This document shows, one piece after another, positions 1 through 64,000 of a stretch of DNA of 64,000 nucleotides. The number at the start of each line of letters is the position of its first letter. Position 1 is the first letter of the stretch. The stretch lies in contig OX485808.1 of NCBI GenBank assembly GCA_950295325.1, positions 39,390,527 through 39,454,526 of the forward strand, in the 5' to 3' direction. This DNA comes from Polytrichum commune (taxonomy: Eukaryota > Streptophyta > Polytrichopsida > Polytrichales > Polytrichaceae). Under the pieces are notes generated by a model. It saw only the letters and a program-made list of their open reading frames with translations, did not search any database and was not told where the DNA came from. A program made the position numbers and the translations under genes.

Positions 1-160
1 AATGCATTTTTAACTGTTGCCAGGATGGAGCTAGGATGGCCTTGGACATGATGCTCATTACAAGTATTTCATAGTCACAATCACACAATCCAATGAATCA
101 GTTTGAAAACTAAAATATATTGCTTTTCACATCAATCATGATGTTGAGCATTCTACTCAC

Positions 161-646
161 TTGGCATTCCCAAGAATTGACGAGAATCTACGCTACTTGC
201 TTTGCATCCATATGATTCCTTGGGGTTAATCAATATCTTGCGAACCCATCCTTGTGGATTGCGGATTCTTGAGAATGTTGTTGTGGAAGCAAAGCCTTTA
301 TCAAACGAGTTACTCCAACTGCAATCCTAAGCGTCGGCCCCCCTCTGCGACTGAAGGCCCCTTCCAGTATCACCGAAGCTTGTCCGCGCCCCCTTTTTCT
401 CTCGGCATTTCCAAGAATGGACGAGAATCTACGCTACTTGCTCGGCATCCATATGGTTCCTTGCGGTTAATCAATATCTTGCGAACCCATCCTTGTGGAT
501 TGCGGATTCTTGAGAATGTTGTTGTGGAAGCAAAGCCTTGACCAAACGAGTTACTCCAACTGCAATCCTACGCGTCGGCCCCCCTCTGCGACTGAAGGCC
601 CCTTCCAGTATCACCGAAGCTTGTCTGCGCCCCCTTTTTCTCTCGC
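161..646. repeat. Two-copy tandem duplication, 242-bp period
   Basis: Two adjacent copies of a 242-bp unit are seen; for example the run beginning gaacccatcc starts at 241 and again at 483. Copies differ at scattered bases. Open frames on both strands here simply follow the duplicated sequence. No protein family is recognised and the origin of the unit is unknown. Confidence 0.9.
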
Positions 647-980
647 GCCTTCTCTCCCTCCTGGTGCAACTATAATATGATGCTTGCAATTGTTGCCCAT
701 GGCTTGGGAAGGGATCGGCCATGACGACTGGGTACCCAATCACAGGAGCCCCCACCTCCGGAGCTTGGTAGCCCCATTCTTGATGAGCATCGTGCGTGTT
801 GTAACTCATTTCGGGAACTTGTCTCGAACACTCGTCGCTCATTCCTTTGACTGCATCCTCCTGACGGGCCGCGAGTCCGTAGCCGAGCACATCATCGTTC
901 TGCTTCGACATACTCACAACTTGCTTCAACAACGCTGTTCGCGTCACTCGATCGCTGTCAATGAATTTCTTCTTTGCCAA
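471..980 (-). CDS. Unrecognised 169-codon open frame
   Basis: This is the longest open frame of the first 9 kb. Its N-terminal half reads like ordinary soluble protein (MAKKKFIDSDRV at the start). The C-terminal part runs into the 242-bp tandem duplication and becomes arginine-rich (RRERKRGRR). The frame remains open upstream of the first Met for a short way (FEVEVLAKKK), so this Met need not be the true start. I recognise no domain. It could be an exon of a larger gene, a decayed transposon gag-like region, or a chance frame in GC-richer DNA. No promoter or splice context is convincing. Confidence 0.2.
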   Translation of the reverse strand: MAKKKFIDSDRVTRTALLKQVVSMSKQNDDVLGYGLAARQEDAVKGMSDECSRQVPEMSYNTHDAHQEWGYQAPEVGAPVIGYPVVMADPFPSHGQQLQASYYSCTRRERRRERKRGRRQASVILEGAFSRRGGPTRRIAVGVTRLVKALLPQQHSQESAIHKDGFARY

Positions 981-1363
981 AACCTCAACTTCAAAAACAC
1001 TTCAGATTCGTCTCCGAGTTAGAACATCAGAGTATCAGATGCACTGCACTTGAGGTCGTGGTTGTGGACTGATATACCTACTTGTTGTGTCCAATTCCAC
1101 ATATATTGCATTCGGCTGCCGTGTGAAATCTATTGCTGATGACACAGGAAGGCAAGGGGGTCTCCTGAGGTGAGTCGTGACGCGTCGAGGGCCAAGGCAA
1201 GAGAAGGCAAGTGAGAGGCAGATTCTTGGTAGCTATGGCTTGCAAGGACTTGCGACAGGCTTGATGATGAGTGGGCCATTAAAGGTTGACTTCATTGTAG
1301 CTTGTCCTCCCTCTAAGGTAGAAATTTACCCTTGTTTGGTTACTTTCCGTATTAGGACACCTC

Positions 1364-1437
1364 TGTATATATATACACACACATACACACACATACACAC
1401 ATACATATATATATATGTATATATGTATATACACACA
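1364..1437. repeat. Compound TA/CA microsatellite
   Basis: Alternating ta and ca/cacata dinucleotide runs. The flanking 1020-1360 holds no recognisable gene. Confidence 0.9.
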
Positions 1438-1439
1438 TA

Positions 1440-3053
1440 AATAAAATTATTATTTTTACTTCTTCACCAACTTATTATCTCTTACTATATTATATTATAT
1501 AGATGGCAAAACTACGTAGAACAAAGCTCAATTTTTTTTATTCCAACCTTTGCACTTTATTGCTTTTCTCTAGCCTTCAACGAAAAGAAGCATTCTCTTC
1601 TTTTAGTTCTAAATAAAGTCAATAGAGGCTTACTTTTTTATTGGAGTATTCTGCCTATCATACAAAAGTCATTGCCATTGCCAAGGTTTTTGTGACTATG
1701 GTTAGATTAGATTGAGTCATTTTTTCGGCACTATCTCAGATTTAAGATAGACTAGTATAAATCAATAAAGAAGGGGTCTCTACACACCTCAAGGCAGAGG
1801 GCGCAAAAAAATATAGATTTTTTCAAATATTTGAAAAAATGCCGCAGGTCCGGCCGAGCTGGAATAAGCCGGGGGTGTCTATAAAATGAAATGGTGAAAA
1901 GAAAACGACATAGAAAGATTGTGTTTCCACTCTGCACTTGGCTTCCCTAAGCTCACTTGGTGAAAATGGTATATGTGAGTGGTATGTGGTTAGGTGTGTC
2001 TCCAAGAATGGATACCAAAAACACACATGTTTGAAAGAGGTTATTGGACTAAGTGCTCAAAATATGATAACCATTCTAACTTCACTAGTCGATATAATTG
2101 GGGAGATATGTCTACATGACCACTTAACGAGCATGGGAGTCTTCATGTCAACAATAAAAAAGACAGTCATATGAGCTTCAAAAATTGTGAGGAAAGTGGT
2201 GTGGTGACCATCTTGTACTATGCTGATTATCCCAATTAGTGAGGGACTCTAATAGTGTGTGGGAAATTAGTGAAGGCGATACTAAATTTCTTTACACTAT
2301 GAAATTAAGTATCACTAAAAGATCTAGGAAGCATTGTTCATCTTGGCATTAATCATTAAAACCGCTATTCATAACAACAATATTCATTAAGAGTACGTGC
2401 ATTATTCATTGACAAGCATGTGTTTGCATATATACAAATTTAAATCACTCTACAAGCACCTTAGAGCACGCATTGGTTTTCTTGAAAGGTATGGTAAATG
2501 AGCATATATTCATGAATTTAGTATTACTCAGTCAAAACTCTAACCCTCGCTAATTTGAGACCTGGAAAAATAGTGTGTGTTTCGGGAATTAGTACCACAT
2601 GCATTAATTGGGATAATCAGTGTACCAATATTGTGTTTCATATCATATGAGAAGTTGGCTAGTTGGAAAAAAATAAACATTCAAGACCCATCTATAGTAG
2701 AAGCCCCTATTCCCGATCATGACCCAATTGACAATCTCGATCAGGTCAAGCCAAAACCAATAGTCTCATGACACATGTCTTGGTTTTGAGTGCTAAAGTG
2801 AGAAGAAGTGAGTAGTTCTGGCATACTCTAGACATTGGTAATATCATAATATGTGCAGGCCAACTTTTGGCTTCAAAAACTCACAATAACTTCATCTCAA
2901 GGAATAAAACTACCAAATTTTTTTGCAATCCTCCTTATTTCTATGTTCCTACATGGGAAAAATTTGCACCGCCTTATCCTTCTCCAAATTTGGCGCAAAA
3001 TTTCTTAAGTGATCAGTTACGGGCACCTCTACTCTACCTTAGCACAGTAGCAT
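1440..3053. other. AT-rich intergenic stretch
   Basis: No gene or known element is recognised. The small open frames here (for example 1938-2174 and 2577-2771) have no recognisable domain. A perfect 16-bp inverted repeat (CTGATTATCCCAATTA and its complement) lies at 2223-2238 and 2605-2620. Confidence 0.5.
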
Positions 3054-4030
3054 CATGGGTGCAATGAACGGGTAGTGCCGGCAGTTAGTTACAAGCTAGC
3101 CGGTTGATTTTGAGAATTTCTGAATGCAATTGGAAAGGTTTGGAAGGGGTTCCGGAAGAAAATCAAGGTTTACGGAAATGGGCCGATTAGAAGCAAAAAA
3201 ATGCCGGCATTAAGGCAAGCTGCCCTAGAGTATCCATGGCAAATTACCGATTGAAAAATTATTTTCACGGCAGGCAGCCGACCAAATATATATATTTTAG
3301 GTAATTTTTTCAATACTATGCATAGTTGGAGACTATGCCTTGTTGGCTTGTGGTTTAGGGTTACTTGCTTCCTGCCATAGCTTCCATTCTGCAGCGGTGG
3401 AGCTTGCATTTTCGTTTGCATTATGAATTTTTGAGTCCTAGAATTGCCGGATTGTTGAGTGACAATAGCTTTAAGAGGTTTTTGTTGTTGTTGCTCTGCG
3501 AAACTGTGAGGTACTATACTTACAGTGAGACAATTTATTGGGGCAATTGATACTAACGGCAATGGTACGCATATTTCGTGATTTTTCAATACTAACTAGC
3601 CTCCGGATAATACTTGGACCCTTTTGTGGTGCTTGTATTTTTCGAAGGCTAAATCCTTAGCCCTAATATGGTAGGGGCTTTGCCAGGTTCAACTCCTACT
3701 AAGGATACTATTTAGACGAAAAAAATGGAGAGTGAATGCCCACATTATTTAATCCTAAACACTTGAAAAAAAAGAAAGAATAAATGACAATGACACATCC
3801 ACCACCAAAATATAAAACCGGCCCCACTTTAGACCTTTCGGAAATTGCATAAATGAAAAAACAAATGTCGGCTAATTGCCTAAACACATTAAGAAATGGG
3901 GGCTATCAACCGATAAATTTTGCACTCTCTAGGCCCACTACCGGGTAAAAATTGAAAAATCCGAGCCACCTTCAGAAAGCTTGGCAATTAGCCATTTTCT
4001 CTACAGAACTCCCCGGACTCTGCATGGGTG
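3054..4030. mobile_element. hAT-like MITE A (961 bp) with 8-bp target duplication
   Basis: The element spans 3062-4022. It is bounded by a perfect 8-bp direct repeat, catgggtg, at 3054-3061 and 4023-4030. Its ends read CAATGAACGGG on the left and, reverse-complemented, CAGAGTCCGGGG on the right, which are imperfect terminal inverted repeats. An 8-bp target duplication and CA...TG termini fit the hAT superfamily. No transposase is encoded, so it is non-autonomous. Sequence just inside the left end (gttagttacaa, ccggttga) recurs in the 226-bp element at 10240-10465. Palindromic runs of the type ggcaattagcc recur inside it and inside the 660-bp element at 43296. Confidence 0.8.
3653..3706 (+). 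other. Truncated tRNA-like motif inside MITE A
   Basis: A perfect 8-bp stem, ATCCTTAG with CTAAGGAT, encloses an A-box-like run (3658-3678, starting tagccctaat) and a B-box match, ggttcaactcc, at 3686-3696. The anticodon arm is missing, so this is not a functional tRNA. It could be a relic pol III promoter, a tRNA-derived module or coincidence, but a comparable motif sits in MITE B. Confidence 0.5.
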
Positions 4031-4734
4031 GATCCAGATTCCAGGGTCTTACTGAGTCCCTCGAAGGCTGATGTCAGATATTGCACGCTCCACATGCTTA
4101 ATGTAGAAGAAGCAACTTATTACCTGCTTCCCATGGTACGCAGTTTCTGCTCTTCAAAGAACAATCCCATGACTTTCCCACACGTCCTTGGAGCTGTGCT
4201 CATTTTAGCATAAGTTATGCAACGTGCTTTCTTGACTTCCAGACTTTGATCTAAGCCTTACAGGTTTGATAGGGATGGTCATGACTGCAGAAAATTAGCT
4301 CATGTTAAAATATGATAACTTAAAGGGCTGCTTTGTCTTCAAAAGGAGGAGGAGCATGGACCATAATCTCTCGTACATTGAAACTCTGCTGGTTTTGGCA
4401 ATAAACTTGTGAAAGACTTGGTGCTTAATCCGAGTGTGATTTCTTTTGTGTGAAGTAAATTTAACCCTACCAGTGATTGCTAGAGGGTTTGGTGGATGAA
4501 GAGTGATTCTTCACTCCATGGTCGATTTATCAATTCCTTTGTATGCTGGAGATCTGGATTCTGAAGTAATCTTGCTCAGTGTGTGTAATGGACTTTTAGT
4601 GAGTAAGTCTATGGTTTTTGAAATACTGTGTGAATTTGACGTATGAATTATTTGGGAGACTAAGATAGTCTCTGAGAGTAAACGATTACCAACTGATTGT
4701 ATGTGCATGGATTATGAATCTAAATTTTTTTGGT
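4031..4734. other. Non-coding stretch upstream of the E(z) pseudogene
   Basis: No exon is recognisable. It may contain intron or upstream sequence of the E(z)-like gene that follows, but I cannot place earlier exons. Confidence 0.3.
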
Positions 4735-6027
4735 GAAAGAATATGAGACCAACAGTTGAAGAGGTTCGGACAATTGACTGCGGAGTAATTGAAGAGAAGA
4801 CAATCAAAGGGGTTGTGCTGGTTTGTCCATGGTTTTGTGCAGTGCTTTCGAGTGATCCACCCGAAGTTGTGTCCCCTGCACCAAAAGATGAGGATGTCGA
4901 AGGTAGTGATCACCATGAAGGGGATGTGGTAGCTGATTGTGAGGTTTCAAAGGTCAAGATTGAAATACTGTTTGTACCCGAGTTGGATGGCAAGGAGGAG
5001 TGTCTACTATGACTTGAGGATGGAGGAACACCATCCAACATTGTAAAAGTGGAAGTTGGTCTGGGGTGGAGTGAGTTGGAGATGGGCTTGTATGAGAAGG
5101 GTTTGCAAGTCTTTGGCAGAAATAGGTATCAATTTCATATCACAATTTGAATCAAAACATACCAATAGCTTCTTGTGTTAATTCTTCAACATGTGGGCAT
5201 TCACAAAAATCCCCACACTCTCATGAAGCATATGTATATTGCACCTTAAATTATAAAGCAAAATAAAAATAGGGACTTCTAGTGAATATGTGCATTGTGA
5301 TTGGTAAATGTGCTACAACTTGTTCTGCTGAAAAAGTGAATTGAATGGTGGGCTTGGATACCAGATGGGGCTTTTGGTCGGGAGTTGGTCCCTTGTGGTG
5401 GTTTTGCATACCAGATCGATGATTTCTGTTCACTTGTGGTGCATGCTCACAGTTAGTGTTTGAAAAAAGAGCAACCTATTTTGGTTCATTGAGGGCCAAA
5501 TTCATTTTGACACCTCTTGACATGCTTATATAAATTTGACCCTCAATGGACCAATATAGAATGTTCTTTGCTCAAACCTCCATAATACAACAACATTCTT
5601 CAAAAACTTACTAATATGAAAGGTCTTGTATGTAAAACAACCAACTCGCAATCAGAAGTCATGTTGAGTTAGAGATATCTATATTATGATGTACAAGTTT
5701 TGCACCAGATGAATGGTCGTCTTGACATCTACAGTGAGTAATTTTGCAGAAGTCAGTTTTGGAACAACTTTTGACGAATGTTATAGTGGTGTTAAATCAG
5801 GATATTGAGGCAGCAACTCGAGCACTCTTATATGGTGGTCGACGTAAGGGCAGGGTGCGGAAACTGAAGTACACATGGAAGTCAGTGGCGCGCCCTCTAC
5901 TGCAAAAAAGGATGGCTAATGGTAAGGATCAGCCATGCCCACAGTATACACCTTGCAACTGCCTATACACTTGAGGGAAGCAGTGCCTATGCCTACTCAA
6001 TGGAACTTGCTGTGAAAAACATTGTGG
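4735..6027 (+). pseudogene. Enhancer-of-zeste / CURLY LEAF-like histone methyltransferase, truncated pseudogene
   Basis: Two exon-like blocks match plant E(z) proteins, the catalytic subunits of the PRC2 complex that methylates histone H3 Lys27. Block 1 ends at 5125 with WSELEMGLYEKGLQVFGRN followed by a phase-2 donor (AG|GTATC), as expected where plant E(z) proteins read GRNS. Block 2 (about 5749-6027) carries the CXC-domain start RRKGRVRKLKYTWKS, then KDQPCPQYTPC and NGTCCEKHCG, and ends at a GG|GTGAGT donor. Two in-frame TGA stops are present, at 5010-5012 and at 5972-5974; the second replaces a conserved CXC-domain cysteine codon (TGC expected). The rest of the CXC domain and the SET domain are not found downstream. 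This is therefore a partial, inactivated copy with intron positions kept, so not a processed one. Block 1 upstream of 5010 is acidic and poorly conserved, so its start is a guess. Confidence 0.75.
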
Positions 6028-6029
6028 GT

Positions 6030-8140
6030 GAGTCATCATCTTCCTAAATTCAATTCTTACAAAGCTATCTTCCTGTACGCTTTTGCAATGCTTGTGTGGT
6101 CATCCTCCTCAGTCCAACAATGTAAATAATTCTTCATAATTGCGGGATTGTAAAGAAGCATTTTACATGTTCTGATGAAGATGATACTTGAGTTTTTGAT
6201 GTCCGAATTTGGGAACTTGAAACTGCAGGTGCTCCAAGAGCTCTAAGAATCGACTGTTCAAGGCTGACTGTTCAAGGTCTTGAATTTGCGGATTACAGAT
6301 CATCATCATCAAAGTTGTGCTGCTTCCATCTTTGAACTCCAAGTTAACAAGATCATCATCAGCAGGATCAGAAGCAAATATTGCAGCAGATTTCGAGCGG
6401 GCAGGACTTCCATTTGTAAGTAAGCCTGCAATGTTAATTGAAATATGCACCTTGATGTTTTTCTTCATACATTTGCCTTTGAACTTTGATGAGTAGCACT
6501 CTATGTATGCCTTTTAGTTTATTACTTTTTTTTCTTTTAGTGAATATGTGCATTGGGGCCATTCACGATTGGGGTACTACTTTTGGGACAAAGGAATTAA
6601 GGACTATGTCGCATTGGATCTCAACGTTTATTATGATTTACTATTATTTGATCAATAAATTTTAAATAAATAAGTAGGAAACTTATCAAGAAATATATTA
6701 TTTAATATTAAATAATCACCAATAGTAGATAAATTCTTTATGAAATGAGTAGATAGGTCATAGGACTTGTAAAGAGGTCATATGACTTGTTTGGACCACA
6801 TGAATAACAATTTCATTATTGAAGTGTACATCGGAGGTGAATTATTTCCTGTTTTCCATCTTAGTACCTTGGTGTAAGTGTCATGTGTTCATACATATAT
6901 TTTTTTATGTTCAATTCTAATACTAAACGTTCCTTTTCATGTAGCCATGTTATTGTCTACTGTTGGCCATGTTTGGTGTCATATGTAAAGCTATACAATT
7001 GGTATGCAATACATTTTAAGTTTTATTGGTACACAATTGAACGATAATTGTGAGGAAAAAAATCGGGATCATTTCAATTAATTTTTGTTGTCCTTTTCAT
7101 TCCTTGATCCTAAGGTCAACAATTTTGAGAGCACCCATGGATATCCGTTAAGGAATCAAAATGATATCTTAGATAACCCTATTCCTTGTAAATTAACTTT
7201 GTCGGTGTACTCAATATGGAATATTAAATGTAGGTATAATCCAAAATATGCTCCACAATACAAATCTAAGCACAACAACTATGTAAAGTTATCTAATTTA
7301 GTCCTTTAACTGTTAGACACCCAAAAGTAGTACCCCAACCATGAATGCCCCTCATTGTGATTGCAAAATTTCATGTCTTGTCAGAACTGATTGTATTACT
7401 TGTTTGTTCTATTCATGTTTACAATTTGTTTATTTCAGCTTGTATATTTTGTTATCTCCATGTTTATTGATAACCCTTTAACCGATTTCCAAGTGTTATT
7501 GATTGTGTTTTGAATGGTACTACTTTGAATGGTTTAGAATTGGTATAACTAATTGAAACTAAATGAGTGAGAATTTGAATGGTATGGAATGTTTGTTGCT
7601 CACATAATCGATTTCGCAATGCTATAGTAATCCATCCATTATTTGGTACTTGTGCAATTTATATAAAAAATATGATGACAAAAATTAGCCTCTTTAAATA
7701 ATTACAAATGAATATAAGGTGCTAAAAAATACGTCAAAGTAGTTTTTTATCTACAAATAGGGAGGGAAAAAATATTGAGAGGATCATAAATATCCCCCCA
7801 TTAAATACCTCATTATTGCACATGGTTACGAAACGTAAGGGGGTGTGATCGCCCTGAGCCTCGAGCCTTCTCATTCGATTTTCAAATGTGTGATTGTGAT
7901 TGCCTATGACTTTGAACCACCCGACCAAAGAGACATATCAAAGATGTTCTTTCCTCCCCCGAGCTCCCTTTTATGCCTAAGGTATCCCGAGCCTTATCCC
8001 TTTATGATCATTATAGCTAAGAGATACTCTTAGAAGTCTCAAGTCTTACTAATTGTAGATTGAAGCTTCCTTATCTATCTACATATATATATATAGATCA
8101 TTACTTTGTATGATCAATGAATCTATTATGAATCTTCTAT
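6030..8140. other. AT-rich stretch without recognisable genes
   Basis: Both strands were read; small open frames (6163-6468 minus, 7085-7309 plus, 7734-7928 minus) have no recognisable domain. Remaining exons of the E(z)-like gene were looked for and not seen. Confidence 0.4.
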
Positions 8141-8145
8141 CTCAA

Positions 8146-8445
8146 TTTCAATCCTCTAGTTGAAACTATCTAATTCCAACAAGTTGATGCATTCGTTTAT
8201 TCTTCTAGTTGAAATTGTCTAATTCCAACTAGATCAATTAATTTATTGAAAGTTGTCTAACTCCCATTCAAATCTTCTAGTTGGAGTTGTCTTACTCCAA
8301 AAGCAAAGATCTTTGATCGGAAGCTATCTAACTCCCATGCACAATTGCTCCATGTGTTGCCTAGCCCTTGTACATCATTTTTTCTTGGGTTGTTTGACCC
8401 AATTCTTTCTTTGGAGTTGCCTGACTCCAAATACCATCTGCTCAC
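8146..8445. repeat. Degenerate repeats with palindromic GAGTTGTCTAACTCC-type core
   Basis: About six to seven imperfect copies of a motif resembling ttggagttgtctaactccaa, each a small inverted repeat, at irregular 30-70 bp spacing (for example near 8158, 8210, 8250, 8280, 8325 and 8413). It may be part of a retrotransposon LTR, but no partner LTR is seen. Confidence 0.6.
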
Positions 8446-8650
8446 ATGCTAACTGCAACAAAGTATAGTTAGTTTTCTTTCTTGCATAACCAAACATTAA
8501 GTCTCTTAATACATGTGTATCACAAATTTCATTAATGTATCTTACATGATATCAACCAAATTTATAAAGATTTTCAAGATTTTACGTTTTGATTAATGCC
8601 TACATGTAGCTCACAAACTTTTTATATGAACTTATAAAAAACAACTGAAG

Positions 8651-8680
8651 TGCTAGCCCCCCCGGGGGAAGGCTAGCATG
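8651..8680. other. GC-rich hairpin
   Basis: Perfect inverted repeat GCTAGCC ... GGCTAGC around a CCCCCGGGGG core in otherwise AT-rich DNA. No U-tract or gene end is associated. Confidence 0.6.
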
Positions 8681-9032
8681 TGAGTGACGAGTGGTGAGTT
8701 GTGACATGTGAGCAATGAGGAACACAATGTCCAACAATGTATTATTGTAAGCAATAATTGCAGTGTTCTTGAGTGATAAATGTTGGATATAATATATTTG
8801 AGATATAATAAATATTGAATTGCATCCTATTACCATAGATTATAGGGTGAATGATGGTCCATGAGTATGAGTACTTTATTGAAATGACAAACATGCATAG
8901 GGAATGTTAAGTGCCTTGTTGTGGCAAACAACCAAACAATTCTAGCATCAATGTGCACTACATTTCCTTAGGGAAAAAAAATACATTTCTATGTCTTAAA
9001 ATTATGTTTTCATGGCCTTCACTATCACTACA

Positions 9033-9845
9033 CTAAGTTTGTTTCGTGACATTCGTGAGCTCTAGAAGATGCATCACCTTGTTGTAGTTGTATGTGGGTG
9101 TGTATATAAACTTGTCGGTGGCGTAGTCAACCTTGCACAAATACCTAAACACATTGTACAAATGTTTGTAGGAAATCCTCTTACCCCTCTTCCCCATTGC
9201 CATTGATGCCATTTTTTCAAAGTCAGGGCAAGTGCATTGTGAGTTATCTGCAATGGACATAAGGTAAGTCCTCTCCTTCTTGGAGACTATGGTTATGATG
9301 CAACCAAATTTAATGGATGGGGTGGCAGTCACTCCCACCACATAATAATCATCCATGTGTAATGCATTCTCCCATTGATTTTTGTGCTTCGGCAATGGTG
9401 CCGCCATATTACAACAAACTACCTCATGATACCGTGTGGTGGGGTGAGCATGTGGATTTGATGGAAAACAAAATTGTGATCGAGGGATGGGAAGGTTGGG
9501 AATTGTACCCAAACGACGACGTGAGGAGAAGGCCTCCCGATCATGAAGTTGAAAACCAACGTCCTCCAATGTAAAAACGTCCTCCCATGTAAGGTTAATC
9601 CCAACCTCCACCAGTCACACAGTCGGAAGATTTGACCAATTAAACAACCACTTCTTCTTGCTACCCTTCATGCAATGGTTAATGTCATCTGCACAAAACC
9701 AACATTTTGTAGGAACATGGTTGTTGAAAAAAACTTCTTTTTCAAACCTTTGTAAGTTGGTGCGAATGTGCCATGTGTTGGCTTGCAATGCCTACCACTA
9801 TTTCTTTGACAAATAATTCAATCTAGAAATGTGCCATTGGTATCA
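9033..9845 (-). pseudogene. SWIM-type zinc-finger protein of transposon type, broken
   Basis: The clean frame is 9033-9611 (192 codons). The same reading frame continues upstream to about 9845 (NLQRFEKE, KCWFCADDINHC) but is cut by an in-frame TGA just before the first Met. Near the C-terminus the protein reads CTCPDF, then about 20 residues later YKHLYNVFRYLCKVD. This resembles a SWIM zinc finger (CxC-x(n)-CxH) of the kind found in MULE-type transposases and related plant repeat ORFs. The third metal ligand is Tyr where Cys is expected, so zinc binding is probably lost. No DDE catalytic region is recognised upstream. The family assignment rests on the SWIM region only. Confidence 0.5.
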
Positions 9846-10075
9846 TGGACACTCAAACTCCAACACACTGGTGGTGTGAGACACCACATTCTCATCATGT
9901 ATGAAGGACTCCTCAATGTGTGCCCTAGTGGATCTTGTGTTAGAGTCGGGGATGGAGTAATTCACTTTGTGTGGATGATCAAAATTATAATGAGACCTGA
10001 GTGGCAAATCCAACTTTCTATCGGTTGATCCACACAATTCAGACCCCTCCGACGCATAGGTCCTTATATAGATAC

Positions 10076-11010
10076 CCTTGCTTAGTGTTGGGTTAAGCCA
10101 TCTGAGGCATAGGCATAGGCTAGGCTTGCTTAGTGGAGAGTGCGGGGGTTAGGCTCCCCCCCCTCCCCTTCAAGGTCCTTAAATGGGCACTAAAGGCATG
10201 CATGAAGGAGGTCATGGGTGAGAACATGGCCCTTCACACCAATGATCGGGGAGAACCAAGAGTTAGTTACAAATGAACCGGTTGAGTTTGAGAAATAACC
10301 AGTTGAAGTTCAAGATTGTAGGAAAATTATCGATCCTTTTAGAGGAATTTATAGAATATACCCCAATTTAATAAAGGAAAACCAGAGGATGTCAACATGT
10401 AGCTGGTTGGACTTGCAAACACTAGGATCTCAACCGATTATGCCCAAAAATCCCCCCGATCACTGCTTCACACGAATTACCATGTGACCCTAACCTAGAA
10501 GGGGGAGAGGCTAGATGGGAATGGGCCCCCCTCCTAGCCATTTTAGACTACATTATTGAACCACAAAAGGGCTAGGGGGTGCCCCCATAAAACCCCCAAT
10601 ACAAAAAAATTAAGTATGGAGAATTCCTATGTATGTAAAAAAAACTTTTATGTGAGAAATTTCTGTGGCCTCCCCTTCGCCCATTTCTTGCTTCCTTATT
10701 CCACCCTAAACCCTTGCTTAGTGTTAGGTTAAGCCATGTGAGGCATAGGCTAGGCTTGCTTAGTGGAGAGTGAGGGGAGTTAGCCCCCCCCCCCCCCCCT
10801 CAAGGCCCTTAAATGGCACTAAATGCATGCATGGAGGAGGCCATGGGTGAGATCATGGCCCCTCACTTGAACAACCATGTGATCCTAACCTACAAGGGGG
10901 AGAGGCTCGAGGGGGATGGGGCCCCCTCTTGGCCATTTTATACTACATTATGGAACCATAAAAGGGTTGGGGGTGCTCATATAAAACCCTTCAATCCAAA
11001 AATAATAATT
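10076..11010. repeat. Imperfect tandem duplication, about 635-bp offset
   Basis: Blocks at 10076-10239 and 10474-10610 recur at 10711-10875 and 10876-11000 (shared runs include tgcttagtggagagtg and gggggagaggct). The first copy is longer because a 226-bp MITE sits inside it; the second copy shows the uninterrupted sequence. Homopolymer C tracts near 10150, 10785 and 11036 vary in length. Confidence 0.85.
10232..10473. mobile_element. hAT-like MITE C (226 bp) with perfect 8-bp target duplication
   Basis: The element is 10240-10465. Flanks are cttcacac at 10232-10239 and again at 10466-10473. Terminal inverted repeats are CAATGATCGGGG and, from the right end, CAGTGATCGGGG. Interior sequence after the left end is similar to MITE A (gttagttacaa, ccggttgagttt). 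The paralogous block at 10711-11000 lacks the insertion. No coding capacity. Confidence 0.88.
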
Positions 11011-11289
11011 TTTTTTATAAACGAAATTCCCTTCCCCCCCCCCCCTCCCACTTGGCCATTATGGAGTGGTCCTTGCTAGTCATTGCTTAGTCCTTGTTAG
11101 GTATATACTAAGTGGAGCCATGGTTCATTTTGTTTTCCCATATGATCTTGACAATGCCCAACATTGTGTGGCGTACATGCGTACTCTTCAAATCACAAAC
11201 TTCAATTATTTGATTTTGGTTTGAGAAGAAAATCATTGTCTAAGTCTTGTTTGTCTATTCTTCTATGTTGTCACAAACTTTGCCGTTGG

Positions 11290-11680
11290 TAATACGTATA
11301 CTAGAGATAGATGCCATGAAGTTGGAGAATGAGTTCGTGAATGGCTACCGTGAGGGAGATAGAGTACTATATGTTGAGTGTTTGATGGTGAGGGTGGGAT
11401 GAAGGATGTTACCGGTTCAAAAACTAAAGAAAGGGATGCTCATTGGAAATCATCCAATAATATTTTTGAGTTGTCACTGTCCAAAGACGAAGTTTTGTGG
11501 CAAGATGTTTTTTGTGTGGGAGGGTAATCACATGATCTCTGCATGGTGAAGGCATATAGACCATCATCAAGTCGATGATGCCAATTGGCATTATTTAGTG
11601 GATTGCATACTCCTTGACCCGAAGGACTCAGTTTGAAGTCTTTTGGAAGCTATGCACGATGTGAACATGTATGTGCTTTT
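11290..11680 (+). pseudogene. Broken coding region of unknown family
   Basis: Conceptual translation in shifting frames gives protein-like pieces (KLENEFVNGYREGDRVLY, SKDEVLWQDVF, WEGNHMISAW, NWHYLVDCILLDPKDS), separated by stops and frameshifts. They look like decayed coding sequence, probably from a repetitive element, but I cannot name a domain. Around it, 11080-11290 and 11680-12300 show nothing recognisable beyond A/T tracts. Confidence 0.3.
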
Positions 11681-12305
11681 TTTTTCATCATTTCGGATCT
11701 TTTTCCTACTTTTAAAAAAAAAAATTATTTAGTTCATGTGTGTTGGTGTTTTATGCACGTCCACCAAAAGCGATAAAGTCAAAAAAAAAAATTCAATTCA
11801 TCATGTGTGGAAATTCAAGACTCTAAAACTATCAACTTATAAGAATCTCCTCTCCACAAATGATTACCAAATGCAAGAACCTTTATAACAAAACTAGTTG
11901 GTATCCTCTAATAATGGAGGTGTTTATAATTTTTTTTGTATAAGGTGAGTCCAACCCCTTGACACTTGTCTTTGTTGACATGTCATTAGTTATGACTTTG
12001 TTTATAGTTACGCACAAATTTGAATGGTTGTGGTGTTGTGTGAAAAAACAACTACCACTAAAGATGCCATGTGTAAATACAACGACAAACATCCCTTCGA
12101 AACAAGAACTAGAATATGTGCTTAGGAAATGATGAGAATTGCTACAACTAAGGCAATTGGGTCTATCAAAAGCAATGAGCTAGAGAAAGTGCTCCCGGTA
12201 GAAAGTCCCACAAATGGAGAGGAGTTATTTACAAAGGTTTTTTTTTTCGCTTTTATACATTCATCCCTTTATGAACATGTCATTCGTATCATCACACATG
12301 TTTCA

Positions 12306-12860
12306 TGATTTGGAAACGACTTTGTGTGCCCACATACAACTTTCTAGTTCTTTAGCAGTGATGCAATTCTCTAGTTCTCTAGTGCATTGATCCAATTCTC
12401 TAGCATGTTTGGGTTCCTTTTACGAGGTTTGTAACAATTCCCTGCCTTAAATTAAAGCCTCTTTTGCACGACTCAACATGATCGATAGTTTGTTTTGTTG
12501 TCCTACTTGAATCTGTACTGTAACACAATATTTTGCTACACCCAAACCAAATCAAAGCTTACATGATTGTTTACTCAGAGACTAAAAGTCAATGTTGAAC
12601 AAGATATTCCGAAAGTCAAAATTCTTGTGATTTAAGGTGCTAGTGCTACATGATAATACAAAAGCACACAATCTACTGAAGAATGTGTCTTCAAATCTAT
12701 TGGGTCATTGAAATCACCCTTGGCTTGTTACATTGACTGCTCTTGCATCTACCTTAGAACAAAACGAGTGTAGGAACAAATCCTCAATACATAATTCTAT
12801 ACATATTAGAATTAAAATATACTCAAACAAATCTAACAATGACATAGTAGTGTTGTGCCT
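12306..12860. repeat. Outer-end repeat of the left inverted arm
   Basis: This segment recurs in direct orientation at about 42959-44165 (split there by MITE B) and in reverse orientation, from 12485 onward, at about 58505-58865. Shared runs include ctttgtgtgcccacatac and ttgggtcattgaaatcac. It marks the outer boundary of the inverted duplication. Confidence 0.85.
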
Positions 12861-12989
12861 TTTGTTAGTGCCCATATTATTGCTACACCTTGGATGGAAT
12901 TGCACGAAACTCTCTGCATTCTCTTTCTAAACAAATTATGGTACTTACTTGCGTTTGTTTGTATTTATGCTATTGTTGTAAACGACATC

Positions 12990-13850
12990 ACCGTTGTCAT
13001 TGCATTTTGAAAAAAATGGTCAATTAGTGCCTAAACATGTAGGTTGTGTTTGTTATCCAATTTTACAAGATGAGCACATTTAATGGTTAGTAGTGAGGAT
13101 TGATGCAAATCACTGTAGAATCTCTCCATCGTTGGTTAATGAAGTTTTTCAATTCCCACGCCATGTATTTATTGGTTGTGTTTCAAAAGCCATTCAAAAT
13201 CAAGATGGATTTACTTTCAAGTTGATGCGCTATGAACCACATGATTATAACAATGAAGAGCATCTTAGAGGGCGTATAGAGTTGTCTCAAAAGTATTTAG
13301 AGTTTGGTGGCAGTATGGTTGATGTTGTGTGTGTGGATGAGGTTGGTTTCAATTTACATTTGACACGTTGATTTGGAAGGATTTGTCTAGGACAAAGATG
13401 CCAATGAATTTGTCCAATTCAAAGGGGTCACAATTTATCTTTGGTGGTTGCAGTTGGACATGAAGGTGTCATTGCACACGATGTCATACTTGGTGCCTAC
13501 AATACAAACAAGTTTTTCGAATTTGTTCACACCAAGGTCATTCCTAGCCTTGACAAAGAAAGGTTCATCCTCATGGACAATGTCCCATTTCACAAATCTC
13601 GTGAAATACAACAAGTTTTTATAGATGTTGGACACATCAACTTATGTTTGCCATCATATAGTTCAGTTTTCAATGCCACAAATTGGGTATTTGGACACAT
13701 CATAAACCATGTCCAATGAAATGATCTCCAAAATCATCGAACATCATTAGGTCACATTAATGATGATGTACAAGAAATCACTACAAACATGGTCCAAGGT
13801 TGGATAAGAGAGGTCAATCCAAATTTTGATAGAGCTAGTCATGGGGAGTG
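12990..13850 (+). pseudogene. Tc1/mariner-like (DDE_3-type) transposase, broken, left copy
   Basis: Frame 13093-13371 contains VDVVCVDEVGFNLH, which fits the first catalytic Asp. Frame 13441-13719 contains RFILMDNVPFHKS, the second Asp region. It is followed by LPSYSS then NATNWVFGHI, which corresponds to the Tc1/mariner block usually reading LPPYSP...NPIEN. The two frames are separated by stops around 13371-13440. At the position where family members carry the third acidic residue, this copy has Asn. Reading resumes to about 13850 (NMVQGWIREVNPNFDR) after further stops. The N-terminal DNA-binding region is fragmentary. The right arm holds the same gene with the same Asn. No terminal inverted repeats or TA duplications could be assigned. 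Confidence 0.7.
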
Positions 13851-14104
13851 ATTAGGAGAATCTCATACTTGATGTATCATTCTTTATAAAATTGGTTCAA
13901 AGTTCAAGTTAAATTGGTTGTCTATATAACGAACTTGGTTCTTGATTCCAATGAAATTGGCTAGTAAATCATGAAATTGAGTTTGCATTTCTATGATTTC
14001 ATCTTACCAAAGGAGTATGTAAACCTATGGTTTCATTTCCTATATTTTATAGGTATTTATAATTGCTCGTTGAAGAACAAATAATTCAAGTTCCAACATG
14101 TGAA

Positions 14105-14230
14105 GTTAATTACATGCTTTATTGACGGTTTCACTTTGAAAAGGAAGTCCTAATCAATTGCTTATGTATTCAATGGAAGTGAACATATATATTGGATTTT
14201 GGACCTTGAAGATGAAGTGCACTCAATATG
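14105..14230. repeat. Extra copy of foldback-arm sequence
   Basis: This block resembles 50185-50300, one arm of the right-arm foldback element (shared run gatgaagtgcactcaat with one mismatch). The right inverted arm has no equivalent at this point, so this is a left-arm-specific insertion or fragment. The following 14230-14530 is also left-specific and unrecognised. Confidence 0.6.
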
Positions 14231-15906
14231 GGTTATATGGAGAAGCAGCCTTCAATCCTAGTGAAGGACAATAAGCATGAAGAAAAAATTTGAGTCATGA
14301 AGGACAATCGTAGTGAAGGACAACACCATGGTATTGAAGAAATTTTGCTAAAAGACAATTGTTATTTTGTTGAAGTGGCGGACATCAAGGAAGAGAGGCG
14401 TTTGGGAAGAGATGTCGGGAACCGTTGCCCGAACTGCGTGGGTAGGGATGCGAAACATTTTAGGGGGTAGAGGCGGTGGTGGGTGCCACTAACATATGTC
14501 ATGCTGGACAGAGCTCGTTGGGGTCCCTTTAGCGTTTGCCCCACCAAAGTGCTTTCCGACGCTGAATAATGTTTTGTCCAAATCAAGGGGAGAATAAAAT
14601 GATGTTTTCAAAACCATGTACATTATTCAACCAGGTGGGCCAGTTCCTCGACCTTGGAATAGGTCAATTATATTCCATGAGCCCCTCGAACAAACTAGAA
14701 ATATTTTTTTACTGTTCATACATAAAGTTGAATGGAGTTATGCTCTTGGCATTATGCACATAAATTAGTGTTCACACTAGGAATATTCGCATGAAACATT
14801 GTTCATAACAGCGTTATTCTCTAAAATTGCTAGTAAAAGCCACACTAACATTGGAAAACTGGCATTATTCACAATATTCTTACTATTCAAAGCGATACTA
14901 TTCATTATTCGTACCGGTGTCAAGTTCTTCTTATTTTCTAAGTTTCTTTTTATGAAGATAAGAACAATGCCAGCTTAAGTTGGCAAGTGAATGCACAATG
15001 CGTGGTGGGTAATGTTATGACAAATTTGTCGACTTATGAACTTAATATAAAGTCCAATTGTGCTCTTTATGACAACTTTACAATGTGGTCCAAAACTCAT
15101 TTGTCTTCTCCCCATTGTGAAGAATCTATCTATTCAATTCCTCTACTAGGTTTCAAACTCCTATTTGAACACTTTATTGTCACCGGATGATTCCAATGAA
15201 CTCGGCACTTTCATTCGACTCTTGATGTCAAGGGCAATTCAACCTATTATTACCTAAACATATTTTATGATCAACCACTTAAATGTGGAAACAAACTTTA
15301 TTATGAAGAGTTAAGCAAAAAAGTATATTTATTTCAATAAAATTCAAGAAGATATGAAAGTCATAAAATTGAAGTTTCCAAGTTAGAACAACTTCATCAT
15401 TTGTGGTATTTAGTGTCATGTACATTATTGGTGAACAATCTAAACTAGATACCTAGAGGTCTAGTATTGTCACATCCAATGATTGTCAACATGTCACAAT
15501 TTGTCAACATAAGAGATCTTTTGAAGTGCATAACTATTCATGCTATGATGTTCAACATTGCACATTAAAGAAGATAATTTTATGTTTCAATATCCAAGAG
15601 AAAGATATTATTGAGCATATTAATGCCAAGTGTTATGTGTTTGCACTTATGGTCAACGTATTGACCGTTGTGTAACCTAGGCATAGACCTAATAATATCA
15701 TTGAAGATTGTATTGTTAATATATCAGTAAGCACACTAATGCCAAGTGTCACGAGGTTACGCTTGGTAATGTAGCATATGCCTCACAATAGGGTATTAAG
15801 GCACACTATTATGCGTTTGACACTAAATACCATAAAAGGGGTAGTGAAAACCTTGTTTTAAGAAACATTGCATGATAGGGTAGATGAGGAGTTCCATAGT
15901 CATATG

Positions 15907-15907
15907 G

Positions 15908-15939
<32 letters not shown>

Positions 15940-15975
15940 TATATATATATATATATTTGTATATGTACACACATG
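15907..15975. repeat. AC/TA compound microsatellite
   Basis: A run of about 15 ac repeats is followed by ta repeats. The right arm has the complementary TA/TG tract at 55034-55081 with different lengths. Confidence 0.95.
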
Positions 15976-16965
15976 AAGGTAAGCACATAGAAGTGCGCAA
16001 TCTTCGATCCTTGCAATCATTCGTTGTAAGTGAATTCACCACTTGTTGATATCATGGGAATGTGAGAGAGAACATGGGAGAACAAAAAGGGTATCACATG
16101 AAATATGGACCTTTATTCCACTATATGTCACATAAAGTATCCATAGGTTTATTATATCCCTATTCGATATGCTTTGTAGACCCAATAGTTCTAAAATTTA
16201 TAGGATCCCCTATTTATTAATGGTTGTGTGAAGATTTACAATCAATATATGATTGTAGCTTGCTAAATCTAGAACCCAAGTTGGGTGTCTTTCCTTGATA
16301 TATGCCTTGGCTTCCAATGTTGATAAGAATTTGGATGTTTTTTCACGATTCCCTTGATAATTTCACTTGCATTGGAACTAGTGGATCAAACTCTTTGTTA
16401 TGGAAAACACCAAATTTTGACTATATAATGTTTGAAAATAAAATTGAAATATGTTGAAAATTAAGTTATCATGACCTCTAGGTATATGATACTATAACAA
16501 TTCCGATAAGAATGAAAAAAATACTTAATTTATCCTTCAAATAATACTCATAAGTAAAGTTGCCAACTTTGTGTTTCATGCAAATGTTTCTTATACTGAT
16601 ATGTATAGTTTTGTTGATTTTTTCCTACAAATATGTGCATACAAGTATGTTCTAGGTCATCATGCAAGAATTATAATTTAATATGTTATTATGAGACTAC
16701 TTGTATGTCACTTTCAACCACTTGCAAATCCTGATAGATTTGCGTAGGTGTTAAAAAATGGCATATAGATATTCTAAAACACATGTTTTCTTCACTTTTC
16801 TTTCACTCACTTGATTCTTATACTAGTGTAATATAAGAACAACATTTCTATATCCTTAGAAGAATCACACCTATATTTAATAGTGGGTCAATTTCTAATT
16901 ACACCTCCAAATTTACATCGACTAGAGCACTTACTTGGTCCACTTTACCATGCTTGCACCCACAT
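15976..16965. other. Left-arm-specific ~1-kb AT-rich segment
   Basis: In the right arm the sequence passes from the microsatellite almost directly to the counterpart of about 16970 (tatatgtatgca-like runs), so this kilobase is present only in the left arm. No ORF or terminal repeat is seen. It is either an insertion here or a deletion in the right arm between TA-rich tracts. Confidence 0.5.
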
Positions 16966-17376
16966 GCTACATATATAGGTATGTATGCAAATATATGAAT
17001 GTACAAAGATATTATGTATGTACAAATAATAATATACTTATTCTAGAGGTGGTCAAAGTTTATTGACCACATGATGAGTGTCTCTCACAATGAGCTCAAA
17101 TAAAATTAGAAAACAAATCTAATATGGGGTGTTGCCCATAGTAGATACTAAACATGGTTGATATTTGCAATGGACAACACCCCGGGGATCAAAATTTGCT
17201 TCCTCTTTTAAGTTGGCGAGAGGGAATTATTGCATATGATAGTACCTCAGGCTCATTCGTCGAACATAGAACTGGGACTGTATGGCTAATTCATGTATAA
17301 TAACATTCACTAAACTAATTACGGGTGTTTGAAACTAATTCCGGTATCAAATTAACTATAGAAGTAATCTCTAGAT

Positions 17377-17490
17377 TGCATGTTATTTCATGGTTTTTAT
17401 TTTGGGTGAATGAGAGATACACTTATATGCAATAACTCCCTCTTGCCCTTCAAGCCTAAACACCCTTCCACTTTAAAATCCAATAAGATT
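17377..17490. repeat. Left copy of ~115-bp direct repeat bounding a 6.7-kb insertion
   Basis: Matches 24148-24262 in direct orientation, including tgaatgagag and ctccctcttgcccttcaag. The right arm has this sequence once, at about 54489-54605 in reverse. It is far longer than a normal target site duplication. Confidence 0.85.
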
Positions 17491-17639
17491 GTAATTTAGA
17501 TTTTGGTTACAAACAAACCCAAGGAAACACTCAGGGAAGACTCAAAATGTGATTTTTAGACCATTTAGGTGTCTAAGATAAGTTTTATTAAGATAATCAT
17601 AAAGTTACTGTTGCAACCCTTGCTAGCCCCCTCAACAAT

Positions 17640-18600
17640 CTTACCAATTTTCATTTCTAGCAAAGGTTACGAGCGCTAACCCTTCGCATTCCACCATGCT
17701 AATGGTTAGCTCCTCCTACCCCAGACCTTATAGTTCATAAGAGGGGAACCAACCCTCCTACTTTGCTTTCAGGACTCACCCCTCAATCGGTAACCAATCC
17801 TTAGATGTGGACTTCCATGGATCTTATGTTGATCATCGCATTGCCGGAGCAACACTATAACAACCCGAACCATACTAGGCAACTATGGCCTCACATTGGG
17901 CCAAAGCCCATGGAGGCCGTGCCGTTCGGCCTCGGGTGGGTGAGGCCACACCACCTCACCCATATAAGCCTCTAGCATTCTAAGCGGGGCCCCTACCCCA
18001 CCGTCAAGAGACCTTGTCTCTCTACCAAGAGTTGGGGCCAAGTAGACATTTTCCTTTAGCCGCTGGGCCTATAAGCCCCCAGCAGCTTCAGACCATCATA
18101 ACTTCCTTGTATGATGTCTGATGCTAATACGCAACCACTCCATCTTCATCTAAGCTTCACGTAGATGCCGATGGACTCCTCACTTGCCCCATTCAGGCAA
18201 GTATTGAGGAAGTTATGCCTGTTTGAACCTTGGCAGTCCTGGGAATCACTCCCAGGCACTGCTATACCAGGGCGCTGTCCCGGGACAGCGCCCCACTCAA
18301 TTTGGCATAACTTCTAGCTCACAGTGTCACACCTCCGATTGAGGTGTTCTTGAGCATTATGGAATCTACACGCCATAAGCTACGCATAGCTCATGGCCTT
18401 ACCCTCGTGCCTCCTAGTCTTCATGGGTGGGAGGCATTCCCAGCGCCCGGGGCCCTCACCCACACTAGGATCACTTGGGCCCTCTCACCAACGGCGCCAC
18501 AAGTCCCGGGTGTCACTCCAGGGTCCCCCTTGTGCCCATGGTGTTTCGGGCACTCCTCATGGAGAGGTGCGTGGCAGTTACTTCATATCATTTCAGGTTT
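17640..18600 (+). repeat. GC-rich interspersed repeat S, copy 1
   Basis: About 950 bp shared with 33850-34740 (same strand) and, in part, 31915-32190 (opposite strand). Diagnostic runs include ggggccaagtagacat, cctcctagtcttc and catgaggagtgcccgaaac on the opposite strand. Open frames at 18344-18614 are frames within this repeat. The nature of the repeat (solo LTR or other) is not known. Confidence 0.75.
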
Positions 18601-19409
18601 CAACTAACAATTAAGTGAGGATTTAGGGGATAAAGGCTTCAAAATCTCTCAATGTTAGTACATGCAGTTGTGAGAGCCACTCAACCTCACTTCATTTGTC
18701 TAGTCAATAATCTAGCAATGAGTTCATTTTAATTAAACCAAGTGTGGTGCACAAGCATAGCCATAGCCATAGTCAGTTGTCTTGCAGAAGTATTTCATTT
18801 TCATCTCTTTATCAAAGCCAAGGGCACTTTGGTGTAGTCAATAGTCTTGTATTAATTCATTTCATTTTAGTGTGACTTGAAATTGCAGTGCAGTCATCCT
18901 TTCAGGATTTTCCATCTTCTTTGATTAAATATAATTTTAGTTACACTCTCCGACAATCGTATCTTACGTGGTCTTGGCCAAGGTAATAATAATTCCCGTA
19001 ATTGCGACCATAAGCCATACCACATATTCATGTCAACGTATTCTTGCATGGTTCTTTATTGAATTAAATTTAGAGTTGCTTTGCATTCATAATATCGTCT
19101 TGCAACTTCTTTTTATCACGATTTATTCAATTTTTTGTCTCAAGAATATTGACTCGAATAAACATCGATCATTTCTTTTATTATTGACGAACTATTATTT
19201 TCAATTTTAAGTTACTATCCTTCCCGGTTCCTTCTGTCGAGGTCACCTTCAACCCTCAGCCTTAGACGGTGTAACCCGCTGCCGACCGGTTTACATAGAC
19301 ACTACACCTATCCAAATTAGCCAATTTATATCTTTTCAACTCGAAGGTGGTCTGATGCATAGTGTTCCTAATAGGATGTTTTCTCTTAGTGAAACTCTGA
19401 GGAGCAGGT

Positions 19410-19890
19410 GCCCTAGGTTTTCAAGTTTATGTTCCTTTAAAGCCTAATGTCAAGGTTAAGTGCATTTAGAGGAACTTCATTCTTGTATACAATATCTTTC
19501 ATGGTTTGGATGATTTAAAACCTTACGAGATGTTTATATCCTCAAGCATACTCTCTCACTAAATGCGACTCATGAGAGTTCTCTAGTTTCTCCAATATTC
19601 ATTTAAGAACTCGATACCATGTTATGTTGTGATAACATACTTGTATCTCTTTTATGTCCTCTTAGAATCCCTAAGGATTGGTTGCCTTAGATTTCCAAGT
19701 TTATGTTTCCCTAAAACTTAATGTCACGGTTAAGTGTTTTTAAAGTCCATTTCATATTCATGTATGTCCAACATTGCGGATATAACACTATCTTTCATGG
19801 TTTGAATGATTATCTAAACATTCCAATGAATACCCAAATTTAGTTATGAGGTAAGCATATTCCCTCACTAAATTCGATTCTTGGGAATGG
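19410..19890. repeat. Imperfect two-copy duplication, about 280-bp period
   Basis: The block beginning ctaggttttcaagtttatg near 19411 recurs, diverged, near 19690. Both copies share aatgtcaaggttaagtg (one mismatch) and ctttcatggtttg. No ORF. Confidence 0.7.
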
Positions 19891-20577
19891 GGTTGACTAC
19901 ACTTAAGTTTATGGAAACATTCTCAATCCATTAGAACTTAAATGCATCTTCTCACATTTGATCGTAATCTCGGCCTCAAAAGGTGAATGAATTATTTCTA
20001 CCAAGATTTCTCTTAGGAATCTCTTACGATAGGTCGTGATTAAATTTTCTTATTAAATTCCAAATATCCTAACTCTTCATTCCTATGAGGAGTTATGACA
20101 CGAAATCTTAGTGTAGGTATAATGGTGACAAAAGGTTGTAATCGCCTACTTTGCGGTTTTGCTTGTGTATGTAATCATTAGGTTTAGCTCTTATACCAAA
20201 TGTGATGGACAACACTTTAAGCCCGAAATTGCTTGAGTATGTGGACGATGACTCATCCTCTCCAGTGCTCAAGTGTTTGTACAAAATCTTTATTTCGATA
20301 TTCCAATGAGATAGCCTCTCTCGGGCTCCAAACAATGATGTTTCCTTATGAGTTTCCTCTTACAAAATCTTTCCTAAGTCCTTGAAGATTTCAACCTTAA
20401 TTAGCTCCACTTGATTGGCCTTTGTAAAGGTTTGGCCGTTCCTCAAGTTTCTTCTTGAGTCCATATGTATTTCCGATGACTTTTGTAAGTCTCTTTGTCT
20501 ATCTTGTAAATCTCACAAGTTTCGCTTAATTTCCTTTAAGCTTTATTGGCCTTTCATCGGCTTTGAATCCTAATTTC

Positions 20578-20830
20578 GGTTCGAGGTTCATGAGTCCTTT
20601 GTTTCCAAAGGGTTGCTCGCACGGTCTCTTTAAGCTATTAAGGTTCGAGGTTCACGAATCCTTTGGTCTCCAAAGGGTTGTTCGTACGGCCTCTTTAAGC
20701 TATTAAGGTTCGAGGTTCACGAATCCTTTGGTCTCCAAAGGGTTGTTCATACGGCCTCTTTAAGCTATTAAGGTTCGAGGTTCACGAATCCTTTGGTCTC
20801 CAAAGGGTTGTTCGTACGGCCTCTTTAAGA
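20578..20830. repeat. Four-copy tandem repeat, 64-65-bp unit
   Basis: Units start at 20578, 20642, 20707 and 20772, each beginning ggttcgaggttca and ending ctctttaagctattaa. Copies 2-4 are nearly identical; copy 1 is diverged, which suggests recent amplification. Each unit start resembles a pol III B box (GGTTCGA), but no A box is evident. Confidence 0.95.
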
Positions 20831-21099
20831 CACTTCACGTGTAGTGTTCCACGGCAAATGAAGTGTAATAGGGCCCTCAACTTGGCCTCTTTATATAGTG
20901 TTTTAAATCTACCATTTTTCTAATTTCCTCAAATATCAGTCTTGGCTATAAATATATATGTATCTAAAAATAGCCTGAATTCAAACGTCCTAATCTAAAT
21001 GCTATTAATCTACTACCGTTGATATGTTCTAACTAGGTACATATCTTTCGGTTGAGAGTTCATTCATCTACATCCATTGGTCTACTTTCTAACACGTGT

Positions 21100-21330
21100 C
21101 CTAATTTAAGTGCCTCTTCGACTCTCGGGTGGTTCCCGGCCGTTCTTGGCCCGTTCCCGCAGTCGTTCCTGAGTCTCGCCCGCTCTCGGCTTGTTCCCAA
21201 CTTGTTCTCAGCTCCCGGCTTGTTCCCACAGTCGTTCCCGAGTTTCCCCCGGGTCGTTCCTGGTACTCCTTCGTTCCCGGTGTCGGGTAGAGAGGGTTCC
21301 GCCTTGGGAAAGCGCTGGGCTTCTGGCTGC
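21100..21330. other. GC-rich island of gttcccg-type motifs
   Basis: Short imperfect repeats of gttcccg/cttgttccc in otherwise AT-rich DNA. A second, similar island is at 22380-22640. Overlapping open frames on both strands follow from the composition. No domain is recognised. Confidence 0.5.
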
Positions 21331-22649
21331 AACTAGATTTTATCGGACCCGTCGAATCTTCTGGTCTTCAATCGAATCTTCCGGTCTTCTAGTCTTCAAT
21401 TTCTTCTAATCTTCAACCTCTTTCCCGTCGACCTATCCTGTTGCGGCTCTATATGGATAAAGGGTAAGGGTAGTGTGATAAGAAACCACGGGCTTCGGAC
21501 GGGTAAAACGGGACGTCAGAACACGAGCTGACGTCCGAAAGATTGGCTCCTAAACTTTCAAACCCACGGTGACCAGCAATCGCACCTCACCAGTGGGAAC
21601 GACAGAAAACAACCTTGTGGGTGATTAATCCCACTTCGTTGTCACACAGGAAACAAATTACGATGCAGAAATGAAATGCAACTAGCCTCCAAAACCGGCT
21701 TGGAATCACACACACAAGAAAAAGACAACGTGCCACAAGCAACCACACATTTGAGTCTTGAAGCCTTCAATTCTTTAATCTGTCCGTCTTCTATGGTCGG
21801 TCGAAGTCTCAGCTCTTCTTTTAAGAACCAACAGACTTCCCTCCACTCAAACAAGCACAAATCTTGATTGCTAACTTCCAAAACAACAAGTGAGATCTCT
21901 CATGAATCACAAATCCCTCGTATTTTATTTCATATTCTTCTCAAAACAACTCACCCCGTGAGCTTCGAATCCACTTCTCTCTCTCAACAACTTCTCTCCC
22001 ACAATAATCACATCACCTCTTTCCTTCACCACCTCTCCCTATCCATGCGAGAGACAAAGTTCTCTCTTATCCTCATCACATGGCTTCTAATCACCCATTG
22101 GTCCAAAGTAACTCAAGATAACTAAAAGACAAAAATAAACTATGAGTAAATAAAAAGGTAATCTATTTCTATCATTTGGTAAAGGTAACTAAGAGTAACT
22201 ATGAGTAAACATAAAGGTAAGCAACTTCTATCCACTTCTATCCTTAGGTAATGATAACTAAAATAAACTATGAGTAAATAAAAAAAGTAATCTACTTCTA
22301 TTCTTTATTATTTTTCTCCAAGACCAAGACTCACAATGCAATATTAAATACGTGCACATCTATATAGTGTACGTATTTACATCACGACACCGGCCGTTCC
22401 CAGGCCGCTCCCGGGAGTTCCCCTCTTCCCGGCTCGTACTTAAGCGGCTCCCAGCTCCTTTGGACATGTGGCCATCTTCGGTGGTGGCCCCAAGTCCCAT
22501 TGCCTGCGGTCACGTCACCGTCTTCCCGTCTTCTCGCCAACGTCTCCTTCCTCTCCCGGGCCTGCAGCTACGAGCTTGCGTCTTCCTCTTCGGCGTTTCG
22601 CCTGGCACCGCTGCCGGTGCGGTGTGGTGCAAACTGACCACACACCTTC

Positions 22650-23690
22650 AACATATAATCATTGCTTACCAGGATGTCAACAATTGACTTTTTTTTGCTA
22701 CCTCCAACTCATTTCCCATCCTCGCCAGATGATGGTCTTGCTCCATTACCCTTTCATCGTCTCTAAAAGGTTAAGATGGTTGAATTTCAACTATTCATCG
22801 ACATTAAGACCATAGTCTTCAACATCAGAATTCCAACATACAATTTCACAACAACCACCAAGGAACCCCTCCTTGCAAATTTCACAACCTAATTTGGAAT
22901 TCAATCTCTACACGAAAATGTAGAGAGCCACAACTTATAATCCAGCAACATCACCTCAATGTAATTACTACAAGTGTCAGAGAATCGCCTCACAAATAAA
23001 TATTTCACTTATATGCAACATTATACAAACTGTATTTGATGAGTTGAATTCAACGTGGTTCACAGGCCAAGTAATCAATAGAGTCCGATATTAAAATATA
23101 GCAATCTAAGCCACTATTCACTAACCAAATCTCTCTCAGACCATGGTCGTTCAATCCATTCACATTTACAGTCATAATTTAATTACACGATTCAGTTTGG
23201 CGAGAGTTTGAAGTACCTTCAACTCAGAGTTCCATACATTGCTGAATTATCCATACAGGTGAGACATTTAGTCACGCTCGGGAATTCCAGTTTAATTACC
23301 CTCATTAGAACATGGCCTGACTTGGTTTTACATTGCAGAGAAATTCAATTCAACCCCAAGACAATGGCTTTTTCACCTTACGCTCTGGTTTTATTATATG
23401 ACCTACTATCAGTACTCAATCCCCTTTAACCAAGGCCTAATATCAATTTGCTTTAGTCCAATAATTCCTCCAGGTTTTCTCTTTTTCTCTTTCACACAGT
23501 AATTCTAGCCACAGTTACCCCTTATCAGACTGTTGCCTTGACTCATTGCAGTATTTAATTCATAATTTTTTAGGCTGAAATATTAACACTTTTATGTCAG
23601 ACATGCATCAAGGGAATCACTCCATCTTGATTCTACAATAAATTCAGAAAATTCAAGTAAAGATGTTTTAAAGATCCAGCTCAATTATCT
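22650..23690. other. Unrecognised part of the 6.7-kb insertion
   Basis: No gene, terminal repeat or known element is recognised. Its style (att- and caatt-rich, with repeated cagaccat) resembles 61.8-62.4 kb, but I could not align the two with confidence. Confidence 0.3.
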
Positions 23691-23692
23691 TG

Positions 23693-23772
23693 GATTCCAC
23701 TTTAATCTTTTTTTTTTTTTTGGGGGGGGGGGCAGAAGGCCAAACGGCCAGCGCCAAGATTCCACTTTAATC
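23693..23772 (-). mobile_element. Short SINE-like retroposon end, 15-bp target duplication
   Basis: The insert, 23708-23757, reads on the minus strand as ggcgctggccgtttggcc, ttctgcc, a C run and a poly-A tract. It is flanked by gattccactttaatc at 23693-23707 and 23758-23772. The body resembles the insertion at 26083-26156. A poly-A end plus long target duplication indicates L1-type retroposition of a short 3' fragment. Confidence 0.8.
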
Positions 23773-24147
23773 ACCGAACTCCCACAGACAATTGACCAAC
23801 AATTATGGATCACACACAGTTGTTTCAATTTAGAAATAGGGATAGCATTTCATTTCAAAAAGTATAAAATCTGGCAAAGTTTCGGCGTACATCAAAAAAC
23901 TAGAATTTGTCTCCTCCGTCCCTAATTGCCTTGCCTTTTATAGCTTGGCAATGCAATCTATAGATATCAAGCAATGTGTTTCTTCTTATCAAGCTATGGT
24001 CCTACCTACCCCTACTTCTTGATCTCTCTGACTATAGCCTATTCATACTGGCTCGAAACCAATGTTCTGGTTCATCTAAGTCCCATTTACACTAAATTTT
24101 ATATTTACCTACAAAAACACATAAAAAATAACTACATATTTGTTTGG

Positions 24148-24262
24148 ACTGCATGTTGTTTCATGGTTTTTATGTTGGGTGAATGAGAGGTACACTTGTA
24201 TGCAATAACTCCCTCTTGCCCTTCAAGTCTAAGCACCCTTCCACTTTGAAATCCAATAAGAT
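24148..24262. repeat. Right copy of ~115-bp direct repeat bounding the 6.7-kb insertion
   Basis: This copy is closer to the right-arm sequence than the left copy is: it keeps tacacttgtatgc and aagtctaagcaccc. Confidence 0.85.
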
Positions 24263-26066
24263 GCAACTATCAAATTAGATTAGCAATAGGTTTTATTAGC
24301 ATAGGATGGTTTTATTTTTGAAAACTTTTGTGGTAAACTAAATATTGCATATAGTGTCACTGATGCTATTTGTCTTGCTCAACAATAATTCTAAATTGCA
24401 TGTGTATTGTCACCAATATTAAATGTAAGCCCAACAATATTTGCCACTCCTTCTGAAAACTTTGGGCATTGTAAATGATAATGTTACAATTACTGTCACT
24501 AACTAAGTGATTTTTCATCCAAATTACAATCATCCATGACAACAATACATTACAAAAAAGTTGTAGAATACACCAAACTTTGTTTCAATAATTGGCATAG
24601 ATTTCATGCATTATGCCACAAAAGAGTGGGCAAGCAAGTGTATGGCATTGCATGCCTCCACACATCAACAACTCTGTGGAGCAGATGGGGCAATGGATGC
24701 ACTAAAAGTAAGTTGGGATGACAATACTCGTAAAATTATTTATGAGAAGCATCACTAGAAAAGTTATCACAATGACATACAATACCATATGACACTAAAT
24801 GCAATATTTAGTGTTGTATTGTTGCTCTATAGGGGGTCCTAACCATACCATTTGCTCAAAATTAAAAAGCATTTTGAAGTCAACACTCCACTTTATTGCA
24901 CAATAATGATAATTTTAGTCTATTCGTGTATGTATATCAACATTTTACAATTTGTTGATGGTGAAGGGTACTAAATGATACAAAAAAAACACACCAGTAC
25001 ATGCTAGAATGATTGTCATTTGAAAAAAACAAAAGTATATTATGCAAATTTCAATCTATATGCATAAACAAGACTATAACTAAGTCTTGTGGATAGTGAA
25101 CTTTGAAATCCATTTACTCCCAAGCCTTACATGCTTTTCGCTTCAAGGTTTTTGGGATGACACTATACATCACATATCATAACTTTTGTATTTAGAAGGT
25201 TAAGTTTTATTGATTCATTGTCAAGCTATGGACCATGAACTAAAATTCCTGAATTTTGTGACTCAATTTTGCGAGTCAATATGCAATTGCTTCCTTCCAT
25301 TGTGGACCCCCCATCTATGCCTATAGCTTACGAACTCGAAATTAAGTACAGTATGTGTGAGGCTTGGGTACAAAGTCACATTGCATCACATCAATTAGTT
25401 GCAACACAAGCTCTTGAGGTGTTTCCATGGGAACGGGTTGAGAAAGTGTGCAATGTACACTTTCTCGTCATTTTCTCCCATTCACATGGTAGGGTCCATC
25501 CCACTTTCATATAACCTCAAGGTTTTCCCTCAATCAAAACTCTTCATTTCATGGGTAACTTTAACCATGCCAACGGCGTGGTCAATGGACCTCGCAATTT
25601 TAGGTCCTTCATATCTAAAGAAGGGAGAGGAAAAAAGGGAGCTGAATTTCCTTAAGGCTTAAGCCTTTATCGAACCTTAATAACCTTGTCGTCACCCATG
25701 AAGCCAAAAGAGTGTTTTGGACCTTGGTGCCTTATTTGCTCCATGGAACTTGACCCTAAGTGCAGTGTTGAGTGTCCTCATTGGGATGTCATGTCAGCCA
25801 TATCCATTCATGACAGAGCAAATCTAGATGACACTGATTTATACAAAAACAAAAAAAAACAAAAAATGAAAAGTAAACAAACAAATAAATAAATAAATTC
25901 TGTGTGAACTGTCTTGCCCCAACTTAGCACATGAATCATGTCACAAAGAGTTGGGAAGGCGTCACAAGCATGTTTCGCATGGGCTGATGTGAAGTAAAGT
26001 GTTAACCTATATGTCAGAAAAGGACTCTTGATTCCTTTTTTGGGGCTGGCCCGCCCTTATCCACCT
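24263..26066. other. Left-arm core without recognisable gene
   Basis: Shared with the right arm (about 51.5-54.5 kb reversed), so part of the ancestral duplicated unit. Open frames 25269-25514, 25399-25662 and 25686-25892 are partly retained in the other arm, but with frameshifts, and none has a recognisable domain. Confidence 0.4.
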
Positions 26067-26172
26067 ACCTGGAGAAGCTTGTTTTTTTTTTTTTGAGACA
26101 GAAGGCAAACCCAGCCAACGCCAAATGAATTGAAAACAAGAACAAAAACCCGCACCACCTGGAGAAGCTTGT
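26067..26172 (-). mobile_element. Short SINE-like retroposon end, 16-bp target duplication
   Basis: The insert, 26083-26156, ends on the minus strand with ggcgttggctgggtttgcc, ttctgtctc and a poly-A tract. It is flanked by acctggagaagcttgt at 26067-26082 and 26157-26172. The right arm near 49255-49275 has one copy of this target and no insertion, which gives the empty site directly. Its 3' end matches the insertion at 23708-23757, so the two define a small family. Confidence 0.85.
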
Positions 26173-26439
26173 AAGCGGAGGTTTAACGACCCCCATCATT
26201 GAGTCATGAGGACTTCCAGGCTAGGTTGACTTTCAGACAAATAAAATTTCAATGCCTGGAATCACTGATGAGAATCTGAGGACTATGCCTGTGGTTTCGA
26301 AGATTATATAAGGAAGTCATCATGTGATGGCTCAGATATTCAGATATCTGATCTTGTCATCAGTGTGTGTGCGGACTCGGTGCGACCAGCTCCAATATTT
26401 CGTCAACATTCGGTGAGTATAAACGGTGAACTTCAACTG

Positions 26440-27020
26440 ATGTACACTTATATGAGGTGATAGAACGTCTTAGTTTCAGACAAGATTGACATCTTTCTGA
26501 AAACTCATATTGCATGACAAGTTCCAGCAAATTTAAAAATGAGCACCAGTTGAATAATATACACACTGCAGATCTGTTCCTGAACCTGTCATGTTGCTAA
26601 GATGTCAAGTTAGTATCGGAGATTCACATCTTAAATCTGAAACCTTAGGTTATGTGCCTTGCAGCAGCTATTGTGAAATTAGCACAAGCTGAATACATAG
26701 ATCATTGCATATTTTCCAAGTTTGTAGCTCATAGAATGTCTTAGTATGGGAAATATTTGACATCTTTCTGAGAGGATAAGGGGTTCACATGACTTTCGAG
26801 CAATTATCGTGACATTAGACCAGTCAAATGTGTACACTGTATATGTTTATCAATCTGTCATAGAATGTTGAGTATTAGTCTCTCATAGAATGTCTTAATA
26901 TTGGATCAGATTGGCATTTTCCAGCAACCTCATGTTATATGACTAGTGGCAATTTTGTGAAGTTAGCATTGGACATGAAGTAGATGCACACACTGCAGAT
27001 GTTCTTCAATCTGTCGTCTG
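26440..27020. repeat. Degenerate tandem repeats upstream of haloperoxidase-like gene A
   Basis: About four diverged units of 130-180 bp recur. Each contains a version of atagaatgtcttag, then gacatctttctga, then a cactgcagat/tgtcat segment. The same cluster is found reversed at about 48420-49000. It lies 0.65-1.2 kb upstream of the gene start in both arms. Function unknown. Confidence 0.65.
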
Positions 27021-27129
27021 ATCTGCAGCTGCCATTTGCAAGTCTTATATTGGTTCAACTAAAAGCTTTGTACAGAGGGTGTTCAAATTCTAAAAGTCCA
27101 TGACATAAAAACTGGGTGAGGTAGATGTG

Positions 27130-27470
27130 CCTAATTCGGATACTTTTCTTTTTGCACCCACTTCGAGTTTAAAGATATGAAACATGCGACAAGTGTGAGA
27201 TGATTAGCAAATCCAAAATCTCAAATCGTGGCCGTAACTATTTGCCTCATAATTTTTGGAACTAATATCCTAAATATCTTATTTCATTACCAAAATGAAG
27301 ATTCTTAAGCTTATTAAATAGTCATATAGGTTCCCCCCAAATATGTTTACAATTAAATCTAGAATGGTTAACATATTTGAGTATGTAATCCAATCTCTTT
27401 CAAATACATGTTTGTTTGATGTTCATTCTTAGATCCACATCTAACCACATACCACTCAAATTTAGGTATC
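27130..27470. repeat. Segment duplicated between upstream region and intron
   Basis: The runs gatacttttct, gcacccacttc, gatgattagcaa and tagatccacatctaacc recur in the same order inside the intron at about 28060-28290. Exon 1 is thus bracketed by direct repeats. The right arm shows the same arrangement. Confidence 0.65.
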
Positions 27471-27601
27471 TAGTTCATTGCTATGTTGAATCAGGCACGT
27501 CTACCTTAAAGTTTATGGGCTCTCACTTGTCAATGTTAATTTTGTTTCTCTCTCCTGCATCTAACTTAGATTTCAGACTAGTTTCAGTCTTCATCACATA
27601 T

Positions 27602-27608
27602 TATATAT
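27602..27608 (+). promoter_or_regulatory. Candidate TATA box of gene A
   Basis: TATATAT about 70 bp before the start codon, within a run also present at the same place upstream of the right-arm gene (about 47823-47830 reversed). Placement is plausible for a plant core promoter, but the transcription start is not visible in sequence. Confidence 0.4.
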
Positions 27609-27672
27609 GTTATTATAGCTGGGTGGATTTTGATGCAGGCCAAAGCCGTTACAAGAAGACAGTGTTTTCTTA

Positions 27673-30477
27673 ATGGTGAAATCATGGGCATGGCTTGGTA
27701 TGTTCCTCTTAGCACTCTCCCTTTCTGTTCACAAGGGAGCGGCCGAGAACAACAATGTGGCTGTCCAGTGGAACCGTCTCTTTTGCACCCTCTTTTGTGC
27801 AAGTTCGGGGCTCCTTGTTGAGCCCAACATTCTTTTCGCGCAGCTGCACGTGGCGCAATGGCATGCCCTACTGGCACTCAAGGACACCGGCAGCTGTACC
27901 ACAGAAGAGGTATAGTCAAGCACACCTAAAACCAACAGAATAAGCGCCGCTGAGCATAGTTATAATGGATATAATGGTTGAATTCATATATTTTCTTGTT
28001 TGCAAGATCAAGAGGATTCCAACGCACTTAAGATCGCATCGCTTGGTAAGGTATACGTGTGTTATTCAGATACTTTTCTCTCTGCACCCACTTCTCGTAG
28101 GATGTGCAACACGCATTTAGTGCAAGATGATTAGCAACTCCACATCGTGCTTGTGGTCATTTGCTTCACAATCTTTGGTGCTCCTGTGAATAGCTTCTTC
28201 ATTGTTAATTGAAGATTCTTGTGCTCGATAAGTGGTCAACAAACACATCTTTTCTTGTTGCCAAATTTTAGATCCACACTCAACTGCATATGTATTTTAC
28301 ATCCGTATATACCAATGCATGAACTATCTTCTTTAGACTTATGCAATCTAATGTAGAAGGTGTTAAACCGTCAATTTAAATGTTGAGTGTATCTAGTTTT
28401 AGATTGATAAAGTTCTAGACACTTCTCATTAGCAATTGAAAATGGATTCTATAATCCAAAGCAATGTGCTTAATTTGAATTTTGTAAACAAACGGAGTGA
28501 GGGTTCAAAGTTTTATTGGTAGATTAACCAAAATCAACATCGGAACATGGGGTTAAAGGTGGTGGAGTTCTCAAAAATCATTATGTAGTTATAGTGCAAG
28601 TTTTCAAGGTGTTGATTTTGGGTGGGTGTTGATTCTAGCATACGCTACCTAACTGTAAGGTGTTTGGACACTTCCAACTCCACATACATTTTGGGTTGTT
28701 GGATGGGGATCACAATTTGTGTCATCCAACTAATTATTGAGAATCATTAAGATTGTTGATTCAAGTGTCAAAATCAAAATTCAAGATTCGTCTTTTTCAT
28801 CAACCGATCACATAGGCCATCCCGATTTAGTTAGCTACTGAGCCTTCAATGATGTCCTTGTTTTGAGCACATAGTCCAATCTCATTGTAATACTTTTTTT
28901 TTGCTTTTGTTTTGGTGGTCTTTCGTTACTACAATCCTTGATATTTACCACACAAATATGGCGTTGCATAAGACTAGCCAGTGTTTGATTAAGGCATGCG
29001 TACCATAAACCAATAAGTTAACCCCAGTATGCAATGTTGCTAGAATTATGTTGAGTTATATTGCAATCCAAATGCAATACAAATTGTTGGATTGTAGAAA
29101 CATGAACAAAGTCTTGTAGCTGTCATGCTTGTTACAAATAACGAATGTGCTGTACGAGTGTTGGAACTAAATGTTACAACACCCATACATTTCCATTGCA
29201 AAATTAGCGATGCAAATGTGAACTTAGTTTTCTAATGTGTAGCAGTTCCTAGATCCTACATTCAAAATTCTTCAAGATAAGTTGAAGACTAATCATGTCC
29301 ATTTGAAACTTGGCAGGCTGTAGTGGCTTTTGCTTCCCACAAAATACTGGCGAATTACTTCCCTTTTGACTTGGATGTTATGATTGACCCTTTGCTTCTA
29401 AGCCAACTCAATGCCCTGAAATTGTCGGAGTCCGAAGAGAGACTCGGGAAGCGACTGGGCGAATCGGTAGCTCTTGCCCTAATCCAGAAACGCACTCCGG
29501 CAAGGGAGTTTTCCCTACAAGCTTTCAAAGAGGCCTTGAATGCGGGTGACAAGCACCTCATTCCCGGAGTATACCGATACTTGAATGACACCCCCGCCGG
29601 CCGAGACGCCGCCACTTTTATCTTGTACACAATGACTACTGTGAAACCTTATTTGGTTCCAGACCCAATTACCGAATTCATCCCAACGTATTTGAGTGAG
29701 ATCAAACCTGTGAAAGTCCCCTCAAAGGAGTGGGACGAGCAATACAACATGCTCAAGGTCATTGGTCGGGCAGGGCCAGACCGCCCCCGTGCTTGGAACT
29801 TGAGCGCCCAGACGATCTCGCCATGTGGATACGTACCCTCCACCGGCATGTGCGGAATTGAGACGACGTGGGCACAAATCACAAGACAAGTGTTGCCGGA
29901 GGACACGAGCCTTTACGACACAGTTGTCTTGTTCGCAAAACTCAGCGTGGCAATGCATGATGCACTTGTTGTGTTGACAACCCTGCAACATGGGTTCTGG
30001 TTTTGGCGGCCCATAATGGCATATCGAGCTGGGGACCCGGATCATGCCCCGATCCCGGATTGGACCCCATTTCTCCAAACACCCCCACACGCGGAGTTTC
30101 CCAGTGGCTCAGTCACCAGCACGGCCACCGCTGCGACCGTTTTACGAACTTTTTTTGGCCGAGATGACATCCCTTTCTCTCTTCAGAGGGGGTCCAACTC
30201 ACCCTCGTGCACCCCGTCCGGTGTGTACACTGTGGATTATACAGGCTTCTCGGATGTGGTGCATAAAACACAACTTGCACGGATGTACGGAGGTGTACAC
30301 TTCAACATATCGGTGATCGATGGCGTAACAGTCGGCACCACAGTTGCTAACTATGTCTATAGCCACTGGGCGCAACGGACACCCTCTGGTGTGCTTCCGG
30401 AGACTCCATACTTGAATGTCCATATAGCGCTTCCGAAGAAACAAGGAGATTGGAGTCCTATCAAATTGGAGTTGTAA
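27673..30477 (+). CDS. Secreted PAP2 / vanadium-haloperoxidase-like protein, gene A (two exons)
   Basis: Exons 27673-27909 and 29317-30477 are joined at GAG|GTATAG and ttggcag|GCT, phase 0, giving 465 residues. The intron is 1407 bp. Residues 1-24 form a signal peptide (hydrophobic run, then KGAA), predicting secretion. Exon 1 supplies the VQWNRLF and QLHVAQWHALLAL helices, and exon 2 the alpha-helical chloroperoxidase-type domain. The family motif is K-x6-RP, PSGH, R-x5-H. Here Arg310 (FWFWRP), Arg401 and His407 (RMYGGVHF) are present. However, the Lys is Gln303 and the catalytic His is Ser344 (EFPSGSVTS). Active members bind vanadate to oxidise halides, or hydrolyse phosphates. This protein may bind oxyanion but normal catalysis is doubtful. 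Six or more cysteines suggest disulphides. Start choice: first Met, directly before the signal peptide. The gene points towards its paralogue in the right arm. Confidence 0.88.
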
Positions 30478-31600
30478 TCCACGACAGACTCAACAAGAAA
30501 AAAAAGGAAAAACAACGTCAATGTAGTTTACACTTACGTGAATGAGACCCCGTCAGCGAGAAGTTTCATAGTTACCCCATGATATATCAGATGGTGTAAG
30601 CTGTTCATTATGAGTTTAAGTGATGATTATTCTTGGGTAAATGTGAAATGAAAATTTGTGTTGATGTTGAATCTGTGTATGGTGGGTGTGCCGTTTCTCT
30701 GTAATGGTTGTGCTCTTGTCCATAAAGCTGTAATGACTAGTAGCAAGGTTTCCAGTTAGCAACGGTTCTACACTTAGGCAATTTGTCCATGCGGACTTGT
30801 TCACAGTTTTGTAACGGAGCTACCACACTTTGTTCTGACCCATTGTTGTGCATTCTAAATACATGAATTTGGGTTATCAAGGGTTGTACGACTTCATTCT
30901 CAAGTATCACAAGTTTCATCACTTAATCAAATTTGGAGATTTTTTTTAATGAAATTCTTTGCATGAATTATGGTTTTGAATGAATCATCAATATTGCATT
31001 GTACTACAAGAACATTGTCTAATCATTTCAACGTTTGCAATATATCCATTTGACATGATGTTTAAAGTTGTTGCCACATGATTGGTTTCCATAGTACATG
31101 CTACTCTTACATATTACACAAATTTAACGTATGTATTGGCCATAATAAATGAGTGTATTATGTAAATCCACTACCTATTTGTAATATGCAAATCATCACG
31201 TTGCATCATTAACTAATGAATATGTGGTTCCAGTTGCATTTTTCCAATGTGCTTTATTGAGTTTCTCTTTGGTGTCCTTGGCCAGCAAGCTATCCGTCCT
31301 TCTTTTCAACTATGCCAATATGTCTTTCTCGACAAATTCCCATTTTTTTCAATAACTTTAAAATTTGATTAATTTGTGATTATGATGGTGGCACGAATGT
31401 TGTTACAACTTTTCCAATTCTAGTGCTAACAGTTTTTACCTTTTTAGCTATAAATAAACCAATAATTTTTTTACAATTTGTCCATGGGGTGCATTTTTCA
31501 AAAAACTACCTTCTAGGTCAGGCCATTAATTGAAGACAATATAACAAACTTCAACTAGAGTGGGCACACTTTGTTGAATTCTTGCTTGTCTAGGTGTTGG
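30478..31600. other. 3' flank of gene A and arm/spacer boundary
   Basis: Similarity to the right arm (reverse) continues to about 30895, where the arm ends. Beyond this, 30.9-31.6 kb is AT-rich with nothing recognised. Confidence 0.5.
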
Positions 31601-31914
31601 GAAAGTGAGGTTAATTACTAACTAACCAAGAGAAGGATAGGTGGGCAAGCCATTGTTGAAAGTCCATAGCGAACTTGAGTGCATATAATTCTATGGAAAG
31701 TTCTCCAAATTCAGCCAGCAAAATATGATAGGTAGTCGAAGAATGCACTTTGACGTGAGACATAATATACATCGTCATGCCCTTTTTGAGAACCTTCCAA
31801 TGAGAGTATTTCAAGTCGCCTCCCCAATATTCAGTGCTATATGTGAAAGTTGAAAGCACCAAAGCCTTGAAGACATGGGATTTGAGTTCCCAACATGTGA
31901 CTTCAACTATGTCA

Positions 31915-32190
31915 TGCACCTCTTCATGAGGAGAGCCCGAAACACCATGGGCACAAGGGGGACCCCAAAGTGACACCTGGGACTTATGGCGCCGTTGGTC
32001 AAAGGGCCCAAGTGGTCCTAGTGTGGGTGAGGGCCTGAGGCGTTGGGAATACCTCCCACCCACAGAGACTAGGAGGCACGAGGGTAAGACCATTAGCTAT
32101 GAGTAGCTTATGGCGTGTGGATTCTAGAATGCTTAAGAACACCTTAATCGGAGGTGTGAGCTAGGAGATATGGTAATTTGAGTGGGGCGT
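31915..32190 (-). repeat. Interspersed repeat S, partial inverted copy
   Basis: Reverse complement of part of the 17640-18600 repeat (ggaggcacgagggtaag, gggcacaagggggacccc). It contributes most of the open frame seen at 31611-32093 on the minus strand, which I do not call a gene. Confidence 0.75.
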
Positions 32191-32238
32191 TGTCCTAGGA
32201 CAACGCTCTGCTGCAGCAGTGGCCTGGGAGTGGCTCCA

Positions 32239-32267
32239 GGGTTTAGGGTTTAGGTAGGGTTTAGGGT
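32239..32267. repeat. Short interstitial telomere-like tract
   Basis: Three TTTAGGG units with one interruption (gtagggtttagggt). This is the plant-type telomere heptamer. The tract is too short and internal to be a chromosome end. It lies just beyond the inverted copy of repeat S. Confidence 0.7.
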
Positions 32268-32269
32268 GG

Positions 32270-33800
32270 TAGGGTCTGGTAGCTGCCCCTTTTTCCCCTG
32301 GAATGCAACCCTCCTTATCCTCCATCAGCTCGTGATAGTTGCAGAAGGGTCCACCAAACTGATCACACTATCCTAGCTCCAAAGAGTGCCCAGTCCCGCC
32401 TCACCTCGAGGCTCATCTCGTTGGTTCCTCTTATCTGAGGCCAGGGCACAAGGCCTAGCTGTGGCTTAATTCAGCAACCCGGCTCCTTTACCGAATTCCC
32501 ACTTCCCCTATTTCGAGGATCCCAACGCCTCCTCCATATTGCTCTATTACCTCCAATAGTGAATTGACTGCCGCCTTATCACTCATAATTTAGCCTTCCG
32601 CCCTGGGGACAGATGCAAGTTGCTGATCCTCGAGGTTCCTCCTCGCCCAATCCGCACTGCTGCAAAATTCCCTTGACCCACTAGCAATAGATAGATCTAT
32701 GCCCTTCGAATCATCATTGGTTGGCATTGTATGAATTCACAGATGCCTCAAAGTTGCGGCATTGCTGTTGCTGGACTTAGAATGAGGTGTAGAATTACCT
32801 CAGACACCACCCAGGTTTGCATTAACCATCATTGCTAAGATTCTGCAAGCTACAGAAAGGTAGAACGTTGATGTTGCTGATAAATTTTCGTAATTAATGA
32901 GGCTCAAGCTCCTTCGGCTCCTAAATCCCTCCAGCTCTTACCCGCATTCGTCTCTGGCCCACCCTCCGCGGTGAGATTCCGTTCCTCACCTCACAACCCT
33001 TGTAATTGATGTCGCTCATGCCTCGGCAACTGTGACCTCCGCATCTGGGAGCTGACGACCTAGCCCCTTTTACTTCCGTTCTCCTAGTTCCTCGCTCTGC
33101 AGCCTGAGGCGACTCTCCTCCTGACTTCCCTCGCCGCTTCCACCTTCTCCATCCCCTTCCTGGCACAACCAGCAACCTGGCTCTCCCAGGCCCCTTTGTT
33201 TGCTTGTGCCACCATTCGGTGCCGAACTCTATCTACCACACCAGCTTCCAAACTCCTTATACTGACAACCCGACTGCCTGATGCCTCCCTGGGGCAGTCA
33301 CATCGGGATTCTCTTCTTTGCTTTAGTACCCGGGTTCTTCATCATACCCTCATAAGTCTCACTTGAAAGCAAAACGCAGCTATGGAGCTTCGCCGCCCTC
33401 AACAGCCGCAGCTGCTACTCTTCGCCCGCACACCTCTACGCTTACCGTTCCAGATAGAGAGAGAAGTTGCCCCTTCTGAATTCGGAAGACCCCCTGGGAA
33501 ACCTAACGGCTTTTCAGCCGACCCCCCTCACACGGTTGGTCCGTTTAAACTTCCTTAGCTACATGCCATATCCTAAAACAACACTAACCTAAGCCATACA
33601 CCTCCTAACTCTAAGCCTTACTTAAACACTTAAAACTTACTTTACTATTTTTCTTTAGCTTTTTTTTTCTCTTGTAAACTCAACCCTCACACTTAACTCA
33701 ACTAACTCTAATCAACTCGACTATATCTAACGTTAACACATCACTCTTTTTCTATCCTTTTAACAACTCACACAACACACATTCTAAGGTTTTAATAAAT
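32270..33800. other. GC-richer stretch without recognisable coding
   Basis: C/T-rich, with short frames on both strands (for example 32921-33175 minus, Arg/Gly-rich). No retrotransposon protein motif is readable. It may be repeat-derived since it lies between two copies of repeat S. Confidence 0.3.
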
Positions 33801-33849
33801 TTTATGGTTAACTTGACATGTGGGCACGAAATCGGGCTCACATACCTCT

Positions 33850-34740
33850 TAACCTATCTCAACTGCTTTGCACCTCTAGCAAGTCTCACAAACGCTAACC
33901 TGCACATCCCACACACGAGCATAATTAGCTTCACATACCGACCTCGAAGCTCATGGCTTGGTAACCAACCCTCCCACACATGCATTTGGAACACTTCCCG
34001 TAATAGGTACCCAATGGTTAGATATGGATTTCCATCCATGAAAGTCCATTCTTGAGTTTATCATCGTGTTGCTAGATCAACATTACAACAACCTGAAGCA
34101 TATTAGTTGCCAAGTGAGTTTTAGGTGGGGTCGGTCACCAACACCGCCTCACCTATATAAGCCTCTAGGACTTTGGACAGGGTCCCTACCCCACTGTCAA
34201 GTAACATTTTGTCCCTCTCCTAAGAATTGAGGCCAAGTAGACATCTTCCCTTAGCCCTTGGGGTTGGAAGTCCCCAGCAGCTTTGGACCTCCATAAATAA
34301 TCTTTGTTTTTATCGACTGATTACTCCATTGACATCTTTGCAAAGATGCCAATACACTCACTAGTCTCATTCCCACAAGTAATAAAGAAGTTATGGTTGT
34401 TCTGCGTTTGGCAGTTATAGGCGCCACTCCCAGGTCACTGATGTCCTAGGGCGTTGTCCTTACGCAGCGCCTCGCTCAAATTGCTCCTAGCTAACACCTC
34501 TAATTGGGGAGTTTTTTTAGCATTATAAAATTCGGACTCCATAAGCTATTCAATACTCATGGCCTTACCCTCCTAACTTCTAGTCTTCGTGAATGAGAGG
34601 CAATCTCAACGCCCAAGGCCTTCACCCACATTAAGATTACTTAGGCCCTCTCACCAATGGCACCACCAGTTTCAAGTGTTATTCCATGATCCCCTTTGTG
34701 TCCATAGTATTGTTAACACTTCTCATGAAGAGGTACGTAA
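33850..34740 (+). repeat. Interspersed repeat S, copy 2
   Basis: Diverged full-length counterpart of 17640-18600 on the same strand (tataagcctctag, gaggccaagtagacat, ctcatgaagaggta). The frames at 33804-34055 and 34589-34924 lie partly within it. Confidence 0.75.
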
Positions 34741-34749
34741 TAGGTGTGG

Positions 34750-36350
34750 ACCAATTCTTGATTTTCCTCGATCTCCAATACAAAGATTAATATGCATCCC
34801 TTCTTTTGCTCTGCGCAGATATTTTTTGTATTCGCCTCAATTTGTTTTTAGAGTTCACCTATTTCTTAGAAACTACTCAAGTCGCACACCCTTTGGACCT
34901 CACATGGCTGAAGTGAATGGTTAGTATTTTTTATCGGCTAGTAATAGAATGCGTTTAAGGTTAGCTAGAGTTTTTTCTTGTTTATCTTTTGGTACATGGT
35001 ATGAATGCCGTACACTTATTCAACCCGCATATTATAACTATTATTGCGTCGTTGTTCCGTATTTTAAGAATGTTTGTCGTAATGTCCTAGAAGTATTTTC
35101 TTTAAAATTTGGCCATTGTAGCATAAATTCCCTTATATCCTACCAATGACATGTCATGGAACTCATAAAATGGTTGTTTTCTTAGCTCGCTCTTTGGAAT
35201 ATAAAACCGCATTTTTTTGAAGTAATGCAATTCATTTTTTCACTCGGGGAATTCACTAGACATGTATATATGTATACACGTGCGTGACAAGGGAGTTTAT
35301 TCAAGGGGTATTTAATTATCCATCCTTAATTTTTTGTACCGTATTATTATATAATTTGCTAATTTCTTGTTTTTTAAATGACCCTATAATTACTTTTAAA
35401 TTTGATGAAGCTCTAATTTTAAGCTAGGTATGTTCATTATAATTATTTGATTTTGCTCCAAAGGGTTTAAGAGCATTGAAAGTACTAAGTCACCAAAATC
35501 CAAGGCACAACAAGGTTTTACATTAAGAGTGTTCATAAACAGTTTCAAACAACAAAATCAGCCCATGTTCCTCAATCAAGTTACACGCACAATTAAACAC
35601 AACGGTACTGAGTGTCAAAAAAAACAATTAAAACACCAACAACAAAGCAAGCAAAAATAGGGTCCATGCAATAATGTAGAAGGGTATAGAGTTAATACTA
35701 CAACATCTTGCTTGAAGCAGACAAACACAAGACCAACCAAAACTCCTCTAATTTATCTTGAGAAATTGTTTCTAGCATTTAAAAACACTAGCAAAACTGT
35801 TCATAGCAAATGAAAGATGTCATGTTCATCTTGCAAAACAATTCCTAACTTTTAAGAACACTAGTATATAATCAACAAATAATGCATGCCTTTAATATCT
35901 GTAATATGTTACGTCCCAACGCCCCAACTTCATCACCATAGCCTTCAACGAGCTGTCCGCAAACATTCTCCAAGACTTGCACTCCTGCTTCTTAAATCCT
36001 ACGGTATATTTTTACAAATATTTTAAAAATATGCGTTATTTGTATCAAGCCTATATTATTTATAATACAAATTTTATCATACATACTCACCTATATTACT
36101 TCTAAGAAAATTCTAAGTTTTTCCTTTTGTGAATATAAATTACCCTATATTTTCCCACACGTTGTTTTCTAATATTATCTCAGTGAACTCCCCGAGTTTT
36201 TTCGCCTTAAATTCTTCATTTGCTAGCCTCCCGGTGGAATCTTCTTCAAGACCTAACTATTGTAAAATTGGTTGTTCATCACCATATCTTTAATATGTTT
36301 CATTGTTTCCCTTACATCATCTAGGATTTTTTGTCATCACACCTTCATTT
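34750..36350. other. AT-rich stretch without recognisable genes
   Basis: Both strands were read; no domain, tandem repeat or terminal repeat stood out. Confidence 0.4.
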
Positions 36351-36359
36351 TTCACTACG

Positions 36360-37059
36360 TCAAATTTTTTTTACTAGTATAAACAATTGAAAAGTGATCA
36401 ATTTTTCTCGACGACTTAGTGTGTCCGGCACTAGGCTATCTTGCTCCAGCTAGTAAAATAAAATGATATCTATCAAAACAATTGTATTATACCTACACAA
36501 TTCATTTGGCATTGTTTTGCGCTTTGGTATCAAGGTAATAAAATATTCTTCGTAAAGACTTTAGGTTTTCCCCACATTGTTCTTTTAAATATTAAGGCAA
36601 AACATTATTATAGCCAATAGTCATTTTTATGGGTCGACCTACTTACTTGGTTCTCTGTTAGTTTGCGGTTCTTATACACCACCAGGTGGCCATCTTGCAT
36701 TAAGATGTCCCTAATGGCAATACCACTAGCATCCGTGTGCACCTCAAATTTTTTGTTGAATTCAAAGTATTTAAGTATCTTCGTTGACGACAACAATCTT
36801 CTAAGTTTGGCGAAAATTTCGTCACATGCCTCATCCCACTTTAGAACTTGCTAATCCTTTACCAGAAGATATAAATAGGGACTGCCACCTTAGAGAAGTT
36901 CCTAATGAACTTACGATAGTAGTTGGTTAGGCCTATAAAAATACTTCTGTTTTTTTGGCATATGTGAGACCTCTCACTCGCGAATAGCTTGGAATTTTTT
37001 AGAATTTGACGAATACTTTGGCCACTCAACACATTGCCTAAGAAAAATAATTTTTTCAA
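36360..37059 (-). pseudogene. Ty3/gypsy-type polymerase fragment: RT end, RNase H, tether
   Basis: On the minus strand, pieces in shifting frames read in order as the end of reverse transcriptase (IFIGLTNYYRKFIRNFSK), the RNase H start (FNKKFEVHTDASGIAI, then VVYKNRKL), and a later VPDTLSRREKL resembling the ADALSRR tether before integrase. These are standard Ty3/gypsy motifs in the right order. Stops and frameshifts interrupt all parts, and the catalytic YxDD region and integrase are missing. A dead fragment. Confidence 0.8.
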
Positions 37060-37062
37060 AAG

Positions 37063-37800
37063 ATGGGTAATTCTACACCTAAAATCGACGAGTTTACCAA
37101 GAAATGCAGTTTTTTAGGTAGGTTACAAAAGTGGGTGGTGGATGCATTGTTGAAGTTCCTAAAGTTTCTTGAGGACGTGGCGGGGATTATTAAGATTGCA
37201 AAGAGTATTGAAACACATGGCACCTGGCAAGAAATCAAGCGGCCTCTCACAACAAAGTGGCTTGAGCCGGAATATGTTCCAAGGAAAAAAGGAAAGAAGT
37301 TTCAACCATCAAACCAATACAAAAGACATTCCGAAGGTACAAACTCCCTATAAAGTTGGCAACTAAGGAGGAAAACCATCCAATATTGAAAACAAAAGAG
37401 GTGACATAAAGAATAAGTGGTGCTACAAATGTGACAAGTTTGGTCGCTTTTAAGGGGCGTGCCCTGACAACAAGATAAGTACCAAGGCAAATCATGTTTA
37501 TGCCGCGGACCAAATGTTAAAAGGTGGCTTTGTGGCCAATGCTAGTAGCCTTAAGCCAAAGCCAAGTTTTTGTACCTTGAGGCCCAAATCAATGGAAATA
37601 ATGTCTCATGTTTGGTTAACACAAGGACAACGCACTTCTTTATAATTTCACCCAATCATAGCTTGACCTAACTGGCTGAATTTTACTTCACGATTGGAAC
37701 AGTTCATTAGATGGTTTAAGAACTTTGAAGGTAGAAACTTGTGCATGTGCAGACTATGTACTTGTTGTACCCTTTGATTATAAGAATTTGATAACACATT
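37063..37800 (+). pseudogene. Ty3/gypsy-type gag and protease fragment
   Basis: Plus-strand pieces: a gag-like region (open 37063-37353, containing EYVPRKKGKKFQPS), then a zinc-knuckle remnant CYKCDKFGRF-stop-GAC with its His lost, then NVSCLVNTRTTHFF. The last corresponds to the retropepsin motif usually reading VDTGATHSF; the catalytic Asp is Asn here. This is a dead gag-protease end. It abuts the oppositely oriented polymerase fragment, so the two cannot be one simple insertion. Confidence 0.7.
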
Positions 37801-37809
37801 AGCCTACTA

Positions 37810-38500
37810 TATAGTTGAGCTGAAGCGATCAAGCTTATTTAAAGTACTGTGTGACAAGGAAATGCAATGAGAACATATTTTGAAATGAAGTTGCAGGGCA
37901 ATGAGTTTGAAACATTCGAAGGTGGGCACAGGAATCTGGTGCAAAACTTAGAGACTACAAGTTAACTACAACCAGCACAAAGGTCATGACTGCTACAGAA
38001 CTCCAATTCTTTATGCAAAACTCAAAAACAACTGTTGTACGTTACCATCCATCTAATTTGGTGCAGTCTGCCCATGAACAAATCTGTCAAAAGACATTAA
38101 ATACCTATTTCAGCACAAAGGCTTGCTTTCGTGCGGTTCAAATTGCAGCAAGTTCGGACTTTGGAGTCTTCCAATGCTGATAAGGATGCCATGATAAGGC
38201 TATATTATCAAGTGCCAAGACCTTGCTTAGCACGCACACTTGGGAGGACATTTAACGTTAATTGGAAGATTTTGAAAGTTCATTGTAGATGTTGATCCAC
38301 TTTCTAAGCTTGCTGGATGTACTGACCTGATTGTAGAAAGATGAAATCTCTTTTCATTTGTGACTACGTTTTTGAAATGGAGCCTCCATTTATGGGCTGC
38401 CTGTTTTAACTAAGAATCATAATGTACATATCCTGCTCAACTTCCAGGACTTTTACCATTTGCAACAATAAATGGGCTTTTCTATTGGCCTTGGGAGACT
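37810..38500. other. Region downstream of RPL18
   Basis: No gene recognised. The 3' untranslated region of the minus-strand RPL18 gene must lie at its right end, but no clear polyadenylation signal was chosen. Confidence 0.3.
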
Positions 38501-38517
38501 CATCTTAGATTTCAATT

Positions 38518-40390
38518 CTAGAACTCTAGGCCAGCTTCACGTGCCGCATCTGCCAACGCCTTAATGCGGCCATGGTACACAAAGCTCCCCTTGTCAAAGG
38601 ACACCTTGCTGATTCCCTTCTCAAGGCATGCCTTTCCAATAAACTCTCCAACTTTCTTGGCGGCATCCTGCACAGTCTGCTGGTAATTGAATTGGAAAAC
38701 TTCCAGGAATCTGATAAGGAAGACCCTGAATGAATTCATAAAATCAGGTTTGATTAATCCTATACTATGAGACTACTACTGCTATCTACATAGTCTTGAG
38801 TGGTTGACAATAGAAACTTCCAAAGAGTCTCATAGGAAGACTTTTGTTCAATCAAGTTGCACATCCTGCGCTACTGATATTGATATCATGAGATTGCCAA
38901 ACCTACTAGTCTGTCAGTGGCTAACAAAAACAGGGCTTCCCAAGAATCTGATAGCAAGATCATGCTCAATAAAAATCTTTACCATGAGACTGACAATGCC
39001 ACTTTGTAAACTTCAAGGGTTTCTGTGAGCTTTACTTGAATGTTCATTATTCTTTCATTGGCATTGATCACTATGCACATTTACATCATGATTCATTACA
39101 TAGACTTAAAATGCTTTCATGCAAAATATATACACTTGTCAAGTGGAAGAGGGCCTGCAAGTGCGAAGACACAAGTGGTCCACATATTGTATGAAAAATA
39201 TCTCTACAGTTCCAAAGAATCTGATAGCAATACTCCTGATCTGATTTTCATTGCGGTCTCATGGAATGCCTACAAGTCTTGAGTGGGTCACGCAAAACAA
39301 TTCCAAGGAATGTGCTATATGAAAAATGAAGAGGTTCAAATGCCATATTGAGAGATTGAAATGACAAACTGCAAAAGCATCTGATAACATTACACTTGCT
39401 CAGGTGAATATTCTCTGTGAATGACACTACAACTAGACTTCAGCGGTTGATGTGGAAAGCACTGAAAGAATCTGATAACAAGACTCTTGCTTAACCAATG
39501 TAAGATTTATACCATGAGACCGACCTTGCAGATGACATCACAAAAAGCTATGGCATATGTGAGGCCAAGAGAAGTGTTGGGTTTACCATTGTTAGGCCTG
39601 CGGAGTCAGTAATGTCTTCCCGAATCTCCTTGGAAACAGTAGAGCAAGCAGCCACGGTTTCATTTTTGGTGTCGTCAATCACTTGAGCATACAGATGTTG
39701 CTTGGATCGGAACACTGCCAATCGTGGCCTTTCGCTGGTCCCATTGCACTGCAAGCAAAGCAAACTAGACTGAACTAAACCATAAAACAAATCATATCAA
39801 GTTCAATCCAATACATCAACACTTCAAACCAGGGTGAAGGCCTTCTAAGAGGATGCTCTGCATTACCTTTTTCCTCTTGCGACGTTCGCGAACCTTGGCA
39901 CTTTCCTTCTTAGTTGGTTCCCTGGCTTCAATCCTCAATGGGAGCCATACAGCAGCTGCAATAACCCCAATCCCAAATTGAGCTCAAATTACATCCCACC
40001 AAACCCTTGTTATCCAAGACTTCGGAACCCTAACTAAATTCTGGAGCTCCAGATATGTTGATGCTCAAGAGTATATAAGTGAATCCATGAAGTTCATCAA
40101 AAAGGCATACGTGCAAATATCAAGCAAATATCACTATTGCCATTGAAAGATGTGATACCAACCGGGTCGGGTATTTTATATCCATACGACAACATGGATA
40201 TATTTGCTAAAATTCCTCAAATTGCGCCTTCAAAAAGAAGGCTAGAAATTTCCAAAGTTTTCGAGTTCAGAGACGTACCAGGGCGACGAGACGGGAAAAA
40301 GGAGTTGCAACTGGAAGAACAGGAGGCAAAGTGACCGAATTCTTGGCCATTTCGAAAAGACAGCGACGCTTTCGATGGTACCATGGCCAT
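38518..40390 (-). CDS. RPL18: Chloroplast 50S ribosomal protein uL18, nuclear gene, four exons
   Basis: Exons on the minus strand: 40279-40390, 39867-39955, 39587-39748 and 38518-38679, with GT-AG introns of 323, 118 and 907 bp. They join in frame to give 174 residues. Residues 1 to about 48 are rich in Ser, Phe and Arg, as in a plastid transit peptide. Then come a basic tail ([10 protein letters not shown]), the uL18 core ([24 protein letters not shown]), [21 protein letters not shown] and the C-terminal [26 protein letters not shown], which is the bacterial-type uL18 end. The protein binds 5S rRNA and 23S rRNA in the large subunit. Length matches plant plastid uL18. The start could be Met1 or the Met two codons later. 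The four exons join without a stop or frameshift, so the gene is probably functional. It is the only single-copy housekeeping gene here and lies in the spacer of the inverted duplication. Confidence 0.93.
38700..39500. repeat. Degenerate repeats within RPL18 intron 3
   Basis: Six imperfect copies of a motif like ccaaagaatctgatagcaag start near 38703, 38819, 38939, 39211, 39371 and 39466, often followed by a tgctcaatcaa-type run and taccatgagactgac. Spacing is 95-270 bp. One copy touches the acceptor side of the intron. Confidence 0.7.
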
Positions 40391-40419
40391 AGCGCCTCCG
40401 CAATCTGATGAATCCGTCG

Positions 40420-40800
40420 CCCCTAACACTAAAATGATGTCACTAAGCATTCGAAATTTGCAATTCGGACCACACTAGGACCTACATTCTATATTTCAGT
40501 CATGTGCACACTTGAGAAGTTAAGGAGGATATGAAACCAAAATCACCAACCATATGCAACCATGCCACTGATGAATTCGCGAAATTAACAACTAAAAGAT
40601 GTCAACAAGGATTTAAGAATCCGGTACACACAAAGATACAGAATTTTTCTCACCTTGGAAACACGAGCCATCTGTACACTGGGAGAATTACGAACGATGC
40701 GCAATCAAACTTTCTGCCTCCGGCCACTGTACTCCCAATCGATCTTGTTGGTTCGATGCAGGAGCGCTTCGAAGCGATCGCAAAGGTAATTAGGGTTCCA
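40420..40800 (-). promoter_or_regulatory. Possible 5' leader exon and leader intron of RPL18
   Basis: On the minus strand an AAG|GTGAGA donor near 40655 faces a tgttag|GGGC acceptor near 40426, just upstream of the RPL18 start. The putative leader exon contains a short ATG frame (MARVSK). If spliced, that ATG would be out of frame with RPL18. Leader introns are common in plant ribosomal-protein genes; no transcript evidence is available here. Confidence 0.35.
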
Positions 40801-40824
40801 TGATGACCAGCCTGGGAACGGTCC

Positions 40825-40884
40825 TCATACCCGGATAAGGCAAGGTTTTGGACTCAGATATCTCTGTTGACTATCCGGGTATGA
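40825..40884. other. Perfect 13-bp inverted repeat
   Basis: TCATACCCGGATA at 40825-40837 and its exact complement at 40872-40884, loop 34 bp, in the region immediately upstream of the RPL18 leader. It could be the ends of a very small element or a hairpin; no target duplication is evident. Confidence 0.6.
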
Positions 40885-41464
40885 TTAAAGTAATGAGACC
40901 AGCCAGGTCATGTTTCAACCCGTGTATGAGGAGGACCTCAATCATAATACCTTACGTGAGGGTCAGATCAGGCGTGCATTCCTTTTTATTCAGTTTTTTA
41001 AGTGACACGTGTCATTGTGTCATTAGTTGGGAGCAGTATAAGGTGACATGGACCATGAATTTAGACAGAGCCGTGTCCAAATAAACCTGAATATATGGTA
41101 AGCGGCACATCCTCCACTACAACTTCGATTATAAGTTTTACACACAAAACTGGAAGTATAGGTAGCACTTGTCTATATTTATGAATGAAAGAGGCATCAC
41201 AATCTTATGGTTAATCTGGGATCTATGAGTTTGTATTGGATCTACAAATTAAATTCAAAATTTTAAACAATTTCTTTTAAAGGCCATCTCATTGCATATA
41301 CTTCATTGGATATTAAAATTCAATGATTCTAGAAATGAGTCCCCTCCCGACCACCTGGCATGGCCTCCCATAACATGCTCATAATCAACATAGGTGGCCT
41401 CTGCCCATTGCTCCAACCATATTAAATTATTTTATTATCTATGTATTGATTATTTTATTATATT

Positions 41465-42443
41465 TTATGATTATTTTGACCACAAGCTTCTAGAGAGATA
41501 TAAATGCCAACTCCTTGTGGAGCAAGCACAAATGTTTGTTACATAGCAGTTTGTTGTTGGAAACAAAATTGGTACTTCCTCTCTTATCTTGTTGCCACGT
41601 GTGTCTATCATAGGGAAGAAAACATTAATACTATCAATCATGGAGATTGGCGTTAATACAAATCCAGTCTTGCTTGAGACTTTGGATTTCATGAAAAAGG
41701 TAAGTTTCATGTGTTTAATATTCATTCATTCATTTAATCTTTATGTGCTTTTCTTTTCTCTTGTACATTGTTTTCTTGTTTGCAAGTGTTTGTGGGTGGC
41801 TCTAAGTTTGATGTCATTGTTGCTAACCTTCTTGAAGGCCTCCCGGTACCCAATGCTTCCTCCATGCCAAAGTCCATTTCTAATTGGAACAAACATGACT
41901 CAAGCCACATTGAAGCTTTGTTTGAGTTTGTATATGCCTACCTCGTTGATAATGCGTGCATGCTTATTATGATCCCTAAACTTAAGATTCTTAGAGGGGA
42001 TGTAATGACTTATGCTGCTACTTATGAATCCAAAATTGCAAAGGACTAGTGGAACATCAATGACCTACCCTTGTGTTTAAAGATGGATGGATCTCACACA
42101 ATAGTTTTCAGATCGGTATTTATTTTGTTTCAATATTGGGTTGGGTTGTGTTGTGTTGTTTTTTGAGTGTCATTTTATTGATGGTAATGTTGTTTATTCT
42201 CATGTCCTCCACATCAGGCATTTCCACATCATTATGTTCGTGTACAATAAGATGTCTTCAGTGCGATTCGACTTTCAAAAACGTGATGGTACATCGACCT
42301 TGGATATTGAGGGCATTGATGTGTTTTTGGACCTAACTAAAGTGGAAACTAGTTGCGACCTATTGGTAGCCGCTAGGATGACGTTGTTGAGGGTCATTGG
42401 TGGCAATGAAAGGTCAGTAATACATGCCATTGCATTTTGCTAG
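41465..42443 (+). pseudogene. Broken coding region, possibly methyltransferase-like
   Basis: Protein-like segments in shifting frames: TLILSIMEIGVNTNPVLLETLDFMKK (41589 frame), then GGSKFDVIVANLLEGLP and LVDNACMLIMIPKLKILRGDV (41768 frame), then MSSVRFDFQKRDGTSTLDIEGIDVFLD (42141 frame). The order of a FDVIVA strand followed by a DNACMLIMIPK strand is reminiscent of a Rossmann-fold methyltransferase, but the expected catalytic motif is not legible. A GT donor-like site follows FMKK at 41700, so introns are possible. Alternatively it is a decayed repeat ORF related to the fragments at 11.3 kb. Low certainty. Confidence 0.3.
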
Positions 42444-42449
42444 TGGTTG

Positions 42450-42955
42450 TGGCAAGGACCTACCAATTAATTTCACCCATGAAGTCCATACTAGTTTTTA
42501 GGCTAAATCTACTAACTCAAGCATATCATAAATAAGATGCCCAAATCTATTATGACATAATCCTGACCCTACCCAACCTTCTCCCTCAACTGAATAATGA
42601 CTCCTTTGGTAAGATGACTTCATGGAAGTGCAAACTTAATTTCTTAAAGGCTCCAAGCTACTTCACGAACCTTCCAAACCCATGTTACCAAAGTGTTCTA
42701 CCAATTTCCTGAACCTTCTAAAATACTTCATAATTCTTGTAAATGACATGTGCCACACCTCAAGTTCATGACAGTGGACCTTTACCTCTAGCAATTTCAT
42801 GAATCTTCTAACCCAATTTCATAAATCTTCCAAACCAAGTGGTTCACATATTCTCAACTTCTCGTCTTCTTGTTTCACAATCTTTGCCTTCTCATTTTGC
42901 AAGATCTGCTTGTTGGTAAGCCTCCATATAATTTTCTTCATTTTAAGTCTGAGAG
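42450..42955. other. Non-coding stretch before the third boundary repeat
   Basis: Nothing recognised apart from C/T-rich runs of the type ttcatgaatcttc. Confidence 0.35.
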
Positions 42956-43287
42956 TAGAAATGATTCGGAAATTACTTTGTGTGCCCACATACAACTTTC
43001 AAGTTCTTTAGCAATGATGCAATTCTCTAGCTCTCTAGTGTGTTGATCAAATTCTCTAACGTGTTTGGGTTCCTTTTACAAGATTTTGTAACGATTCCTT
43101 GCCTTAAAGCCTCTTTTGCACGACTCAACATAACTGATAATTTGTTTTGTCATCCTGCTTGAATCTGTACTGTAACACAATACTTTGCTACAGTCAAACC
43201 AAATTCAAAGCTGACATGATTGTTCACTAAGAGACTAAAAGTTAATGTTGAACAAAACGTTCCGAAAGTCAATATTCTTGTGATCCA

Positions 43288-43963
43288 GGTGCAAGCAGAG
43301 TTCGGGAAGTTTTTGAAGCCTTAGTGGCTAATTGCCGGTAGTTGCTACGAAGGGTCAGATTTTTTCCAATTTACATCGGCAACAGCCGGTCTTTTGTAAA
43401 ATCAATCGGCCAATTGCCTATATTTTCATATTTTCATTGGCCAATATCCGATTAAATGGAATTCATATCGACACTAATTGTTTAGAAAATGTATGAAATG
43501 TTATTGGAAATCATTTCTTAGTACAAAATCTTGAATAAGTGAAAAGAAAGGCATGTTCAAAACTTTAAATTTGAAGAGTTAATATCCTTGGCAGGAATTG
43601 AACCTAGCAATGCCTTCACCGCTTGAAGGCCAAGGGTCCCCCAATTCTTCATAGAAGCAATTGGATTTGGTCATGAAAAGGTTGCATAATTCAAAAAGTT
43701 TGAGGTTTAGGGTACTTCCTCAAGTGCATCATCAGATGCCCCAGACAAATAGCGCTTTGGATGCTTCCGGCTGAAATCTAGTAACTCACAAGAAGAATCG
43801 GCTACATTTCCGGGACATTTTATGGTCCATCGGCTAATTGCCGGAGGATTGAAATTACAATCGGATTGCCATCCGATGGTTGGAAATTTGGACCGGCCAT
43901 GAGGGGAAATCCATCGGCTGATAATGAACTAGCCGTCGGTTTTCCCCGAACATAGGGTGCAAC
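43288..43963. mobile_element. hAT-like MITE B (660 bp), 8-bp target duplication
   Basis: The element is 43296-43955. Flanks are ggtgcaag at 43288-43295 and ggtgcaac at 43956-43963 (7 of 8). Ends read CAGAGTTCGGG and, from the right, CTATGTTCGGGG. The uninterrupted target is visible in the reversed copy at about 58703-58720 (ccaggtgctacatgat on its own strand). Internal runs such as cggctaattgccgg are palindromic and shared with MITE A. No coding capacity. Confidence 0.85.
43586..43635 (-). other. Truncated tRNA-like motif inside MITE B
   Basis: Stem CCTTGGC with GCCAAGG encloses, on the minus strand, an A-box-like ggccttcaagcggtgaaggc and a B-box match ggttcaattcc at 43594-43604. The anticodon arm is absent, as in MITE A. 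Confidence 0.5.
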
Positions 43964-44710
43964 ATGATAATAGAAAAAGCACACGATCTACTGAAGAATG
44001 TGTCTTCAAATCTATTGGGTCATTGAAATCACCCTTTGCTTGTTACATTGACTGCTCTTGCATCTACCTTAGAACAAAAAGAGTGTAGGAACAAATCCTC
44101 AATACATAACTCTATGCGACTTAGTATTAAAACATACTCAAACAAACCTAACAATGATATAGTAGTGTCAACAACATTATTCAAATTCATAACAATGTTT
44201 TTTGGGACTAACAATATTATAGGGAATATTCTTTGATATTCTCACTTTAGTTTGAATGTGGGAATATTAGGGATATGTGATAGAAATTGAAGTCTTCCAA
44301 CCCTTGATAACCCAAATTCATGTGTTTAGAATGCTAAAACAATAGGTCGGAACAGAGCGTGGTACCTCCGTTACAAAACTGTAAACAAGTCCACATGGGC
44401 AAATTGTTTAAGTGTAGAACTGTTGCTAACTGGAAGCCTTGCTACTAGTCATTACAACTTTATGGACAAGAGCACAACCATTACAGAGAAACGGCACACC
44501 CACCGTACACAGATTCAACATCAACACAAATTTTCATTTCACATTTTACCCAAGCATAATCATCACTTAAACTCATAATGAACATCTTACACCATCTGAT
44601 TTATCATGGGGTGACTCTGAAACTTCTCACTGACGGGTCCCATTCACATAAGCTGTAAAATGCATCGACAGTGTTTTTTTTTTGTTTTTTCTTGTTGAGT
44701 CTGTTGTGGA

Positions 44711-47700
44711 TTACAACTCCAATTTGATAGGACTCCAATCTCCTTGTTTCTTTGGAAGCGTGATATGGACATTCAAGTATGGAGTCTCCGGAAGCACACC
44801 TGAGGGTGTCCGTTGCGCCCAGTGGCTATAGACATAGTTAGCAACTGTGGTGCCGACTGTTACGGCATCAATCACTGATTTGTTGAAATGCACGCCTCCA
44901 TACATCCGTGCCAATTGTGTTTGGTGCACAATATCCGAGAAGCCTTTGTAATGCAAAGTGTACACACCAGACGGGGTGCACGAGGGTGAGTTGGACCCCT
45001 TCTGAAGCGAGAAAGGGACGTCATCTCGGCCAAAAAAAGTTCGCAAAACGGTCGCAGCGGTGGCCGTGCTGGTGACCGCGCCGCTGGGATACTCCGCGTG
45101 TGCGGGTGTTTGGAGAAATGGGGTCCAATCCGGGATCGGGGCGTGGTCGGGGTCCCCAGCTCGATATGCCATTATGGGTCGCCAAAACCAGAACCCATGT
45201 TGCAGGGTCGTCAACACAACAAGTGCATCATGCATCGCCACGCTGAGTTTCGCGAACAAGACAACTGTGTCGTAAAGGCTCGTGTCCTCCGGCAACAATT
45301 GTCTTGTGATTTCCGCAAACGCGGTCTCGATTCCGCACTTGCCAGTGGAGGGTACGTCTCCACATGGCGTGAGAGTCTGGGCGCTCAAGTTCCAAGCACG
45401 GGGGCGGTCTGGCCCTGCCCGACCAATGACCTTGAGCATGTTGTATTGCTCGTCCCACTCCTTCGAGGGGACTTTCACAGGTTTGATCTCACTCAAATAC
45501 GTTGGGATGAATTCGGTAATTGGGTCCGGAACCAAAAAAGGTTTCGCAGTAGTCATTGTGTACAAGATAAAAGTGGCGGCGTCTCGGCCGGCGGGGGTGT
45601 CATTCAGGTATCGGTATACTCCGGGAATGAGGTGCTTGTCACCCGCATTCAAGGCCGCTTTGAAAGCTTGTAGGGAAAATTCTCTTGCGGGAATGTGTTT
45701 CTGGATTAGGGCAAGAGCTACCGATTCGCCCAGTCGCTTCCCAAGTCTCTCTTCGGACTCCGACAATTTCAGGGCATTGAGTTGGCTTAGAAGCAAAGGG
45801 TCAATCATAACATCCAAGTCGAAAGGGAAGTAATTCGCCAGTATTTTGTGGGAAGCAAAAGCCACTACAGCCTGCCAAGTTTCAGATGGACATGATTAGT
45901 CTTCAACTTATCTTGAAGAATTTTGAATGTAGGATCTACGAACTGCTACACATTAGAAAAATAAGTACACATTTGCATCGCTAATTTTGCAATGGAAATG
46001 TATGGGTGTTGTAACATTTAGTTCCAACACTCTTACAGCACGTTCGTTATCTGTAACAAGCATGACAGCGACAAGACTTTGTTCATGTTTCTACAATCCA
46101 ACAATTTGTATTGCATTTGGGTTGCAATATAACTCAATATAATTCTAGCAACATTGCATACGGGGGTTAACTTATTGGTTTATGGTATGCATGCCTTACT
46201 CAAACATTGGCTAGTCTTATGCAGACTCCATATTTGAGTAGTAAATACCAAGGCTTGTAGTTACGAAAGACCACCAAAACAAAAGCAAAAAAAAAAAGTA
46301 TTACAATGAGATTGGATTATGTGCTCAAAACAAGGACATCATTGAAGGCTCAGTAGCTAACTAAATCGGGATGGCCTATGTGATCGGTTGATGACAAAGA
46401 AGAATCTTAAATTTTAGTTTTGACACTTGAATCAACAATCTTAATGATTCTCAATTGTTAGCCAGATGACACAAATTGTGATCCCCATCCAACAACCAAA
46501 AATGTATGTGGAGTTGGAAGTGTACATTAGGTGTCCTTTACAAGTCCAAATACCTTACAATTAGGTAGAGTATGCTAGAATCAATACCCCACCCAAAATC
46601 AACACCTTGAAATCTTGCACTAAAACTACATGTTGATTTTTGAGAGCTTCCACCACCTTTAACCCCATGTTCCCATGTTGACTTTGATTAATCTGCCCAT
46701 AAAACTTTGAACCCTCATTACGTTTGTATACAAAATTCAAATTAGGCACACTGCTTTGGATTATAGAATCCATGTTTAATTGCTAATAAGAAGTGTCTAG
46801 AACTTTATCAATCTAATAATAGTAGATACACTCAACACTTAAATTGACGGTTTAGCACCTTCTACATTAGACTGCATAAGTCTAAAGAAGATAGTGCATG
46901 TATTGATATATATGGATTTTAACCCAAAACCATCACCTAGAAATCTTGCACAATAGATACATATTCATTATGAGGATGTACACCCCCTCTACATCTAATA
47001 CATGTGTCGGATTTAGGTTGCCTACTAGTGCAACTTTATGCCCTTATAATTTTGCACATGGTATCCAAATGATGTGATCTTTAAGATAGACACACCTAAA
47101 TCAAACACAATAATACTCTGGACACCTACATTTGAGTGGTACGTGGTTGAATGTGGATCTAAAATTTGGCAACAAAAAAGGATGTTTTTGTTGATCACTT
47201 ATTGAGCACAAGAATCTTCAATTTAATAATGAAGAAGATATTCACATGAGCACCAAAGATTGCGAAGCAAATGACCACAAGCACGATGTGGAGTTGCTAA
47301 TCATCTCTCACTAAATGCGTGTTGCACATCCTACAAGAAGTGAGTGCAGAGAGAAAAATATCTGAATAACACACGTATACGTTACCAAGCAATGCGATCT
47401 TAAGTGCGTTGGAATCCTCTTGATCTTGCAAACAAGAAAATATATGATTTCAACCATTATATCCATAATAACTATGCTCAGCAGCGCTTATTCTGTTGGT
47501 TTTAGGTGTGCTTGACTATACCTCTTCTGTGGTACAGCTGCCGGTGTCCTTGAGCGCCAGTAGGGCATGCCATTGCGCCAAGTGCAGCTGCGAGTAAAGA
47601 ATGTTGGGCTCAACAGGGAGCCCCGAACTTGCACAAAAGAGGGTGCAAAAGAGACGGTTCCACTGGACAGCCACATTGTTGTTCTCAGCCGCTCCCTTGT

Positions 47701-47758
47701 GAACGGAAAGGGAGAGTGCTAAAAGGAGCACGCCAAGCCATGCCCATGATTTCACCAT
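44711..47758 (-). CDS. Secreted PAP2 / vanadium-haloperoxidase-like protein, gene B (two exons)
   Basis: Exons on the minus strand: 47522-47758 and 44711-45871, with the same splice junctions and phase as gene A and a 1650-bp intron. The product is 465 residues and differs from gene A at about 32 positions by hand count, eight of them clustered in the segment around SPCGYVPSTGMCG (here TPCGDVPSTGKCG). The signal peptide is kept (WAWLGVLLLALSLS). The active-site pattern is again atypical: Gln in place of Lys before FWRP, and Ala in place of the PSGH histidine (EYPSGAVTS), while RP and R-x5-H (RMYGGVHF) are intact. No stop or frameshift. Both copies keeping open frames argues for constraint or for a recent duplication. 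It is transcribed towards gene A across the spacer. The intron holds about 240 bp not in gene A, around 46910-47160. Confidence 0.88.
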
Positions 47759-49020
47759 TAAGAAAACACTGTCTTCTTCTAATGGCTTTGGCCTGCATCA
47801 AAATCCACCTAGCTATAATAACATATATAATATGTGATGAAGACTGAAACTAGTCTGAAATCTAAGTTAGATGCAGGAGGAAGAAACAGAATTAACATTG
47901 ACAAGTGAGAGCCCATAAACCTTGAGGTAGACGTGCCTAATTCAACATAACAATAAACTAGATACCTAAATTTGAGTGGTATGTGGTTAGATGTGGATCT
48001 AAGAATGAACATCAAACAGAGATATATTTCAAAGAGATTGGATCACATACTCAAATATGTTAACCATTCTAGACTTAATTGTTAACATATTTGGGGGGAA
48101 CTTATATGACTACTTAATGAGCACAAGAATCTTCACTATGATAATGAAATAAGATGTTTGGGATATTAGCTTCAAAAATTATGAGGAAAATAGCTACGGG
48201 CCCGATTTGAGATTTTGGATTTGCTAATCATCTCACACTTGTCGCATGTTTCATATCTTTAAACTCGAAGTGGGTGCAGAGAGAGAAGTATCCCAATTAG
48301 GCACATCTACCTCACCCAGTTTTATGTCACGGACTTTTAGAATTTGAACACACTTTGTACACAGCTTTTAGTTGAACCAACATAAGACTTGCAAACGGCA
48401 GCTGCAGATCAGACGACAGATTGAAGAACATCTGCAGTGTGTGCATCTACTTCATGTCCAATGCTAACTTCACAAAATTGCCACTAGTCATATAACATGA
48501 GGTTGTTGGAAAATGCCAATCTGATCCAATATTAAGACATTCTATGAGAGACTAATACTCAACATTCTATGACAGATTGATAAACATATACAGTGTACAC
48601 ATTTGACTGGTCTAATGTCACGATAATTGCTCGAAAGTCATGTGAACCCCTTATCGTCTCAGAAAGATGTCAAATATTTCCCATACTAAGACATTCTATG
48701 AGCTACAAACTTGGAAAATATGCAATGATCTATGTATTCAGCTTGTGCTAATTTCACAATAGCTGCTGCAAGGCACATAATCTAAGGTTTCAGATTTAAG
48801 ATGTGAATCTCCAATACTAAGTTGGCATCTTAGCAACATGACAGATTCAGGAACAGATCTGCAGTGTGTATATTATTAAACTGGTGCTTGCTTTTAAATT
48901 TGCTGGAACTTGTCACGCAATATGAGTTTTCAGAAAGATGTCAATCTTGTCTGAAACTAAGACGTTCTATCACCTCATATAAGTGTACATCAGTTGAAGT
49001 TCACCGTTTATACTCACCGA
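47130..49020. repeat. Right-arm copies of the intron/upstream repeat and the upstream repeat cluster
   Basis: The segment duplicated between intron (about 47160-47370) and upstream region (about 47920-48310), and the degenerate tandem cluster (about 48420-49000), mirror the left arm. Their retention in both arms shows they predate the inverted duplication. Confidence 0.6.
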
Positions 49021-49228
49021 ATGTTGACGAAATATTGGAGCTGGTCGCACTGAGTCCGCACACACACTGATGACAAGATCAGATATCTGAATATCTGAGC
49101 CATCACATGATGACTTCCTTATATAATCCTCGAAACCACAGGCATAGTCCTCAGATTCTCATCAGTGATTCCAGGCATTGAAATTTTATGTGTCTGAAAG
49201 TCAACCTAGCCTGCAAGTCCTCATGACT

Positions 49229-50493
49229 CAATGATGGGGGTCGTTAAACCTCCGCTTACAAGCTTCTCCGGGTAGGTGGATGAGGGCGGGGCCAGCCCCA
49301 AGAAAGAAATCGAGATTCTCTGAACCCGACCGAAACATGTTGTCCGTCCCGCCCGACTTTGAAAAAATAATTGCCCTTGCACTCTAGAAGGTCGTTTATT
49401 CACGAATTCAATATTGAGTGCAATTCACTTTCAAGGCTCTTTCTCTCTCTCTCTCTCTCTAAGTGTGTGTACTTCCACTTAGTAAAGAAGCAAATAACTG
49501 GGATTTCATTCTGGAAGTGACACTGTCAATAAAGCATGTAATTAACTCACAAGTCAAAAACATTACAAAATCCTCATTAGCATTGATATTATAACTTTTG
49601 TGACTTACCATTTGAAGAGATCTTTGTCTTTGTAAACTGAAACTTAAATTAGTGTGTTCATTTTAGTATGTATATTTTATAGTAGTTTGGGTAATGTCTT
49701 CTACTTTCACAAGTGTTCATACGCATTCAAACTAATTAAGCATGATTGAATGAAATCAAGCCTAGCTAACTGTAAATGAGCGCAAGGCCTAAGTTTCTAC
49801 AAGCATTCGTACACATTTGAGCTAAATAAGCCTGATTAAGTGCAAGTAAGCACAGTCGACCTAATTAAGCTTAATGAAGCCTAAAGAAGTATAATTAAGC
49901 ACATCGATTCTCATTTCTGAATTTATACCATAATTAATTCAAGTAAGCACATATCTATATTAATTAGGCTTGGTTACATTTAATCACGCTTAATTAGTTT
50001 GATTGTGTATGGATATTTGTGAAAGTAGAAGGCAATGCCTAAGCTACTATAAAATATACATACTAAAATCAGCACACTAATTTAAGTTTCATTTTAGAAT
50101 GACAAAAACCTCGTCAAATGGTAAGTCACAAAAGTTATAACATCAATTCTAACGAAGATTGTCTAATGTTTTAGACTTCTGAGTTAATTACTTACTTTAT
50201 TGACAATTTCACTTCCGGAATAAAATCCCAATCAATTGCTTCTTTACAAAGTGGAACTTCATATATAGGATTTTGAACCTTGAAAATGAAGTGCACTCAA
50301 TCTGCATTGGAATTTTTGGATAAATGGCCTTCACAATTACCAAGGCAATGGTTTTTTCAAAGTCAAACAGGACGGACATACGTTTTCGGTCAAGTCCAAA
50401 AAGGATTGATTTTTTTTCTAGGATGCTGCCCCTGCCCATATCCACCTCCCCCGAAAAGCTCGTAGGGGGTAGGTTTAACAAACCCCCTCAGTG
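49229..50493. mobile_element. Foldback element: 1.26-kb palindrome
   Basis: The arm starting CAATGATGGGGGTCGTTAAACC at 49229 is matched, reversed and diverged, by an arm ending at 50493 that reads CACTGAGGGGGTTTGTTAAACC on the opposite strand. Similarity extends some 500-600 bp into each arm (shared runs: cataacttttgtgacttac, ttagtatgtatattttata), with the centre near 49860. CA-starting ends resemble the MITEs here, but the flanks tcatgact and acatgtga agree poorly as an 8-bp duplication. Only about 160 bp of the left end is present in the left inverted arm (to 26201). A (CT)n tract lies at 49441-49460. No ORF. Confidence 0.75.
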
Positions 50494-50534
50494 ACATGTG
50501 ATTCGTGGGTAGCAAGCAACACTTTCACACCTTT

Positions 50535-50770
50535 TATAGCCCATTAGCTAGTTGGGCTAGCCCATATTTTTGAGGCCTTAATCTTGCCATACCTAGGCTA
50601 GCCCATATTTTCTAAGGCCTCGATCTAGCCATAGCTGGGCTAGCCCATATTTTTTGAGGCCTCGATCTAGCCATAGCTGGGCTAGGCCATATTTTGGGAG
50701 GCCTCGATCTAGCCATAGTTGGGCTAGCCCATTTTTTTCGGGTACCGTTTTTAGCCATATAGCTGGACTA
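50535..50770. repeat. Tandem array, ~45-bp unit with nested palindrome
   Basis: About five units with core gctgggctagcccatattt followed by gaggcctcgatctagccat. The unit contains the palindromic gggctagccc. Right-arm-specific. Confidence 0.9.
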
Positions 50771-51340
50771 GCTGACCTAATAAATTAATTCATGTAGCTC
50801 ATATAATGAATTCAAGGAGACATTGTCTCATCAATACAATTATATTTCATTTCAGTCAAAATCACTCATCGTCATCAATATCTAAAACATGTTGCTCATC
50901 ATTCTCTACCAACAAATTGTCATCATCCTCTATCTGCAACTCCTCATCGAAAATAGGGCGTTTGGGAATGTGATTCTTCTTCCAATCGGAATTATCCAAC
51001 AAGATTAACTTTTCAGGATCGTATGGCATTAGATGTTTGTTCAACTTCAACATCATTGATGCCTCTGCAAATCCTCCCCCAAGCGATGATCTCTTTGGAG
51101 TAATGACATCATTTAGACTGCCAAAGTCACATTCTAGCCCACCCGACCCATCTTTTTAGAGGAATGTAGAGAATATAGCCCACTTTGAGTAAAGACATAT
51201 CAAAAGATGTAAACATGTAACCGGTTGCACTTGGATATGGACAGATGATCTCAACCCTAAAAATTTTATGGTAGTGGTAGGGATGACATGGCTGGGCCTT
51301 AGCTTGAGCCAATTGAGTTACATGACTTATCTTTAGCTAG
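50771..51340. other. Segment between the two 45-bp arrays
   Basis: It includes a minus-strand frame at 50862-51056, an acidic 64-codon peptide (EELQIEDDDNLLVENDEQ) of no recognised family, possibly a transposase tail. About 51145-51265 resembles the interior of MITE C (ttttagaggaat, aacatgtaaccggttg). Confidence 0.4.
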
Positions 51341-51344
51341 CTAA

Positions 51345-51495
51345 TAACTAGCTGGGCTAGCCCATATTTTTTGAGGCCTCGATCTAGCCATAGCTGGACT
51401 AGCCCATATTTTTTGAGAATTGTTTTCAGCCATAACTGTTAGCTATTAGGTCAGCCGCTAGCCCAAAAAGTCCGTGGGCTAGCAGCTGTACAAGG
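51345..51495. repeat. Second array of the ~45-bp unit
   Basis: About two and a half units in the same orientation as the first array, followed by a run containing attaggtcagc that is inverted relative to agctgacctaat at 50768-50779. The two arrays may be the ends of one element. Confidence 0.8.
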
Positions 51496-51635
51496 TCTGC
51501 ACACTTTGATGACTATTTCTGTGCTTTGGCTCACTTCAATTAGATATTCCTTTTCTGACATATACAATTACCCTGGGCTTCACATCGGAGCATGCAAAAC
51601 ATGCTTACGATGCCTTCCCAGCTCTTTGTGGCATC

Positions 51636-52062
51636 ATTCGTGTGCTAAGTTGGGCCAAGACAGTTCGTACAGAATTTATTTATTTGTTTATGCATCTATT
51701 TATTTGTATAAATCAGTGCCACCTAGATTTGCTATATTAGCCACATTCGTGTGCTAAGTTGGGCCAAGACAGTTCGTACAGAATTTATTTATTTGTTTAT
51801 TCATCTATTTATTTGTATAAATCAGTGCCACCTAGATTTGCTATATTATGCATGGATATGGCTGAATGACATCCCAATGAGGACACTCAAGGCCGGTTTA
51901 CATCATTCGTGTGCTAAGTTGGGCCAAGACAGTTCGTACAGAATTTATTTATTTGTTTATTCATCTATTTATTTGTATAAATCAGTGCCACCTAGATTTG
52001 CTATGTTATGCATGGATATGGCTGAATGACATCCCAATGAGGACACTCAAGGCCGGTTTACA
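51636..52062. repeat. Triplicated segment, 109- and 160-bp periods
   Basis: Copies begin (attcgtgtgctaagttggg) at 51636, 51745 and 51905. Copies 2 and 3 are longer and end in the first 12 bases of the neighbouring inverted-repeat element. The left arm has a single copy (about 25800-25945 reversed). Confidence 0.95.
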
Positions 52063-52987
52063 CCATGGACCATTAGGTCAGACCTATTAAGATGGCGTTT
52101 TTCCATGGTCTGACTTAATGGTCCAACATCCATGGTCCGATTTCCTAAAAAATTAATTTACAAAGTTTTTGGGTCCCTCACTAGGTGTAAACCGAATGTG
52201 GAACAAGAGGAATGACCATGCACCAAAACGTGAATGTGCTGATTTTTTTCATATATGTCCAAAAAGGGCATTTTTGAAAAAACTTCAAGTTTGGATATTC
52301 CGTTGACTTTTCTTGGGCCTCATTTGTCTTCATTTCTTGTTAAATGTGTTGAAGATGTGGTTTGCAAATCTTCTCATAACATTTTTTACAAAACGATGAG
52401 CGATTAGATTTGTACATGTGACATGTACTTTGTGTTGTACATTGAGCATTATTTGCAACCCACTTCACCATGTGTACTCAAATTCTTGAGGTCTAGATGT
52501 CCCACATTGTTTGGTGAAACATTTAGAAGTTGGTTTAAGGGGTAGGGCATGGAAGAAATGGTATGTCTCATGGGCTATGATATGATCAAGGCAAATAGAG
52601 GGTAGACTTGCTTCTCAAGATTCATTACATCACATAGATGTTGAAAAGTGTGCTTTGTGAGCCTTACCTAGTGGGAAGAGTTGTATATAAAGGGCCCCAA
52701 AAAGAATTCATTAGAAATTTAATATAAGAGTATTTCTTTGTCATGGGCCCCTGCCTTTTTCCTACCGTACCACCTCTTTTGCCTTTCTCACTGCAAAAAC
52801 CGTTGGACCACGTCAGTGGATTATGCAGGCCTTAGAATATGTTTTCAGGGGACCTCAACCTCCATGGTTACTCTAACATTTTTTCCTTCATGTAAACCGA
52901 AGTGGTCCTAGGACAAGCTCAACAACCAATCAATGCTATGATATGGCCCTAGGACGACTTCATGGTCCATGGTAAACCGGCCCTCAA
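52046..52987. mobile_element. 932-bp inverted-repeat element with 5-bp target duplication
   Basis: The element is 52051-52982. Ends are GGCCGGTTTACACCATGG and, reversed, GGCCGGTTTACCATGG, about 21 bp with a 2-base gap. Flanks are ctcaa at 52046-52050 and 52983-52987. The left arm at about 25763-25770 has gagtgttgagtg on the plus strand with no insertion, so the empty site is directly visible. No transposase is encoded. Superfamily unclear: 5 bp does not fit hAT (8) or Tc1/mariner (TA). Confidence 0.88.
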
Positions 52988-55031
52988 CACTGCACTTAGA
53001 GTCAAGTTCCATGGAGCATATAAGACACCAAGGTCCAAAATATTCTTTGGGCTTCACGGGTGACAACAAGATCATTAAGGTTCGATAAAGGCTTAAAGCC
53101 TTAAGAAAATTCAACTCCCCCTTTTTCTTTCTTCCTCCTTTAGTATAAGGGTCCTAGAATTTCAAGGTCCATTGACCACACCATTGGCGTGGTTGAAGTT
53201 ACCCATGAAATGAAGAGTTTTGATTGAAAGAAAACCTAGAGGTTATATGAAAATGGGATGGACCCTACTATGCGAATGGGAGAAAATGATGAGAAAGTGC
53301 ACATTGCACACTTTCTCAACCCGTTCTTGTGGAAAGACCTCAAGATCTTGTGTTGCAACAAATTGATGTGATGCAATGTGACTTTGTACCCAAGCTCCAC
53401 ACATACATACTTAATTTCGAGTTTATAAGTTGTTTGCATGGATTGGGGGGGGGGGTCTACGATGGAAAGGAGCATTTGCATACATATAGTGACCCGCAAA
53501 ATTGAGTCACAAAATTCAAGTATTTTAGTTCATGGTCCATAGCTTGACGATGAGGCAATGAAACTTAACTTTGTAAATACAAAAGTTGTGATATGTGATG
53601 TATAGTGTCATCCCAAAAACCTTAAATCAAAAAGCATGTAAGGTTTGGGAGTAAATGGATTTCAAAGTTCACTATCCACAAGACTTAGTTATAGTCTTGT
53701 TTGTGCATATAGATTGAAACTTGTATATACTTTTTTTTTTTCAAATGACAATCATTCTAGCATATACTAGTGTGTCTTTCTATACCATTTAGTAACCTTC
53801 ACCATCAACAAATTGTAAAAAGTTGATATACGTACACTAATAGACTAAAATTATCAATATTGTGCAATGAAATGGAGTGTGGACTTCAAAATGCTTTTAA
53901 TATTTGAGCATATGGTATGGTTAGGACCCCCTATAGAGCAACAATACAACACTAAATATTGTATTTAGTGTCATATGGTATTGTATGTCGTTGTGGTAAC
54001 TTTTCTAGTGATGCTTCTTGTAAATAAGTTTACAAGTATTGTCATCTCTACTTACTTTTAGTGCATCCATTGCCCAAAACCCCACCTACTCCATACTCCA
54101 CGGAGTCGTTGATGTGTAGAGGCATGCATATTCTTGCTCGCCCACTCTTTTGTGGCAGAATGCATGAAATCCATGCCAATTATTGAAACAAAGTTTGGTG
54201 TATTCTACAACTTAACATTTTGTAATGAATTATTATCATGGATGATTGTAATTTGGATGAAGAATCACTTTGTAAGTGATAGTAATTGTAACATTATAAT
54301 TTAAAATGCCCAAAGCTTTTAGAAGGAGTGGCAAATACTGTTGGGTTTACATCTAATGTTGGTGACACTACACATGCAATTTACAATTAGTATTGAGGAA
54401 GGCGAATAGCATTGGTGACACTATATGCAATATTTAGTGTACCACAAAAAATTTCAAAAATAAAACCATTTCTAATCTAATTCAATAGTTGCATCTTATT
54501 GGATTTTAAAGTGGAAGGGTGCTTAGACTTGAAGGGCAAGAGGGAGTTCTTGCATACAAGTGTACCTCTCATTCACCGAACATAAAAATCATGAAACAAC
54601 ATGTAGTCCAGAGATTACTTTTATAGTTGATTTGACACCGGAATCAGTTTCAAACACCCGTAATTAGTGTAGTGAAAGTTATTATACATGAATTAGCCAT
54701 AAACATATAGGAGTCCAAGTTTTGTGTTCGACGAATGAGCCTGAGGTACTATCATATGCAATAATTCCCTCTCACCAACTTAAAAGAGGAAGCAAATTTT
54801 CATCTCCGGGTGTTGCCCATTCCAAATATCAACCATCTCTAGTACCTATTGTGGGCAACGCCCTATATTAAATTTGTTTCACAACTACATTTGAGCTCAT
54901 TATTAGAGACACACATCATCCGATCAATGAACTTTGACCAAATCTAGAATAAGTATATGATTATATGTATATACATATATCTTTGTACTATCATATATTT
55001 GCATACATACATATATATGTAGTATGTATAT

Positions 55032-55033
<2 letters not shown>

Positions 55034-55062
<29 letters not shown>

Positions 55063-55081
55063 CGTGTGTGTGTGTGTGTGT
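55034..55081. repeat. TA/TG compound microsatellite
   Basis: Right-arm counterpart of 15907-15975. Sequence beyond it jumps to the counterpart of about 16970. Confidence 0.95.
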
Positions 55082-56408
55082 TCTATTACTATGGAACTCC
55101 TCATCTATCCTATCATGCAACCTTTCTTAAAACAAGGTTTTCACTACACCTTTATGGTATTTAGTGTCAGACGCATAATAGTGTGCCTTAATACCCTATT
55201 ATGAGGCATATCCTACGCTACACTAATGGCCAACAACTTGACCAGTACTTAGCGTAACCTCGTGACGCTTGGTGTTAGTGTGCTTAATGATATATTGGCA
55301 ATAGATTCCTCAATAACATTATAAGGTCTATGCCTAGGTTACACAACGGTCAATACGTTGACCATAAGTGTAAACACTTGACACTTGGCATTAATATGCT
55401 CAATAATATCTTTGTTTTTTGCGTACTGAAACGTAAAACTATCTTCTTTAATGTTTAATGTTGAACATCATACCATAAATAGGTATGCACTTCAAAGAGT
55501 TACTTATGTTGACAAATTTTGACATGTTGACAATCACTAGACATGACAATACTAGACCTCTGGGAATGTGACACTAAATACCACAAATGGTGAAGTTGTT
55601 TTTACTTGGAAACTTCAATTTTATGGCTTTCATGTCTTCTTGAATTTTGTTCAAATTCTTTTTGCTTAAATCTTCATTATATAGTCTTTTTCCACATTTA
55701 AGTGGTTGGTCATAAAATACGTTCAAGTAATAGTGGGTTGAATTGCCCTTGACATCAAGAGTCGAATAGAAGTTTGAAAGCTAGTACAGGTGAATAGATA
55801 TATTCTTCACAATGGGGAGAAGACAAATGAGTTTTCGACCACATTGTCAAGTTGTCATGAAGAGCACAATTGGACTTTATATTAAGTTCATAAGTCAACA
55901 AATCTGTCATAACATTACCCACTAAGCATCGTGCATTCACTTGCCAACTTAAGCCGGCATTGTTCTTATCTTCGTAGAAAGAAATTAGAAAATAGGAAGA
56001 ACTTGACGCCGGTACGAATAATGAATAGTATCTCTTTGAATAATAAGAATATTATGAATAATGTCAAATTTTCAATGCTAGTGCGGTTATTAAAAATAAT
56101 CATAGGGAATAATACTGATATGAACAATGTTTCATGCAAATATTCTTGGTAGGAACAATTATTTATGTGCATAGTACCAAGAGCATAACTCCACCCAGTT
56201 GTATGCATGAATAATAAACAATTTTTCATAGTTTTTTTGAGGGGCCCATGGAATAGAGTTGACATATTCCAAGGTCGAGGAGCTGACCCACATGGCTAAA
56301 TAATGTATTGGGTTTTGAAAGCTTCATTTATTGTCCCCTTGATTTGGGAAACATTAGTCAACGTTGGAACCCACTTTGGTGGCCCCAAGAATATGTGAGA
56401 GGCTATTC

Positions 56409-57006
56409 ATGTCACTGAGGTGCTGAGAATGGGGGTGTGGTTTCGTGGGCAGACCACATCGAAGCCATCCATTCACAACGCCCCATCATATGGTCTACGA
56501 AACTGCTTGGGTAGCCCGAAAAAAATATTCAATGGATAAAAAATCAATGCTTGCAAGATGAGGGGGTTGATTGTTCATCGGGTCGTTTGGGGAACTCCAT
56601 TGAGAACTTTGGGAACCTTCAATATCCCACACAAATGCTCTCATACAACTGGTTAAATTTCATTTCATTTCAAGGTTGGTCATGAAAAGGGCTTGGAGTT
56701 GATGGCTAGTACCCTTGGTTTAACATTTAGGAAGGAAGAAGTAGGAGTTCAATTCCCTTCGTTGGCATCACATGTCTCAGAAGTCTTTGTAATGAAGGAT
56801 TGACTTTGAAATTTTTTATCCTAGATTCATGAGTGGATGGAGGTGGAGATTTCATCTAGTGTGATGTTTTTCAAGCTCTACCAAGGGGAAGAGAAGCCAA
56901 AATATGGGGCACTATAGAAACCTTTAGATCTCTCAGACTGCAATCGACAACTAAGATCTTCTTAGCTTACACCACAAGGGAGTCGTTCACATCACCTCAG
57001 TGACAT
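56409..57006. mobile_element. Right-arm-specific ~600-bp segment bounded by 14-bp perfect inverted repeats
   Basis: ATGTCACTGAGGTG at 56409-56422 and its exact complement at 56993-57006. The ends resemble the right end of the foldback element (CATGTCACTGAGG). A B-box-like agttcaattcc lies at about 56747. No clear target duplication was found, so the true ends may differ. No coding region recognised. Confidence 0.6.
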
Positions 57007-57539
57007 AGAAGGGCTATGCTAGGATGAACCATGGGATAGTCCCCATATTCAGACCAACACATTGAAGCCCCTTGACCCTTGACATTGCATTTTGCTTTAA
57101 GTATGGTTTAGGCTCTGCTATATGGCAATGGAACTCAATTCCATTGTTGAATAATGTTATGGAATCTTAACTATTGCATGTTGGAACTTGGATTATTTGT
57201 CCTTCAAGGACCAATTATAAATATCTATAAAATAAAGAAAATGAAACCACAAGTTTACATACTCCTTTGGTAAGATGAAATCATAGAAGTGAAAACTCAA
57301 TTTCATGATTTACTAACCAATTTCATTGGAATCAAGAACCAAGTTCATTATATAGACAACCAATTGACTTGTACTTTCAACCGATTCCACTACATGTTTT
57401 GAACAATTTCATGATTTGGGACCCATATTCACAACTCACAAAATCAATTTCATGAATTATATAATTTTATTTCACAAAGAATGATATATCAACTATAAGA
57501 TTCTCCTAATTGTTGCCCATGATTAGCTCTAGCAAAATT

Positions 57540-58330
57540 TGGATTGACCTCTCTTACCCAACGTTGGACCATGTCTGCAATGATTTCTTTTACATCATCA
57601 TTAATGTGACCTAATGATGTTTGCTGATTTTTGAGGTCATTTCAATGGACATGGCTTTTGATGTGTCCAAACATCCAATTTGTAGCATTGGAAAATGAAC
57701 TATATGATGGCAAACATAAGTTGATGTGTCCAACATCTTTAAAAACTTCTTGCATTTCACGAGATTTGTGAAATGGGACACTGTCCATGAGGATGAACCT
57801 TTGTTTATCAAGGCTAGGAATGACCTTGGTCTGAACAAATTCAAAGAACTTGTTTGTATTGTAGGCACCAAGTGTGACATCATGTGCAATGACACCTTCA
57901 TGACCAACTGCAACCACCAAAGATAAATTGTGAGCCCTTTGAGTTGGACAAATTCATTGGCATCTTTGCCCTAGCTGAATCCTTCCAAATCGACTTGTCA
58001 AATGTAAATTGAAACCAACCTCATCCATGTACACAACATCAACCATATTGCCTCCAAACTCTAAATACTTTTGAGACCACTCTATACGCCCTCTAAAATG
58101 CTCTTCATTGTTATAATCATTGGCTTCATAGGGCATCAACTTGAAGGTAAATCCATCTTGATTTCAAATGGCTTTTGAATTACATCCGATAGATATATAG
58201 CGTGGGAATTGAAAAACTTCATTAAGCTACGATGGAGAGATTCTATGATGATTTGCATCAATCCTCTCTATTAATCATTAAACGTGCTCATCTTGTAAAA
58301 TTGGATAACGAACACAACCTGCATGTTTGG
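57540..58330 (-). pseudogene. Tc1/mariner-like transposase, broken, right copy
   Basis: Mirror of the left-arm transposase. Frames 57954-58139 (VDVVYMDEVGFNLH) and 57642-57920 (RFILMDSVPFHKS, then SNATNWMFGHIK) carry the first two Asp regions, with Asn at the third catalytic position. The second Asp region reads MDS where the left copy reads MDN. Stops separate the frames. The shared Asn shows the change predates the duplication. Confidence 0.7.
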
Positions 58331-58504
58331 GCACTAATTGACCATTTGAAAAAAAATGCAATGAAAATGGTAGTATCGTTTACAACAATAACATAAATAC
58401 AAACAAACACAAGTAAGTATCATAATTTGTGAAGAAAGAAAATGTGGAGGATTTGATGCAATTCCATCTAAGGTGTAGCAATAATATGGGCACTAACAAA
58501 AGGC

Positions 58505-58865
58505 ACAACACTACTATGTCATTGTTAGATTTGTTTGAGTAGTATTAATTCTAAGTCACATAGAATTATGTATTGAGGATTTGTTCCTACACTCTTTCTG
58601 TTTTAAAGTAGATGCAAGAGCAGTCAATGTAACAAGAAAAGGGAATTTCAATGACCCAATAGAAGACACATTCTTCAGTAGATCGTGTGCTTTTCTATTA
58701 TCATGTAGCACCTGGATCACAAGAATTTTGACTTTTGCAACGTTTTGTTCAACATTAACTTTTAGTCTCTGAATAAACAATCACGTAAGCTCTGATTTGG
58801 TTTGGGTGTAGCAAAATATTGTGTTATAGTACACATTCAAGCAGGACGACAAAACAAAGTATAAC
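58505..58865. repeat. Outer-end repeat of the right arm
   Basis: Reverse copy of about 12485-12850. Similarity stops near 58865, marking the outer end of the arm. Confidence 0.8.
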
Positions 58866-59149
58866 ACTATATTGGTTAATTTGGGACTTTTTCGGCATTT
58901 TTAGACATTTACGAATAGAAGAACATGGATGAAATCACACACATATTGGAGAATATTGTGAGATGCAAATATTCTGAAGCGGGCTTTCATGTCAAGAACC
59001 CAATTAAGAACTCATATCAAGATGGTTTAGGTAGGACAATCCAAACATTAGACCATCTTGAAGGGGAAAGCATATAACACTCATATTATTGCAAATAGAA
59101 TATACAAATTATGGCATGTAAATTAAATAGCATGCTAACACCACACATC

Positions 59150-59870
59150 CATTAGATAGTGCAACCTAAAATCATCTTGCCCATGGCCCAAACCCCTACG
59201 CCTACGAATGGCCTATCTAGCTTTGGAGACCGCATCTTTTTCTTTTGCCACCGATTCTTTTGCTCGCATGGCTTCAACATTCTTGAAAATCTTTGCCCCG
59301 CGACTATAGCCAAGGTCAAGACCGGGGTCCACCAAAACACATTTTGGAGTTCGTCGACCGCCCGAATTATAAGATGAAGAATTCAAATACGATGAAATGG
59401 ATTGTCTAGCATTTCTACGCATGGCGTAGAAACGCTCCAACTCGATGGACACACTGGACCGTAGAGGTTTAGGGTTGGATGCAACCTGCAACGCATCAAA
59501 CCAAGAAACATGTGTTAGTTTGAGGAGAAAGACCCAAGCATGTTACACGCTCCTTTATGGATAGAAGGATTGTAATGTATGGTTTCGCCATGGGCAGGGG
59601 GTCACCTTGGCATGAGAGGCGCTTGCGTCCGAGTTGGCGAGGAGGGGCAAAGTGCCCTGCAAAAGAATAAGGAGGGGTCCACTATTTGTAGGCTGAGCGT
59701 CCATCAACAACCGCCGTTGAGGTGTAATACTGCCACCGAGCCGAGAGGGGGCTCCACACGATCACCCACCATTTCGATTGGACGATCAGTAAGAAGCACC
59801 GAAGCCACAGCCGAAGGTACACGAGCTTGCTTTTGATGTATGTGGGGGGCCATCTGATGAACGCCGTGGG
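59150..59870 (-). pseudogene. Possible transposon-derived ORF fragment
   Basis: The minus-strand frame 59213-59491 reads as low-complexity soluble protein (SIELERFYAMRRNARQS, SSSYNSGGRRTPKC). Upstream DNA (59.5-59.87 kb) is GC-richer with frames on both strands. It resembles the linker regions of plant hAT-type ORFs, but no catalytic or zinc-finger motif is visible, so this is a guess. Confidence 0.25.
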
Positions 59871-59879
59871 TCGTTCCTA

Positions 59880-60525
59880 TGCAAAATAGCTAAAAGGACC
59901 CAGGATGTAACATCATGTAAATTTATAATCACTTTGAGAATATTGTGTCTCATTTTATATGTGTTCGGTTTATATTAATTTTATAATTTATTAACCTCTT
60001 GTTCTTCTTATAATTTGAACATATTTTCTTAGAGTTAAAACAATCTCAACCTTAATTATCTTCACTTGCAATGTAAGGCTCGTTGATCGTGAGAATTACT
60101 AAGATAAGGCTAGTTTTTGGAGGTGTAACAATATCTTAAAATTCCATCCATATTAGTCAAAACTCAATCGTAATTATTAGTTGTTGATGACTTTAAGAGA
60201 TTTTCTCTGATAGTTTGAATTAAATTTCCCGAAAAAAGTCACGACTCATAGTATAGTTTATTTTCCATGATATATTAATCTCAATCTCAATCAATATAAT
60301 ATTATAGATAATTTGTCTTGCGTAAATCACTTTTCCGGTTAGTTATAAAAGTTATTGTAGTATGCATGTTCTTTAAGTTTTTAAGCTTAAGTGTAACTAC
60401 TTGAAATAAAAAACAATTACATTAAGACTTTGTGTGACATGTTTAACTATATTAACTTAATCATACATTAATGTTTCTCATACTTGATCATTAATACATA
60501 TCTCATAACAAAAATACTTGTAGTT
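59880..60525. other. AT-rich stretch, nothing recognised
   Basis: No ORF, tandem repeat or terminal repeat stood out on either strand. Confidence 0.4.
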
Positions 60526-60529
60526 AGTT

Positions 60530-61015
60530 TTCTGGCTACAAATAAACCCAGGGAATCACTCAGGGAAGACTTAAAAGGTGATTGTGATGATATCTAGGGG
60601 TCTCAAATAGGATTGATTAGGTAAATGATTGGTTTATTACACTTCATTTCATATTTGGAATTAACATTTAGATGAGAAAGGTGTAATAAAAGTTAATGTA
60701 TCTCTCAATAGCAGTACATGCAATGACAACAGTCACTCACCTCACTCTAATTCCCCAAACAATAGTCTGGCAGTGGGTTCATTTAATGTAGACATTAGTG
60801 CGGTGCACAAGCATAGGCACAGCCATAGTCAATTGTCATGTATTTGTAGTACCAATTTGTTGTCTAATTCCAGAGGCGAAGGCCCTCTGGAGAAACCCAT
60901 GGTCTTTTCCTTTATTAATCCTTTTAATGTAAATCGAAATGTCCGTCAGTAATCCTTACAAGGTTTTCCAGTTTTCCTTAATTAAATAATTCCATTAATG
61001 TGGCAGTCCGACAAT
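60530..61015 (+). repeat. Interspersed repeat R, shared with 17.5-18.97 kb
   Basis: The blocks ggctacaaataaaccc and actcagggaagact, then ggtgcacaagcatag and gccatagtca, then tccgacaattgt recur in order at 17506-17560 and 18650-18965. In that copy the first two blocks are separated by repeat S. This copy therefore shows an older state without S. Confidence 0.75.
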
Positions 61016-61019
61016 TGTC

Positions 61020-64000
61020 TTTGGTTACTTACTTTGCCACTGCAAAAGATAAGCTCATTGCCCTGTTGCTTGCAACATCACTCCTTGATGTCACTCTTAG
61101 CCTCAAGTAGATGTTTCATAATAGAATTCAAGAATTAATCACTTAATTATCCTTATAAGAATTAAATGATTAATATTATTTTACTTGTCAATTAATTCAA
61201 CACAGAAGTTACCGTCCTGTGAATGTCAGGTCTATGGATATTCGACTGGGTCCCTCCCGGCTCCAGAAGTCTTCCCAGGCAATGGACTGGTTCTTTGGTC
61301 CTTTCGGCTCCACTGCAGTCAGCCAAAAGACACCAAGTGGCTACTATGTTCAGCTGGCCTCGGACCTGTAACCGATCCGCAAGTCCATAGCCTTTTCTCT
61401 CTCTTACATACTTGGTTTCTTCTCTTGTCAATGGACTGAAGCCACTCCATAATTACGTACAGACACTTTGACATGCGTTAGATTCAATTACTTCACAAAG
61501 ACATATTACACAACATGAAGTTGACTTCTTCAGGTGATAGAGTGGAAAGACATTTGTTACTACAGATGATGAAAATCCCAGGAAACAAACACACGTTATT
61601 CCTGGTGAGAAGGGGGTAAAGGTAACTTCCACGACCAGCACCAACACTCTGGTAGGGTTGATTCCATTTAAAGCTCACTCATCAGCTTTTTGCTTCATTC
61701 ACCCAATGCAAATTATGGTGTAAAAGACGATGGCTTCTCACATTCCCGGTAGAGTAGTTAGTGAATTGAACTTGCTTCGGCCAGTCAGACGTCAGTACAA
61801 CTTATGAGAGAGATAAACATTGACACTGCAATTAGACTTATTACTTCTCTTTCCGATCGATGATGACCAACAGTTCGATTACCTTGCCAGTCAATAGACA
61901 AGGAGATTTCTCAAACTAATTAAATCAGGAATCACTCCAAATTTACTTCACAATCCTCGGCATACGATAATCACAGATTCCACCACATACAGATTAGAGA
62001 ACTCCAATAAGACCACTTTTAGGTATTATAAAGAGTATCAGACCATTGAAATCCTCTACCAGAGACAACGACGAAGATCTCACACTTCTTAACCAATCAC
62101 TGATCTCACATCAGACAATTGACCATGTAATACAAATTCAAAGAAACCTTAAAAGATTTTGATCACTCAAGAATCAGATCATGGACATTGCAAAACAAAT
62201 CCAATTATCTCTGGACACAATCCTCACTCAAGATAATAGATGATGGCTCAATGGCCGAATAGAATTATATTCATCAAAAGACAATAGCATATCAATATCG
62301 CCAAAGAAGAGAGTGGTCCCTCTCTCAAATCAAGGTCAGGCTATATGCTTTTCCTACGAGAGTCCAGGGATTGCACTCCCTCAAATCAGACCATAGCCCT
62401 ACATATCAAGAGTTTCTGATATCTCGAGATAATAGCCTAACATTTGCGTTCTAGTTTGATATTATCAGGCTATTGTCCTACCCTGTTCACACTTAAATCT
62501 GAAATGACTATGGAAAACCAAAAAAGTTGGACGACAATACTCTCATGTTATATAATCATAATTATCTTATTTTATAACAATTTATTCAATTACTTCCGAT
62601 TGAGGAGTTAAATCCAATTGTCCTTGATGAGAAGAAAAAATCGCTTGATCCTAACTCTATGAAGTCATTGATGAGAGTTAAGGTCAACTTAATGACACTC
62701 CAACTTTCAAAATTCCAATTCTTCTCTTGAGCGCTACGCTCATATCATCACACTATTCTTTTAAGAGCTTGCTCAAAAGAGTTTTTTTTCTCAATATCAA
62801 CTAATTCAAATTTCATGACATCCAACCACTCACAAAGTAAATTAAGAGAGAGGGAAGGTCCAATTTTGAGTAGAAGAAAGTTGTAGTATATTCCTAAAAG
62901 TGTCTAAAAAAGAGGAGATACAAGGTAAGCTCAAGTGTTTTTGACACTCAATCTTAAGATAGCTTCATTGCTATGAAACGAGGTGATTGTTCCCAAAAAC
63001 TTCTCGCTTTATATAGTCTCACGGGTAGGTCACTTAGTACATTTTAAAAACGACGTGCGGCATAATATAGAGAGGATTAAAATCATTTGAAATAAAAATT
63101 ATAAAGGAATTCCAAATAATGAAGGGGCCATTAAATGTAGACAATCCCATTATAAGTAAGTTAGATGGACATAAAATGTGGGCCATTATTTTTTTGTAAA
63201 ATTAATATAGGGGCTGAAGATAAGGATCCTAGAAGGTATGTTTAGTATGTTTGCTATGGTCTCCTATGTGTTTTCTTCATAACTTTGTTTGCAATGATAT
63301 TAATGTTTGCACCCTTCTTTGTTTCCATGGTTTCCCTTAACACTCGTCAATGCGTTAGGAAGTAGATTAGCTTTTATTACTAAAAGGAATATAGAGTACA
63401 AAAAATTGCAGTGACTTGGACAATATAAGTAATGGAATGGTGCAAACAAAAGGGCCATTTTTGAAATTTAAGTAATTATAGGGAGGCTTTAATTCAGCCC
63501 TTGAAGGTAAATAGCCCCAAAACAAAAAAATCCCAGCCGCACATGGTGCACAAAAATGCCTTAGAGTGACCTACCCGTGTATAGTCTTTCTTCTCTAATC
63601 CTAAATCCATATTTTGAGTGGTTATTATTTCCACCTTCCTAGATATCTACCTATCTATGACATTTGTGGATGATGCTTATCGCAAATGATTATAACCGTC
63701 AAACTAATTAAATATCCATATTCCAAGTTTTTGCTCATGTCTATGTGGTGGCTACATGCTATGTTGATGAAACATTCTTGAAAGTTAAATCAATTCTTCC
63801 AACATAATTGTAGAGACATAATCAAAATGATTTGAGTTGGTAATAAAAATTTCACATTAAATGTTAATAACTAGTCCCATATTTTATGGCCGATAATATC
63901 CTCATAAGCAATTCTACTTAATTTCTAGTACTTATAATCATAACTTTCCTTGCAACTTGGTGATTTCCTTCATCAAACCCACTGCCTATCTTATCTCCAT
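61020..64000. other. Right-end stretch without recognisable genes
   Basis: Both strands were read. Frames at 61185-61439 and 61453-61678 have no recognisable domain. 61.8-62.4 kb is rich in short agac/atca runs like those at 22.7-23.8 kb, which suggests common repeat ancestry with the 6.7-kb insertion. Beyond 62.5 kb it is AT-rich. Confidence 0.35.

Follow-up and report, generated by a model that had tools for sequence, protein, structure and literature searches.

The 64,000-nt stretch of Polytrichum commune DNA analysed here, hereafter the window (GCA_950295325.1, contig OX485808.1, 39,390,527-39,454,526, forward strand), carries two long arms in opposite orientation, each with a vanadium haloperoxidase-like (VHPO-like) gene, on either side of a spacer with RPL18. 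Three copies of a mariner-like element, M (T1, T2 and T3), and the dispersed repeats Q, P, V and R lie at or near the arm edges:

11,147-12,312, forward: repeat Q, left part (Q-left); meets T1 at ~12,305
12,305-30,896, forward: arm A; T1 remnant, core and VHPO-like gene, ending within repeat V
12,305-14,016, forward: T1, mariner-like (DDE_3) element at the arm A outer edge, without its left ~360 bp
17,490-24,146, forward: arm-A-specific insertion with high-copy repeats inside, flanked by 116-bp direct duplicates
27,673-30,477, forward: VHPO-like gene of arm A; CDS 27,673-27,909 and 29,317-30,477, 465 aa
30,736-31,571, forward: repeat V, running through the arm A inner edge
38,521-40,400 (approximate limits), reverse: RPL18; two exon-sized frames match PF00861
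41,538-42,345, forward: repeat Q, right part (Q-right), oriented as Q-left, near and before T2
42,430-42,599, forward: repeat P, with the T2 element inserted into its last bases
42,602-44,168, forward: T2, third copy, at the junction of spacer and arm B; leftmost ~0.9 kb of the element, including the left terminal repeat
44,269-58,862, reverse: arm B, inverted copy; leaves repeat V at ~44,269, outer end at a repeat terminus (58,862/58,863)
44,711-47,758, reverse: VHPO-like gene of arm B; CDS 47,758-47,522 and 45,871-44,711, 465 aa
57,261-58,862, reverse: T3, arm B partner of T1; left ~540 bp missing, directly adjoining repeat R
58,863-64,000, forward: repeat R, starting at the arm B outer edge; matches another copy (L030) to ~65,518, past the window

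BLAST of the window against itself paired 12,485-30,896 (+) with 58,862-44,288 (-) in collinear blocks, several at E = 0. This ordered mirrored chain came from the minus-strand comparison and holds the landmark pairs listed by the first-pass annotation to within ~0.3 kb. Seven block alignments gave 91.8% identity over 9,680 aligned columns, a count that excludes stretches between blocks such as 14,110-14,540 (for which arm B gave no alignment), 15,956-16,961, 17,490-24,262 and 25,773-26,152. The arms span 18.4 kb (A) and 14.6 kb (B), and their blocks are interrupted by arm-specific insertions; the extra sequence lies at ~15,956-16,961 and 17,490-24,146 in arm A and at ~49,316-51,547 and 52,051-52,982 in arm B. 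The core arms of ~10.7 kb described earlier come near the alignable total. The core was located at two places only: 26,153-27,118 as a query returned two candidates, both scored, and 26,153-30,896 was matched over its length by the two arms alone among the best 40 of 9,173 candidates scored. The locus thus holds two collinear copies in opposite orientation and not a dispersed repeat, as expected of an inverted segmental duplication. Neither Rfam nor tRNA scanning gave a match in the window.

Such a structure could also be produced by joined haplotypes or misassembly. However, the outer arms diverge by 10-15% and contain multi-kb insertions unlike between A and B, which is beyond allele-like difference, and the duplicated gene has a dN/dS of 0.24; on these grounds a haplotype-joining artefact is unlikely and the inverted duplication appears real. 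The outer flanks of the two arms do not match each other, the arm edge is present as three copies, and 406.1 of the 407.8 Mb of the assembly lie in seven contigs, all of which argues against an artefact. The mirrored chain and the two placements of the core, together with the divergence and dN/dS, support the first-pass view that this is no simple artefact, and we consider an assembly error of either kind highly improbable.

The two VHPO-like proteins differ at 32 of 465 residues (6.9%), in agreement with the ~7% estimated previously. Both copies look intact and, judged by dN/dS (dN 0.033, dS 0.140), appear to be under purifying selection. The second helical-bundle domain of VCPO (PF22778) was detected in both (31 and 39.6 bits; cut-off 27). 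In vanadium haloperoxidases, the PSGH motif carries the catalytic histidine. This histidine is absent from the pair, which reads PSGS in A and PSGA in B; the five fetched paralogues with frames covering the site read PSGT (four) or PSLT (one). A search for prokaryotic relatives gave 39 pattern-matching stretches, none confirmed by tblastn with a single-protein query that reaches close relatives only. The literature search found no account of the locus and, among the titles listed, none on vanadium haloperoxidases in mosses.

Divergence between the arms is uneven. The most similar segment, 26,153-27,000 (+), with its partner within 47,146-49,278 (-), has 17 differences in 848 columns (2% divergence) as compared with 153 in 1,478 (Fisher p = 6e-16). 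Gene conversion between the arms may have homogenised this 26.15-27.0 kb block, which lies on the upstream side of the VHPO-like gene; constraint could be an alternative source of its conservation.

The spacer (30,897-44,287) measures 13,391 bp, as the earlier figure of 13.4 kb had it. RPL18, described earlier as an intact plastid gene, is likely intact: inspection by eye shows, besides the two PF00861 frames, a first frame resembling a transit peptide and another frame that is short and basic. In comparisons with the rest of the window and with 30 kb of flanking DNA, 30,897-41,537 had dispersed-repeat matches only. To the right, up to 20 kb past the window, the spacer matched only through 33,960-34,209; this dispersed repeat is similar to the arm A insertion as well. 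As to the picture of two arms around a housekeeping gene, the RPL18 spacer and arm A seem to be contiguous at the inner edge. There, the left and right parts of repeat V have the same order and orientation as in all four fetched copies (L053-L056). L053 crosses the edge base for base, and a single BLAST match takes L055 across it. Additional bases stand at this position in L054 and L056, and in the base alignment L055 resembles these two, unlike arm A. Arm B departs from V near 44,269, and ~100 bp of unassigned sequence lie between T2 and V at its junction with the spacer, where a fold-back would be expected to show short inverted homology. Because V is continuous in A and cut in B, A looks native at the inner edge and B derived. 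Position 30,896 had been considered as a breakpoint and was dropped since V continues there; arm A probably has no break at this edge.

The outer edge of the arms recurs in direct orientation at 42,961-44,168, within T2, which is split by a nested insert of ~670 bp (~43,287-43,956). DDE_3 transposase (PF13358) was detected in T1 (1.5e-11) and T3 (1.3e-11), and T2 lacks that part. Terminal inverted repeats were found in three of four fetched copies of the M family and also between the left end of T2 and the right ends of T1 and T3; TA flanks most M-family ends as judged by eye, except the left ends of T2 and L012. Over 353 columns, T1-T2, T1-T3 and T2-T3 show 31, 32 and 29 differences, respectively, and are about equally diverged.

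The first-pass annotation had offered fold-back duplication as one origin. This is compatible with the arms and incomplete as an account, because the direct copy T2 between the spacer and the inverted arm needs either a further template switch, at the least, or direct duplication as a step of its own. A plain fold-back with a single-copy spacer would require T2 to be a separate insertion of the M family, for example by a local hop. The 13.4-kb spacer is inside the 766-70,466 bp range given for sequenced human fold-back duplications in PMC3907307, and the M family is dispersed (at least 47 match rows among the best 40 of 63 candidates scored). M-family DNA also lies 3.2 kb from Q-right at another locus (L052), so that the two repeats are neighbours outside the duplication too. 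However, T2 and T3 match T1 at 87-93%, whereas other M-family copies reach at most 82% over at least 190 bp, with 97-144-bp pieces up to 91% (best 40 of 63 candidates); among the matches listed, T2 is thus far closer to T1 than are the other long ones. The end of T2 also falls at the junction with arm B, and Q-right precedes T2 while Q-left abuts T1. We therefore regard a separate insertion of T2 as improbable.

The two parts of Q stand in the order and orientation seen at four of five other fetched Q loci; the fifth, L052, has Q-right without Q-left in 5.5 kb. No copy of the Q middle (1.07-1.2 kb, present in both L028 and L029) was detected at the locus. Inspected by eye, the ~12,305 and ~41,537 junctions have at most a few bases in common. 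A model of the arms as staggered duplicates around an inverted spacer was rejected, as Q-left and Q-right share orientation across arm A and the spacer. TATG follows T1 and T3, and the ends of P read GTTATG in three of seven copies; the proposal that the T2 flank once adjoined the core rests on those four bases. None of the seven P copies continues into the core, and no empty site joining the T2 flank to the core was found. Joined-flank queries, which brought Q, V and R to light, gave a single match of 24 bases across a join (C1:26556631, query 277-750); all others extended over either join by a few bases at most.

The outer end of arm B, 58,862, was weakened as an inversion breakpoint by its position at the terminus of R. 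The copy of R in the window and 12 others align from the same first bases and differ in their left flanks, and 59,850-64,153 within R has no match to L030. The original outer end of arm B is consequently hidden, and the missing left part of T3 was not found rightward at E 1e-6, up to 20 kb past the window. The edge at R could be a trace of alternative transposition by transposon termini; maize class II elements can produce direct duplications in this way, according to PMC3744419. No target site duplication and no other end of R were found, and an ordinary R insertion with loss of the sequence beyond would also explain the edge; we judge this route very improbable. For transposition of a whole segment, also suggested earlier, no evidence emerged: the self-comparisons showed no terminal repeats enclosing both ends of an arm as one unit, although the outer edge of B coincides with a repeat terminus.

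From the copies and junctions observed, we infer a multi-break rearrangement among transposons that left a reversed copy ~13 kb from the original. We give about even chances to an old local inverted segmental duplication by template switching of fold-back type during replication, with a templated block of 2.6 kb. Repeat fragments suggest the ancestral order Q - P - M - core - V - RPL18 region. In this scheme, DNA synthesis would have passed RPL18 to ~41,537 and switched back to Q-right, and copying of Q-right - P - M to ~0.9 kb into the element would have produced T2. A strand switch inside V, with core and M then copied backwards, would have created arm B and left a ~0.37-kb piece of M in three copies. 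Later, different repeats would have entered each arm, both genes would have been kept under purifying selection as their dN/dS suggests, and gene conversion would probably have kept their upstream region nearly identical. More tentatively, a single serial template-switching event may have built the whole interstitial palindrome-like structure, with later gene conversion upstream of the histidine-less haloperoxidase-like pair.

Stepwise formation is doubtful but deserves weight. It would start from a direct tandem duplication of ~30 kb and a ~2.5-kb deletion left of copy 1, followed by a staggered-break inversion of the second M-core-V that duplicated at least 368 bp of M inverted at both breakpoints; the second RPL18 region would have been lost. 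T2 and T3 overlap in M, jointly reaching both element ends, and the overlap lies in inverted orientation at either end of the flipped segment, a mark described for Drosophila inversions in PMC5080602. Shared derived sites, few in number, slightly favour T2+T3 (4, against 1 each for T1+T2 and T1+T3, with outgroup L017; 5, against 0 and 3, with 7 ambiguous, with L019). However, about four events would have to fall close in time, given the near-equidistance of T1, T2 and T3, and no match to V or RPL18 was found right of the window, up to 20 kb.

The locus has partial parallels elsewhere. Human inverted duplications of the fold-back type, in which the spacer is disomic (PMC3907307), share the kb-size spacer and the inverted copy, whereas the moss locus is interstitial and old, has a direct block at the junction and shows no terminal deletion. 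DUP-TRP/INV-DUP and MMBIR rearrangements (PMC4352052) likewise contain duplicated as well as triplicated pieces with one copy in inverse orientation, and short homology at two junctions (by eye in the moss). In the human cases, however, duplicated parts enclose an inverted triplicated one; here ~0.4 kb is triplicated in the order T1 +, T2 +, T3 -. The Drosophila inversions (PMC5080602) resemble the locus in the inverted breakpoint duplicate at both ends of the flipped segment, although the moss locus needs a prior direct duplication and has one end hidden by a repeat. Palindromes of the willow W chromosome (PMC7023750) also pair inverted arms that are more alike in one stretch than in the rest, but the moss arms are smaller and more diverged, and conversion is deduced here from one sequence only.

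The duplication is real and of a known, ordinary kind; its history is unusually readable. It illustrates that dispersed repeats can help to polarise the steps of an old rearrangement where an outgroup genome is missing, and the locus is one where gene conversion between arms can be tested in a plant. Through this rearrangement, the moss gained a second haloperoxidase-like gene, and both copies appear to have been kept by selection.

Comparing the window with itself, both strands included, gave a mirrored collinear chain running from 12,485/58,862 to 30,896/44,288, bearing out the inverted duplication that the first-pass annotation had proposed. Seven block alignments between the arms gave 91.8% identity over 9,680 aligned columns, a count that omits unalignable, inserted or repeat-rich DNA between the blocks (e.g. 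14,110-14,540, 17,490-24,262 and 25,773-26,152). Arm A measures 18.4 kb and arm B 14.6 kb, a difference largely accounted for by insertions found in one arm and not the other. In the assembly (407.8 Mb in 64 contigs, with 406.1 Mb in seven contigs; the window lies on contig C6), 26,153-30,896 was found over its whole length in the two arms only, the remaining rows among the best 40 of 9,173 candidates being dispersed repeats inside the query, and 26,153-27,118 gave two candidates genome-wide, both scored, namely arms A and B. The spacer's RPL18, read as plastid in the first-pass annotation, would mark a land plant, probably a moss and perhaps one of the Polytrichaceae with seven chromosomes. 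The locus is not described among the titles found in our publication search. The features discussed here are as follows.

11,147-12,312: left part of dispersed repeat Q (Q-left)
12,305-30,896 (+): arm A
17,374-17,489 and 24,147-24,262: 116-bp direct duplicates flanking the 6.66-kb insertion, arm A
17,490-24,146: largest arm-A-specific insertion, 6.66 kb, containing high-copy repeats
27,673-30,477: vanadium-haloperoxidase-like (VHPO-like) gene, arm A
41,538-42,345: right part of Q (Q-right); both parts in the order and orientation of Q at most of the other loci fetched
between Q-right and T2: dispersed repeat P
42,602-44,168: T2, a remnant of a mariner-like element, on the spacer side of the inner end of arm B
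44,269-58,862 (-): arm B
44,711-47,758: VHPO-like gene, arm B

One segment of the 6.66-kb insertion is 93-99% identical to full-length genomic copies among the matches listed (best 40 of 6,283 candidates). Its flanking duplicates show 8 differences over their 116 bases; arm B has a single copy, to which the right duplicate is nearer (5 differences) than the left (11 differences); 116 bp is long for a target site duplication. High-copy repeats at 35,243-36,196 and about 21,276-22,406 are apparently young, full-length genomic copies among the matches listed being mostly 95-98% identical to the former, with one at 86%, and 93-99% identical to the latter. Arm B carries tandem arrays at 50,549-50,738 and 51,635-52,066 with 42-bp and 109/160-bp units, the 160-bp unit matching DNA near 25.8 kb in arm A. 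A piece of about 70 bp in arm A (26,079-26,149), absent from the alignment with B, recurs 41 kb rightward, beyond the window (66,941-67,009, 83%), and 163-645 comprises two tandem copies of a 241-bp unit, 95% alike.

Divergence between the arms is uneven. The K2P distance is 0.10-0.15 in the outer blocks, 0.020 at 26,153-27,000, 0.070 at 27,001-27,633, 0.062 in the VHPO-like intron, and 0.031 and 0.077 in two parts of exon 2. The 17 differences in 848 columns at 26,153-27,000 contrast with 153 in 1,478 at 24,263-25,772 (Fisher p = 6e-16), and the longest identical run, at 149 columns, exceeds the 112 that mark the 95th percentile when the differing sites are permuted 2,000 times. No stop-to-stop frame of at least 80 codons was found inside 26,153-27,000. 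Arm-to-arm gene conversion is the likelier explanation for this block, ahead of constraint on non-coding DNA. Precedents for gene conversion come from the moss Physcomitrella, where PMC3045890 attributes the high similarity of tandem genes to it, and from willow W palindromes, where PMC7023750 shows it in a plant.

The VHPO-like gene has two exons and 465 codons in each arm, with a GT-AG intron at a common position and frame. Both proteins exceed the cut-off for PF22778, the VCPO second helical-bundle domain, and for the arm B protein five solved sequences of this family match at E values no higher than 0.01; their names are vanadium haloperoxidase, NapH1 or NapH3. The two proteins differ at 32 of 465 positions (dN 0.033, dS 0.140, ratio 0.24); paralogous loci elsewhere in the genome show 34-58% identity. 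The histidine of vanadium haloperoxidases classically stands in a PSGH motif. The gene frames read PSGS in A and PSGA in B at this site, and of five paralogues with fetched frames spanning it, four read PSGT and one PSLT. Since the histidine is thus absent from all seven copies read at the site (two arms and five paralogues), in a family made up of the pair and loci L003-L008, haloperoxidase activity of the pair is putative. By eye, the N-terminus resembles a signal peptide.

The inner edges were compared with four fetched copies of the dispersed repeat V. In all four, the parts on either side of the position equivalent to 30,896 have arm A's order and orientation; L053 tracks arm A across the edge base for base, L054 and L056 have extra bases there, and L055 crosses in one BLAST match, its base alignment instead resembling L054 and L056. 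On this arrangement arm A most likely runs naturally into the spacer, and it looks native at this edge. Arm B is broken at its inner edge: it departs from V at about 44,269, and the next approximately 100 bp have no match elsewhere in the window. Its right edge (58,862/58,863) is a terminus of dispersed repeat R, of which the window copy and 12 others align from identical first bases with differing left flanks. R extends from 58,863 to about 65,518, beyond the window; one terminus, near (T)AACACTATATTCG, is sharp. A second RPL18-like locus (G000 C4:29481640-29482624) has two adjacent exon matches, split near the same profile place as in the spacer RPL18.

Of five other Q loci fetched, four (L028, L029, L050 and L051) share the order and orientation of the two parts; at the remaining one, L052, a span of 5.5 kb shows the right part alone, and a piece of the mariner-like family 3.2 kb from it. 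The two parts lie 1,211 bp apart in L028 and 1,068 bp apart in L029; the DNA between them is alike in both, and neither the window nor its flanks showed this middle. The insertion point of T2 falls in the final bases of P, where matching ends in all seven fetched P copies. On its left T2 retains Q-right, P and the element's left end, a context that is missing at T1, the arm A remnant, which adjoins Q-left. For T3, the arm B remnant, the missing part was not found to the right within 20 kb beyond the window's end. Over 353 shared columns, T1-T2, T1-T3 and T2-T3 differ at 31, 32 and 29 positions, and these near-equal distances are compatible with a single event or with several that followed closely on one another. 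Matches elsewhere in the genome to the left part of T1, among the best 40 of 63 candidates, reach at most 82% at lengths of at least 190 bp and up to 91% at 97-144 bp. Sites shared by T2+T3, T1+T2 and T1+T3 number 4, 1 and 1 with outgroup L017 and 5, 0 and 3 with L019, leaning slightly to T2+T3, too few to decide.

Joined haplotypes, an assembly artefact, are improbable given how much and how unevenly the arms diverge, the insertions that set them apart, the dN/dS ratio, and an edge present in three copies (T1, T2 and T3); the differing insertions and about 7% protein difference invoked earlier against a simple artefact hold. Plain fold-back duplication, also suggested earlier, fits the spacer size, judging from PMC3907307, but gives no account of T2. 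The simplest account offered here would be serial template switching, in which copying would pass RPL18, jump back to Q-right, proceed for about 2.6 kb until it lay about 0.9 kb within the mariner-like element, and then flip into V and copy the core (the duplicated arm DNA) backwards; the left context of arm A may have been lost in the same event or by later deletion. Its main rival, direct duplication soon followed by inversion with staggered breaks, would likewise give the inverted overlap of T2 and T3, but takes more steps plus loss of a second RPL18 region. The locus is similar in kind to DUP-TRP/INV-DUP, as described in PMC4352052, although the defining order given there is not seen here. 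We conclude that the inverted duplication is real, old and ordinary in kind, with junctions beyond those seen in the first-pass annotation.
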